Positions 1-64,000 of a DNA stretch of 64,000 bases are shown in pieces. Source of the DNA: Bactericera cockerelli. Taxonomy: Eukaryota > Arthropoda > Insecta > Hemiptera > Triozidae. Position numbers and translations under genes: made by a program. The notes beneath the pieces are model-generated. The model ran no database searches. It saw only the letters and a list, made by a program, of their open reading frames with translations, and was not told the origin of the DNA. The stretch's first letter is position 1. Each line of letters opens with the position of its first letter. The stretch spans positions 15,864,079 through 15,928,078 of the forward strand of contig CM044955.1 in the NCBI GenBank assembly GCA_024516035.1, given 5' to 3'.

Positions 1-634
1 AAGCTAGACTGTTTCTCAAGTCGAGTTATGGTATGCTGTGATTGGTTGAAACTCCAACTGAGGAAGAGTGTAGCTTCTTTAAAAATTAATCCTGTTTTAT
101 ATTTCAGTCTTAAGGAATCTCCCATAAATATTTTTTTTTGCCATGTAATATATTCAGCATATAGGTATATTTTTACAGTATATAAAAGACTTCTCCCAGG
201 ACATCTTCCCGAGGCAGTGTGCTCAGCACTGAGGCAACATTACCTCTCTGAACAGCGAAACTAAGCCGTTGCCTGAAATATTCCCCGGCGCGTCTGTCCT
301 TCGTCTCAAGGACCAAGGTTTTGGATATGCTATTAAACATTTCCAAAGCACTTGGCCCATAAATATTGTCTGAACGTCGCGTCCATTGTGTAAGTTCTTT
401 AGCTTATCCGCAGTGTACCAGGTACCATGATCCAAATAGTTTTGGGTTCCAAGTAGATTTGACTCATCAAGCTAGAATCTGCTTAACTTCAGTGATCGGA
501 TGAGAAAATGATGTATTGAACGTGACATTTCAGCTGGCCAAAGTGGAACCTTGTGGTACCTAGTGCAAGATTATATTTTCTTGTTTGCATTTTCATGAAT
601 ATATTGAATAACAAAAAATGAATTTCTGTTTCAG

Positions 635-755
635 GACTCAGGCAGGACAATTCACAATGTATCTTCCCGGACTTGCTCAAACACTGGACTCACTCAAGAA
701 CACGTTATACTTATGCTCAATTTGATTTAGTTTTAATAAAAAAAACCTTAATATT
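635..755 (+). other. 3' exon of gene copy 0 (rest lies left of the window)
   Basis: The window opens inside intron 2 of a plus-strand copy of the GKEK gene. The acceptor CTGTTTCAG precedes GACTCAGGCAGGACAATTCA and AATAAA is at 735-740, as in the complete copies. No coding part is visible. Confidence 0.75.
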
Positions 756-1125
756 TTGTTAGTTTTAAAAATATTTGGCCTTCTCAATTGTTTCTCAAAT
801 CTTATTTCACAGTTAGGAGAAATTTTTCTAAATAGTTTCGAAAACAGCAAGTTTGTTTGATTCTGATAACTTGTTTACTATCTCATTGATTAGATTAGCT
901 TTGTAAAGGCAATACCTACCTATCTAGTTGATTTTTACAAATTTGGCAATACTTACCTATCTAGTTGATTTTTACAAATTTTCCTGAGTTTACTTCGCGA
1001 CATCCAAAATACAGAGCCGAAAAAACTCTACTGGGATTTGAACCCAGTGCGTCTCGGTGACTGCCCAATAAATTATTATGAATATGTATTTGAAAGAATA
1101 TGACATTATTGCCCGTGTTGTTACT

Positions 1126-1195
1126 CGTGGCTAAGTGGAGTAGATAAGCTTGCACAAACGGTGCCCTGGGTTCGAATCCTGTTTGGGTGGAAAAA
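1126..1195 (+). mobile_element. tRNA-derived repeat (U1); also in U2, U3, U4
   Basis: TGGCTAAGTGGAGTAGATAA and GGGTTCGAATCC are A- and B-box-like. Copies are at about 10570-10640, 25170-25240 and 52990-53060. Confidence 0.6.
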
Positions 1196-1540
1196 CTTCT
1201 GCTCTATATTTTGATATTTCGGGGTTCACTCATATTTCGTGAGAAAAATTCAGTAGATACTTGTTCGAGTAACGACCAGTGGAGGTATTGCGAGAGCGAA
1301 TATGTTACATAGGCAAATGATATTCTTATCATAATATGGTACGAGTATGCTAATGATACGCTGAACATAATAGTTTTGTTATGATAAACTACCTACTTAA
1401 TATAAGAAAAATAATAATAAAAACACTCTTTAGTGGAAGGTAACCTCCAGGCGAGGTCAATGCTTAAAGCATTTTCTACCACCTAACCCTCTAGAGTCTT
1501 ATTATTATGTGGTCACAAACTCAAATTAATGAGGAAATTC

Positions 1541-1626
1541 GTGCACTGGGTGGGAATCGAACCAACGGATCCCTACGCTACCTGGATTACCAGACTAGCG
1601 CGTTAACCACTTGACTCCCAGTGCAC
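1541..1626 (-). mobile_element. tRNA-like SINE head (U1)
   Basis: The ends GTGCACTGGG and CCCAGTGCAC pair as an acceptor-like stem. On the minus strand, AGTCAAGTGGTTAACGCGC resembles an A box and GGTTCGATTCC a B box. A second copy lies at 10994-11079. Presence in repeat units argues against a functional tRNA gene. Confidence 0.65.
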
Positions 1627-3014
1627 ATAGTCTGGCTGGGGTACGAAACGGGGAGAAGACCAATGTCTCCCTAGAGGACTGTGTACAGAAAACGGACTAG
1701 CCAAGCCAACCTTAACAGAACTTGAGTCCGTGTTGACCCAGCATTTATAGGGAAAGTATTGTGTCACTTTTCTCCCATAAGAAGGGAGGCATGGTACGGG
1801 ATGGGCAGGCTGCAACATAGACCACAAGCAACAACAAAAAATCATTTCCAAACAGTAAAATCCCTAATTCATTTGAATTAATTGATTAATTCAAATTTGA
1901 AACATTTACAAAGCCCAATTATATTTTGTGCCATAAAATAAAACCTACAGGGTTGCTAGGACTTTTAACTCAAAAGGGAACCTATTACAGTAAAAAGCAT
2001 AATATTTGCCTCTTCAAAAATATCGGTTTTAAATTTTTTTCATGATCCCTTTTGATAGCATTATTTGCTTTTTAAAATAGATTTTGTTAAAAAGCCTTCC
2101 CCCAACGGGTCTCTGACCGGTAAGAAAAAGATGCAACTAATTAATTATTAGGATTTATATAATTTATTTTATCTATTTGTTTTACCCGTACGCCAATACG
2201 TCTATGAGTAGTACTCATTGAGTGCCTACTACTAAATTACAAAGCTCAGAAACAGAAACTCACCTATGGAAAATTAATAATATAGCTCAAAAATGGTTGG
2301 GCTGAGAAACTTCTAATATTCGAAATCGGAAGTATCTTTCCTTATAAGAAAGAATTTTCTTGATAACTAACCCTCTTATAGAATCAAGGCATTACCCTAC
2401 ATGTGTTTTTTCTAAACCCTACTTTACACCCAAGGTATTGTCTTTTTTCAGTTGGATCCCAAATTTCAAAATCGGCGCAGTTGGTTTGAACATGGAGGAA
2501 TTGGAGTGCGCCTGATCAAATACGATCTGGTATATAATAGAGTCTTTCACACGTAAGGATAAATTGACGCATTCGGACCGTACAGTCCAAGATCTAATTG
2601 GACCGTGCGTGTAAATTCAAACTTGTCCGTCGTCTCCTGGACTGTGAGATATCCACATATTTGGGCCATGGATCTGTACGTCTGGTAGTCCAGATCCGTC
2701 GGTCCAAATCTGTAGATGTAAATACTAACTTCAAACGTATATGGAGTGTTCAAGTTTGAAATAAAAAGTGTACAGACAGATCTGGACCGTCGGATTAAGA
2801 CTGGCAGATTTGGACTGTCGGATCTGATCCGTTTCTTAATTTGTTACACAAAAATAGACTCTCGGATCGCCTTTCCAGTCCATCTGTCATTTCCAGTCGG
2901 ATCCGTCAATTTATCCGTAATGGTGAAAGGCCCTATCAAAGGCAACAATACAATGCTGGAATAAAGAGACTCTTTAGTCCTAATCGGGCAGAATAAATAA
3001 GTGTCTATCATCTC

Positions 3015-3055
3015 TCAGCTGAACACTGGAGGCGAAGTGATGGAACCTATCTGGT
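3015..3055 (-). pseudogene. mio exon 15 remnant in U1
   Basis: On the minus strand the sequence reads the last codons of mio (CAGATAGGTTCCATC ... GTGTTCAGC) and the TGA at 3017-3015, then the same 3' flank as below 28052. Homology stops upstream where exon 15 should continue, and a dispersed module follows. Confidence 0.8.
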
Positions 3056-3059
3056 AGAA

Positions 3060-3610
3060 TATACTATTTTTCCTATATTCTAGATTCTAGAAAAAATTCT
3101 GTATCGGCAAGTCGTGGACCTTATTTTTTGACTTTTTTGTCCAAAATTTCGGATTTTCTTAAATATAAGCTAAATTATAACTAATTAGAAAATAAATATA
3201 AATAGCCTATGTAAAATAATAATATGCATATACTTACAAATTTTCATCAAAATCGGGTGTACCGTTCACGAGATATAAGCGTTTTAAGTAAAAAGTTAGT
3301 GGTCAGGCGCATGGTCTCTGTCACCCAGAACCGCTAGTACGAATTTGATTAATTTAAATTCGGACCATCTGCAGAACGTCTTCTATATGTGTGCAAAATT
3401 TCATCAAAATCCGTGGAGTAGTTTCCGAGATTTGCGCGATACAAGGAATATTTTTAACAGACCAACGGGCCGGACACAAAACCAAAGTTTCTCAGGAGGT
3501 TATGAAACGTCCAGAAATATGAAAAAAATCGGAGCAAAAAAATATTTTTTAAAAGAAAAACGAACACAATACTTCCGCTTTCTAATATTAGACATTTCGC
3601 GGAAGTGAAA
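3060..3610 (+). repeat. Dispersed ~0.55-0.7 kb module (U1 copy)
   Basis: The module runs from AAATTCTGTATCGGCAAG to CGAACACAATACTTCCG and ends near CTAATATTAG. Other copies are at 4630-5340 (-), 12710-13260 (+), 18560-19200 (+) and 46345-46865 (+), with a fragment near 58205-58255. Short ORF traces within it differ between copies and show no conserved coding. Confidence 0.7.
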
Positions 3611-3844
3611 TGAACTTAGACAATTTCCAATGAATGTGAAATGAAGATATAACTATGTATGATGATATTGAAGATACATGTATCTTTCAATTTCAGAATA
3701 CAATAATTATTTATTATCAAGAATAATATTGACAGAAAGCATATATAACTATTCATCATGGCCTGAGGTAATCCTCTGTCACCCTTGGGAAACTGCAAGT
3801 CAGCCTATGTGAGCCAAAAAGTACTATGTAATAATATCGCCTTA

Positions 3845-4022
3845 TTTATTTTGCCCGACTAGGGCCACTTTGTTCCATTATTCCAGCAGTAAGCCCAAGA
3901 CGTATTATGTTGTGGTCAGAATCCCAATTGGGAGGAGTTCTTGTCATGTTCCGGCTGGGTTTCGAACCAGCGACCTCTGGATTATCAGACCGACGCACCT
4001 TGACCACTGTGCTACCGGGAAA
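3845..4022 (-). mobile_element. tRNA-derived SINE, GGTAGC family
   Basis: The minus-strand head reads CCCGGTAGCACAGTGGTCAA with B box GGTTCGAAACCC; the tail ends at ...GGCAATATAAATAAGGCGATATT. U2 copy at 13505-13680, U3 copy at 36085-36240. Confidence 0.7.
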
Positions 4023-4484
4023 GACAAAATATCATTCCGATGTGTATGTGATTTCATTGTGTGTCACAGTACTGTCACAGTTTTAGTAGGTAGTTTGGCA
4101 TTACAAAACTACTAATCATATCATTTGCAACTAACATATCGTCGCAGCTAAAGTAACACCCCCTATCTAATTTTTTGCAATTTTACAGGAGGCAATAAAA
4201 ACTGAAATGGTAGGCGGTGTTGGTAGCCAAAATCAGATGTGCGGAGATTCTAAAAATGAAACTACAGCGCTATCTTTTGGAATTGTTGAAAAAAACTTCG
4301 TCACAAGGTGCAAAACCATCATTTCTATTCGTTAGAACAAAAATCTCAATTTTGAAAAAAATGTGACTAGGGCGGTTTTGCTTTAGCCACGGCGATATTC
4401 ACTCTCGTAATGCCTCCACTCATATTTCCTCACAAAGTAGGAGTGAACCCCTAAATTACAGAGTAGATTTTTTTTGACCCAAGA

Positions 4485-4600
4485 TGGATTCGAACACAGG
4501 TCACCGTTTGTGGAAGCTGAACTACTCAACTTAGCTAAGTTGTAGGGCACGAGGCTTGCACGCATGGTGACCTGGGTTTGAATCCCAGCAGAGTGGGAAC
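4485..4600. mobile_element. Back-to-back tRNA-like repeats (U1)
   Basis: A minus-strand B box (GGATTCGAACACAGG) and a plus-strand one (GGGTTTGAATCCC) face each other around ACTTAGCTAAGT. The same arrangement is at 14110-14250 and 36425-36545. Confidence 0.65.
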
Positions 4601-4629
4601 TTTTTCGGCTCTGTACTTTGGATACCGTG

Positions 4630-5340
4630 TAAGGAAATTCCGATAAATTTCTAATATTAGAAATCGGAAGTATTGTGTTCGTTTTTGTAAAAAAAAATAT
4701 TTTTTTGCTCCGATTTCAATTTTTTTCATATTTCTGGACGTTTCATAACCTACTGAGTAAATTTGGTTTTGTGTCCGTCTGTCGGTCCGTCGATCCGTCG
4801 GTTTGTTAAAACGATTCCTTGTAACGCGCAAATCTCGGAAACTACTCAACAGATTTCGATGAAATTTTGCACACATCTAGAAAACATTCTGTAGATGGTC
4901 CCATTTTAAATTCATCGAATTCATACAAGCGGATCTGGGTGAAAAAGACCATGCGCCTGACCACTAACTGTTTACTTAAACGCTTTTATCTCGTGAACGG
5001 TACACCCGATTTCGATGAAATTTTGTAAGAATATGCATATTATTGTTTTACATAGGTTATTTGTATTTATTTTTAAATTAATAATAATTTGACTCTGATA
5101 TTTAAGAAAATCCGAAATTTTGGACAAAAAAGTAAAAAAATAAGGACCACGACTTGCCGATACAGAATTTTTTGTGGAGTTTAGAATGTAGAAAAAACAA
5201 TATGCTACCATATAAAACAAATTTGAAGAAAATCGGTTGAGCCGTTTTGGAGATACAAGTAATTTTGTATAAAATCTCAAAATTGGCACGTGTTTACAAT
5301 ATGAAGCAATCACGAGGAAGTATTGTGTCCATAATTGGCA
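4630..5340 (-). repeat. Dispersed module, inverted copy in U1
   Basis: This is the reverse complement of 18580-19180. One end carries CTTCCTCGTGATTG and TATGGACACAATACT, the other CACAATACTTCCGATTTC. It is absent from the matching place in U2. Confidence 0.65.
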
Positions 5341-5424
5341 GTGTTTTTTTTTCTTCTTATTTTTTCGCTGTTTATACGCAGCAATAATGCTGCAATTACT
5401 TGAATAGGTTGGAGGGACACTGCA

Positions 5425-5995
5425 TACATGATAGACGGGTCCATTTCGCCAGCACCACCACCTTTAATATGTAATGTTTTTTTTTACATGGGTAATTTGT
5501 GCTTATTTTGTGCTTCAAACCCCGAATTTTGTGCTCAAACACCAAGGGCGCTACGCCCATTTCAATTTGATGGTTCTGGGGAAACGGCAGAACCACCACC
5601 TTCGAAACGTAATCTTTTTTTTACATGATTAATTAATTTGTGCTTATTTTGTGCTAATTTGTGCTTCAAACCCCGAATTTTGTGCTCAAACACCAAGGGC
5701 GCTACGCCCATTTCAATTTGGTAGTGCTGGGGAAACGGTAGAATCACCACCTTCGAAACAGCACAAAATTCGGGGTTTGAAGCACAAATTAGCACAAAAT
5801 ACCCATGTAAAAAAAAGCATTACGTTTCGAAGGTGGTGGTTCTACCGTTTCCCCAGCACCACCAAATTGAAATGGGCGTAGCGCCCTTGGTGTTTGAGCA
5901 CAAAATTCGGGGTTTGAAGCACAAAATAAGCACAAATTACCCATGTAAAAAAAAAAATACATTTTAAAGGTGGTGGTGCTGGCGAAATGGACCCG
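5425..5995. mobile_element. Foldback element with nested direct and inverted units (U1)
   Basis: Units built of CAAACCCCGAATTTTGTGC, CAAGGGCGCTACGCCCATTT and a CCACCACCTTCGAAACG edge occur on both strands. The centre is near 5760, where the orientation flips. The ends read GGGTCCATTTCGCCAGCACC and its inverse. No protein of its own is apparent; open frames here change between copies. Confidence 0.75.
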
Positions 5996-6512
5996 ATAAA
6001 GTCCTATTTCCAGTATCCAGGCTATCTCTACATCTTTCTTTATATTGTTTTACAGTGAGATCTAGATCTCTCATGTGAGCAGGGATTAGTGGCGTAATTA
6101 GGTATTGCCACTGGGTACTAGGTAAGTGTTGCCTTTACAAAGATAATATTATTATATGATCACTGAGAGAGTCAATAAGTTATAAGAATCCAACAAAAAG
6201 TTGCTGTTTTCGAAATTCTTCAGAATACTTTCAACTGACTGTGAAATGAGATTTCAGAAACAATTGAGAAGGCCAAATATTTTTAAAACTAACGTAAAAT
6301 TAAGGGTTTTTTTTTTATTAAAACTAAATCAAATTGAGCATAAGTATAACGTGTTCTTGAGTGAGTCCAGTGTTAGAGCAAGTCCGGGAAGATACATTGT
6401 GAATTGTCCTGCCTGAGTCCTGAAACAGAAATTGATTTTTTTGTTATTCAATATATTCATAAAAATGCCAACAAGAAGTATAATCTTTGACTATCACAAG
6501 GTTCCACTTTAG

Positions 6513-6795
6513 CCGGGGGAGCTAGCACATTGATTAGGTACTCCATTTCTTATCCGATCACTGAAGTTAAGCAGATTCTAGCTTGATGAGTACATGGATT
6601 GGTGACCGCTCTCGTTTCGAATGATTATCATGGCAAGATACTTTCTGCTGAATATGTCTGACCCCACTCAGGCTGGGTGAGGTTAATTTGAGTAGATGGG
6701 TTGTTTGTTCAGCGACTGGTTGGTAAAACCGCCGCCGTCATATGACCATGAGGTTGAAAGCGTCGTTAAATTCAAATGCATAAATAAGATTCCAC
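6513..6795 (+). mobile_element. 5S rRNA-derived SINE in intron 2 of gene copy 1
   Basis: The head resembles 5S rRNA: CCGATCACTGAAGTTAAGCA, then TACATGGATTGGTGACC. The body has CTCAGGCTGGGTGAGGTTAA and ends near GTTGAAAGCGTCGTTAAA. It lies antisense to the gene. Confidence 0.8.
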
Positions 6796-7072
6796 TTGCC
6801 AGATAAACGACCCAAGTAGATACCGCTTTTCAGTATAAGAAACCACTTTGTTTAGTTGTCCATATTATTATTAATACAATACTCCCACTCTAATTAAAAT
6901 CATAGCAAAAATAATCATTAATCTTCAATAAGCTAAAGAACTAACAGAATCGACGCGACGTTTAGGCAGTCCTTATGGGAGATCCCTTTGTCGAATTATA
7001 AAAAAGGATTAAATCTAAGACATTCTCCCTTAAATAATACCTAATGATATAATTGATTTTACTTACTTTCGA

Positions 7073-7297
7073 TTAAACAACAACGATGTTCATGGAGGTC
7101 TTTTCCTTTCCAAGAGCCACAATATTCATGGAGGTCTTTTCTTTTCCAAGATCCACGATGTCCATGGAGGTCTTTTCTTTTCCAAGAGCCACGATGTCCA
7201 TGGAGGTCTTCTCTTTGCCTAGAGCCACAATGTCCATGGAGGTCTTTTCTTTTCCGTTGAGGGCAACAACGTCCATGATGATTCTCTCTTGACCCAT
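7073..7297 (-). CDS. GKEK repeat-peptide gene, copy 1 (74 aa)
   Basis: I do not recognise the family. The intact ORF has a 14-residue head ([14 protein letters not shown]) and five 12-residue units GKEKTSM(D/N)IVxL, ending VVV. There is no signal peptide, membrane segment or cysteine. Gene model on the minus strand: TATAAAAG at 8117-8110, leader exon ending 8060 at G|GTAAGTAC, intron, exon 2 from 7340 (acceptor TTATTTCAG) to about 7067, intron 2 containing a 5S-derived SINE (6513-6795), exon 3 from 6419 and AATAAA at 6319-6314. The stop lies a few nt before the last junction, so decay by NMD is not expected. The D/N order is D D D N N; one unit has IVDL. The gene diverges from copy 2. Confidence 0.75.
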   Translation of the reverse strand: MGQERIIMDVVALNGKEKTSMDIVALGKEKTSMDIVALGKEKTSMDIVDLGKEKTSMNIVALGKEKTSMNIVVV

Positions 7298-8060
7298 TTT
7301 GAAGATTTTGATTTAGTTTTGTCTTGTCAAAGGATGAATTCTGAAATAATTAAAAGAGTAATAATAAAATAACTGTACCACGTATAGGTAATTTATTAGA
7401 AGGGTAAAATTGCCATCCAGCTCTGTCTGGGGTGATATCAAAGTACTGTATAGTGGATTGACTTTACTCGGTGAAATTTTTTTCGGACGGACCATCCATT
7501 GGATCCGTTAATGTTATTTTGATTGTAGAAAGTATTGATCTTTTTTTCTCAAACCTTTCACCAATTTTTTTTTCTTCTCAAAAACGTAGATGGGCCAATT
7601 CACTCCATGGTTTGGAGTGACCATGGCTCACCTACTTAATTTCAATGCTATTCTAATGCCATTATAAAATATGCACGAGTAGGTAATAAATATTTCACAG
7701 AAGACCTATCATCTTAGTCTTAAAAAATATACAAGAAAATTAAAACTAAAAAAATTAGAGGGAAACAAATTGAGCACGAATTCCATAGTATCAATTTTTC
7801 ATCCAGAAAATGTCAAACAACCAATGTTTTTATTAAACAATTATGTAATTAATTCTTTTAATTTTTTTTTTTACTTATATTGAGTGCCAAAATTTGGGGT
7901 TTTCAAAGGGCTTTTGCGACAGCAAAAGCTTTGATAGTTTCACAAAGATTTTTTTTTTTCATTACTCTCAGACTTGAGAAAAATTTGAAATGAAAAAAAG
8001 GGGAGGGGAATATGAGTATATAGCAGAATGTATTGAATAGAATGAAGGAAAGTACTTACC

Positions 8061-8236
8061 GATATGATAAGGTGCGTACAACTGGTACCTTAGCTTTCGT
8101 CAGTAGAAGCTTTTATACTGAACATCTTTGGGACTCCTGGCGTCTTATCTGGGACCATGGCCGAGTGTGGGCTGATCCCTGCATCAGGTGACTCCTCTAG
8201 CGTGACGTGTTGTCAGGATGACGTGTTGTCAGTGAA
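8061..8236 (-). promoter_or_regulatory. Promoter of gene copy 1 (left half of a divergent promoter)
   Basis: Reading leftward from the palindrome, the conserved block has TGACAACACGTCA (here partly duplicated), GATGCAGGGATCAG, a GATAAG motif, TATAAAAG at 8117-8110, then ACGAAAGCTAAGGTACCAG and the leader donor. The same order occurs in all six copies. Confidence 0.7.
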
Positions 8237-8397
8237 TTTACTGACAACACGTCATCCTAGAGGAGTCACCTGATGCAGGGATCAGCCCACACTCGGCTAT
8301 GGTCCCAGATAAGAACCCAGGAGTCTCCAAGATGTCTGGTATAAAAGTTTCTACAGACGAAAGCTAAGGTACCAGTCACTCGCACCTCATCATATCG
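8237..8397 (+). promoter_or_regulatory. Promoter of gene copy 2 (right half of a divergent promoter)
   Basis: TGACAACACGTCA, GATGCAGGGATCAG, GATAAG, TATAAAAG at 8340 and the leader lie in order. The start site should fall about 30 nt after the TATA box, making a leader exon of only some 30 nt. Confidence 0.7.
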
Positions 8398-9353
8398 GTA
8401 AGTACTTTCTTTTAATAGATTGTGCTACACTTTGTTTTTCCCCATTTTTTAAACAATCTTTTCTGAAGCTTATTTTATTTTTTGGATACATAATAATAAA
8501 AGTGCTTCTTTGTGTAACTATCAAAACTGGCTTTTGTTGTTGTAAAATAATGAAGAGCCAAATTTTGGCCCTCAAAATATGTTATTCTAAGAAAACTGTC
8601 AAAAAATAAATAAAGAGTTTTTTACTTTTGTACTGACATTCAATAATTCCTTTAAAAAGGAAATATTAATATATAGGTATTTATGTTAAACCAAAGTTCA
8701 TTGTTTCTAGATGAAAGTTTTAAATATCTACTAAATCGGATTCTAGCTCATTTTGTTTAACTCTAATATTAATTAAGTACTTCTGATTTTCTTGTATAAT
8801 TTTTACAACTAAGAGGTCTTTTAAAAAATATTTAGTATCTACTCAAGAATATTTTACTAGCCATAACTTCCGTAAAAAAATACATACTAAAGGGGGAAAA
8901 AATGCAAGGGAGGAAATAAAATTGGCTCCAATATACCCTTTCAGGACCAAACAAGAAGCAGTAGAATAGCACTGAAATCAAGGAGGTGGGCGGGCCATAG
9001 TCACTCCAAACTATGGGGTGAATAGGCCCGATCCATATTCTTGAAAAAAAAAAAGAAATGGTGAAATATTTCAGCAAAAAGATGAACACTTTCTATACAA
9101 TGAAGTTTGAGGCAAAAGATCAATAATTTCTACAATCAAAGTAACATTAAAGGATCCAATGGATTCACTGAGTCATAAATACGTAACTTTTTATCACTGC
9201 AGACAGTGGGGTGACAATTTTACCCTTCTTATATTTTATACGTGGCACAGACAAAAAAAATCATCTATAATTTTTCACCGTCATTTTATTGTTACTTTCT
9301 GATTATTTCAGATTCATCCTTTGACAACACTAAATAAAAAGAAAATCTTCAAA

Positions 9354-9578
9354 ATGGGTCAAGAGAGAATCATCATGGACGTTGTTGCCCTCAACGGAAA
9401 AGAAAAGACCTCCATGGACATTGTGGCTCTAGGCAAAGAGAAGACCTCCATGGACATCGTGGCTCTTGGCAAAGAAAAGACCTCCATGGACATCGTGGCT
9501 CTTGGAAAGGAAAAGACCTCCATGAATATTGTCTCTCTTGGAAAGGAAAAGACCTCCATGAACATCGTTGTTGTTTAA
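9354..9578 (+). CDS. GKEK repeat-peptide gene, copy 2 (74 aa)
   Basis: The ORF is intact, with the same head and five 12-residue units (D D D N N; one IVSL). TATAAAAG is at 8340-8347, the leader exon ends at 8397 (ATCG|GTAAGT), exon 2 is 9312-9584 (acceptor TTATTTCAG, donor GGAC|GTAAGT just after the TAA), exon 3 starts at 10080 and AATAAA is at 10180-10185. I take the ATG at 9354 because the sequence upstream in frame has no ATG. Function is unknown. The promoter faces that of copy 1 across a palindrome centred at 8236. Confidence 0.78.
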   Translation: MGQERIIMDVVALNGKEKTSMDIVALGKEKTSMDIVALGKEKTSMDIVALGKEKTSMNIVSLGKEKTSMNIVVV

Positions 9579-12204
9579 TTGGACGTAAGTAAAATCAATC
9601 ATCTCATTTTTATCTTATATCTGGTGGATTGATGGAAAAGTCTAAGGGCTCAATTATAAAACAGGATAAACTTCAAGATAAGCTAGACTGTTTCTCAAGT
9701 CGAGTTATGGTATGCTGTGATTGGTTGAAACTCCAACTGAGGAAGAGTGTAGCTTCTTTAAAAATTAATCCTGTTTTATATTTCAGTCTTCAGGAATCTC
9801 CCATAAATATTGTCTGGACGTCGCGTCCATTGTGTAAGTTCTTTAGCTTATCCGCAGTGTACCAGGTACCACGATCCAAATACTTTTGGGTTCCAGGTAG
9901 ATTTGACTCATTAAGCTAGAATCTGCTTAACTTCAGTGATCGGATGAGAAATGGTGTATTGAACGTGACATTTCAGCTGGCTAAAGTGGAACCTTGTGGT
10001 AGTCAAAGATTACCTATATTATTTCTTGTTTGGATTTTCATGAAAATATTGAATAACAAAAAATGAATTTCTGTTTCAGGACTCAGGCAGGACAATTCAC
10101 AATGTATCTTCCCGGACTTGCTCTAACACTGGACTCACTCAAGAACACGTTATACTTATGCTCAATTTGATTTAGTTTTAATAAAAAAACATAATTTTTT
10201 TGTTAGTTTTAAAAATATTTGGCCTTCTCAATTGTTTCTCAAATCTTATTTCACAGTTAGGAGAAAGTTTTCTAAATAGTTTCGAAAACAGCAAGTTTGT
10301 TTGATTCTGATAACTTGTTTACTATCTCATTGATTAGATTAGCTTTGTAAAGGCAATACCTACCTATCTAGTTGATTTTTACAAATTTGGCAATACTTAC
10401 CTATCTAGTTAATTTTTACAAATTTTCCTGAGATTACTTCGCGACATCCAAAATACAGAGCCGAAAAAGCTCTACTGGGATTTGAACCCAGTGCGTCTCG
10501 GTGACTGCCCAATAAATTATTATGAATATATATTTGAAAGAATATGACATATATGACATTATTGCCCGTGTTGTTACTCGTGGCTAAGTGGAGTAGATAA
10601 GCTTGCACAAACGGTGCCCTGGGTTCGAATCCTGTTTGGGTGGAAAAATTTCTGCTCTATATTTTGATATTTCGGGGTTCACTCATATTTCGTGAGAAAA
10701 ATTCAGAAGATACTTGTTTGAGTAACGACCAGTGGAGGTATTGCGAGAGCGAATAATATGTTACATAGGCAAATGATATTCTTATCATAATATGGTACGA
10801 GTATGCAAATGATACGCTTAACATAATAGTTTTGTTATGATAAACTACCTACTTAATATAATAATAATAATAATGACACTCTTTAGTGGAAGGTAACCAC
10901 CAGGCGAGGTTAATGCTCAAAGCATTTTCTACCACCTAACCCTCTAGAGTCTTATTATTATGTGGTCACAAACTCAAATTAATGAGGAAATTCGTGCCCT
11001 GGGTGGGATTCGAACCAACGAATCCCTACGCTACCTGGATTACCAGACTAGCGCGTTAACCACTTGACTACCAGTGCACATAGTCTGGCTGGGGTACGAA
11101 ACGGGGAAAAGACCATTGTCTCCCTAGAGGACTGTGTACAGAAAACGGACTAGCCAAGCCAACCCTAACAGAACTTGAGTCCGTGTTGACCCAGCATTTA
11201 TAGGGAAAGTATTTTGTCACTTTTCTCCCATAAGAAGGGAGGCATACTACGGGATGGGCAGGCTGCAACATAGACCACAAGCAACAACAAAAAATCATTT
11301 CCAAACAGTAAAATCCCTAATTCATTTGAATTAATTGATTAAATAAATTATGGAAGCAAAAAACAATATTGTCAAACATATACAATAAATAAAATCTTTA
11401 TTTAAAAAAATAACAGATTGGTAAGGATTTTTGTTACCGTTATTTGTACTCTTGAAACATTTACGAAGCCCAATTATATTTTGTGCCATAAAATAAAACC
11501 ATCAGGGTTGCTAGGACTTTTAACTCAAAAGGGAACCTATTACAGTAAAAAGCATAATATCTGCCTCTTCAAAAATATCGGTTTTAAATTTTTTTCATGA
11601 TCCCTTTTGATAGCATTATTTGCTTTTTAAAATAGATTTTGTTAAAAAGCCCGCTCCCAACGGGTCTCTGACCGGTAAGAAAAAGATGCAACTAATTAAT
11701 TATTAGGATTTATTTAATTTATTTTATCTATGTGTTTTACCCGTACGCCAATACGTCTATGAGTAGTACTCATTGAGTGCCTACTACTAAACTACAAAGC
11801 TCAGAAACAGAAACTCACCTATGGAAAATTAATAATATACATACCTAGCTCAAAAATGGTTGGGCTGAGAAACTTCTAATATTCGAAATCGGAAGTATCT
11901 TTCCTTAAAAGAAAGAATTTTCTTGATAACTAATAACCCTCTTATAGAATCAAGGCATTACCCTACATGTGTTTTTTCTAAACACCCAAGGTATTGTCTT
12001 TTTTCAGTTGAATTCCAAATTTCAAAATCGGCGCAGTTGGTTTGACCAAGGAGGAATTGGAGTGCGCCTGATCAAATGCGATCTGGTATATAATAGAGTC
12101 TTTCACACGTAAGGATAAATTGACGCATTCGGACTGTACAGTCCAAGATCTTTAAAATCAAACCGTGCGTGTAAATTCAAACTTATCCGTCGTCTCCTGG
12201 ATAT

Positions 12205-12325
12205 TTTATTTATTTTTTTCTTGTTTACCTATATTATTAATACTGTCAATTTTATATTTAATTTTTACCATTGTTTGTCTGTATATATGTTCTGCTAATA
12301 AAGAGTTTCTAAATAAATAAATGGA
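12205..12325 (+). mobile_element. LINE 3' tail in U2 only
   Basis: CTGCTAATAAAGAGTTTCTA followed by AAATAAATAAATG is a LINE-type tail. U1 and U3 lack it at the matching place (2650, 27435). The same family in reverse is at about 15940-16145, 37745-37935, 42845-42960 and 47310-47525. Confidence 0.65.
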
Positions 12326-12667
12326 TCTGTACGTCTGGCAGTCCAGATCCGTCGGTCCAAATCTGTAGATGTAAATACTAACTTCAAACGTATATGGACT
12401 GTTCAAGTTTGAAATAAAAAGTGTACAGACAGATTTGGACCGTCGGATTAGGACTGGCAGATTTAGATTGTCGGATCTGATCCGTTTCTTAATTTGTTAC
12501 ACAAAAATAGACTCTCGGATCGCCTTTCCAGTCCATCTGTCATTTCCAGTCGGATCCGCCAATTTATCCGTAATGGTGAAAGGCCCTATTAAAGGCACCA
12601 ATACAATGCTGGAATAAAGAGACTCTTTAGTCCTAATCGGGCAGAATAAATAAGTGTCTCTCATCTC

Positions 12668-12708
12668 TCAGCTGAACACTGGAGGTGAAGTGATGGAACC
12701 TATCTGGT
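12668..12708 (-). pseudogene. mio exon 15 remnant in U2
   Basis: The same final codons and TGA (12670-12668) as in U1 and exon 15 are present, with the breakpoint at the same place (after CTATCTGG, plus strand). The shared breakpoint indicates that the loss happened once, before U1 and U2 separated. Confidence 0.8.
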
Positions 12709-12709
12709 A

Positions 12710-13260
12710 GAATTCTAGAATTCTAGTAGAATTCCTATATTCTAGATTCTACAAAAAATTCTGTATTGGCAAGTCGTGGACCTTATTTTTTGACTTTTTT
12801 GTTCAAAATTTCGGATTTTCTTAAATATAAGTTAGATTATAACTAATTAGAAAATAAATATAAATAGCCTATGTAAAACAATAATATGCATATACTTACA
12901 AAATTTCATCAAAATCGGGTTTACCGTTCACGAGATATAAGCGTTTAAGTAAAAAGTTAGTGGTCAGGCGCATGGTCTTTGTCACCCAGAACCGCTAGTA
13001 CGAATTTGATTAATTTAAATTCGGACCATCTGCAGAACGTCTTCTATATGTGTTTCATCAAAATCCGTGGAGTAGTTTCCGAGATTTGCGCGATACAAGG
13101 AATATTTTTAACAGACCAACGGGCCGGACACAAAACCAAAGTTTCTCAGGAGGTAATGAAACGTCCAGAAATATGAAAAAAATCGGAGCAAAAAAATATT
13201 TTTTAAAAGAAAAACGAACACAATACTTCCGATTTCTAATATTAGAAATTTCGCGGAAGT
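12710..13260 (+). repeat. Dispersed module, U2 copy
   Basis: It sits exactly where mio exons 15-12 lie in U3. It is preceded by a short TTCTAGAATTC stutter (12715-12745) that may be a repair scar. Confidence 0.65.
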
Positions 13261-14389
13261 GAAATGAACTTAGACAATTTCCAATGAATGTGAAATGAAG
13301 ATAATTAACTATGTATGATGATATTGAAGATACATGTATCTTTCAATTTCAGAATACAATAATTATTTATTATCAAGAATAATATTGACAGAAGGCATAA
13401 ATAAACAATTCATCATGGCCTGAGGTAATCCTCTGTCGCCCTTGAGAAACTGCAAGCCAGCCTTTGTGAGCCAAAAAGTACTATGTAATAATATCGCCTT
13501 ATTTATATTGCCCGAATAGGGCCACTTTGTTCCATTATTCCAACAGTAAGTCCAAGACATATTCTGTTGTAGTCAGAATTCCAAATGGGCGGAGATCTTG
13601 TCACGTTCCGGCTGGGTTTCGAACCAGCGACCTCTGGATAATCAGACCGACGCACCTTGACCACTGTGCTACCGGGAAAGACAAAGTATCATTCCAATGT
13701 GTATGTGATTTCATTGTGTGTCACAGCTTTAGTAGGTAGTTTGGCATATCGTCGTCAGCTAAAGTAACACCGCCTATCTATTTTTTTGCAATTTTACAGG
13801 AGGCAATAAAAACTGAAATGGTAGGCGGTGTTGGTTGCCAAAATCAGATGTGCGGAGATACTAAAAAATAAACTACAGCGCTATCTTTTGGAATTGTTGA
13901 AAAAAACTTCGTCACATGGTGCAAAACGATCATTTCTATTTGTTAGAACAAAAATCTCAATTTTGAAAAAAATGTGACTCGGGTGGGTATGCTTTTGCCA
14001 CGGCGATATTCACTCTCGTAATGAATCCACTGGTATTTGCTCTCGTAATGCGTCCACTCATTTTTCCTCACAAAGTAGGAGTGAACCCCTAAATTACAGA
14101 GTAGATTTTTTTTTACCCAAGTTGGATTCGAACCCAGGTCACCGTTTGTGGAAGCTGAACTACTCAACTTAGCTAAGTTGTAGTGCACGAGGCTTGCACG
14201 CATGGTGACCTGGGTTTGAATCCCAGCAGAATGGGATCCCAGCAGAATGGGATCTTCGGCTCTGTACTTTGGATAGGGTTCACTCATACCGTGTAAGGAA
14301 AAATGAGTATTTTTTTCTTCTTATTTTTTCACTGTTTATACGCAGCAATAATGCTGCAATTACGTGAATAGGTTGGAGGGACACTGCAT

Positions 14390-14935
14390 ACAGGATAGAC
14401 AGGTCCATTTCGCCAGCAAAACAACCTTTAAAATGTAATGTTTTTTTTACATGGGTAATTTTTGCTTATTTTGTGCTAATTTGTGCTTCAAACCCCGAAT
14501 TTTGTGCTCAAACACCAAGGGCGCTACGCCCATTTCAATTTGGTGGTGCTGGGGAAACAGTAGAACCACCACCCTCGAAACAGCACAAAATTCGGGGTTT
14601 GAAGCACAAATTAGCACAAAATAAGCGCAAATTACCCATGTAAAAAAAAAACATTCGTTTCGAAGGTGGTGGTTCTACCATTTCCCCAGCACCACCAAAT
14701 TGAAATGGGCGTAGCGCCCTTGGTGTTTGAGCACAAAATTCGGGGTTTGAAGCACAAATTAGTACAAAATAAGTACAAATTACCCATGTAAAAAAAAACA
14801 TTACGTTTCGAAGGTGGTGGTTCTACCGTTTCCCCAGCACCACCAAATTGAAATGGGCGTAGCGCCCTTGGTGTTTGAGCACATGTAAAAAAAAATACAT
14901 TTTAAAGTTGCTGGTGCTGGCGAAATGGACCCGAT
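14390..14935. mobile_element. Foldback element (U2 copy)
   Basis: It has the same components as 5425-5995 in the same place of the unit, but a different unit number and a shortened outer end, showing continued rearrangement after duplication. Confidence 0.72.
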
Positions 14936-15419
14936 AAAGACCTATATCCAGTATCCAGGCCCTGTCTACATCTTTGTTTATATTGTTCTACAGTGAGATC
15001 TAGATCTCTCATGTGAGCAGGGATTAGTGGCGTAATTAGGTATTGCCACTAGGTACTAGGTAAGTGTTGCCTTTACAAAGATAATATGATCACTGAGAGA
15101 GTTAATAAGTTATAGGAATCAAACAAACTTGCTGTTTTCGAAATTCTTCAGAATACTTTCAACTGACTGTGAAATGAGATTTCAGAAACAATAGAGAAGG
15201 CCAAATATTTTTAAAACTAACGTAAAATTAAGGGTTTTTTTTTATTAAAACTAAATCAAATTGAGCATAAGTCCAGTGTTAGAGCAAGTCCGGGAAGATA
15301 CATTGTGAATTGTCCTGCCTGAGTCCTGAAACAGAAATTGATTTTTTTGTTATTCAATATATTCATAAAAATGCAAACAAGAAGTATAATCTTTGACTAT
15401 CACAAGGTTCCACTTTAGC

Positions 15420-15700
15420 TGGGGGAGCTAGCACGTTGATTAGGTAGGTACTCCATTTCTTATCCGAACACTGAAGTTAAGCAGATTCTAGCTTGATGAG
15501 TACATGGATTGGTGACCGTTCTCGTTTCGAATGATTATCATGGCAAGATACTTTCTGCTGAGTATGTCTGACCCCACTCAGGCTGGGTGAGGTTAATTTG
15601 AGTAGCTGGGTTGTTTGTTCAGTGACTGGTTGGTAAAACCGTCGCCGTAATATAACCATGAGGTTGAAAGCGTCGTTAAATTCAAATGCATAAATAAGAT
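15420..15700 (+). mobile_element. 5S rRNA-derived SINE in intron 2 of gene copy 3
   Basis: Same family and place as 6513, with GAACACTGAAGTTAAGCA in the 5S-like head. Confidence 0.78.
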
Positions 15701-15939
15701 TCTACTTGCGAGATAAATAGTACAAAAACAAACGACCCAAGTAGATACCGCTTTTCAGTGCAAGTAAACATTATTTAAGACAATATTCCCACTCTAATTG
15801 AAATCATAGCAAAAATAATCATTAATCTTCAATAAGCTAAAGAACTGACGTCTAGGCAATCTTTATGGGAGATTACTTTTAAGGTTGAATTATAAAAAAG
15901 GATTAAATCTAAGACAGCCGATCACTGCGCACTATTATT

Positions 15940-16145
15940 ATAATTATTAAACACTTTATTAGATATAAAAAGACATATGCACAGAACAAATAATTATTAT
16001 AACAATGAAAAAATTGAAAAATTATATACAATAAAAAGGAAAAAGAATAGAAAAATATATATTAACATATATGTCCTAACTAAAGGGCGGTATTATTGCC
16101 TATGGCAATCTCTTCCACCCAACTATAGGACTTGAGAGACAGTTT
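15940..16145 (-). mobile_element. LINE 3' tail (minus)
   Basis: The minus strand reads GGAAGAGATTGCCATAGGCA, a CCGCCCTTTAGTTAGGACAT block and an AATAAAGTG end. The same insertion is in U3 at 37745-37935 but not in U1 (7010), so it was in the ancestor of U2 and U3, or U1 lost it. Confidence 0.65.
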
Positions 16146-16252
16146 GGCTTATTTTAAATTTAATCCTGTTTTATAATTGGGCCCTTACATGTTTATCTTA
16201 AACTTACGATAAAATAACACCTAATGATATAATAGATTTTACTTACTATCGA

Positions 16253-16477
16253 TTAAACAACAACGATGTTCATGGAGGTCTTTTCCTTTCCAAGGGCCAC
16301 AATGTTCATGGAGGTCTTTTCTTTTCCAAGAGCCACGATGTCCATGGAGGTCTTTTCTTTTCCAAGAGCCACGATGTCCATGGAGGTCTTCTCTTTGCCT
16401 AGAGCCACAATGTCCATGGAGGTCTTTTCTTTTCCGTTGAGGGCAACAACGTCCATGATGATTCTCTCTTGACCCAT
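16253..16477 (-). CDS. GKEK repeat-peptide gene, copy 3 (74 aa)
   Basis: The ORF is intact and nearly identical to copies 1 and 5 (D D D N N, all IVAL until the terminal VVV). TATAAAAG is at 18375-18368, the leader exon ends at 18318, exon 2 is about 16520-16247, exon 3 starts at 15325 and AATAAA is at 15246-15241. Intron 1 has been lengthened by a tRNA-derived SINE (16550-16893) and a hAT-like MITE (16996-17768), yet the ORF and splice sites remain whole. Confidence 0.77.
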   Translation of the reverse strand: MGQERIIMDVVALNGKEKTSMDIVALGKEKTSMDIVALGKEKTSMDIVALGKEKTSMNIVALGKEKTSMNIVVV

Positions 16478-16549
16478 TTTGAAGATTTTGGTTTTTTTTT
16501 GTCTTGTCAAAGGATGAATTCTGAAATAGTTACAAGAATAATAATAAAA

Positions 16550-16893
16550 TGAGTGTCTTCTTTTACTCTGTCTTATCCCGTTCAAGTAGGGTCGACGTTG
16601 ATCAACCTCATGGTTGAGGTTGATTGGTTTTGGCATATTTTTTACGGCTGGATGCCCTTCCTAACGCCAACGATTCTATTTGATTTAACGTCCTGGATTA
16701 GGACGGGATTTTATCCTCCATTCGCTGGGAATCGTACCAGCTACTCCCATTAACCTCACCCAGCCTGGGTAGGGCCAGAAATGGCAGTCTCACGTGTTTG
16801 GATGGAACAGAATTTTCTTCGAAAAGTCTGCCCCAGCCGGGAGTTGAACTCGGGACTACGGGCAGTAGTCACAACCATTACGCCACGGAGGCT
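16550..16893 (-). mobile_element. tRNA-derived SINE, GGCGTAACGG family, in intron 1 of gene copy 3
   Basis: The minus-strand head reads CCTCCGTGGCGTAATGGTTG with B box GAGTTCAACTCC. Copies 1 and 5 lack it. It is the same family as 42655, 48985 and 62513. Confidence 0.8.
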
Positions 16894-16995
16894 GCGTATA
16901 ATAATAAAATGACTGTACCACGTATAATTTATTAGAAGGGTAAAATTGCCATCCGACTCTGTCTGGGGTGATATCAAAATACTGTATAGTGGGGT

Positions 16996-17768
16996 GGGAC
17001 GTACACTCATTGAGTCCCGTTGACCTTTTTTTCATGTCATTGAGTCCCGTAATTTTAGCAGGTACCTCAGACCATATGCCTCATTGAGTCCCCTAATATT
17101 TTTGGGTCTACCAGACCATAAGACTCATTGAGTCCCTTTACCTGATGTTAGTATATAAGAAGAAGTAAATAAGAACACAGTTAATTTTTATAAAAATGAA
17201 TACGCGGACAGTTATGTCTAAATGTTGTGTTTCGTTAGCCAGCTAGGACAGCTTGGGTGAGGGGCTTAGGTTAGGTTGAAATTAGCGCAGGGTTAGACCG
17301 GGTCACTGCGCGACCCGGCCTAACCGCCTGAGCTAATTTCAACCTAACCTAAGCCCCTCACCCAACCATCCTACCCGACAAACTGAAGTCAGAAATCTAT
17401 CGTGCAATCTCACCTTGTTAACTTTACCTAACCCTATCTAACTACAAAATTCCTCTAACAAAAAATTCACTTACGCATCAAATTCCATTAGACAATAATT
17501 TCATTTTCATTTATGAATAAAAATAAAAACAAGAATTCTTAATAAAAAATGAAAAGAGTGTTCTAATTTTTTAGAGGAGGACTGATCCAAATGACTGACA
17601 AATAATATGATCTTCTATGTACAAGTTTATGTATAAGGAAAAATAGGTATTAATTATGTACGGGACTCAATGAGTGGTACGATAACTTCAACCGTTCCAA
17701 ACCTTGGGACTCAATGAAGCATCGACAAAAAGGGACAAATCCAGACGGGACTCAATGAGGCGCCTCCC
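16996..17768. mobile_element. hAT-like MITE with perfect 8-bp target duplication
   Basis: AGTGGGGT occurs on both sides (16988-16995 and 17769-17776), and copies 1 and 5 lack the insert. The ends are GGGACG...CATTGAGTCCCG and CGGGACTCAATGAGGCGCC. The subterminal word CTCATTGAGTCCC is repeated four times at the left and three times inverted at the right. The centre (17240-17370) is a hairpin built on TTAGGTTAGGTTGAAATTAG. No transposase is visible. Confidence 0.85.
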
Positions 17769-18318
17769 AGTGGGGTGACTAAAACTTTACTCGGTGATTT
17801 TTTTTTTCGGACTTACCATCCATTTGATCCGTTAATATTACTTTGATTGTAGAAAGTATTAATCTCTTTTTCTCAAACCTTTCATCAATTTTTTTTTCTT
17901 CTCAAAAATGTAGATGGGCCAATTTACCCCATGGTTTGGAGTGACCATGGCTCACCTACTTAATTTCAATGCTATTCTAATGTCATTATAAAATATGCAC
18001 GAGTAGATAATAAATATTTCACAGAAGACCTATTCTCTTTGTCGTAAAAAATATACAAGAAAATTAAAACTAAAAAAAATTAGAGGGAAACAAATTGAGC
18101 AAGAATTCCATAATCTCAATTTTTCATCCAGAAAATGTCAAACAAATTAAAATTATCGGCAAGTCTTGGACCTTATTTTTTTACTATTTGCCCAACTTTT
18201 TTGGTTCTTCTCAAATATCAGAGCTAAATCATGAGAAAATTTTGAATTGAAAAAAAGGGGAATATGAGTATATGTATAGTAGAATGTATTGAATATAGAA
18301 TCAAGGAAGGTACTTACC

Positions 18319-18485
18319 GATATGATGAGGTGCGAGCAACTGGTACCTTAGCTTTCGTCTGTAGAAGCTTTTATACTGAACATCTTGGGGACTCCTCGGG
18401 TCTTATCTGGGACCATGGTCGAGTGTGGTCTGATCCCTGCATCAGGTGACTCCACTAGGATGACGTGTTGTCAGTAAATTCACTC
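18319..18485 (-). promoter_or_regulatory. Promoter of gene copy 3
   Basis: The same block is present as at copies 1 and 2: TGACAACACGTCA at the outer end, GATAAG, and TATAAAAG at 18375-18368. Confidence 0.7.
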
Positions 18486-18559
18486 ATTGACAATTGATTT
18501 GACCAAATATTGAATTACGCATTCGCTGGTATACTTTTCTAATAGATTGGAGCTGGCAT

Positions 18560-19200
18560 ATCAGAAGAAGAAAAAAATACACTGCCAATTATGGACACAA
18601 TACTTCCTCGTGATTATTTCACATTGTATACACGTAGCAATTTTGAGATTTTATACTAAATCATTTGTATTTCCAAAACCGCTAAACCGGTTTCCTTCAA
18701 ATTTATATCGTTTTTCGTACATTTTATTTATATCCTACAAAAATTCTGTATCGGCAAGTCATGGACCTTATTTTTTGAATTTTTGTCCAATTTTTGGATC
18801 TTCTTAAATATCAGAGCTAGATCATGATTAGCTTAAAAAAAAATCATATATGACCTATGAAAAACGATAATATAGGTACATATACATACAAAATGTCATC
18901 AAAAAGTTGGTGGTCAGGCGCATGGTCACTTTCACCCAGACCCGTCAAGCGAAGTTTATGATGGAACCATCTACAGAACGTCTCTTATATGTGTACAAAA
19001 TTTCATCGAAATCCGTTCAGTAGTTTCCGAGATTTGGGCGTTACAAAACAAAAAATAACAGACCGACAGACACAAACCAAAGTTGGTCAGGAGGTTATGA
19101 ATCGTCCAGAAATATGAAAAAATTGAAATCGGAGCAAAAAATATTCTTTTTGACAAAAACGAATACAATACCTACCTACTTCAGATTTCTAATATTTGTA
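18560..19200 (+). repeat. Dispersed module in the U2 spacer
   Basis: It aligns with 46345-46865 in the U3 spacer and in reverse with 4630-5340. It begins TGGAGCTGGCATATCAGAAG. Confidence 0.65.
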
Positions 19201-19566
19201 TTTCTCGCATGTAATATACAGGTACTTTTTAGTCTTATGTTGACCTCCGAAATCGATGTGAAAAATATCCATGGATAAATTCCGGACAACGTGAACAATT
19301 TTTTTTTTTTAAAGCAAACACAATAATTCCGATTTCTAATTTTAGAAAGTTTAGGAAGTAATTCAAATTGAATACTCATGTCTATAAAGAGAAATTAAAA
19401 ACACTATTTTCTGTACCTCGTTTGTTATATTTATTTTATAAAATGTCCTCCAGAATTTAAAGAACCTTCCAGCATTAGGGTCTTGGTTTTTTGAACGGCT
19501 TTTGTGATCTTGGCGATGTGTGAGGATTCTTTGAGTGAGGTACACCATACATATATGACATTTTGT

Positions 19567-19807
19567 GAAGAGTAAGGAGGGAGCACTGGAGAGCAAGTCC
19601 TGGAGTTCTAGTTTCTTCCCATCCTCCACTCTTCAACAGGAAGAGTAAGGAGGGAGCACTGGAGAGCAAGTCCTGGAGTTCTAGTTTCTTCCCATCCTTT
19701 ACTCTTCAACAGGAAGAGTAAGGAGGGAGCACTGGAGAGCAAGTCCTGGAGTTCTAGTTTCTTCCCATCCTCCACTCTTCAACAGGAAGAGTAAGGAGGG
19801 AGCACTT
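19567..19807. repeat. 73-bp tandem repeat, about 3.3 units
   Basis: GAAGAGTAAGGAGGGAGCAC starts at 19567, 19640, 19713 and 19786. The units are nearly identical. It lies in the U2 spacer; no counterpart is seen in the U3 spacer. Confidence 0.9.
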
Positions 19808-20479
19808 AAAGCCATGTACAGGAGTTTCTACTTTGCCAGAATGGTGGTTATGGTGTTAGAGCATCAACATTTTTGGTAGAGACATTTCTTTAAAATTTTC
19901 TTTTGTGATTTTCTCGTTTCCAATAAATTTTGATAAGTGTTGATGATGATTTTTGTTTGTTTATTTTTTCTTCATTCACCATAGTCGATTTTCTATGTTC
20001 TGGAGTTAGAATTTTAACAGTTGATAAGAGGCATCCATCTCTTTTAAATCTTCATCCATGATTTTTTTATTTGCTGTAAATTTTGATTGAGTGTTTTTTT
20101 TTTCTTTTTCTTTTCTTCTTCATATTTCCACCTTGAATGCACGTTTTTGATATTGCAATATACATAGATTCGGTAGATTCTCTTTGATCTTTATTCCAGT
20201 AACTTTTTCGTTTGCTCAGTTCAGTATATGGACATTGAATTTTGTACAGCAGCATCCTTATACGTTGACTTTTGTTCATTTTCAATTCATCATCACGTGT
20301 AATTTTGTTAGTGTGTAATTTTGTTAATAATCATCACAACATGGAATTTAGTTTATCATCCTCATCCAGCACATTGAATTTTCTCAAGCAGAATAATTAC
20401 AATGAATTTTGTTCATAATGTTCAGTAGGTACATTGAATTTTGTTGAGCAGCAATAAGTGTCATTAAATTTATTTTGAG

Positions 20480-20930
20480 AATCAGCAGTGACACATTAAA
20501 TTTTGAAAATCAGCAGCAAGGAGAATATTGAGAATCAGTAGCAGCAAGAAGAATTTTGAGAATTAGCGGCCGCCAGAAGAACTTTGAGAATCAGCGGCCG
20601 CAAGAAGAATTTTGAGAATTATCAGCAGCAAGGAGGATTTTGAGAATTATCAGCAGCAAGGAGAATTTTGAGAATTAGCAGCAGCAAGGAGGATTTTGAG
20701 AATTAGTAGGAGCAAGGAGAATTTTGAGAATTAGTAGCAGCAAGAAGAATTTTCAGAATTGGTAGCAGCAGCGAGAGAATTTTGAGAATTGGTAGCAGCA
20801 GCAAGAGAATTTTGAGAATTGGTAGCAGCAAGAAGAATTTTGAGAATTAGCAGCAGCAAGGAGAATTTTGAGAATTAGCAGCAGCAAGGAGAATTTTGAA
20901 TTTGAATATCAGCAGCATTACCTAAATTAA
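20480..20930. repeat. Degenerate ~30-bp tandem repeat (AGCAGCAGCAAGGAG..TTTTGAGAAT)
   Basis: About fourteen units of the type AGCAGCAAGGAGAATTTTGA occur here; related single words run on to 21230. U3 has the same region at 47050-47240 and 47560-47830 with fewer units. Confidence 0.85.
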
Positions 20931-21341
20931 ATTTTACTGAGCACCATAATTACGTTAAATATTGTATCATCAGTTAGTACATGGAGATAAGCATCATTAC
21001 ATGAATTTCAGAATCAGCAGCAGCACGTTGATTTTTGAAAATCAGCAGCAAGAATTTTTGGAATCAGCAGCAGCAAGGAACTTTTGAAAATCAGCAGAGG
21101 CAAAGATTTTTGTTAATCAGCAGAAGCAAACAGAATTTTCAGCAGCTTCAGATTTTCAGAAAATCAGCAGCAGTACGTTGAATTTTGAGAATGAGTAACA
21201 TTATGTTAAATTTTGAAAAGCGTCATCAATAGATACATTGAATTTGGAGTCTGCTGCAAATTTATGATTTATTCTGTTTTTTATACCTGCATACTTTTAA
21301 TTTTGATGTGTTCTAAAGTTGTTCATTAAGAACTAAGTTTT

Positions 21342-21596
21342 TTTTTTTTTTAAGTGGGGTTTAACGTCGCTTTCAACTGCCATGGTCATATCACGACGGG
21401 GGTATCGCATTCGCAGGAAACTCACAAACCTGCTACTCACATTGACCTCACCCAGCCTGAGTGGGGCCAGGAAAAGCCAGCGTCACGAGAATTCGAATTT
21501 GAATGGTCACCCATCCAAGTTTTAACCTCGCTGGATGTCGCTTAACTTCGGTGTTCTGAAGGGAACCGGTGTATTCAACATGCCATCGACGCTGGC
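21342..21596 (-). mobile_element. 5S rRNA-derived SINE, well preserved
   Basis: On the minus strand it starts GCCAGCGTCGATGGCATGTT, has CACCGAAGTTAAGCGACAT and CTTGGATGGGTGACC, and ends in poly(A). It is flanked by a direct repeat of AACTAAGTTTT. The 5S likeness is strong (internal boxes and ends). Confidence 0.85.
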
Positions 21597-21829
21597 TTAA
21601 CTAAGTTTTTACATTGTAATTTATTTGATTTTGTAAGTGGCATAAAAAAAGTTGTACCTTAATTTGGCCACTATTCCAACTATGACATGAATCTTTTATA
21701 CAAATACAAATTAATATATTTATTATAAATAAATATTTCATTACACGCAATAGACGTACAAAGTATAGGCCAGTTAATACTGTTTTTGAAACGTCCTGGA
21801 AATTGAGCTCAGTATCAAAGTTTGTTGTC

Positions 21830-22142
21830 TTATTTATTTTATTTATTTATTTACACTTTATTTTTTATACAATACATACAACAATAAATTATTAACAAAG
21901 ATAAAAAATTAACAATAGGTATTTACAAAATAAGATATAGAAAAGAAAAAAAAATAATAAATTTAAATGTACAATGTATTGTAATCCGGGGCGAAGTTAA
22001 TGCCTTAGGCATTCTCTGCCACTTAACTTAAGTCTTATTTGTGGTTCCATAATGTGAGGGTATCTGTCATGTCCCGGCTGGGTTTTGAATCCGCGACCTC
22101 TAGATTACCACTCAGACGCCGACCACTGAGCTATCGGGACAG
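21830..22142 (-). mobile_element. LINE/SINE tail with tRNA-like head
   Basis: A LINE-like A-rich tail (21830-21990), a GGCAGAGAATGCCTAAGGCA block, then a tRNA-like head with GTCCCGATAGCTCAGTGGTC (minus). U3 lacks it at 48140. Confidence 0.65.
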
Positions 22143-22384
22143 ACGAGATAGGTATCATTCAAGTGAAAACTTGGTTTTTTCTCCATAATCCGCTAATTTT
22201 CAGTTCATAAAATGGAAACATCCTCTCCTACAAACAAAAAGTGTAGTGAATTTCGATGAAATCCATTCAATGGTCGCTAAGATTTGGGCGTTGGAAGGAA
22301 CAAAAATAACAGGCTGACAAACGGACCCAAAACCAAAGGTGATTGGGAAATTTCAAGCGTCCAAAAATACGAACCAAATAACTA

Positions 22385-22500
22385 TAAATAATTATCTATA
22401 AATAGTTATTTGGTTAATACAAATAAAGTAACTATAAAAATATAAACCAAATAACTATAAAACCAAAAATAGTTATTTGGTTCATATTTTTGGACTGTTG
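22385..22500. repeat. Palindromic AACTATAAATAGTTATTTGG cluster
   Basis: Inverted words around AACCAAATAACTAT and ATAGTTATTTGGTT recur several times. The U3 counterpart at about 48250-48350 has fewer and altered copies. Confidence 0.7.
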
Positions 22501-22574
22501 TTAGTCCGTTATGTTCTAAAAACAAAACAATACATAATATTCCCTATAGATAATATTCTCATATTATACATACA

Positions 22575-22820
22575 TATGTATAACTAGCGGGCTATCGCCC
22601 GCGTTGCGGTCCGAGGCATGGCCGTGAAAGCAAAAAGTCCTTTTTCGACAATGGCAGGTGTTGTAGTGGGAATTTCGAAAAAATCCCGTCTTATTGCACA
22701 TCTAGAATATAGGACGAAGCTACCTACCAAATTTCAGCTTCCTAGGACTTACCAGTTCGGAGAAACAGTGATGATCAGTCAGTCAGTCAGTCAGTGACTT
22801 TTCCATTTATATATTAAGAT
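22575..22820 (+). mobile_element. Dispersed repeat starting CTAGCGGGC
   Basis: It starts AACTAGCGGGCTATCGCCCG, contains TTCAGCTTCCTAGGACTTAC and ends in a CAGT run and TATATTAAGAT. A second copy is at 61860-62115. I cannot assign it to a class; U3 lacks it at about 48430. Confidence 0.7.
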
Positions 22821-22937
22821 AAAGAAATATGTTAGTTCCAAGTGATAACAAAATACGAGTAATCACGTTACTATTTTCGCACTTTCATTAAAACTTAATC
22901 AGTATACCTATGTAGTAATACTATTAATAATTGTTCC

Positions 22938-23070
22938 TAGAGAAGTCACCTGATGCAGGGATCAGACCACACTCTGCCATGGTCCCAGATAAGGAGTCCA
23001 CAAGATGTTCAGTATAAAAGCTTCTACAGACGAAAGCTAAGGTACCAGTTGCTCCCACCTCATCATATCG
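22938..23070 (+). promoter_or_regulatory. Promoter of gene copy 4 (outer motif missing)
   Basis: GATGCAGGGATCAG, GATAAG and TATAAAAG (23013) are present, but the outer TGACAACACGTCA is absent: the block starts abruptly at CCTAGAGAAGTCACC. This is the only complete copy lacking it. Confidence 0.68.
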
Positions 23071-23987
23071 GTAAGTACTTTCTTTTAATAAATTGTGCTA
23101 CACTTTGTTTTTCCCCATTTTTTTAACAATCTTTTCTGAAACTTATTTTATCAATATGGATACCTAATAATAAATGTGCTTCTTTGTGTAACTATCAAAA
23201 CTGGTTTTTGTTGTTGTAAAATAATGGAGTGCCAAATTTTGGCCCTAAAAATATGTTATTCTAAGAAAACTGTCAAAAAAAAATAGTTTTTTACTTTTGT
23301 ACTGACATTCAATAATTCCTTTAAAAAGGAAATATTAAAATATAGTAATGTTAAACAAAAGTTCATTGTTTCTAGATGAAAGTTTTAAATATCTACTAAA
23401 TCGGATTCTTGCTCATTTTGTTTAACTCTAAAATTAATTAAGTATTTCTGATTTTCTTGTATATTTTTTTTACAACTAAGAGGTCTTTTAAGAAATATTT
23501 AGTATCTACTCATGAAGTTTTAAAAATTACATACTATAGGGGAAAAAAAATGCAAGGAAGGAAATAAAATTGGCTCCAATATATCCTTTCAGGACCAAAC
23601 AAGAAGCCATTGAATAGCACTGAAATCAAGGAGGTGGGCGGGCCATAGTCACTCCAAACTATGGGGTGAACAGGCCCATCCATATTCTTGAAAGAAAAAA
23701 AAATGGTGAAATGTTTGAGCAAAAAGATGAACACCTTCTAAATTTATATAATCAAATAACATTAAAGGATCCTATGGATGACCCGTACTAAAAAAATTCA
23801 CTGAGTCATAAATACGGTACTTTTTTATCACTGCATACAGAAGGGTGACAATTTTACCCTTCTAATATTTTATACAAGGCACAGACAAAAAAATTCATCA
23901 ATAATTTTTCCCCGTCATTTTATTATTACGTTCTGATTATTTCAGATTCATTCTTTGACAACACTAAACAAAACCAAAATCTTCAAA

Positions 23988-24212
23988 ATGGGTCAAGAGA
24001 GAATCATCATGGACGTTGTTGCCCTCAACGGAAAAGAAAAGACCTCCATGGACATTGTGGCTCTAGGCAAAGAGAAGACCTCCATGGACATTGTTGCTCT
24101 AGGCAAAGAAAAGACCTCCATGAACATCGTTTCTCTTGGAAAGGAAAAGACCTCCATGAACATTGTGGCTCTTGGAAAGGAAAAGACCTCCATGAACATC
24201 GTTGTTGTTTAA
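23988..24212 (+). CDS. GKEK repeat-peptide gene, copy 4 (74 aa)
   Basis: The ORF is intact; the five units run D D N N N, with IVSL in the third. TATAAAAG is at 23013-23020, the leader exon ends at 23070, exon 2 is 23946-24218, exon 3 starts at 24699 and AATAAA is at 24799-24804. It lies 3.8 kb beyond the mio stop codon and on the opposite strand, so it converges on the 3' end of mio. Confidence 0.78.
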   Translation: MGQERIIMDVVALNGKEKTSMDIVALGKEKTSMDIVALGKEKTSMNIVSLGKEKTSMNIVALGKEKTSMNIVVV

Positions 24213-25285
24213 TTGGACGTAAGTAAAATCAATCTCTCATTTTTATCTAATACCTGGTGGATTGATGGAAAAGTCTAAGGGCTGAATTATGAAACAGGAT
24301 AAACTTCAAAATAAGCTAGACAGTTTCTTAAGTCGAGTTATGGTATGCTGTGAATGGTTGAAACTCCAACTAAGGAAGAGTGTAGCTTCTCTAAAAATTA
24401 ATCCTGTTTTAGATTTCGGTTCTAAGGAATCTCCCATAAATATTGTCTGAACGTCGCGTCCATTGTGTGAGTTCTTTAGCTTATCCGCAGTGTACCAGGT
24501 ACCACGATCCAAATAGTTTTGGGTTCCAGGTAGATTTGACTAGAATCTGCTTAACTTCAGTGATCGGATGAGAAATGGTGTATTGAACGTGCCATTTCAG
24601 CTGGCTAAAGTGGAACCTTGTGGTAGTCAAAGATTATACTTCTTGTTTGCATTTTTATGAATAATATTGAATAACAAAAAAATCAATTTCTGTTTCAGGA
24701 CTCAGGCAGGACAATTCACAATGTATCTTCCCGGACTTGCTCTAACACTGGACTCTCTCAAGAACACGTTATACTTATGCTCAATTTGATTTAGTTTTAA
24801 TAAAAAAAAAACCTTAATTTTATGTTATTTTTAAAAATATTTGGCCTTCTCAATTGTTTCTCAAATCTTATTTCACAGTCAGGTGAAAGTTTTCTAAGTA
24901 ATTTCGAAAACAGCAAGTTTGTTTGATTCTGATAACTTATTTACTCTCTCATTGATTAGATTAACTTAGTAAAAGCAGTACCTACCTATCAAGTTGATTT
25001 TTACAAATTTTCCTGAGTTTACCCCGCAACATACAAAATACAGATCCGAAAAAACTATACTGGGATTCGAACCCGGTGCACCATGCGTGAAAACCTAGTG
25101 CACCTCGGTGACTGCCCAATAAATTAATATGAATATGTATTTGAAAGAATATGATACTAATGCCCGTGTTGTTACTCGTGGCTAAGTGGAGTAGATAAGC
25201 TTGCACAAACGGTGCCCTGGGTTCCAATCCTGTTTGGGTGGAAAATTTTCTGCTCTATATTTAGGTATTTCGGGGTTCACTCATA

Positions 25286-25782
25286 GGGGGGGCGAAATTT
25301 CCATCCTCCGTGGAGTTCGTTAATCCACAGGTGCCCCGGCCCTGGGTCGTGCTAATGGGAAATTGCTGGTGACTTCTGGTTGGTACACTCGTTTAAGTAC
25401 GTCCCAGAATTGGTGTGTGCAGAATACCACATTATGTATGTCTCAGCAGTCATCTCTGCCATTGGAGAAAATCAATGGACTGGTCCTCCAGGTTGGGGGT
25501 TGATCATGGGGCTAACTACCTCATATCACAAAAAACTACAGTTGCGAATCCTCATAACCCGCCTCGGAATTCTGGACTGTCAAATTTGGATCTGAACTGG
25601 AATACTAACATGGACACGATTTTAGGATCACGGAATAAACATTGGACCAAGTTCAAAGTGACCTGAAAACAATGAAAGTGAAAGGATGGGGAAATTTGGT
25701 GAAGGACAGACTTGTTTGGAGGCGTATTGTTGAGGAGGCCAAGGCTCACATCGGGCTGTAGTGCCACTTGGTAAGGTAAGGT
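25286..25782 (+). mobile_element. 3' fragment of an RTE-like non-LTR retrotransposon
   Basis: ACTCATA is duplicated on both sides (25279-25285, 25783-25789) and other units lack the insert. Near the 3' end the reading DRLVWRRIVEEAKAHIGL then stop resembles the extreme C-terminus of RTE-type LINE proteins. The tail is a short GGTAA repeat, as in RTE elements. Upstream coding is split between frames. Confidence 0.75.
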
Positions 25783-26568
25783 ACTCATATTTCGTGAGAA
25801 AAATTCAGTAGATACTTGTTTCAGTATCGACCAGTGGAGGTATTGCGAGAGCGAATATGTTACTTAGGCAAATGATATTCTTATCAGAATATGGTACTGG
25901 TGTGCAATTGATATACTTAACATAATAGTTTTGTTTTGTTAAACTACCTACTTAAGTCTGGCTGGGGGACGAAACGGGGAGAAGACCAGTGTCTCCCTAG
26001 AGGACTGTGTACAGACAAGCCAATCCTAACAGACCTTGAGTCCGTGTTGACCCAGCACTTATAAGGAAAGTATTGTGTCACTTTTCTGCAACATACACCA
26101 CAAGCAACAACAAAAAATCATTCCCAAACAGTAAAAACCCTAATTCATTTGATTTAATTCATTAAATAAATTATGGAAGCAAAAACAATATTGTCAAACA
26201 TATACAATAAAATCTTTATTTAAAAAAAATAACAGATTATTGGTAAGGATAAAAAAATTGTTTTGAGCTTTCTTACCGTTATTTGTACTCTTGAAACATT
26301 TACAAAGCCCAATTATATTTTGTGCCATAAAATAACAGGGTTGCTAGGACTTTTAACTCTAAAGGGAACCTACAGTAAAAAGCATAATATCTGCCTCTTC
26401 AAAAATATCGGTTTTAAATTTTTTTTCATGATCCCTTTTGATAGCATTATTTTCTTTTTAAAATAGATTTTGTTAAAAAGCCCGCCCCCAACCGGTCTCT
26501 GACCGGTAAGAAAAAGATGCAAGTAATTAATTATTAGGATTTATTTAATTTATTTTATCTATTTGTTT

Positions 26569-26831
26569 TTTTTTTTTTTTAAGTGGGGTTTAACGTCGCT
26601 TTCAACTGCCATGGTCATATCACGACGGGGGTTTTACCCTCCATTCGCAGGAAACTCACAAACCTGCTACTCACATTGACCTCACCCAGCCTGAGTGGGG
26701 CCGGGAAAAGCCAGCGTCACGAGAATTCGAATTTGAATGGTCACCCATCCAAGTCTTAACCTCGCTGGATGTCGCTTAACTTCGGTGTTCTGAAGGGAAC
26801 CGGTGTATTCAACATGCCATCGACGCTGGCT
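26569..26831 (-). mobile_element. 5S rRNA-derived SINE inserted in U3
   Basis: It is almost identical to 21342-21596 and flanked by a direct repeat of TCTATTTGTTT. U1 and U2 have the empty site (2175, 11720), so this insertion is specific to U3. Confidence 0.87.
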
Positions 26832-27725
26832 TCTATTTGTTTTACCCGTACGCCAATACGTCTATGAGTAGTACTCATTGAGTGCCTACTACTAAACTAC
26901 AAAGCTCAGAAACAGAAACTCACCTATGGAAAAATTATTAATTACCTAGCTCAAAAATGGTTGGGCTGAGAAACTTCTAATATTTGAAATAGGAAGTATT
27001 TTTCCTTATAAGAAAGAATTTTCTTGATAACTAACCCTCTTATAGAATCAAGTCATTACCTTCTTTTTTCAGGTGGATCCCAAATTTCAAAATCGGCGCA
27101 GTTGGTTTGAACAAGGAGGAATCGAATTGGACATACCATTCTATTGAAGATTTTAAAGTTGATCCATGCCCACGCTGACTGGGGCCGTGTAAGCAAATTT
27201 TTTTGGCTGAAAATTAATCCCCCCAAAATCGAAGGGATACGTGTTTTTGCGTTTTCTTGTATTTTCAGCCATTCTCGAGATACGGGGGGTGGGGTGAGAC
27301 TTTATGCTCACCCTGTATAATAGGACCTTCAACACGTAAGGATAAATTGACGCATTTGGACCGTACAGTCCAAGATCTTTAAAATCGGACCGTGCGTGTA
27401 AATTCAAACTTGTCCGTCGTCCCCTGGATTGTGACTATATCTATTTGGACCGTACAACTGAAGGTCTGGCAATCCAGATCCGTCGGTCCAAATTAAATGT
27501 AAATACTAACTTCAAACGTATATGGACTGTTCAAGTTTGAAATAAAAAGTGTACAGACAGATCTGGACCGTCGGACTAGGACTGGCAGATTTGGACTGTC
27601 GGATCTGATCCGTTTCTTAATTTGTTACAATTTTTTTCGTTGTTGTTGTTGAATATATTACTTTTATTATACATTTTAACTCTCCAGTACAAACCATATT
27701 TTAATACATTTAAAATGAGACTATT

Positions 27726-27883
27726 TTAACACTTAGACGACCGGCATGGTTTTTCGTGAAATCTCTTTTGGGACCGGCGATAATACGGCTCTCCGACATT
27801 GTGTACCACCGGTGGTACACCCGGTCCATTCCGTACGAACGTGCGTGTACCACCGGTGGTACACCCGGTCGTCTAAGTGTTAA
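27726..27883. mobile_element. TTAA-flanked MITE (piggyBac-like), 158 bp
   Basis: TTAACACTTAGACGACCGG at the left is mirrored by CCGGTCGTCTAAGTGTTAA at the right, and the TTAA is the expected piggyBac target. The inside has two copies of GTGTACCACCGGTGGTACAC, itself a palindrome. Confidence 0.82.
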
Positions 27884-28051
27884 AGAGTAATAAAATATGG
27901 AAGTATTCTGTACACCATTCAGATTAAATTGACGCAAAAATAGACTCTCGGATCGCCTTTCCAGTCCATCTGTCATTTCCAGTTGGGTCCTCCAATTTAG
28001 TTTGAAAGGCAACGATACATGGCTGGAGAATAAATAAGTGTCTATCATCTC

Positions 28052-28154
28052 TCAGCTGAACACTGGAGGCGTAGAGATGGAACCTATCTGGTTAGCGGCA
28101 TCCAGAGAGAGACATTGGCAGGTGCAGGTTGACACAGGGCATTCATTATGTTCA
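28052..28154 (-). CDS. mio: mio exon 15 (terminal exon, residues 856-889)
   Basis: From acceptor TTTTGGTTTCAG the exon completes the split codon and encodes [19 protein letters not shown], matching DHAECPVSACTCKCMQLD, the extreme C-terminus of MIOS. The TGA stop is at 28054-28052. The last codons and the sequence beyond the stop are also present in U1 (3015-3055) and U2 (12668-12708), so the 3' end of this gene lies inside the repeated unit. Confidence 0.9.
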
Positions 28155-31100
28155 CTGAAACCAAAACCAGAATGTCTTCAGTTCCTCTAGTTAAAAAATA
28201 GTACTCTAAATTCTACTTGAAACATTGTCCCCACCAAGGCTGAATTTTTTTGACGAAAAAGTTCTAAAAAAGACGTAAAATTATTTAGCTAGCAATGGAC
28301 TCGTCTCAAACATCACGTGATCTTGTATCGTCTCGTGAAACAAAGGTTTTACTTTAGAATTTTACTTTAGGATTTTAGGATTACTTTAGAATTTTAGTGT
28401 CCCCTGTGGCACTGTGGCAGAGTGAGTTAGCGCGCTAGGCATTGCACACATGGTGACCTGGGTTCGATTCCCAGCGGGGGAGGATTTTTTCTGCTCTGTA
28501 CTTGGATGTTCGGGGTCCACTCATTACTCGTGAGGAAAAATGAGTAGCTGCTTTGATGTGAAGCAGCGACCAGTGGCAGAATCATAGGCAAAAAAAATAA
28601 TACGAGATATTGTAAATTAAAGTGGTAAAGTCCTATGATTCTGCGCTACCCACTAATATTGTGACATACTAACACAAAGAAAAAGCATTATTATTATTAT
28701 TTATTATTTCTATTGAGAGTTGACTCACTTGAACCAGGCGATGAGATGAGCGGCGTGACCCCCGTGGCGGCACACCTGGCACCAGGTGAACCAGGCCCCG
28801 AACTCGTTCAGGTGAACCAGAGTGCCGGCGCGGGATTTGGCGGCCGAGTGGCGGCCATACAGCAGCGCCAGGGAGTCCGGGCCGCCGGCGTCGCCGCCGC
28901 CGCTGGCCTCGGTGCTCGTGTAAGAGGCGGAGGTGCCCATGTTGACCAAACACACCGCACAGCGCGGCTGAGGCTTGCGGCAGTGTGGGCAAGACGTGAT
29001 CTGAAACGAAGCCGCCCAGGAAGTGAGAGTTCGGTGGAATAGGAGGTTGCTTCTGTAGCGGCTCGTTAAGACAGAAGAAAAAAACCTTCCACTAAAAAAT
29101 TCTTCTTGGATATTTCCAAGAAATATAAGAAGCATTATTTTAAGCTTAAGAAAAACGCCTCCGTAAATTTTATTATTAGATAAAAATAAATAAATAAAAA
29201 TATCAAATTTTATTATTAGATAAAAATAAATAAATAAAAATATCATGATAAGAAACAGCAGCTCTCACCTTGTGTAAACAGCAGCTCTCACCTTGTGTAA
29301 ACAGCAGCTCTCACCTTGTGTAAACAGCAGCTCTCACCTTGTGTAAACAGCAGCTCTCACCTTGTGTAAACAGCAGCTCTCACCTTGTGTAAACAGCAGC
29401 TCTCACCTTGTGTAAACAGCAGCTCTTGCCTTGTGTAAACAGCAGCTCTCACCTTGTGTAAACAGCAGCTCTCACCTTGTGTAAACAGCAGCTCTCACCT
29501 TGTGTAAACAGCAGCTCTCACCTTGTGTAAACAGCATCTCTCACCTTGTGTAAACAGCAGCTCTCACCTTGTGTAAACAGCAGCTCTCACCTTGTGTAAA
29601 CAGCATCTCTCACCTTGTGTAAACAGCATCTCTCACCTTGTGTAAACAGTAGCTCTCACCTTGTGTAAACAGCAGCTCTCACCTTGTGTAAACAGCATCT
29701 CTCACCTTGTGTAAACAGTAGCTCTCACCTTGTGTAAACAGCAGCTCTCACCTTGTGTAAACAGCATCTCTCACCTTGTGTAAACAGCAGCTCTCACCTT
29801 GTGTAAACAGCAGCTCTCACCTTGTGTAAACAGCAGCTCTCACCTTGTGTAAACAGCAGCTCTCACCTTGTGTAAACAGCAGCTCTCAGCTTGTGTAAAC
29901 AGCAGCTCTCACCTTGTGTAAACAGCAGCTCTCACCTAGTGTAAACAGCAGCTCTCACCTTGTGTAAACAGCAGCTTTCACCTTGTGTAAACAGCAGCTC
30001 TCACCTTGTGTAAACAGCAGCTCTCACCTTGTGTAAACAGCAGCTTTCACCTTGTGTAAACAGCAGCTCTCACCTTGTGTAAACAGCAGCTCTCACCTTG
30101 TGTAAACAGCAGCTCTCAGCTTGTGTAAACAGCAGCTCTCACCTTGTGTAAACAGCAGCTCTCACCTTGTGTAAACAGCAGCTCTCAGCTTGTGTAAACA
30201 GCAGCTCTCACCTTGTGTAAACAGCAGCTCTCACCTAGTGTAAATAGCAGCTCTCACCTTGTGTAAACAGCAGCTCTCACCTTGTGTAAACAGCAGCTCT
30301 CACCTTGTGTAAACAGCAGCTCTCACCTTGTGTAAACAGCAGCTCTCACCTTGTGTAAACAGCAGCTCTCACCTTGTGTAAACAGCAGCTCTCACCTTGT
30401 GTAAACAGCAGCTCTCACCTTGTGTAAACAGCAGCTCTCACCTTGTGTAAACAGCAGCTCTCACCTTGTGTAAACAGCAGCTCTCACCTTGTGTAAACAG
30501 CAGCTCTCACCTTGTGTAAACAGCAGCTCTCACCTTGTGTAAACAGCAGCTCTCACCTTGTGTAAACAGCAGCTCTCACCTTGTGTAAACAGCAGCTCTC
30601 ACCTTGTGTAAACAGCAGCTCTCTCTCACCTTGTGTAAACAGCAGCTCTCACCTTGTGTAAACAGCAGCTCTCACCTTGTGTAAACAGCAGCTCTCACCT
30701 TGTGTAAACAGCAGCTCTCACCTTGTGTAAACAGCAGCTCTCACCTTGTGTTTGTTGGGGGAGGTGGAGTACTTGGCAGCGGCGTACTGCTTGCCCCCGC
30801 CCCCCGACTTTTTCATCCCCTGCAGGTAGGCCGAGATGCTCTTCTTGCAGAAGTTGCAGGAGATGAACACCTGCTGGGGCGGCGGGCGGCTGGCGTTCAC
30901 AAGAATGTCCAGCTTGGCACGGGGCACCCACAGCCGCCAGGAGTCAAGCAAGTTGCGGTAGCTGGGGAGTCATGTTTCGGAAAGTAAATTAATTACCTAC
31001 GTAGGAATATTCTTAAATAAAACCTGAAGGAATACCCACTTGTGATTAATTTTTAAGTTATCAAGAGTTAATCACAGTTACTCAAACTCGCTTGACTAAA

Positions 31101-34100
31101 TATTTGCTTTACTTGGGACTCGAACTACCGACCTCTAGATTACGAGTCCATCGCCTAGGTTAAAGTTAAAGTTTGAAGTTATCATATTTGTGTTAATTGC
31201 TTTCGTGATATCACAACTACTCAAACTCGCTTCACTAAATCTACGCTGAAACCGGGACTTGAACCACCGACCTCCAGGTTACAAGTCCGTTGCCTTGTCG
31301 ATCAAGCTACTGAGATCGGTTCCATCGCCTAGGTAATTTCATGTAAGATAGATAAAGTTACCTGTTGATCCAGTCCTGTAGAATAACATCCTCGTGAATG
31401 AGAGAGACAGGGAATGTCCTGACCACTATTAGACTCACTGTCTGGACATCCCCCGTGTTGTCCAAGTGTTTCTGCAGGAGCGGCAATGCCTCCTTACAGG
31501 AACCTGAGGGGGAGAGAGAGGTTTAGTATGCATTTCGTAAAAAATACAACACTTTCCTTAAAATAAATTAAGGAGAGTGAAAAAAAAACTGAAACCTCTG
31601 TCCACTACAATATTCAGCGTTAACGGGACGCAGAATTCACCAGTGTTTTGTTCCAAAAAGCACACTCGCCTTCATGATCCTCAAATTTCCCTTCAAATAT
31701 GTTCCTCCGAATACATAGAAATTTTCAATGACTCAGAGGTAAGAGAAAAATTGTAAGGAGTCTACCATATGAAGATGGGGTTGGATTACCTGTGATCAAT
31801 TGTTAATACCTTTACATTATTTGTTATTAATATTACTGAATCTTTAGAGAGGTTCCTCATTCTAAGAAATGTAGAAACCATAGTAAATATCTTCGATGTC
31901 AAGTGATAAAAAAATGAACTTAGACATTTTCCAAAGAATGTGAAATGAAGATATACCTGTGTATGACGATATTGAAGATATATATACCTTTCAATTTCAG
32001 AATACAATAACTATTTATTATCAAGAATAATATTGACAGAAGGCATAACTATTCATCATGGCCTGAGGTAATCGATCCTCTGTCATCAAACAAGTAAAGC
32101 TGGGATCCCTCTCATTGCAACACTTTGTTGGGCAAAGTTTTTCTTTGTCTAATTTTAAATGGAGAAAGTTGCAATTTGTTGCGAAGTCAGTGGGGAGATC
32201 TTAGTTTAATGTGAACAAGATCAAAATAATGAGGAATGACTCGTGTTGGGTGGGCCTGGTGGTATCCAAACTTTTAAATCTTACGAGATTTTCTATTGTT
32301 ATTTCATACTCTATTTTCTCTTTCTATTTTTTTTCCATTTACTGCCCAAATAGTACTATGTTGTTGTTGTAGCCAGCTTGGCTACTGCTTAAGCGAGTGA
32401 GGCTCTCCAGCCAAACTTAAGTGAAAAAGTTGGCTCGTTCTGAACCACATATTTCTATGTGCGATCAACCATCGTGAGAACTTGAACTTTTTCTTTATAA
32501 GTTATGAAACTCTTGGGAAACTGCAAGCAACCCCTTAAACAAAAAGGTGTCTCTGATCTACTAACTCCGATATAGTAGTCTCGGAGATTGATACGAGAGA
32601 GTAAAAACAGCGTGCTCGGAAACATCTTTCTCTGGGAGTGCTGCGGGAATGGATTGGAACTCTCCCGGAGAATGTTTAACCAACTTACTCGGAACCTATC
32701 CCGGATCTATGCCCGAGCTAACTCGGGACAAGATCCGAGCTAACTCGTCCCGAGTACATGTTCTCCGAACCGTCTCGGAACGAGATCCAATACCCTGTGG
32801 CAACACCGGAAATTGAAAGTAAAATTTGCAAAACATTTTCAAAATCGAGTGAATTCCGAAATTTGAATAGATTAATTAGTTTTCCTGAGATAATTAGTAA
32901 AACTCAAATACATAAAAGGTAAAGATATTTTATACAGTATTTTGAGAAACTACCGTCAATATGTGTAATCTCATTCCTAAGATAAAGTAACTTCATAAGT
33001 AATTTCACATCAGTGACTTCTGCTCATCCAAATAAGTGATTTAATAAAACGTGTTTTAAGTAATTTAAGTAATGGTCAATATGTCTGCAAACATAATATC
33101 TTTTTAAACTGGACCTAGCATTTAAAATAATTATGATCTATGGAGGAAATCCACATGATATTTTCCACCTGTTTACATGTATTGTGCATCCAATCCAACA
33201 TAGCTTCAACCTGAAGATACCTATTCAAGCTGCCTCCCTCCTCAAACATATTGAACCTGACATGGGATAAGTGAAAGTGACTACAAATTGATGATTTACA
33301 CAAAATAATTATATCTAACAATTTCTGATAAAAGTCCAACAAGTTGATTCTTCTAAAGTTCCTACATATAGTTTTAGGGTATAACTAAAAAGAAATTTTC
33401 TCTCTACTTTAAAAAGTTTACTGTTCTAAAGTGTACCAATTTCCATGCATTAATCATAAGTGAGTTTTACACTCCAATTAGTGGGGTAAGCAATATCTAA
33501 ACAATATCTTACATTTTACATTGTTTTATAGTCAAACCAGGATATGTATGTGGAAATGCTGGAGATTAACCTGTTCCAGATATTCCACTTATTCAGAATC
33601 ACACTCTTGACAGGTGTCTGACTGGGGGATTTTAAACAGGGAAAAGACCAGTGTTTTGCTAGACAACTATGAACAGAGAACTGACTAGCTAAAGGCTTTT
33701 TAATAGGTTCACATTATTGAAGATTTGACTATACTGTTCCATAATCAATAGATCCTGTGTTCAATTCACAGTTTTTTTTTTCTTTCAAACAGCAATTCTG
33801 TTCCCTTTAAAAATGAGGCATTTCTAGCCCTTATCAGGCTAAGTGAGGTTAATGTGGGTAGCTGGGACTATTCCCAGTAAATTCAGTATACAACCCCCAT
33901 TTTTATTTTAAATAAATCTGTTCTCCGAAGATGTGAGGCTGGTATATCTAGCCCTACTCAGGCTGAGTGAGGTGAATGTGGGTATCTGGTACTGTTCCCA
34001 TTAAATTCAGAATGAAATTCCCATCCTCACTATCTCAAATCAGGACAGGGGTTTTTCATGAACCAGCTATAACATAAAAAAAAAAAAATATTGTAAGTTT

Positions 34101-37100
34101 AGAAGAAGTATTAAATGTTGCAAATTTAGACATTTTTTTTACTTGTAATAAGTACATTTTTTACTATAATGTGTTCATTAATTTTAATTTTTAAAACAGT
34201 AGCTTGCATTATTCAGGATTTGACTACTCCCCGTAATCTAAAGATTTTGGTTCATTTTTGTTGTTGTGAAACAGATAATTCTCCTTCTTTAGAAAATATG
34301 AGGCTGACATGTGTATACACAGCCTTTATCAGGCTGGGTGAGGTTAATGTGGCTACCTGGTACTATTCCCAGTAAATTCAGAATAAAATGGCCCAACCCA
34401 GGCTCAGTGAGCTTAATGTGGGTAACAGGTTTGTGAGTTTCCTGCAAATGAGGGTAAAACCTTGGTCATGATATGACTATGCAATTGAGGTTAAACCCAC
34501 TTTAATCAAACAAAAAAAAATCTGGAAGACTGTTCTTTTTTTATGAATGCCATATTATAGTCAAAATTCTCTCTGGGTTCTATTTCCTAATTTCATCTTT
34601 AATAATCTCAACTTCTGTTCTGGTATTCTTTGTCTTCAGGCAGCCTGCTGCTGGGCAGGAAGATGGCATTTCAGCACATCTCTCTCTTAATTACCTATAT
34701 GTATAATAGATTTAGATTAATTAAGTCCACTTGGCTTAATTTATCTGCTGATTCTATGTATTATATTCTGTTTGTTTCATGTTTTTGTTTGTTACATATT
34801 TTTGCTTTTAATTCTTTTACCATGAAAATGGAAAAATATAAAACTGAAAAACACAAATTGTCTTCTTATTTATTAATGTTAGCATTTCATCAACAGCTTT
34901 TCATCATTGTAGAACCAAATTGCCTTGAAATAGTATATTTTTCATCAAATCCAAATTAATTTTAAAAATTTCCTGTGAAATCACAATTTTCAAATTTTTC
35001 CGGGCAATGGCGGTGGTATGAAATTCAATATGGGGCCCCTTAATTATTAATTAGGTATTCAATTTCCAAAACCTTGTAAAAATAATCTTAATAAAATGCT
35101 CAGGGGGAGGAAATAGTAAGCTTATAAAAGTGTTTCTAAAATGTTAAGCCTTGTCAAAATAAGCTTTATAAAATGTTTGAATCTTGTCAAAATAAATCTT
35201 TTTAAACACTTTCTGTGCCGTCTGGGTAGTCTGCTGTGACTAAAGATAGAGATACTTTTAAGATGTGAACTTATGTGATACTTTTATTTTCATGTCAATT
35301 TTTTTTCTAATGTTTCTAAATTGATTGCATAAATATATTGATACCTTAGATTCCTTGGGTCAAATAAGCATGGATTATCTCTATCAACTAGGGGTCAGAA
35401 ATGGACCCTAACTGAGTTAGAACTGACTTAAACTCGAAAAATTAATATTAAAAATTGAATTCGTATCCAATGTCCTATACATATGTCCTAACTAAAGGGC
35501 GGGGTTATTGGTTATTGCCTATGGCAATCTCTTTATTCCAATTGTTTCTAGTCTCTTATTGGGATTTTTCATTCTTTAAGGTTTATTCTTCTTTTTTTTT
35601 GTTTTGTTCTTAATTATTTTATTTTAAATTTCACAATAAAAAATATGTTCTATTATAAAAATGTGTCGTATTATTTTTAGGTGGTTTTACAGCTAAAATT
35701 CCCAGGGTATTTAAAACGGTCTCTGGTCTAGAAGAGACAGTCCCCGAGAATGTTCTCGGAGACGGTTCCGAGAAGGCTCGGAGACAGTCCCCGAGAATGT
35801 TCTCGGAGACGGTTCCGAGAAGGCTCGGAGACGGTCCCCGAGAATGATCTCGGAGACAGTTCCCGAGACCGATCTTGGAGCAATCTCGAGCACCAGCAAT
35901 CGACGCTACGGTGCGGACGTAGACTGTCCCGTAGCAGTCTCCGAACGGTCTCCTAGGTGTCTCCGATATCATTTTTTGGGATCCGAGACAGGACGATACA
36001 ATCTCGTTCCTAGATCTCGGAGATGGTTCCGAGACTGTTTTTTGTTTAAGGGGAAGCCTATGTGAGCTAAAAAGTACTATGTAATAATATGACCTTATTT
36101 ATACTGACCGACTAGGGCCACGTTGTTTCATTATTCCAGTAGTAAGCCCAAGACGTATTATGTTGTGGTCAGAATCCTAAATGGAAGATCTTGTCATGTT
36201 CCAGCTAACGACCTCTGGATTATTTATCAGAAAGACAAAGTATCGTTCCGATGTGTTTGTGATTTCATTGTGTGTCACAGCTTTAGCAGATAGTTTGGCA
36301 TTACAAAACTACTAATCATATCATTTGCAACTAACATATATTCGCTCTTGTAATGCATCCACTCATTTTTTCTCACTAACTATGAGTAAACCCCCAAATT
36401 AAAGAGTAGATTTTTTTTAACCCTAATTGGATTCGAACCCAGGTCACCGTTTGTGGAAGCTGAACTACTCGACTTAGCTAAGTTGAAGTGCACGAGGCTT
36501 GCACGCATGGTGACCTGGGTTTGAATCCCAGCAGAGTGGGAACTTTTTCGGCTCTGTACTTTGGATAGGGATCACTCATACCGTGTAAGGAAAAATGAGT
36601 ATATGCTTTTTTTCTTCTTCTTTTTTCACTGTTTGTACGCAGCAATAATGCTGCAATTACGTGAACAGGTTGAAGGGACACTGCAAACAGGCTAAAGATC
36701 TATATCCAGGCCCTCTCTACATCTTTGTTTATATTGTTCTACAGTGAGATCTAGATCTCTCATGTGAGCAGGGACTAGTCGCGTAATAAGGTATTGCCAC
36801 TAGGTACTAGGTAAGTGTTGCCTATACAAAGATAATATGATCACTGAGAGAGTCAATAAGTTATAGGAATCAAACAAACTTGGTGTTTTCGAAATTCTTC
36901 AGAGAACTTTCACCTGACTGTGAAATGAGATTTGAGAAACAATTAAGAAGGCCAAATATTTTTAAAACTAACGTAAAATTAGGGTTTTTTTTTATTAAAA
37001 CTAAATCAAATTGAGCATAAGTATAACGTGTTCTTGAGTGAGTCCAGTGTTAGAGCAAGTCCGGGAAGATACATTGTGAATTGTCCTGCCTGAGTCCTGA

Positions 37101-40100
37101 AACAGAAATTCATTTTTTTGTTATTCAATGTTTTCATGGAAATGCAAACACGAAATATAATATTTGACTATCACAAGGTTCCACTTTAGCCGGGGGAGCT
37201 AGCACGTTGAATACTCCATTTCTTATCCGATCACTGAAGTTAAGCAGATTCTAGCTAGATGAGTACATGGATTGGCGACCGTTCTAGTTGCGAATGATTA
37301 TCATGGCAAGATACTTTCTGCTGACTATGTCTGACCCACTCATTCTGGGTGAGGTTAATTTGAGTAGCTGGGCTGTTTGTTCAGCAACTGGTTGGTAACC
37401 CCGCCACCCTAATATGACCATGAGGTTGAAACCGTCGTTAAATTCAAATACATAAATTAGATTCCACTTGCCAGATAAATAGTACAAAAACAAACGACCC
37501 AAGTAGATACCGATTTTCAGTGTAAGTGAACACTCTGTTTACTTGTCCATATTATTATTTAAGACAATATTCCCACCCTAATTGAAATCATAGCAAAAAT
37601 AATCATTCATCTTCAATAAGCTAAAGAACTAACACAATCGACGCGACGTCTAGGCAATCATTATGGGAGATTACTTGGTCGAATTATAAAAAAGGATTAA
37701 ATCTAAGACATTCTCCCTCCAGTCGGAGTTTACAGCCGATCACTGCGCACCATTATTATTATTATTAAACACTTTATTAGATATAAAAAGACATATGTAC
37801 AGTACACATAATTATTATAAAAATGGAAAAAATAAAAAGAAAAAGAATGGAAAAATATATATTAACATTTGTCCTAACTAAAGGGCGCGGTTTTTGCCTG
37901 TGGCAATCTCTTCCACCCAACCATAGGACTTAAGAGACAGTTTGGCTTATTTAAAATTTAATCCTGTTTTATAATTGGGCCCTTACATTTTTATCTTAAA
38001 TGTACGATAAAATAATACCGAATGATAAAATTGATTTTACTTACTTTTTTTTAAACAACAACGATGTTCATGGAGGTCTTTTCCTTTCCAAGAGCCACAA
38101 TGTTCATGGAGGTCTTTTCTTTTCCAAGAGCCACGATGTCCATGGAGGTCTTTTCTTTTCCAAGAGCCACAATGTCCATGGAGGTCTTCTCTTTGCCTAG
38201 AGCCACAATGTCCATGGAGGTCTTTTCTTTTCCGTTGAGGGCAACAACGTCCATGATGATTCTCTCTTGACCCATTTTGAAGATTTTGGTTTAGTTTTGT
38301 CTTGTCAAAGGATGAATTCTGAAATAAGTACAAGAGTAATAATAAAATGACTGTACTACGTATAATTTATTAGAAAGGTAAAATTGCCATTCTCCTCGGT
38401 CTGGGGTGATATCAAAGTACTGTAAGTGGGGTGACTAAAACTTTACGTGGCAATTTTTTTTCGGACGGACAATCCATTTGATCCGTTAATGTTACTTTGA
38501 TTGTAGAAAGTATTAATCTTTTATTCTCAAACCTTTTTTTCTTCTCAAAAAAGTAGATGGGCCAATTTACCCCCCAAGTTTGGAGTGACCATGGCTCACC
38601 TACTTAATTTCAATGCTATTCTAATGCCATTATAAAATATGCACGAGTAGGTAATAAATATTTCACTGAAGACCTATTCTCTTAGTCGTAAAAAATATAC
38701 AAGAAAATTAAAACTATATTTTTTTAGAGGGAAACAAATTGAGCAAGAATTCGATTATCTCAATTTTTCATTCAGAACAATGTCAAACAACCTATGTTTT
38801 TATTCAACAATAATGTAATTATTTCTTTTAAACTTTTTTTTAAACTTATATTGAGTGCCAAAATTTGGGGTTTCAAAGTGCTTTTGCAACAGCAAAAGCT
38901 TTGATAGTTTCACAAAGATTTTTTTTTTCATTATTCTCAGACTTGAGAAAAATTTGAATTGAAAAAAAAGGGGAGGGGAATATGAGTATATAGCAGAATG
39001 TATTGAATAGAACAAGGAAGGTACTTACCGATATGATGAGGTGCGAGCAACTGGTACCTTAGCTTTCGTCAGTAGAAGCTTTTATACTGAACATCTTTGG
39101 GACTCCTGGGGTCTTATCTGGGACTATGGCCGAGTGTGGTCTGATCCCTGCATCAGGTGACTCCTCTAGAGTGACGTGTTGTCAGTAAATTCACTCAAAC
39201 AATCATTGATAGTATAGCTAAAACTACATAGATAACAGTAGTTTTAACTATAGTTATCTATGTATTTGTAAGTACCTAATAACCCAATAATCAATTGCAT
39301 AGGTATATCGATTAAGTTTGAAATTGCAAAAGTAGTAACTTGATTATTTTGTTATCAGTTGTTCCTAATACAGGGTCCACTATTGATCATGAACCATTTT
39401 CAAAAGCCTATAATTTCACAACTGATGTTTCAAAATTAATTTTTCTTCGGTGGAATGAGAAAACAAAATGCCATTTATTGTAATACTCACCAATTCACGT
39501 TTTCAAGATCACATCAATCACCTCGAAGGTGTTGGCATTGATGCAGAATGTATGAATTTAGACATAATCTCAAGCTGTGCATCGCGTTTACTGAAATGTC
39601 TTTGGGGACAGCTTTGATTTCTTGTATTGTTACTTTGGGTAAAAACCCAGAACCCTACAAGAACTTTATTTTTTTCTTAGTGATATATTGAGTCCTGAAT
39701 CAAAATAAGTGCTGTCAACTTATCACTCGGACTCAAAACAAAGAGCTTGAGGTGTCGCCAACTAACCTCAACAAGCTGAATTAATTAGAAAAATCCACAA
39801 TGTAGTACCTTTCACCAGATGGGGCTGACGTCCTTCTGGAAGGACGTCAGCCCCATCTGGGTTAAAAATGCTATTTGACATGGATATCAATGGTATACCC
39901 GAACACATGTTGGTAAAAGCGATGCGTAACTTGAGAGAACGTCTGGACTCAGACTTCATGCACTCTGCATTAAAAACAACATGCACGTGATTTGTTCTTT
40001 CAAAAAGTAAGTTTGTGGTACGTGATTATCACAAAAAATGGCATTTTGTTTTCTAGCATCCCATAAAAGGAAAATTCACAATGAAGCTTTAGATTCGAAA

Positions 40101-43100
40101 ATATAGACATTTCAAAATGGTTCATGATCAATGGCGATGGAGGATCCTGTATAATAACGAAAATAATATCGATAAGGAATTTTGTGTACCAGACACGCCC
40201 TAAAGTCGGAGTTTCTACCAATCCCAGCAAACTATAGCCGAAAATGAGAGACAATCTAGCTTATTTTAACTTTAATCTTGTTTTAATATTCGGCCTTAAG
40301 TCTCATATACTAATCCGCAACACGTCACACAGTTCCTGAGTTGCAGCACACGGTTAACGGGGTTTCGAGTTTTTCACGAAAATCGAATATCGAATCAAAA
40401 AATGAAAAGAAAAAAAAACGTCGGATTCAACTTCGGATAAATATTATCCGTCGGAAAAACAATAATTATGTTCATTACTACATATACAGGGTGGGGCAAA
40501 AGTCTGGAAACCCCTAGATAACTTTCGAATGGCTTCTTCGGTAAAGATAAAATTTTGTATAGTAAACCAGGGTAGTAAGATCTTCTTTTAAGTGGGGCTG
40601 ATTTTTTTTACCGGCCCCCCATGTCTGGACCAGGGGGGCCAACTTCATTTTTTTAAATACGAACCCCTACATTGCGATACATTTTTGGAAAGGTCTTTAA
40701 ATAAGAAATACTTTGGTGCAAATTTATTTTTTAAATATTAATTTTTTTGTAAATGGCGTCCAACTTTGTGTATGCAGTGTAAAATCTGGAAACCCCTGAA
40801 TATCTTGCGAAAGGGCTTTTTCAGTAAATTTAAAATTAGGTTCGGTAATCCGTGGTAATCAGACCTTATTTTAGAATGGGGCCGATTTTTTTGACGGCCC
40901 CATGTCTGGGACAGGGGGGCCAACTTCATTTTTTTTTTTTAAATACGAAACCACACCTTGCGATACATTTTCGGAATTAAGCACCAAAGTATTTCTAATT
41001 TAAAGACCTTTCCAAAAATGTATTGTAAGGTGGGGGTTCGTATTTAAAAAAAGGAAATTGGCCCGCTGGCACCGACATGGGGGCCGGTACCAAAAATCAC
41101 CCCCATTTTAACAGATGGTCAAATTACCACCGATTACCGTACACAATTTTAAATTTACTGAAAAAGTCCTTACGAAAGATATTCAGGGGTTTCCAGACTT
41201 TACACTGCATACACAAAGTTGGACGCCATTTGCAAACAGTTAATATTTAAAAAATAAAATTTGCACCAAAGTATTTCTTATTTAAAGACCTTTCCAAAAA
41301 TGTATCGCAAAGTAGGGGTTCGTATTTAAAAAAATGAAGTTGGCCCCCCTCGCCCCGACATGGGGGCCGGTAACGAAAATCAGCCCCACTCTAAAAGAAG
41401 GTCTTATTATCCCGGTTTAGCGTACAAAATTTTAAATTTGCTGAGAAAGCCATTCGAAAGATATTTAAGGGTTTCCAGACTTTTGCCCCACCCTGTATGT
41501 ATACATGTTGTTTTCATTCGGCGTGTTCCTTTTTAAGTACTGTTGTACTTTTTAGGTAAAATAACTTTTTAAAGATAATAATAATAATAATAATATCGCC
41601 TTATTTAAACTGCCCGAAGGACTATTAAAATCCCATTATTCCAGCAATAAGCCCAAGCTGTATTATAATGTGGTAAAATTTCTAAATGGGAGGATAACTT
41701 GTAATGTCCCGGCTGGGTTTCAAACCCGCGACTTCTGGAATCTTTGGATTCACAGAGTGCCGCCTTTACCATTGAGCTACCGGGACAGACTGATGATTTT
41801 TTTTTTTTACTAACGTCTACACTGTTACTCGATTCACACAAGATATTGTGTGTCACTAAATAACAGCAATTAGTGACGTGAGAGAACAATCATGACTGAT
41901 TTGCCTCATTAAATAAGGACATGGCTTTGATGATAGGGGATTTATGCATATATGATTCTTTTCTTTTTTATTAGATGATGACAATAAATGAAATAAAATA
42001 GCTGAAACAATGTCTGACCTGTGAGGAGAAGACCGTTGAGTTTTCCCTCCTCCATGAACTCCGCTGTCAGCTTGGTGAGAAAATCTATCAGCCTGGCATC
42101 GGATAGGAACCTGCACGCGAACCCTATCCGGTCCTCAATGTTCAGGCACTTCTCATACTGGAAGGAGAAGAGACGTTTTGGCATTGTGAGACCATCACAT
42201 GTTGATGAAGATGTCAAAAATATTATTACTGTACAGACTACTACACAGAGATGGCTTCTAATTAATAGATACGGGAATGGATAAGTTTTCAGAAGGAACA
42301 CGAAACAACGTAAATTTAAAGAAAACTCAGCGACAGGGAGAGTTAAATAAAGAAGAGAAGAGACTTTGGGCTTTCATTTACATGTATTGAAAGTCTCATT
42401 CAGATTGTACGAGTATAAGTAAGTAGAAAACATGGATAAAAAAGAATCGGGCCTACCTGAAATATTTTTATGTATGGGTACAAACAACTATTATTCCTTG
42501 GTCGATTAATCGAGTTTCGATTACTTACCCCGTAACCAGTATACCTACAACCCTACAGTGACCTACACCTATCTGGTATGCTATCATCGCTGTCGCATAA
42601 CATACTCACTAGTATTTTTATGACTAATATAAACTTTGTGAGAGTCGTATAAATCCTCGATTCGCTGGGAATCGTATGACCTACACACATTAACCTCACC
42701 CAGCCAGGTAGGACCGAAATCGCCAGCCTCACGTGTTCTAAGGGAACAGAATTTCCTTTTCAAAAAGTCTGCCGCAATCGGGAATCGAACGCGGGATGTC
42801 TGGACGACTAGCAGTCGTCACAACCGTTACGCCACGGAGGCTGGCTACTTTTTTTTTAAAGCTTTATTAGGTAGAACAAAAAAATATATACAGTAGAACA
42901 CAATGAAATATAAAGAAAAACAAAAAGATTAAACAAATATACAAGAAGGAAGTATAGTTAAAAAGTTATCAATGTTATCATATTTGTGTTCATCACTTTC
43001 GTGATATCACAACTACTCAAACTCGCTTTACTAAATCTACTCTGAAACCGGGACTTGAACCACCAACCTCCAGGTTACCAGTCCACTGCCTTATCGATCA

Positions 43101-46100
43101 AGCTACTGAGGTCGGTAATATACAAGAAGGAAAAAAAGAGAGAAATGTCCTACTTCAAAGGCGGGGTTAGTGCCTGTGGCAATCTCTTCCACCAAACCCT
43201 ACTCACACCTGAAGAAATATCAACATTGTTCCAGGAAATACTAAAGAAGAACGGGGGGGGGGGGGGGGTTTTAGCGGGTGAGCCGACAGAATTGGTGCCC
43301 TTCAACAGGGGCGACACACCATACCCTGCCGGCAAGTCCCGCATATCCTTCAGCACTAGAGCTTTGCTGAAGGAATCTTAAAAGATTTTCCCCCTAAAAA
43401 AAAAAAAAAAAAAACCCCTACTCACCAGTATGCTATCGTAGTTGTCGCCCTCGGCGGTGAGAAACGCGAAGATGGCCTTGAGGTAGGGGTCGGCGAGCTT
43501 CTGGCGAGACTCGCCGCAGGCCTGGCGCCACAGCCCGGAGCCCTGGGCGGTGTAGCCCGCCAGCGCCATGGCGACGATGCTGAGCCGAGGGTTCGAGCCC
43601 GCCCCGCGGTTCAGAGTCTGGATGGCGCGCGTCAGGTGCAGGTAGAACGTGGCCAGGGCGGCGCCGCGGGCGAACTCCTCCTCTATCTGTGGAGGGGATG
43701 GGAAATAATTGAATCCCAAACTCTATAGGAGTTCACTTAGGAGGTTTTCTTATGCTCCTGATCCTCCTTTCTTATGTTATAATAATAATAATAATAACAT
43801 CGCCTTATTTATACTGCCCGAATAGGACAGTTAACGTCCCATTATTCCAACAGTAAGCTCAAGACACATTATTATGTGGTAAAAATCCCAAATGGGAGGA
43901 TAACTTGTCATGTCCCGGCTGGGTTTCGAACCCACGACTTCTGGAATCTCTGGATTCACAGAGTGCCGCCTTTACCACTGAGCTACCGGGACAGATAAAG
44001 GATTTCTCCTCTTCTATCTGTGGAGGGAATGCAAGTAATTGAATCCCAAACTCTATAGGAGTTCACTTAGGAGGTTTTCTTATGAGCCTGATCCTCCTTT
44101 CTTATGTTATAAAGTATTTCTCCTCTCTATCTGTGGAGGGGATGCAAATAATTGAATCCCAAACTCTATAGGAGTTCACTTAGGAGGTTTTCTTATGAGC
44201 CTGATCCTCCTTTCTTACGTTATAAAGGATTTCTCCTCTATCTGTGGAGGGGATGGAAATAATTGAATCTCAAACTCTATAGGAGTTAACCTCTATAGAA
44301 GAAGGCAAACGTTGGGTCAAGGAAATTGGAAAAGCTTATAGAAAAAACTGGAAACAGCAGAGCGAGTGAATTTCTAATTCAACAAATCAGCATTGCATTC
44401 AAAGAGGCAATGCTGGAAGCATATTGTCATTGCTTCCAATGAAAAGAGATGACACCTTGTTTTACATATGAATATACGAGTAAGTTGTAACAAAAGTATT
44501 TAGAATGAAAAATAATAGGAGTTAACTTAGGAGGTTTTCTTATGCTCCTGATCCTCCTTTCTTATGTTATAAAGGATTTTGAAACGCTTATTGAAAATTC
44601 ATTTAGGGCAAAATTTAATAGACAAAATCGAGTTTGGACTTAAGCAAAGCATTAGTTTCCCCATTTAAAACAATACGCAAAATCTAGACTATTACAAAGT
44701 CCCCAGAGATATTACAAAAACGTCTATTTAAAAATAACACTAGCAGGTTATTATTGTGAAACACCGAAAAAAAAAAAAGATCTTTTGATCTACACAGAGT
44801 CCTCGCAACCCAAGAATTACTTTGAGTTTTCGACTCTCCCTTGGACCAACTATTTCTAACAGATTTTTCCCCCCAAATTGGCCAGCTCGCCCTCACCTCC
44901 AGTTTCTCCAGCACAGACTCCAGCGTATTCTCCTTGTCCAGCTTCCAGCCACACAGCTGGAGCGCCACGTCCCGCTCCAGGCTGGAGTAGACCTTTACCG
45001 CCGCCTTCACATCTGTCCAGGGGGTCTTCACGCACTCTGACTTGGACATGTAGGTGTTCCGGTCCAGACCTGTAACGTAGACCATAATAATAATAATAAT
45101 AATAATGTTTTTTTTTTTTGTCACAATTTTAGTGTAGCGCAAATCATAGGACTTTTTATCATTTTAATATATCATCATAGGGTGGCGTCATCGTGAACGA
45201 TGGTAGCCAGACAGTGAGGAATGACTCAGCACTTCTACCACTGTCTTTACAAGGAGGCTAATAATTGACAAGGGCCCCCAGAACCAAGCCAATTAATTTT
45301 TTTTTTTAAATATAACAGAATTTTAATAAGAGAAACCTCGATATAAGAGAACAATGTCCAGGTCACATTTAACTCTCTGTAAGGGAAAATCACCTCTTTG
45401 TTAGAGCAACCTGAATGTAAGAGAAGAAAAATCCTGTCCCTGGAGTTCTCTTATATCCAGGTTCGACTCTTGTTTATGCGTATAATTTCGCCACTGGTCG
45501 TTGCTCACATCAAAACAGCTACTCATTTTTCCTCACGAGGTATGAGTGGACCTGAGCATCCAAGTACAAAGCAAAAATAATCCTGTTCCACAGCGGATTG
45601 AACCCAGGTCACCCTGCGTGCAAGCCTAGTGTGCAAAGTCTCTCTGCCACGGTGACTGCTTTATGACATTACTATAATAATAATAATAATATCGCCTTAT
45701 TTATACTGCCCGAGTAGGACTATTAAAGTCCCATTATTCAGCAGTAAGCCCAAGACATATTATTATGTGTAAAAATCCCATTTGGGAGGATAACATGTCA
45801 TGTCCCAGCTGGGTTTCGAACCCACGACCTCTGGAGTCTTTGGATTCACAGAGTGCCGCCTTTACCACAGAGTGCCGCCTTTGCTAGCTGCCTTCCAGGA
45901 CTTTGATCCTTGATGTAAGCTCCGGGGATGACATCCGGAAGACATTTCGCAATAGCATAGCACGCTGAATCGCTGATAAAGATTACAGACGGCCAATTTA
46001 TTTTTACTGAGCACACCCTAGAAAAGGAAGATTGTGTACCTCCTAGGTTCGTGATGAATCAGGAGAGCTATTCTGGCAACTGCTCAAAAATATAATCCAC

Positions 46101-49100
46101 ATTGCATAAATATGTTGCTCTTTTAGGCGCTGTTTATGTCTTCGATGATGAATAATAATTTTTTTACAATGACGTACAACATAGTAGACAGTGAAGGATT
46201 CTTGCAATTTCCTGTGATTCCCTTCTATCACCCTATTTCTTTATACTTCAGGATAAAATGAGGCAGCCAGAGTTCATCTATTAAAGCTATTCTTTCGACA
46301 GTTAGTATGACCAAATTTTGACGTAAGCATTTGCTGGTATACTTTTCTAATAGATTGGAGCTGGCATATCAGAAGAAGAAAAAAATACACTGCCAATTAT
46401 GGACACAATACTTCCTCGTGATTGTTTCACATTGTATACCCGTGGCAATTTTGAGATTTTATACTAAATCATTTGTATCTCCAAAACCGCTAAACCGATT
46501 TCCCTCAAATTTATATCGTTTTTCCTACATTTTATATCCTACAAAAATTCTTTACGGCAAGTAATAGAACTTGTTTTTTTAAACTTTTTGTTCAATTTTT
46601 TTTGGATCTCCTTAAACATCAGAGCTAAATTATGACTAGTTAAAAAAAAAAAAAAATCTGACCTATGAAAAACGATAATATACATATATAATCAAATTTT
46701 CTTCAAAAAGTTGGTGGTCATGCGCATGGTCTTTTTCACCCAGAACCGCTCAAGCGAAGTTTATGATGGAACCATCTACAGAACGTAAAAAATTTCATCG
46801 AAATCCGTTCAGTAGTTTCCGATATTTGGGCGTTACAAAAAAGAAAAAATGACAGACCGACATTATCAATTCATCATCACGTGTAATTTTGTTAGTGTGT
46901 AACTTTGTTAATAATCATCACAACATGGAATTTAGTTTATCATCCTCATCCAGCACATTGAATTTTCTCAAGCAGAATTATTACAATGAATTTTGTTCAT
47001 AATGTTCAGTACATTGAATTTTGTTGAGCAGCGATAAGTGTCATTGAATTTATTTGGAGAATCAGCAGCAGCACGTTGAATTTTGAAAGTCAGCAGCAAA
47101 GTAGAGAATTTGTAGCAGCAAGAAAAAAATTGAGAATTGGTAGCAGCAAGAGAATTTTGTGAATCAGCAGCAGCAAGAAGAATTTTGAGAATGGTAGCAG
47201 GAAGAAGAATTTTGAGAATTAGCAGCAGCAAGGAGAATTTTGAATTTGAAAATCAGCAGTATTACATTGAATTTTGCTGAGCACCATAATTACGTTAAAT
47301 ATTGTATTTATTTATTTATTTATTTTATTTATTTATTTAGAAACTCTTTATTAGTAGGAAGAACATATATACAGACAAATAATGGTAAATATAAAAATAG
47401 ACAATATTAATGATATAAACAAGGAAAGAAAAAAACAAAACAAAAAAAAAAAAAAAAACAAATTATATACATATGTCCTAACTAAAGGGCGGGGTTATTG
47501 CCTATGGCAATCTCTTCCACCCAACCCTTGTATCATCAGTTAGTACATGGAGATAAGCATCATTACATGAATTTCAAAATCAGCAGCAGCACGTTGAATT
47601 TTGAAATCAGAAGCAAGGAAAATTTTGAGAATCAGCAGTTGCACATTGAATTTTGAAAATCAGCAGCAATAATTTTGGGAATCAGCAGCAGGGAACTTAT
47701 GGAAATCAGCAGAGGCAAAGATTTTTGTGAATCAGCAGAAGCAAACAGAATTTTTAAAATCAGCAGCAGTACGTTGAATTTTGAGAATGAGTAGCAGTAT
47801 GTTAAATTTTGAAAAGCGTCATCAATAGATACATTGAATTTGGAGTCTGCTGCAAATTTATGATTTATTTATTCTGTTTTTTATACCTAGGTACATACTT
47901 TTATTTTGATGTATTATGAAGTTGTTAATTAAGAACTAAGTTTTTACATTGTAATTTATTTTATTTTGTTAGTGGCATAAAAAAAGTTGTACCTTAATTT
48001 GCCCACTATTCCAACTATGACATGAATCTTTTATACAAATATAATTACATATTTCAATACACGCAATAGACGTACAAAGTATGGGCCAGTTAATACTGTT
48101 TTTAAAACGTCCTGGAAATTGAGCTCAGTATCAAAGTTTGTAGTCCTATTTGTGCTTAAGATTTGGGCGATGGAAGGAACAAAAATAACAGGCTGACAAA
48201 ACGGACCCAAAACCAAAGGTGATCAGAAATTTCAAGCGTCCAAAAATATGAACCAAATAACTATAAATAGTTCTTTGGTTAATACAAATAAAATAAAACA
48301 AATATAAACCAAATAACTATAAAACCAAAAATAGTTATTAGCATCATATTTTTGTACTGTTGTCAGTCTATTATGTTCTAAAAACAAAACAATACATAAT
48401 ATTCCCTATGGATAATATTCTTATATAATATACAATATAGGGTCAAGGGGGGTAATTACGAACGATTTTGAGCTACATTTTATAAACATATCTGTAACCC
48501 TGAGTTGCTTTTAAAAAATCCATGTCTTGTGATTTTTTTGGTATATAGACTTATTTAGCATTCTAATGGTGCATTATAAATAGTTTTGTGCATACTGTAG
48601 TATCTGTTTAGTGGTGTTCTTATTTACCCCCGCCTGTTCGCATTTACCCCCGCCTGACGGGGGTAAATGCGAACACATTATACAATATTAAAAACGAACT
48701 TTTTAATGGCAATATGTGCTTTTTATGTACAAATAATACACCAAAATTGTACTTTGTGTCTTTAGCCACCTGTATGACAATATGCAAAGTTTATGGACAG
48801 ACAGGATAATGGTTTGAATCCTAACCACGAAGGTAGTCAGCTCTTATCAAATAGGGTATCTCTATCTTGCAAATAATAGTAATAATAATAATTTCGTGTC
48901 CGTGAGATAGGTATAGATACCTAAATCACGGTGGTGAGAGGATTATATGGACGCCAAGATCCAATGTCTAGGCTCCTTTCATGTCCATTGATTCTATTTG
49001 GTTTTAACATCCTGACTTGAGGTAGACAGGACGGGGGTTTCACCCTCCATTTGCTGGGAATCGTACCAGCTACCCACATTAACCTCACCCAGCCTGGGTG

Positions 49101-52100
49101 GGGCCGGGATCGACAGCCTCACATGTTCGGAAGGGACAGAATTTTCTGTGCGAAAAGTCTGCTCCAACCGGGAATCGAACTAAGGATCTTTGGACTACGG
49201 GCAGTAGTCACAACCGTTACGCCACAGAGGCTGGTAATAAAAGCATAATAATAGTAATAGTTAATTATGAGAGCTTTTGAAAGGTGTTTTCTATATTTTT
49301 TTTAATTTTTTTTTTATACAGATTTTGGTCTTATCAATAGTTTCCAGGTCATTGTCAATCTCAGATTTGTCTTCTTCTACTTTCATTTCTTTCTTCTTTT
49401 TTGAAACTGTTCCCCTATATTTCTTTTCGTTTTCTACACTTTCATTTTTCTTCATTTCTTTTGCTACGTTCAAGTACACAAATACCTTCATTGGGTCCAA
49501 TACATTAGGGTACTAATATCTTGGTACTTCTTACAACCTCCCAGTATTTCAGGATTTTGAGCCTTACGTTTGGAAAATTCTACTTTGGTTTGCGGAATCT
49601 CAAAACACTGCCGTTGCTCTTCTGACAGCCAGGTTGCCACTAAAAACATCTAATACGATAGCAGATATCATTTGTGCTTCTGTATACAAAGGAGGTGGTT
49701 TCTTCATCTTGTAGTTCCGGGGCATTCTGAGTGTTTTGATAAATACAAAAAAAGTTATAGGGTAAAACAAACACCCAAAATATGCGTTCGTAATTACCCC
49801 ATAGCAAAAAAATGCGGGGTAATTAAGAACACCCAAAAACTATAACTTAAAAAATGGTTAAAACAATTATTTTTGTAAAATAATAACCAAAAACATGCTT
49901 ATCAATAATTAAAAGTAAAATAATGATAAAAATTCAAGTAACACTTACCTAAAAAATTGTTTTAAAAAAATCAAAAACTTCAAAAATCAATTTTTTTGAT
50001 AGGTCTATTTTCACTAGCTTACTAACTACAACTGAAAATAAATACTATCGAAAACTCGTGTTCAACCTGTAAAAACAATTCAAAATAATAGTATTCAACC
50101 ACCAGATTCGAAATATCTTATCCTGTTTAGGTACAATGACCACTGTTCGTAATTACCCCCTGTTCGTAAATACCCCCCTTGACCCTACATACATATGTAA
50201 ATATGTATACTATATGTATAATAAAGAAAAATGTTGGTTCCAACTGATAACAAAATAATCACGTTACTATTTTTGCACTTTCATTAAAACTTAATCAGTA
50301 TACCTATGTAATCAGTATACTTAGGTAGGTACACAATTTATCTATGTGGTTGTAGTAATACTATTAATAATTGTTCATTAGTGAAACTTACTGACAACAC
50401 GTCATTCTAGAGGAGTCACCTGATGCAGGGATCAGACCACACTCGACCATTGTCCCAGATAAGACCCCAGGAGTCCCAAAGATGTTTGGTATAAAAGCTT
50501 CTACAGACGAAAGCTAAGGTACCAGTCGCTCCCACCTCATCATATCGGTAAGTACTTTCTTTTAATAAATTGTGCTTCACTTTGTTTTTCCCCATTTTTT
50601 TAACAATCTTTTCTGAAACTTATTTTATCTTTGTGTAACTATCAAAACTGGTTTTTGTTGTTGCAAAATAATGAAGAGCCAAATTTTGGCCCTCAAAATA
50701 TGTTATTCAAAGGAAACTGTCAAAAAAATAGTTTTTTACTTTTATACTGACATTCAATAATTCCTTTAAAAAGGAAAGATTAAAATATATTTATGTTAAA
50801 CAAAAGGTGATTGTTTCTAGATGAAATTTTTAAATATCTACTAAACCGGATTTCATGTGGTTTAACTCTAAAATTATTTAAAGATTTCTAATTTTCTTGT
50901 ATAATTTTTACAACTAAAAGGTCTTTTAAGAAATTTTTAGTATCTACTCATGAATATTTTATAAGTCATAACTTCGGTAAAAAAAAATTAGATACTAAAG
51001 GGAAAAAAATGCAAGGAAGGATAAAAAAAACTGGCTCCAATATACCCCTTCAGGACCAAACAAGAAGCCATAGAATAGCACTGAAATCAAGGAGGTGGGC
51101 GGATAATGGTCACTCCAAACTATGGGGTGAATAGGCCCATCCATATTCTTGAAAGAAAAAAAATTGGTGAAATGTTTGAGTAAAAAGATGAACACTTTCT
51201 ACAATGAAGTTTTAGCAAAAAGATCAATAATTTCTACAATCAAAGTAACATTAAAGGATCCTATGGATGACCCGTACTAAAAAAATTCACTGAGTCATAA
51301 ATACGGTACTTTTTTATCACTGCATACAGAAGGGTGACAATTTTACCCTTCTAATATTTTATACAAGGCACAGACAAAAAAATTCATCAATAATTTTTCA
51401 CCGTCATTTTATTATTACTTTCTGATTATTTCAGATTCATCCTTTGACAACACTAAACAAAACCAAAATCTTCAAAATGGGACAAGAGAGAATCATCATG
51501 GACGTTGTTGCCCTCAACGGAAAAGAAAAGACCTCCATGGACATTGTGGCTCTAGGCAAAGAAAAGACCTCCATGGACATCGTGGCTCTTGGCAAAGAAA
51601 AGACCTCCATGAACATCGTTTCTCTTGGAAAGGAAAAGACCTCCATGAATATTGTCTCTCTTGGAAAGGAAAAGACCTCCATGAACATCGTTGTTGTTTA
51701 ATTGGACGTAAGTAAAATCAATCTCTCATTTTTATCTTATACCTGGTGGATTGATGGAAAAGTCTAAGGGCTGAATTATGAAACAGGATAATCTTCAAGA
51801 TAAGCTAGACAGTTTCTCAAGTCGAGTTAGGGTATGCTGTGAATGGTTGAAATTCCAACTAAGGAAGAGTGTAGCTTCTCTAAAAATTAATCCTGTTTTA
51901 TATTTTGGTCCTTAGGAATCTCCCATAAATATTGTCTGGACGTCGCGTCCATTGTGTGAGTTCTTTATCTTATCCCCAGTGTACCATCTACCATGATCCA
52001 AATAGTTTTTAGTTCCAGGTATTTCTTTTTGATATAACTTTTGAATGACATATTAAAAATTGTTATATTCCAATAAGAGTGGGAATACTGTCTCAAATAA

Positions 52101-55100
52101 TAATATGGACAACTAAACAAAAGGATATCTTCTTCAATCAAGGTCCTTTCATTGTGTACTAGTTATCTGGCAAGTGGAATCTTATTTATTTACTTGAATT
52201 TAAAGACGCATTTAACCTCACAGTCATATTAAAGCGGTACTTTTACCAACCATTCGCTGAAACATCAACCTCACCTACCATGAGTGGGGTCGGAAATAGC
52301 CAGCAGAATGTAGATGGCCATGATGACCATGGATGGATTCGAAACAGAACGGTCACCAATCCATGTAATCATCAAGCTGGAATCTGCTTAACTTCAGTGA
52401 TCAGATGAGAAATTGTGTATTGAACGTGCCATTTCAGCTGGCTAAAGTGGAACCTTGTGGTAGTCAAAGATTATATATTTTCTTGTTTGCATTTTTATCA
52501 ATATATTGAATAACAAAAAAATGAATTTCTGTTTCAGGACTCAGGCAGGACAGTTCACAATGTATCTTCCCGGACTTGCTCTAACACTGGACTCACTCAA
52601 GAACACGTTATACTTATGCTCAATTTGATTTAGTTTTAATAAAAAAAACTTCAATTTTTTGTTAGTTTTAAAAATATTTGGCCTTCTCAATTGTTTCTCA
52701 AATCTTATTTCACAGTTAGGTGAAAGTTTTCACAATAATTTTAAAAACAGCAAGTTTGTTTGATTCTGATAACTTATTTACTCTCTCATTGATTAGATTA
52801 GCTTTGTAAAAGCAATACCTACCTATCTAGTTGATTTTTACAAATTTGCCTGAGTTTACCCGCAACATACAAAATACAGAGCCGAAAAAACTATACTAGG
52901 ATTCGAACCCAGTGCACCTCGGTGACTGTCCAATAAATTATTATGAATTTGTATTTGAAAGAATATGACATTATTGCCCTGTTGTTACTCGTGGCTAAGT
53001 GGAGTAGATAAGCTTGCACAAACGGTGCCCTGGGTTCCAATCCTGTTTCGGTGGAAAATTTTCTGTTCTATGTTTTGGTATTCCGGGGTTCACTCATATT
53101 TTGTGAGAAAAATTCAGTAGATACTTGTTTCAGTAACAGGAGGTATTGCGAGGTATGATATGCTTAACATAATAGTTCTGTTATGTTAAACTACCTACTT
53201 AAGTCTGGCTGGAGGACGAAACGGGGAGAAGACCAGTGTCTCCCTAGATGACTGTGTACAGAATATGGACTAGCCAAGCCAACCCTAACCGAACAGGCTA
53301 GCTTGCAGTTTCCCAAGGGTTCAATGTCTTATAAAGAAATAGCCCGATTTCTCACGATGGCTGATCACACATGGAAACATGTGGTTAAGAGCGAGCCATC
53401 TTTTCCACTTAGGTTGGCTAACATCACTCCCCTCAGCTGTAGCCAAGCTGGCTACAACAACTTACGTAAGTTGTGACACACATGAAATTATACATATCGG
53501 AATTATTGTGTACTTTTATTTCAATCAAGAATCTCATACCGGCTTTGTTTGTCCCGGTAGCTCATTAGTAAATGGCGTCGGTCTGGTAATCGAGAGGTCG
53601 TGGGTTCGAAAGCTTGGGATATTGACCACAAAATAATACGTCTTGGGCTTACTGCTGGAATAATAGGTCACATTAGTCCTATGCCGTATTTTTCTTTCTA
53701 ACCAAAGTTAACCAAACGGGAATAAAATGAACCAAACTGGAAGCAAGTCATTTTTCTTTTGGAAGAGGAAAAATTTCCACTTCCAAAGTTAACCAAAGTG
53801 GAAGTAGAAAATTCTTGCTTCCAGTTCTTTTATAGGTTAAGTCCATTGTTTATCTTTAAAAGTAACCAAACGCATTTTTCTTTCACGAATGACCTTGGAA
53901 TAAAATGGAAATCTGTGGAAAAAACCTAACCAGGAAGTTTTTTTTTAGTTAGAAAGAAAAATACGACTATAGTCGAGCAGTGTCAATAAGGCGATAATAT
54001 TACGTAGTAATATTTGGGCAGTATAACTAAAGGCGGTATTATTACTCACCAAACACCGTGCGGATCCCCGGGTGCTTGAGGTCGGCAATGTTGGGTATCA
54101 CCGCATCGTCCACTAGCTTACGACAGCAGCTGAGCATCTTCCACACGGCCTTCAGGTTCTCATCATCCGCGAGGTTGCCGTTCTGACCCAGGTCCGGGAC
54201 TATACCGTAGTACAGCTTCGCGCGGTGGAACATCTTGAGAGAGATATCTTCCATGTCCTGGGAACAGAGATCGATATTTGGTATATATCGATATTAGAAG
54301 CCCACATTTTTTGTATTAGCTTAGGGAAAGTGTTTGCTTTGTAAACTATATGTATATTGATTCTAAATAAAACAATTTATCTTATCTTATCTTAATACAT
54401 GTACAAATCAACCGGCCTCAGTAGCTTGATCGATAAGGCGGCAGATTTGTAACCTGGAGGTCGGTGGTTCGAGTCCCAGTATCAGCGTAGATTTAATAAC
54501 TTAACAACGCGAGTTTGAGTAGTTGTGAAATCACAAAAGTGATTGACACAAAAATATGATAAAAACTTTACAATACATGCGTTTATAGTATTTTTTTCTA
54601 TTTTTGATGCTGGCTGATCCCGGCCCAACCCAGGCTGATTTGGGTGAAACCCCATCTCGTGTGAGCTAGGTAGATGTTATAGAGGCGTTAAGCCAAAAAA
54701 AAGATAAAAAAAACCTAGTCCAGTAAATTTTTGAAAATTCACTGAATTGGAATAGAAATCTCGGACATGTTTAGTTTAATCAATATAATTATTCTATTTA
54801 TCCTGTCTATTAAGGACTTAAAAGTTCTTTTAACACATTCAGCGCCAAGGTTTTTTTTGGTAATATGGTTCAGTGGACCAACTTATTTTGTGTGAAAAAA
54901 GACGTAGGTAGACTCAAACAGCCATAAAAAGTCACCAGATATATATTTTTCTGGTCCAAAAAAAAACCAAAAAACTTCTACGGACCACGACAATCGAATC
55001 CCCATAAGAAATACACAGTAGCCTGTACACTATAAAGAGCATCGGTTTCTTGAAAGTGAGAGGGTGAGGTGTACACTTGTACAGCATAGTGTACACGCGG

Positions 55101-58100
55101 TCCACTGTAGAAAACACTCGTGTACACTATACTGTACACGTGGCGCTGGATGTGTTAATACTCCCTTGCCTTTATCCTGTATTACCTTATGTTACTATTC
55201 GGTTCGGCATTGTTATAGTTGGTTTCGTCGGTACAGTTTTATATGGCTGCATATCCTTCCTAGCGCTAGTGAATTTATAATTATTGTTTTAACGTCCTGA
55301 CTAGAACAGATTTTTTTGTCAGAAAATTCTGCTAGACCTGCGATCGAACTCAGGACCCCTGGACCACGAAGACTGATTAAAAGTTATTAGATTACTTTAG
55401 TTTACATTACTGTCTTATCATTGCCATGGTTACCTGGTAGATTTTATCTCGGGCGGAGATAGTTTTGAGTGTTTTTCTCCCGTGTGTCCAGACAATGTGA
55501 AAGCTAGGGGACCAGTTGAGAGTCATCCGCTCCACTACACAGTAGTCAGTCAGCAAGCCTTGAATCAGAAACCAAGTCAGAAAAATTGTGAATCACGGCC
55601 GCGAAATGGCAGGACTACTGAAAAATCAGCAGTATTTGAAATCCAGTTAGGTTTGATTATGAAAAAACACATTTATCTTCGTACTTAACCTTTTTCTTTT
55701 CTTTTTATTTTTTAAGTAAATAACATAACACCATATTAGAAAATATTCTGACAAAAGAAAAACCAAAAAAAAGGGGGATGTTTAGTCAAACATTAGTTTT
55801 TTTTTTTACATAGCGTGGTCAAATCGTGTTAAAAAAAAAAACATTATAACAATAACCAGAGAAAAGTGAACGTAACAATAAGGCAAATCGCGGACTGAGT
55901 GTTTGAATGCCAAAATTCGTGCTATAAGCATCTAAACGATACCCTGATTGAGATGTGTGCTTTTTTGGCTCGATGAGCGATTTCGACAGACCACATTCAA
56001 CACTCTGAATATCTCATGTACGCAGATGATTTGAAAATCTATAAAAAAATCAATTCCCAGTCAGACTGCATACTTTTACAACAAGATATAGAATCAGTCC
56101 AAAGATGGCTACAGACTCTCGGACTCTCATTCCATCCCAAAAAATGTTTTTAAAATGTCATACCTCACAAAGAAAACAAAAACAGAACACATTTATCATG
56201 TAAACAGTATCCCAACACAAGAAGTATACAAATTCTCTGACCTAGGTATTACGTTCTCTCCCAATCTATCATGGGATGAACATATCAGAGTAACAGCCAG
56301 CAAAGCTTACCAACGATTGGGAATGATCATAAGATGCTGTAAACCTATAGAAGACATAGACACCATAACACTGCTATACAAGTCAATAGTTCGATCCGTC
56401 ATAGAATATTGCTCCTCACTATGGACTCCAAAAACAAAAACTAACAAAAAAACAATTGAAAATGTTCAAGCTGCATTTGTTAGGTATCTCTTCCAAAAAC
56501 TCAATGGATTCTACCCAAAATATCCCTGTAATATCGGGTACAACACACTTATAGAAAACTTACCTATTGAATCCATTGAGTCGAGATGTCAAAGTAACCA
56601 AATAAAACTCCTTAAGAATATTATTAACGGGGACATATCTAGTTCATACATGACATCCGCAATCGCGTTCAAAGTACCACCACATGGAATCCGAGCCAAC
56701 TCCTCCAAATTATTTTATATACCCACACAAAGTAATACACAAAAATCTCCCATAATATCCGCGATGACTATCTACAACGACCTAGAATATAAACCTGACT
56801 TATTTTTACAACACCATTAGAATAATATTATTTTTGTTCTTATTATCTTTAGATTAAGTTATATATCTTTATTTTTAACCCTTCACATCATTAATTGCTT
56901 ATTAGATTACATGCTATGTACCTAATTAAGTGTAGATGTATATTGAAAAAAAAAAAAAAAGAAGTTTCTCTCTTAAAGATTTTATTTTTTCTTCTATAGA
57001 TATAAGTTGGACCTGGCAATTATTCTCTTGTAATCAGGTTCGACTGTATGCAGTAGAATCTCGCCAGCTTAAAATCCCGATAGGTCGAAAATACCGTTCG
57101 AAAGTGTTCGTCAGCCTTGTCGAACTTCGCCCCTTAATTTAAATCCCGATAGCTCGAAATAACACTTTCTCTTCTTAATTTTATACTGTTGCCTGTTTGT
57201 CCTTCCTAATAAAGCTTTAAAAAAAAACAAAAAAAACACTTCTGTCCGTTGAATATCGAGTTAGTGGCATTGCTCACCGGAGATGGAGATGGTGAGGAGG
57301 CGACTCTCATCTTTGGGATGCCAGGAGAAGGAGGTGAGCTGATTGGAGGGGCCAGGCCTGACACTCCTCTCCAGCACTGTGGCTTCCCCCTCGTCCATAC
57401 TCTGCTGAACATCGTGCAGGTGAATAGCCGAGCTGTCCCTCTGTAGGGAGCCTAGCAGGTTGTGTCTGGAATTCATTATTGAGGGATCTATTATCAAGGG
57501 AAATTCCCCCTCGACCATACTCTGCTGAACATCGTGCAGGTGAATAGCCGAGCTGTCCCTCTGTAGCGAGCCTAGCAGGTTGTGTCTGGAATTTATTATT
57601 GAGGCATCTATTATCAAGGGAAATTCCCCCTCGTACGTACTCTGCTGTACATCGTGCAGGTGAATAGCCGAGCTGTCCCTCTGTAGGGAACCTAGCAGGT
57701 TATGTCTGGAATTTATTATTGAGGGATCTATTATCAAGGGATATTCCCCCCTCGTCCATACTCTGCTGTACATCATGCAGGTGAATAGCCGAGCTGTCCC
57801 TCTGTAGGGAACCTAGCAGGTTGTGTCTGGAATTTATTATTGAGGGATCTATTATCAAGGGAAATTCACCCTCGTCCATACTCTGCTGGACATCGTGCAG
57901 GTGAATTATTATAAATGTGATTGTTATTATTATTATTAACATCATCATCAGTATTAATAATAATAAATGTCAATGTCATTAGAGGAAGCATATTTGAAAA
58001 TGTCGATAGGGACACCAACCAATTAGCGAAATTGATTGCCGTCATTAAACTTTAGTATGTGTAAGAAAATATATGGAGTGGAGTGGTTCTTTCACAAAAC

Positions 58101-61100
58101 TTAGGCTGGAAGGGACCACCATTGGCAATGAGTTGCAACAACCTCACAAGGTGTATGAAATTTTGGAATATGGTACTTTTTTTCAAGATGTAGATACAGA
58201 GATTTGAAAAAAACGAACACAATACTTCCGATTGCTAATATTAGAAAACTCTCGGAAATAAAATTTCTGTTGTTGTGAACTAAAAACTTGCTCTTTGGAT
58301 AGTTCAAATGCTGTGCTGAGTCACAAACAAACGCACCTGGTGGGGCACCAGTTAATCTTGATGATGTGTTTCTTCTGCGCAAGCGCCAACACTGGTTTGT
58401 CAAAGCTGCGCATGTCCCAGATAGCTATGGTGTTGTCCACAAATGAGGCCACGTGATGGTCGTTGAATGGGGCCACCGCCACGCCGAATACGGCCTTCGT
58501 GTTCACGGATTGGACGCCCTTGGGGGTTTCGGACACTGCGGAGAGGTAAAGGTATGAGTACTGCTTGCAGACCCCAGACGATCTACTAGGTTAAAATTTT
58601 ACAACAAGCTGCCCCTAAAAATAAAATTGTCATCAGAAAGAGAATTTCAAAGGAACATTAAAAGTTTTCTATTGAATAAGGCTTACTATTCATTTAAAGA
58701 ATATTTAGATGATAATTTATAATAACTTAGTATTTATATTACCTATATGTATTGTAAATTGTATACTTTTATACCATTGACGTTGTATGAAGCCCTTGGT
58801 CATTATATGCAATAAAAATAAATCTTATCTTAAACTCTGTTAATTACCCTTCATATAGGGTAGGTACTCGTAACTTTCCCTAGCTAAAATGGTCGCTTAC
58901 AGTATTTATCTGAATGCAAAATGTCTAGAATCCAACCAGAGATAAGAAACTAAAAATCTTATCTCAAGCCCAGTAGCTTCAGGTGCTTGTTGCTGGAGCC
59001 CACCAGTATAGTATTCCTACCTCTCAGGTCCAGTAGCTTCAGGTGCTTGTTGCTGGAGCCCACCAGCATAGTATTCCTACCTCTCAGGTCCAGTAGCTTC
59101 AGGTGCTTGTTGCTGGAGCCCACCAGTATAGTATTCCTACCTCTCAGGTCCAGTAGCTTCAGGTGCTTGTTGCTGGAGCCCACCAGTATAGTATTCCTAC
59201 CTCTCAGGTCCAGTAGCTTCAGGTGCTTGTTGCTGGAGCCCACCAGTATAGTATTCCTACCTCTCAGGTCCAGTAGCTTCAGGTGCTTGTTGCTGGAGCC
59301 CACCAGTATAGTATTCCTACCTCTCAGGTCCAGTAGCTTCAGGTGCTTGTTGCTGGAGCCCACCAGTATAGTATTCCTACCTCTCAGGTCCAGTAGCTTC
59401 AGGTGCTTGTTGCTGGAGCCCACCAGTATAGTATTCCTACCTCTCAGGTCCAGTAGCTTCAGGTGCTTGTTGCTGGAGCCCACCAGTATAGTATTCCTAC
59501 CTCTCAGGTCCAGTAGCTTCAGGTGCTTGTTGCTGGAGCCCACCAGTATAGTATTCCTACCTCTCAGGTCCAGTAGCTTCAGGTGCTTGTTGCTGGAGCC
59601 CACCAGTATAGTACGGGAGGAGTAGCGCACCCAGGCAAGGGAGTGGATGGCCTCTGATAGACAGAGCTCTATGATGGGACGGGCGGAGGTCTCGGCGTTG
59701 GGGGAGGCAGACTTCAGATTCTGAGACACCTGGGAGTAGTAGGATCTGAGGGAAAGAGATATTCATCTATTTATCTACAACAAAGCGGAAGTCACCGTGG
59801 CCGAGTGAGTTAGCGCGCGCTATGCATTGCACGCACGGTGACCTGGGTTCGATCCACATCGGGGCAGTAAATTTAAAGAGAAATCAAGTTTGAGATGAGA
59901 TTAACATAAGAGGAATAAATTCAGAGAGGAGTGCAGAGAAATAGAAAGAGAGGGGGTAAAGGTGTTCTCAATTTGATATCATTTTTTTTTTTTTTAATGA
60001 GTGTCTTCTCTTGAAGAAATCACTATATTTATAACTTTTCAACCCCAAAAACTAGCTTACCAATAAACCAGCTTACTGTATAGACATAAGGAAGAGGGTA
60101 GGGTATACGTGGTATGGAAGAGGGTATACCTGGTATGAATGGGGCACTTGAGAGTATCCCAGAGCTGTATGGAAGAGGGTATACCTGGTATGAATGGGGC
60201 ACTTGAGCGTACTCTATAGCAACAGCTTACTCTATTGAAATAAGGAAGAGGGTATAAAAAAGTTAAGTTAAAGTTATCATATTTGTGTAAATCACTTTTG
60301 TGATATCACAACTACTCAAACTCGCTTTACTAAATCTACGCTGAAACCGGAACTTGAACCACCGACCTCCAGGTTACAAGTCCGCCGCCTTATCGATCAA
60401 GCTACTGAGGTCGGATAGGAAGAGGGTATACCTGGTATGGAAGAGGGTATACCTGGTATGGATGGGGCACTTGAGAGTATCCCAGAGCTGTATGGAATAG
60501 TCGGAGCGGTACTTAGTATGGAAGAGGGTATACCTGGTATGGAAGAGGGTATACCTGGTATGAATGGGGCACTTGAGAGTATCCCAGAGCTGTATGGAAG
60601 AGGGTTATACCTGGTATGGATGGGGCACTTGAGAGTATCCCAGAGCTGTATGGAAGAGGGTATACCTGGTATGGATGGGGCACTTGAGAGTATCCCAGAG
60701 CTGTATGGAAGAGGGTAAACCTGGTATGGATGGGGCACTTGAGAGTATCCCAGAGCTGTATGGAAGAGGGTATACCTGGTATGGATGGGGCACTTGAGAG
60801 AATCCCAGAGCTGTATGGAATAGTCGGAGCGGTACTTAGTATGGAAGAGGGTATACCTGGTATGAATGGGCACTTGAGAGTATCCCAGAGCTGTATGGAA
60901 TAGTCGGAGCGGTACTTAGTATGGAAGAGGGTATACCTGGTATGAATGGGGCACTTGAGAGTATCCCAGAGCTGTATGGAATAGTCGGAGCGGTACTTAG
61001 TATGGAAGAGGGTATACCTGGTATGGATGGGGCACTTGAGAGTATCCCAGAGCTGTATGGAAGAGGGTATACCTGGTATGGATGGGGCACTTGAGAGTAT

Positions 61101-63839
61101 CCCAGAGCTGTATGGAAGAGGGTAAACCTGGTATGGATGGGGCACTTGAGAGTATCCCAGAGCTGTATGGAAGAGGGTATACCTGGTATGGATGGGGCAC
61201 TTGAGAGAATCCCAGAGCTGTATGGAATAGTCGGAGCGGTACTTAGTATGGAAGAGGGTATACCTGGTATGAATGGGCACTTGAGAGTATCCCAGAGCTG
61301 TATGGAATAGTCGGAGCGGTACTTAGTATGGAAGAGGGTATACCTGGTATGAATGGGGCACTTGAGAGTATCCCAGAGCTGTATGGAATAGTCGGAGCGG
61401 TACTTAGTATGGAAGAGGGTATACCTGGTATGGATGGGGCACTTGAGAGTATCCCAGAGCTGTATGGAGTAGTCGGAGCGGTACTTAGTATGGAAGAGGG
61501 TATACCTGGTATGGATGGGGCACTTGAGAGTATCCCAGAGCTGTATGGAATAGTCGGAGCGGTACTTAGTATGGAAGAGGGTATACCTGGTATGGATGGG
61601 GCACTTGAGAGTATCCCAGAGCTGTATGGAAGAGGGTATACCTAGTATGGAAGAGGGTATACCTGGTATGGATGGGGCACTTGAGAGTATCCCAGAGCTG
61701 TATGGAATAGTCGGAGCGGTACTTGTCCAGACCAGAGACCAGCAGGTTAGAGTCTATGGGGTTCCAGGCCACCGCGTTGCACTGTCGCGCGTGCTTCGGA
61801 CCTGGCCAAGTAGTAATAATAATAAATCCGTGACGAAAAGATATGCAGAGATATGAGGTACTAGCGGGCTGTCGCCCGCTTTGCGGGCCGAGGCATGGCC
61901 GTAAAGCAAAAAATCCTTTTTCGCCAATGGCAGGTGTTGTAGTGAGAATTTCGAAAAATCCCGTCTTATTGCACATCTAGACTATAAGACAAAGCTACCT
62001 ATCAAAGTTCAGCTTCCTAGGACCTACCAGTTCGGAGAAACAGTGATGAATCAGAGAGTGAGTGAGTCAGTCAGTCAGTGAGTGAAACTCTCTTTTATAA
62101 GTATGAAGTATAGATAAGGATTAGGTTGACGAAGATCCATATTCTGCTGGGCTTCAGCCATACTCAATTTTTTTTTTTAATAATAACAATAATAATAAAT
62201 ACCGTTAGGTATTGTATATTTCTTGGTACATGAACAATAAAAAAAAAAAAAAAAATACAGATACAAACAAATTACCAATACCAATTTCAACAAAAATTAT
62301 TCAGCACGAGAGGTTTTACCGTCTATTCGCTGAAAATTCACAAATCCACAAGCAGCCCCGGATCAGAAGGGTTTAAACCTGAGTGATCGTTGGTCACTCA
62401 CCAAGTCCTAACCACACCGAACGTTACTTCAGAACGTTACGATCAACTGTTGAAGATTGATAGTCAAATATTTCCGATTTCTTGTATTAGAAATTCACCA
62501 TAAGAAAAATGAGTGTTTCTTCTTCTTCTTCTTCTTTTACTCTGTCTTATCCCGCTCAAGCAGGGTCGACGTTGTTCAACCTCATGGTTGAGGTTGCTTG
62601 GTTATGGCACATGTTTTACGACTGGATGCCCTTCCTAACGCCAACGGTTCTATTTGATTTAACGTCCTGGATTAGGACGGGGGTTTTACCCTCCATTCGC
62701 TGAGAATCGTACCAGCTACCCACATTAACCTCACCCAGCCTGGGTAGGGCCGGAAATGGCTGCCTCACGTGTTTGGATGGAACAGAATTTTCTTCGAAAA
62801 GTCTGCCCCAGCCGGGAGTTGAACTCGGGAACTCTGGACTACGGGCAGTAGTCACAAGGCCCGAATTCAGCCCGTGAGGCCAAGTGTTTCTTTGCAGATA
62901 TAATGAGTGTGTATTTACAACTGTAATCAAATTTAAAACTTTTTTTTGTTCTAGCTAGGGTATGAACCGCTTGTTAAGCTCGTATGAAATTAGAAAGCAA
63001 CTCACTGAGCTCCAGGCCCGTGAGGCCAAGGGCATCATAGGCGGAGGGGCCGAAAGTGGTGAGCACCACCTTGCCATTGGCCTGTCCCAGGGCCAGTAGC
63101 ATGTCGCCAGGATCTGCATGAGGGTAGATGTCCACACACTTGACGTAGTGGTGGTAGCTGTTAGTGGCGAGCAGGTGGGCGTAGGTGCTGGTCGAGATGG
63201 GAACCGCTGGGGACACACAACACATGGGTGAAGTTTTTTTTTTAAATAAGATTTTAATGTTGCGTTCAGAATAAAATTAACATTTTTTCAGCAACTAGGT
63301 GATTGATAAATGACTAAAGATTTTAAGATGTATAGTAGTGCATTGTATGCTAGCAACTAATGTTGGTTTGAATAGTATTGATGGTTAGCTAGGTTGGTGA
63401 AAAGATGTACAATGTACATAATACATAAATAAGTGCTGAGTTACTAACTAAGGTAAGTTAATAGTAAACAAATAGAATATTGGTGAAGGATAGCAACACT
63501 AAAAATGATAATAATTCCTTATTTATATAGCCCAATTAGGACTATAATTATAAAGTCCATTATTCTAGCAGTAAGTTCAAACGTATTATTAAGTAGTAAA
63601 AATAGCAAATGGGAGGATAACAAGTCGTGTCCCGACTGGGTTAGTATTTTTGATAAAGAAAATTCTGGATCCCTCTAAAAATTTTCACAGGTATAAAAAA
63701 AGTAATAAAAGAGGATCTTACATGGTGCCTTGGCCTGTTTACTCATACATGTCTCATAGAGAAAGATTTCGTTGCCCCATGTTATAAATTTCTTTGGGTG
63801 GACCGGTGACCACTGGACTTCAAGTCTGATGTTGCTCAT
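28052..63839 (-). CDS. mio: mio/MIOS, GATOR2 complex subunit (15 coding exons, whole gene)
   Basis: This is the orthologue of human MIOS and Drosophila missing oocyte. MIOS works with WDR24, WDR59, SEH1 and SEC13 in GATOR2, which opposes GATOR1 and promotes TORC1 activation at the lysosome; in flies it is needed for oocyte fate. Joining the exons at 63839-63722, 63206-63006, 61801-61663, 59745-59561, 58535-58337, 57465-57278, 55558-55434, 54257-54050, 45069-44897, 43686-43426, 42157-42019, 31503-31362, 30961-30745, 29000-28729 and 28154-28052 gives 2670 nt, or 889 codons plus stop. The order is an N-terminal WD40 propeller (about residues 1-390), an alpha-solenoid, then C-terminal zinc-binding cysteine clusters. 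Recognisable stretches include [38 protein letters not shown] and [11 protein letters not shown]. Every junction is GT-AG and every phase agrees. Odd features are arrays over five splice junctions and introns of about 9 and 10.5 kb that hold repeat-borne genes. A minus-strand AATAAA at 27663-27668 is a possible but unproven poly(A) signal. Confidence 0.95.
28404..28590 (+). mobile_element. tRNA-derived SINE, AGTGAGTTAGCGCGC family, in mio intron 14
   Basis: TGGCAGAGTGAGTTAGCGCG and GGGTTCGATTCCC are clear A and B boxes. The body follows with TCGTGAGGAAAAATGAGTAG. Related copies are at 45480-45665 (-) and 59792-59862 (+). Confidence 0.78.
28669..28728. other. mio intron 14 acceptor-distal start with ATT microsatellite
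   Basis: Immediately downstream of the exon 14 donor (minus strand) is a short ATT-rich run at 28687-28708. The rest of the intron down to 28155 holds a tRNA-derived SINE (28404-28590) and an AT-rich stretch with no other signal I can name. Confidence 0.4.
28729..29000 (-). CDS. mio: mio exon 14 (zinc-binding C-terminal domain, residues 766-855)
   Basis: The exon reads [20 protein letters not shown], then an insert rich in Ser, Gly and Ala, then [20 protein letters not shown]. The paired CxxC motifs and the CRHGGHAAH motif are those of the MIOS RING-like domain. The donor AA|GTGAGT is strong. If it is skipped, the frame ends at once (W-F-K-stop) and the last cysteine cluster is lost. GC content is much higher than in the surroundings. 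Confidence 0.94.
29252..30748 (-). repeat. 23-bp minisatellite over the exon 13 donor (about 65 units)
   Basis: The plus-strand unit is TGTAAACAGCAGCTCTCACC plus TTG. On the minus strand every unit presents ACAAG|GTGAGAG, close to the ideal 5' splice site, and the exon 13 donor itself is the first. Variants include CAGCAT for CAGCAG, CAGCTTG, CCTAGTG, TTGCC and one 4-nt CTCT expansion near 30620. Reading past the first donor gives [12 protein letters not shown], so only the first donor yields an open protein. There are no unique spacers, so this is not a CRISPR array. Confidence 0.97.
30745..30961 (-). CDS. mio: mio exon 13 (first zinc knuckle, residues 693-765), donor inside a 23-bp array
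   Basis: From acceptor CTCCCCAG the exon gives [19 protein letters not shown], then [20 protein letters not shown] and STSPNKHK. It matches [20 protein letters not shown]...FVSCNFCGKSIS...SPTKSK of MIOS. The CxxC supplies part of the C-terminal zinc site. The donor AAG|GTGAGA is the first of about 65 near-identical donors in the array that follows. Confidence 0.93.
31085..31325 (-). mobile_element. tRNA-derived SINE, AGTAGCTTGATCG family, tandem partial copies
   Basis: GATCTCAGTAGCTTGATCGA and GGTGGTTCAAGTCCC on the minus strand are the boxes. A degraded copy lies alongside at 31085-31160. Others are at 42965-43118 (-), 54412-54565 (+) and 60255-60418 (-). Confidence 0.7.
31362..31503 (-). 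CDS. mio: mio exon 12 (residues 646-692)
   Basis: The acceptor CCCCTCAG joins in phase 1. The exon reads [20 protein letters not shown], then [13 protein letters not shown] and [10 protein letters not shown]. It corresponds to [23 protein letters not shown]...YWIENY of MIOS; TGDVQT is shared. The donor is AG|GTAACT. Confidence 0.9.
31504..31915. other. mio intron 11, first 400 bp, nothing recognised
   Basis: AT-rich sequence between the exon 12 acceptor and the start of sequence shared with U1/U2 (about 31915). I see no gene, array or repeat family. Confidence 0.4.
32531..36053. mobile_element. 3.5-kb DNA transposon-like element with CCCCTTAAACAAAAA ends
   Basis: The left end CCCCTTAAACAAAAA is inverted at the right end (TTTTTTGTTTAAGGGG). 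It splits sequence continuous in U1 and U2 (compare 3795). The subterminal regions are rich in CTCGGAG/CTCCGAG words: single ones at 32580-32790 and a tandem of about 57 bp at 35740-35880. The inside holds a LINE tail (about 35480-35640), fragments of a SINE body (33830-34500), and two open frames with no recognised relatives (33342-33115 minus, 34630-34959 plus). I could not fix the target duplication. Confidence 0.7.
37190..37460 (+). mobile_element. 5S rRNA-derived SINE in intron 2 of gene copy 5
   Basis: Same family and place as 6513 and 15420; the head reads CCGATCACTGAAGTTAAGCA. Confidence 0.78.
37745..37935 (-). mobile_element. LINE 3' tail (minus), U3 counterpart
   Basis: Same sequence and place as 15940-16145, beside gene copy 5. 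Confidence 0.65.
38051..38275 (-). CDS. GKEK repeat-peptide gene, copy 5 (74 aa), nested in mio intron 11
   Basis: The ORF is intact (D D D N N). TATAAAAG is at 39086-39079, the leader exon ends at 39029, exon 2 is about 38318-38045, exon 3 starts at 37096 and AATAAA is at 36996-36991. It has the same strand as mio and lies wholly inside its 10.5-kb intron 11, so its acceptors and poly(A) signal could compete with mio processing. Confidence 0.77.
   Translation of the reverse strand: MGQERIIMDVVALNGKEKTSMDIVALGKEKTSMDIVALGKEKTSMDIVALGKEKTSMNIVALGKEKTSMNIVVV
39030..39195 (-). promoter_or_regulatory. Promoter of gene copy 5
   Basis: The outer TGACAACACGTCA, TATAAAAG at 39086-39079 and the leader donor G|GTAAGTAC are present. 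The GATA motif reads CAGATAAG on the minus strand. Confidence 0.7.
39371..40149. mobile_element. TA-flanked foldback MITE in mio intron 11
   Basis: The ends TACAGGGTCC and GGATCCTGTA sit on TA. Long imperfect arms share ATTGATCATGAACCATTTT, and a perfect hairpin at about 39817-39862 (CCAGATGGGGCTGACGTCC and its inverse) forms the centre. Confidence 0.8.
40487..41495. mobile_element. TA-flanked ~1-kb palindromic MITE in mio intron 11
   Basis: The ends CAGGGTGGGGCAAAAGTCTG and its inverse (41476-41495) are flanked by TA. The element is nearly palindromic throughout, with each arm containing two copies of a CTGGAAACCCCTGAATAT-type block. The ends and target suggest the Tc1/mariner group. No ORF is preserved. 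Confidence 0.82.
41594..41788 (-). mobile_element. tRNA-derived SINE, GGTAGC family, AAT tail
   Basis: The minus-strand head is GTCCCGGTAGCTCAATGGTA with a conserved B box (GGGTTTGAAACCC); the tail runs into an AAT microsatellite at 41577-41596. It lies just downstream of mio exon 11. Confidence 0.8.
42019..42157 (-). CDS. mio: mio exon 11 (residues 600-645)
   Basis: The acceptor TCCTTCCAG leads to [20 protein letters not shown], then [19 protein letters not shown], aligning with [41 protein letters not shown] of MIOS. The donor G|GTCAGA is weak but fits the phase and the protein. The next intron is about 10.5 kb and holds gene copy 5, two TA-flanked MITEs and a 3.5-kb transposon. Confidence 0.92.
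42655..42845 (-). mobile_element. tRNA-derived SINE, GGCGTAACGG family
   Basis: The head is CAGCCTCCGTGGCGTAACGG with B box GCGTTCGATTCCC. It lies in mio intron 10 next to a LINE tail. Confidence 0.75.
42845..43415 (-). mobile_element. LINE tail fragments around a SINE, with G16 and A-run
   Basis: A LINE-type tail (42845-42960), a SINE (42965-43118) and a second LINE-derived piece (43130-43415) follow one another. The last piece contains 16 consecutive G at 43253-43268 and an A run at 43396-43414. It abuts the exon 10 donor region. Confidence 0.6.
42965..43118 (-). mobile_element. tRNA-derived SINE, AGTAGCTTGATCG family
   Basis: The head is GACCTCAGTAGCTTGATCGA with B box GGTTCAAGTCCC. It lies in mio intron 10. 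Confidence 0.75.
43426..43686 (-). CDS. mio: mio exon 10 (solenoid, residues 513-599), acceptor inside a ~111-bp array
   Basis: The exon reads [20 protein letters not shown], then [19 protein letters not shown] and [15 protein letters not shown], matching MIOS around AAAVALFNLDIRRAIQILNEGA, LNVVAMALSGYT and MFAFLTSETGSYDGVL. It is noticeably GC-rich. The acceptor CCTCCACAG|ATAGAG is repeated upstream in the transcript. The donor CTG|GTGAGT is followed by a long homopolymer (T on the minus strand). Confidence 0.93.
43678..44576 (-). repeat. ~111-bp tandem repeat over the exon 10 acceptor (4 units plus a detached fragment)
   Basis: The acceptor landmark CTATCTGTGGAGGG (plus strand) recurs at 43683, 44014, 44127 and 44238. 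On the minus strand each unit ends in CCTCCACAG|ATAGAGGAG, the true acceptor and start of exon 10. Subtracting the SINE at 43778-43995, the spacing is 109-113 bp. A partial unit (44515-44576) is separated by about 230 bp of unrelated sequence. Using a distal acceptor leads to a TAA within ten codons. Confidence 0.9.
43778..43995 (-). mobile_element. tRNA-derived SINE inside the exon 10 acceptor array
   Basis: The head is GTCCCGGTAGCTCAGTGGTA and an AAT tail is present. It splits the first and second units of the array, so the array existed before this insertion. Confidence 0.82.
44897..45069 (-). CDS. mio: mio exon 9 (solenoid, residues 455-512)
   Basis: The acceptor GTTACAG joins in phase 1 and gives [18 protein letters not shown], then [17 protein letters not shown]. 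The ALQLCGW motif is a hallmark of MIOS. The donor is GAG|GTGAGG in phase 0. A run of AAT repeats lies just outside the acceptor. Confidence 0.93.
45325..45470. mobile_element. Short Tigger/pogo-like MITE
   Basis: AACCTCGATATAAGAGAAC at the left and GTTCTCTTATATCCAGGTTC at the right are inverted. This end sequence type is common in Tigger-like elements. A related end fragment (CAGTAGAATCTCGCC) is at about 57050-57064. Confidence 0.6.
45480..45665 (-). mobile_element. tRNA-derived SINE, AGTGAGTTAGCGCGC family
   Basis: It is an inverted relative of 28404-28590; the B box is GGTTCAATCC on the minus strand. The A-box region is damaged. It lies in mio intron 8. Confidence 0.7.
45683..45875 (-). 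mobile_element. tRNA-derived SINE, GGTAGC family
   Basis: The body and AAT tail are like 41594; the head is replaced by a short duplication (two copies of ACAGAGTGCCGCCTTT). Confidence 0.75.
45880..46290. other. Unassigned stretch in mio intron 8
   Basis: Between a SINE and the start of the spacer shared with U2. It contains CTTTGATCCTTGATGTAAGC and an AT-rich part; no coding pattern or repeat family was recognised. Confidence 0.4.
46345..46865 (+). repeat. Dispersed module in the U3 spacer
   Basis: It has the same start as 18549 (GGAGCTGGCATATCAGAAG). It is truncated at GACAGACCGACA and followed directly by the sequence matching 20290. Confidence 0.65.
47050..47240. repeat. Degenerate AGCAGCAAGGAGAATTTTGA repeat, U3 counterpart
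   Basis: About six units correspond to 20480-20930. The flanks (ACATTGAATTTTGTTGAGCA, GAGCACCATAATTACGTTAA) match on both sides. Confidence 0.8.
47310..47525 (-). mobile_element. LINE 3' tail within the spacer
   Basis: GGAAGAGATTGCCATAGGCA and AATAAAGAGTTTC on the minus strand mark the family. It interrupts sequence that is continuous at 20960 in U2, between ATATTGTAT and CATCAGTTAG. Confidence 0.7.
48985..49234 (-). mobile_element. tRNA-derived SINE, GGCGTAACGG family, inside the pogo remnant
   Basis: The head is CAGCCTCTGTGGCGTAACGG with B box TAGTTCGATTCCC. It is younger than the pogo-like element it interrupts. A degraded copy lies at about 55285-55378. Confidence 0.75.
49530..49725 (-). 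pseudogene. pogo-type transposase N-terminal fragment
   Basis: From the ATG at 49725 it reads [18 protein letters not shown], then [20 protein letters not shown], the pattern of the psq/CENP-B-like helix-turn-helix at the start of pogo transposases. The frame breaks at about 49600 by a one-base change in a T run; similar coding continues briefly in another frame and then decays. The DDE catalytic part is not seen. Confidence 0.75.
50390..50547 (+). promoter_or_regulatory. Promoter of gene copy 6
   Basis: TGACAACACGTCA, GATGCAGGGATCAG, GATAAG, TATAAAAG (50490) and the leader donor are present in the usual order and spacing. Confidence 0.7.
51477..51701 (+). CDS. GKEK repeat-peptide gene, copy 6 (74 aa), nested in mio intron 8
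   Basis: The ORF is intact (D D N N N; two IVSL units). TATAAAAG is at 50490-50497, the leader exon ends at 50547, exon 2 is 51435-51707, exon 3 starts at 52538 and AATAAA is at 52638-52643. It lies antisense inside mio intron 8. Intron 2 carries a fuller 5S-derived SINE than the other plus-strand copies. Confidence 0.78.
   Translation: MGQERIIMDVVALNGKEKTSMDIVALGKEKTSMDIVALGKEKTSMNIVSLGKEKTSMNIVSLGKEKTSMNIVVV
52170..52450 (-). mobile_element. 5S rRNA-derived SINE in intron 2 of gene copy 6
   Basis: The minus-strand head reads TGATCACTGAAGTTAAGCAG and TTGGTGACC. In copies 0, 2 and 4 only the head region survives (about 465-545, 9895-9990, 24535-24615). Confidence 0.72.
53548..54010 (+). mobile_element. 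tRNA-derived SINE, GGTAGC family, split by a MITE
   Basis: GTCCCGGTAGCTCATTAGTA and the B box GGGTTCGAAAGC are in plus orientation. The tail resumes at about 53966 after the 271-bp MITE and ends at GGCGATAATATTA. Confidence 0.75.
53695..53965. mobile_element. 271-bp MITE inserted in a tRNA-derived SINE
   Basis: The ends CGTATTTTTCTTTCTAAC and GTTAGAAAGAAAAATACG are inverted. The inside repeats CCAAAGTTAACCAAA words. The halves of the SINE lie at 53548-53694 and 53966-54010, so the MITE is younger than the SINE. The target duplication is unclear. Confidence 0.72.
54050..54257 (-). CDS. mio: mio exon 8 (solenoid, residues 386-454)
   Basis: From acceptor TTCCCAG the exon reads [19 protein letters not shown] and includes [17 protein letters not shown]. 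It corresponds to the MIOS segment containing MRLRALSRYGLD and LKSLWYTLHFM. The donor is G|GTGAGT. The downstream intron (54049-45070, about 9 kb) carries gene copy 6 of the GKEK repeat on the opposite strand. Confidence 0.9.
54412..54565 (+). mobile_element. tRNA-derived SINE, AGTAGCTTGATCG family
   Basis: CCTCAGTAGCTTGATCGATA and GGTTCGAGTCCC are in plus orientation. It lies in mio intron 7. Confidence 0.75.
54830..55158. mobile_element. TTAA-flanked MITE (piggyBac-like), 329 bp, in mio intron 7
   Basis: The ends are TTAACACATTCAGCGCCA and TGGCGCTGGATGTGTTAA. The inside has several GTGTACACT/AGTGTACAC inverted words. The terminal sequence differs from the 27726 element except for TTAACAC, so it is a related but distinct family. 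Confidence 0.8.
55434..55558 (-). CDS. mio: mio exon 7 (residues 344-385)
   Basis: This short exon is not obvious as an ORF and was found by filling the gap between exons 6 and 8. From acceptor ATTCAAG it reads [20 protein letters not shown], then [19 protein letters not shown], matching MIOS around [29 protein letters not shown]. The donor is CAG|GTAACC in phase 0. A later AG (TGTGTAG) is possible but fits the family less well. Confidence 0.85.
55998..56819 (+). pseudogene. Reverse transcriptase C-terminal part of a non-LTR retrotransposon
   Basis: The catalytic motif YADD is encoded at 56019-56030 in the context [12 protein letters not shown]. Further on come [28 protein letters not shown] and [12 protein letters not shown], the usual order after the YxDD box in Jockey/CR1-like LINEs. 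A one-base shift in a T run at about 56140-56150 separates the two parts; the second is open for 221 codons to the stop at 56819. It lies antisense in mio intron 6. Confidence 0.9.
57278..57465 (-). CDS. mio: mio exon 6 (end of propeller, residues 281-343), acceptor inside a 120-bp array
   Basis: The acceptor ATTCCAG|ACACAACC completes Arg and the exon reads [20 protein letters not shown], then [19 protein letters not shown], matching MIOS around GLLATLTRDSNIIRLYDMQ and IIERSVQP...SFAWHP. The donor is G|GTGAGC. I chose the acceptor nearest the exon body. Three to four further complete copies of the acceptor with the first part of the exon lie upstream in the transcript and stay in the same open frame. 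Confidence 0.88.
57415..57905 (-). repeat. 120-bp minisatellite over the exon 6 acceptor (about 4 units)
   Basis: The period is 120 bp (landmark TGAATAGCCGAGCTGTCCCT at 57421, 57541, 57661 and 57782). Each unit contains an intron end, the acceptor ATTCCAG, and the first 70-odd nt of exon 6 through [13 protein letters not shown]. The minus-strand frame is open through the units because 120 is a multiple of three; the intronic part reads [13 protein letters not shown]. Small differences include GTC/GAC/GTAC near the end of the coding part and one inserted base at about 57750. Confidence 0.93.
58337..58535 (-). CDS. mio: mio exon 5 (WD40 blade, residues 215-280)
   Basis: The acceptor is CTCTCCGCAG and the donor AG|GTGCGT. 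The exon encodes [20 protein letters not shown], then [16 protein letters not shown] and KINWCPTR, aligning with NTKAVQGVTVDP...VAIWDLRKFEKPVLTL...WCPTR of MIOS. It ends in phase 2. No tandem array sits on its junctions. Confidence 0.94.
58565..58832 (+). mobile_element. 3' end of a second non-LTR retrotransposon
   Basis: The frame [18 protein letters not shown], then [15 protein letters not shown] and stop, is the typical C-terminus of a LINE protein. It is followed by a short 3' UTR with ATGCAATAAAAATAAATC and a CTTAT tail. A similar tail (AAATAAAACAATTTATCTTA) occurs at 54364-54410. Confidence 0.8.
59000..59615 (-). repeat. 60-bp minisatellite over the exon 4 donor (about 10.7 units from 58975)
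   Basis: Near-identical 60-bp units start at about 58975 and run to 59615. On the minus strand each unit holds the last part of exon 4 ([16 protein letters not shown]), the donor GAGAG|GTAGGAAT, and 11 nt leading into the next copy. Sixty is a multiple of three and the frame is open throughout, so the array reads as 20-residue WD40-strand repeats. The only internal change I see is one T/C difference in the second unit. The outermost unit loses the donor (GAG|ATAAGA). An open frame on the opposite strand is a shadow of the same repeat. Confidence 0.95.
59561..59745 (-). CDS. mio: mio exon 4 (WD40 blade, residues 153-214), donor inside a 60-bp array
   Basis: The acceptor TTCCCTCAG joins in phase 2. 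The exon encodes a variable linker ([17 protein letters not shown]), then [16 protein letters not shown] and [16 protein letters not shown], the last strand of a WD40 blade. It matches MIOS around LSLCWLP...LLAGMHRNLAIFDLR. The first donor is GAGAG|GTAGGA. About ten more copies of the exon end and donor follow downstream, all in the same open frame. Confidence 0.9.
59792..59862 (+). mobile_element. tRNA-derived SINE head, AGTGAGTTAGCGCGC family
   Basis: TGGCCGAGTGAGTTAGCGCG and GGGTTCGATCC are present; little body follows. It lies just upstream of mio exon 4 in the transcript. Confidence 0.68.
60080..61700 (-). repeat. Compound minisatellite over the exon 3 donor (55- and 81-bp units)
   Basis: Units alternate between about 55 bp and about 81 bp; the longer ones include GAATAGTCGGAGCGGTACTTA, listed here only as a landmark near 61540. 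On the minus strand they carry the exon 3 end ([15 protein letters not shown], with YRSDY in the longer ones) and the donor ACCAG|GTATACC. Short 19-bp pieces of the donor region also occur alone. The array is interrupted by a tRNA-derived SINE at 60255-60418, with degenerate units continuing to about 60080. Higher-order blocks recur, for example 60510-60870 and 61000-61290. Confidence 0.92.
60255..60418 (-). mobile_element. tRNA-derived SINE inside the exon 3 donor array
   Basis: The head is GACCTCAGTAGCTTGATCGA with B box GGTTCAAGTTCC. Array units occur on both sides, so it inserted into an existing array. Confidence 0.78.
61663..61801 (-). CDS. mio: mio exon 3 (WD40 propeller, residues 107-152), donor inside an array
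   Basis: The acceptor GGCCAG completes the split codon and the exon reads [19 protein letters not shown], then [18 protein letters not shown] and LKCPIHTR. This is the most strongly conserved MIOS block. The chosen donor CCAG|GTATAC is the first one met in transcription order. The last part of the exon, with its donor, is copied many times to the left (array 60080-61700), so the true donor needs transcript evidence. Confidence 0.9.
61860..62115 (+). mobile_element. Dispersed repeat starting CTAGCGGGC (second copy)
   Basis: It starts ACTAGCGGGCTGTCGCCCGC and has the same internal blocks and a GTGAGTGAGTCAGTCAGTCA run. It lies in mio intron 2, 60 bp before the exon 3 acceptor. Confidence 0.7.
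62116..62512. other. Unassigned stretch in mio intron 2
   Basis: AT-rich with T, AAT and A runs and a weak 5S-SINE-like body (about 62310-62440, including GGTCACTCACCAAGTCCTAAC). No gene signal was seen. Confidence 0.4.
62513..62860 (-). mobile_element. tRNA-derived SINE, GGCGTAACGG family
   Basis: It matches 16550-16893 closely but lost the last part of the head after GACTACTGCCC. It ends in a CTT microsatellite (62518-62535) and lies in mio intron 2. Confidence 0.75.
63006..63206 (-). CDS. mio: mio exon 2 (WD40 propeller, residues 40-106)
   Basis: The acceptor is CCCCAG and the donor GTGAGT. The exon contains [19 protein letters not shown] followed by [11 protein letters not shown], which matches the conserved MIOS segment around LLAVGQANGRVVLT. 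It enters and leaves in phase 1. An out-of-frame reading also stays open but resembles nothing. Confidence 0.92.
63225..63509. other. mio intron 1, nothing recognised
   Basis: AT-rich sequence with no ORF, array or SINE that I can identify, between exon 2 and a SINE fragment. Confidence 0.4.
63510..63650 (-). mobile_element. tRNA-derived SINE fragment, GGTAGC family
   Basis: The tail (CCTTATTTATATAGCCC) and body are present; the tRNA-like head is missing beyond GTCCCGACTGGGTTAG. It lies in mio intron 1. Confidence 0.65.
63722..63839 (-). CDS. mio: mio exon 1 (start codon, residues 1-39)
   Basis: The exon encodes [18 protein letters not shown] and onward, matching the extreme N-terminus of MIOS (first WD40 strand, W-x-P-x-H pattern). 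The ATG is at 63839-63837 in an AAG-ATG-A context. The donor is GTAAGA and leaves phase 1. A pyrimidine-rich acceptor (TTTCTTTCCAG) ends at 63869, so 63840-63868 is probably the end of a spliced 5' UTR exon, with the transcription start beyond the right edge of the window. Confidence 0.9.
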
Positions 63840-64000
63840 CTTAGCTTCTTCACTCTGATATCAGCTCACTGGAAAGAAATCAGACAAAGTAATTGACAAT
63901 ATGACAATATGGTAAATTCAGAGTACTGTCCAATTTTGACAAGATTAATACTGATAAAGGTTTTATTATTGCCTGAGGCAATCTCTGCAATCAAAACCAA

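What the first reader, a model, noticed from the sequence alone, without database searches (positions are those of the whole stretch)
28052..63839. Five of fourteen mio introns carry minisatellites centred on the splice site itself
The donors of exons 3, 4 and 13 and the acceptors of exons 6 and 10 each lie inside a tandem array whose unit spans the exon-intron border. Periods (23, 60, about 55/81, 120 and about 111 bp) and sequences differ, so these are five separate events with one shared rule: the splice site is in the repeat. Tandem duplication across AGGT-like borders is a proposed route to new introns, but so many in one gene is not something I know of. It suggests a process (nicking, repair or R-loop related) that targets splice junctions in this genome.
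Basis: partly seen in the sequence, partly recalled or inferred. Interest (0 to 1): 0.93.

Follow-up and report, generated by a model that had tools for sequence, protein, structure and literature searches.

The report
Minisatellites spanning splice sites in mio
In an insect that looks like a psyllid, five of the 28 splice sites of one ordinary gene (mio) have been copied several to many times over into tandem repeats; the same oddity is known from a few lancelet genes, and here it raises the question of how the cell picks the right splice site and why repeats gather there.

Summary
The mio/MIOS gene reads as 15 exons with 14 GT-AG introns and an intact 889-aa protein, 90.8% identical to Diaphorina citri, so the window is from a psyllid-like insect. 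Five of 28 junctions are tandemly copied: donors of exons 3, 4 and 13, acceptors of exons 6 and 10; the other 23 show no significant local copy. The splice site lies inside each unit but is not centred. Copies run from 4 to 65. Against random placement the excess holds (expected 0.5, or 0.85 GC-matched; P 6e-5 to 7e-4), but the test is post hoc, on 12 arrays; a cruder test was weak. No genome-wide test could be run.

The phenomenon is known: "mirages", tandem repeats across exon-intron borders in lancelet genes. These arrays sit at one end only of their introns, so they did not create them. The exon-proximal copy restores the conserved protein; inner copies look unconstrained where tested (exon 13). 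Best reading: neutral border duplications arising near GC-rich exons, tolerated because the outermost site is spliced. A process aimed at splice junctions is possible but unproven.

The parts
28052..63839 (-). mio (MIOS, GATOR2 subunit) coding region, 15 exons, 889 aa: 63839-63722, 63206-63006, 61801-61663, 59745-59561, 58535-58337, 57465-57278, 55558-55434, 54257-54050, 45069-44897, 43686-43426, 42157-42019, 31503-31362, 30961-30745, 29000-28729, 28154-28052
   Evidence: tblastn of P0001 and exact splice-site placement; all 14 introns GT-AG
60060..61724 (-). D3: array containing the donor of exon 3 (exon end 61663); blocks X (24 bp, exon), Y (38 bp, exon end), Z (17 bp, intron start) in 81-, 55- and 21-bp combinations; 10 X, 20 Y, 23 Z counted; a dispersed element at about 60417-60230 (limits by eye) splits it
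58962..59613 (-). D4: 60-bp unit x 10.9 containing the donor of exon 4 (exon end 59561); ten GT donors; reading frame open through all copies; at the end of the last copy the donor is lost
57384..57906 (-). A6: 120-bp unit x 4.3 containing the acceptor of exon 6 (exon start 57465); four AATTCCAG acceptors
43672..44287 (-). A10: 111-113-bp unit containing the acceptor of exon 10 (exon start 43686); four identical CCTCCACAG|ATAGA junctions beginning at 44250, 44139, 44026 and 43695; a further partial copy without the junction near 44562-44525
43779..43992 (-). tRNA-like element inserted inside the A10 array, so later than the array (limits by eye)
   Evidence: Rfam tRNA 43911-43992; sequence
29253..30751 (-). 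D13: 23-bp unit x 65 containing the donor of exon 13 (exon end 30745); GT kept in 61 of 65 copies, the functional one included

Best explanation
These are 'mirage'-type minisatellites. Five independent short tandem duplications each covered an exon end, its splice site and the start or end of a pre-existing intron, and then grew by slippage or unequal exchange. Shown: the arrays, their one-sided position, and that the exon-proximal splice site of each array is the one that gives the conserved protein. Inferred: the spliceosome uses that outermost copy (first donor, last acceptor), the other copies are intronic passengers, and the excess at junctions comes from duplications arising in or beside GC-rich exons, of which only those reaching the intron can grow without breaking the protein.
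For: The gene model with the outermost sites matches the D. citri protein across all five junctions. Using donors 2, 3, 4 or 64 of D13 gives a premature stop. GT is lost in 4 of 65 D13 copies, no less often than change at an average position of the unit (about 17 changes over 23 positions), so inner copies there show no constraint. Exons are 58% GC and introns 35%. None of the 76 TRF rows lies wholly inside a mio exon. Opposite ends of the same introns are not copied. The same structure is reported not to disturb regular splicing in lancelet genes (PMC3087553 section 16, PMC3902484 passage). D3 and A10 contain later insertions, so these arrays have persisted.
Against: GC matching plus a ban on all-exon units still predicts only 0.95 border arrays against 5 seen (P 6.8e-4), so this filter alone does not fully account for the excess. 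No RNA data: use of the outermost site is inferred. In D4 the inner donors tested (2 and 10) keep the frame, 20 aa per unit, so alternative use is not excluded. Constraint on inner copies was measured in D13 only.
Confidence: 0.6

Rival explanations
1. A mutational process acts at splice junctions in this lineage (for example co-transcriptional nicking, R-loop or repair events), so tandem duplications start there preferentially.
For: 5 border arrays against 0.85 expected after GC matching. One D. citri MIOS record (P0002) holds the end of exon 10 three times, with VSELY, which fits a read-through donor, after the first two: a different junction of the same gene in a relative.
Against: One gene, post hoc. 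Only 1 of the 4 D. citri records seen (P0001, P0002, P0012, P0122) shows the exon-10 duplication, and P0002 and P0012 look misassembled. Units start and end at no shared sequence that I could see by eye and at varied distances from the splice site; coding-strand GC skew has no common sign.
Confidence: 0.22
2. The arrays are used: inner splice sites give alternative isoforms (in-frame +20 aa steps in D4) or act as splice-site decoys or U1-binding arrays.
For: D4 frame is open through all copies and ten donors are intact; D3 carries 18 blocks of 34-35 nt bounded by an acceptor-like CAG and a GT, the exon's own included.
Against: The D13 inner donors tested (2, 3, 4, 64) all lead to stops; D3 blocks are 34-35 nt and so would shift the frame; GT is not conserved in D13 copies; a protein search with the D4 read-through found no protein carrying the repeat (1 hit of 27 candidates, a plain MIOS fragment).
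Confidence: 0.1
3. Assembly artefact: copies added or multiplied by the assembler.
For: No reads could be examined; D4 copies match at 99%.
Against: Copies differ by scattered substitutions and some indels, D3 is a composite of three blocks, and two arrays hold later insertions. Arrays of this kind in lancelets are reported with two haplotypes and RT-PCR (PMC3087553).
Confidence: 0.05

Closest known systems
Lancelet 'mirages' (Adh3, globin BflGb6 and BflGb9, TnC; PGBD5 likened to them)
   Same: Minisatellite-like tandem duplication of an exon-intron border, at 5' or 3' ends, with AG/GT signals in many copies; unit sizes 10-160 bp there, 21-120 bp here
   Different: Insect instead of lancelet; five junctions of one gene; up to 65 copies (BflGb6 has 3 and 6). 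Splicing was tested there by RT-PCR, not here
Internal tandem repeats at exon-intron boundaries in human segmental-duplication genes (PMC2812944)
   Same: Minisatellites at exon-intron boundaries
   Different: Those vary between recent paralogues and sometimes form new introns; this is a gene with existing introns, and no paralogue was looked for in the genome
Intron gain by tandem genomic duplication of AGGT (reviewed in PMC3443670)
   Same: Tandem duplication that includes AG|GT at the three donor arrays
   Different: There the two copies become the two ends of a new intron; here only one end of each existing intron is copied

Membership tests
Mirage minisatellites | Tandem unit spans an intron-exon border | tested here: met
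   5 of 28 junctions
Mirage minisatellites | Both 5' and 3' borders can be affected | tested here: met
   Donors 3, 4, 13; acceptors 6, 10
Mirage minisatellites | Many but not all copies keep splice signals | tested here: met
   D13 61 of 65 GT; D4 ten GT and one lost; A6 four and A10 four AG acceptors
Mirage minisatellites | Regular splicing is undisturbed | tested here: inconclusive
   Outermost sites give the orthologous protein; no RNA
Mirage minisatellites | Length instability between haplotypes or somatic cells | not testable with these tools
   One haplotype only; the genome search did not complete
Intron gain by tandem AGGT duplication | Donor and acceptor of the intron lie in copies of the same segment | tested here: not met
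   Opposite ends A4, A5, D5, D9, A14 score 9.0, 9.0, 8.0, 9.5, 9.0 against a null median of 11.5, within 1.5 kb on either side
Intron gain by tandem AGGT duplication | Border is AGGT | tested here: not met
   Donors AG|GT yes (D3, D4, D13); acceptors AG|AC and AG|AT no

The most novel reading that the evidence does not exclude
Psyllid genomes have a mutational process that makes and expands tandem duplications across splice junctions, so mirages are frequent genome-wide and recur at different junctions of the same gene in related species; they would be a natural series for how the spliceosome picks one of up to 65 near-identical donors.
Probability: 0.2. Interest if true: 0.85.

Novelty: new member of a known kind. 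Interest (0 to 1): 0.52.

Why it matters
It would carry border-spanning minisatellites from lancelets to an insect, at a density not described in the sections and passages I read, and gives natural constructs in which one of 4 to 65 near-identical splice sites must be chosen. A genome-wide survey in psyllids could decide whether tandem repeats are aimed at splice junctions or only survive there.

Tried and rejected
Coverage test by 24-mers: too strict for D13 and, on raw sequence, not significant; kept in the report. Intron gain by AGGT duplication: rejected for these introns. R-loop cause: no common G skew. Search for array read-through in other proteins: none. Psyllid DNA in the viral and bacterial collections by one dispersed-element pattern: 0 hits in each. 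The 73-bp array at 19567-19806 was examined as a possible further border array; no coding exon was seen beside it by eye, so it was not counted. Ten literature searches (open-licence papers only, listings seen, listing 10 of 40) showed me no insect case; I opened passages of an earthworm and a prawn paper (PMC12783039, PMC7536079) and found no border-spanning array described there. Most listed papers were not opened.

Full report
What the gene is. The window carries mio (MIOS, a GATOR2 subunit) on the minus strand. A first query made from window frames hit solved MIOS structures. In the protein database the best hit is Diaphorina citri MIOS, P0001. With P0001 as guide the gene resolves into 15 exons and 14 introns, all GT-AG; the 889-aa protein is 90.8% identical to P0001 over 892 columns and 86.2% to a Cyamophila willieti fragment over 645. 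A Cacopsylla melanoneura fragment matches at 90.9% over 198 columns. So the host is a psyllid-like insect; the species is not known to me.

The arrays. Exon 13 donor (D13): a 23-bp unit, 65 copies. One search counted 64 ungapped units from the donor on, 59 starting with GT; one of its five exceptions is a copy with a short insertion whose GT is intact, and splitting the array anew gives 61 of 65 with GT, 3 with CT and 1 with GC. Exon 4 donor (D4): a 60-bp unit; of ten units in register from the first donor, eight are identical, one has one change and the last has three, and the donor at its end is lost. Exon 3 donor (D3): three blocks X, Y and Z, seen 10, 20 and 23 times, make units of 81, 55 and 21 bp; X and Z both end in TTCCATA, a likely place for misalignment (the inference is mine). 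Exon 6 acceptor (A6): 120 bp, four AATTCCAG acceptors. Exon 10 acceptor (A10): 111-113 bp, four identical junctions, with a tRNA-like element inserted between the third and the fourth. Another dispersed element, with three more copies in the window, splits D3.

Is it only these five? For each of the 28 junctions I aligned the 80 bases around it with the 1.5 kb on either side and compared with 250 random places of the gene away from the five arrays. D3, D4 and A6 exceed all 250; D13 is at 0.012 and A10 at 0.028; the other 23 are at 0.11 or above.

Chance. Twelve arrays of the gene were placed at random in the gene with each array collapsed to one unit. Expected border arrays 0.52, P of five or more 6.4e-5; GC-matched 0.85 and 4.0e-4; GC-matched without all-exon units 0.95 and 6.8e-4; uniform without all-exon units 0.54 and 8.4e-5. 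Without the two arrays of the dispersed 36-bp family the four P values lie between 3.0e-5 and 2.7e-4. The list of 12 was mine, taken: array clusters of the gene with a TRF score of 99 or more; lower rows were dropped. A simpler 24-mer test found 4 of 28, P 0.016 on collapsed and 0.70 on raw sequence. All this is one gene chosen because it looked striking.

Not centred. The exon share of the unit runs from 7 of 23 (D13) and about 12 of 111 (A10) to 62 of 81 (D3), about 77-82 of 120 (A6) and about 50-53 of 60 (D4). What is shared is only that the splice site is inside the unit.

How it works. The exon-proximal site of each array gives the protein conserved in D. citri. In D13 the donors tested further in (2, 3, 4, 64) all bring a premature stop; in D4 the further donors tested (2 and 10) add 20 residues per unit in frame. 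In D13 the GT is lost in 4 of 65 copies among about 17 changes over 23 positions (its one insertion copy left out), so inner donors there are not conserved; the other arrays were not measured for this. I infer that the outermost site is used and the rest are intronic passengers. That the arrays made the introns is not supported: the opposite ends of introns 3, 4, 5, 9 and 13 carry no copy.

Relatives. One D. citri record (P0002) contains the end of exon 10 three times, with VSELY, which fits a read-through donor, after the first two. In the window that junction is single. The other three D. citri records seen do not show it, and P0002 and P0012 are jumbled, so this is a lead only. P0122 seems to read a few residues past the exon-9 donor.

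What is known. 'Mirages' were described for lancelet globin genes with reference to Adh3 (PMC3087553: passages and the whole of section 16); a paper on lancelet PGBD5 likens its 60- and 108-bp repeats at splice sites to them and names TnC too (PMC3902484: one passage). In human segmental duplications, tandem repeats at exon-intron boundaries can give new introns (PMC2812944: outline and passages). Tandem duplication as intron gain is reviewed in PMC3443670 (passages). My ten searches showed no insect case (listed under Tried and rejected); they cover open-licence papers only and most listed papers were not opened.

Verdict. A true and striking set of border-spanning minisatellites, a new member of a known kind, with an excess at junctions that one gene cannot explain or generalise.

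Noticed in passing
window 7086-7255, 9396-9568, 16266-16435, 24008-24204, 38064-38233, 51519-51691: A 36-bp tandem unit recurs at six places in both orientations, which looks like a dispersed element with an internal array.
   Followed up: no
window 21475-21596 and 26709-26830: Two 5S rRNA family matches on the minus strand (67 bits each), perhaps part of a 5S-derived dispersed repeat.
   Followed up: no
window 19567-19806: A 73-bp, GC-rich unit x 3.3 outside the mio coding region holds a pyrimidine tract ending in CAG|G, like a splice acceptor; no coding exon was seen beside it by eye.
   Followed up: partly
protein P0121 (Cacopsylla melanoneura): The record loses the end of exon 4 (from about WVRYSS on) and continues in what looks like a shifted frame of exon 5, as if another exon-4 donor was used (the frame reading is by eye).
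   Followed up: partly
protein P0002 (Diaphorina citri): Exon 9 appears twice and the exon 10 end three times in one predicted protein: border duplication or misassembly.
   Followed up: partly
window 56092-56820: A 242-aa open frame on the plus strand in intron 6 reads like the end of a LINE reverse transcriptase (recalled resemblance; for the frame).
   Followed up: no
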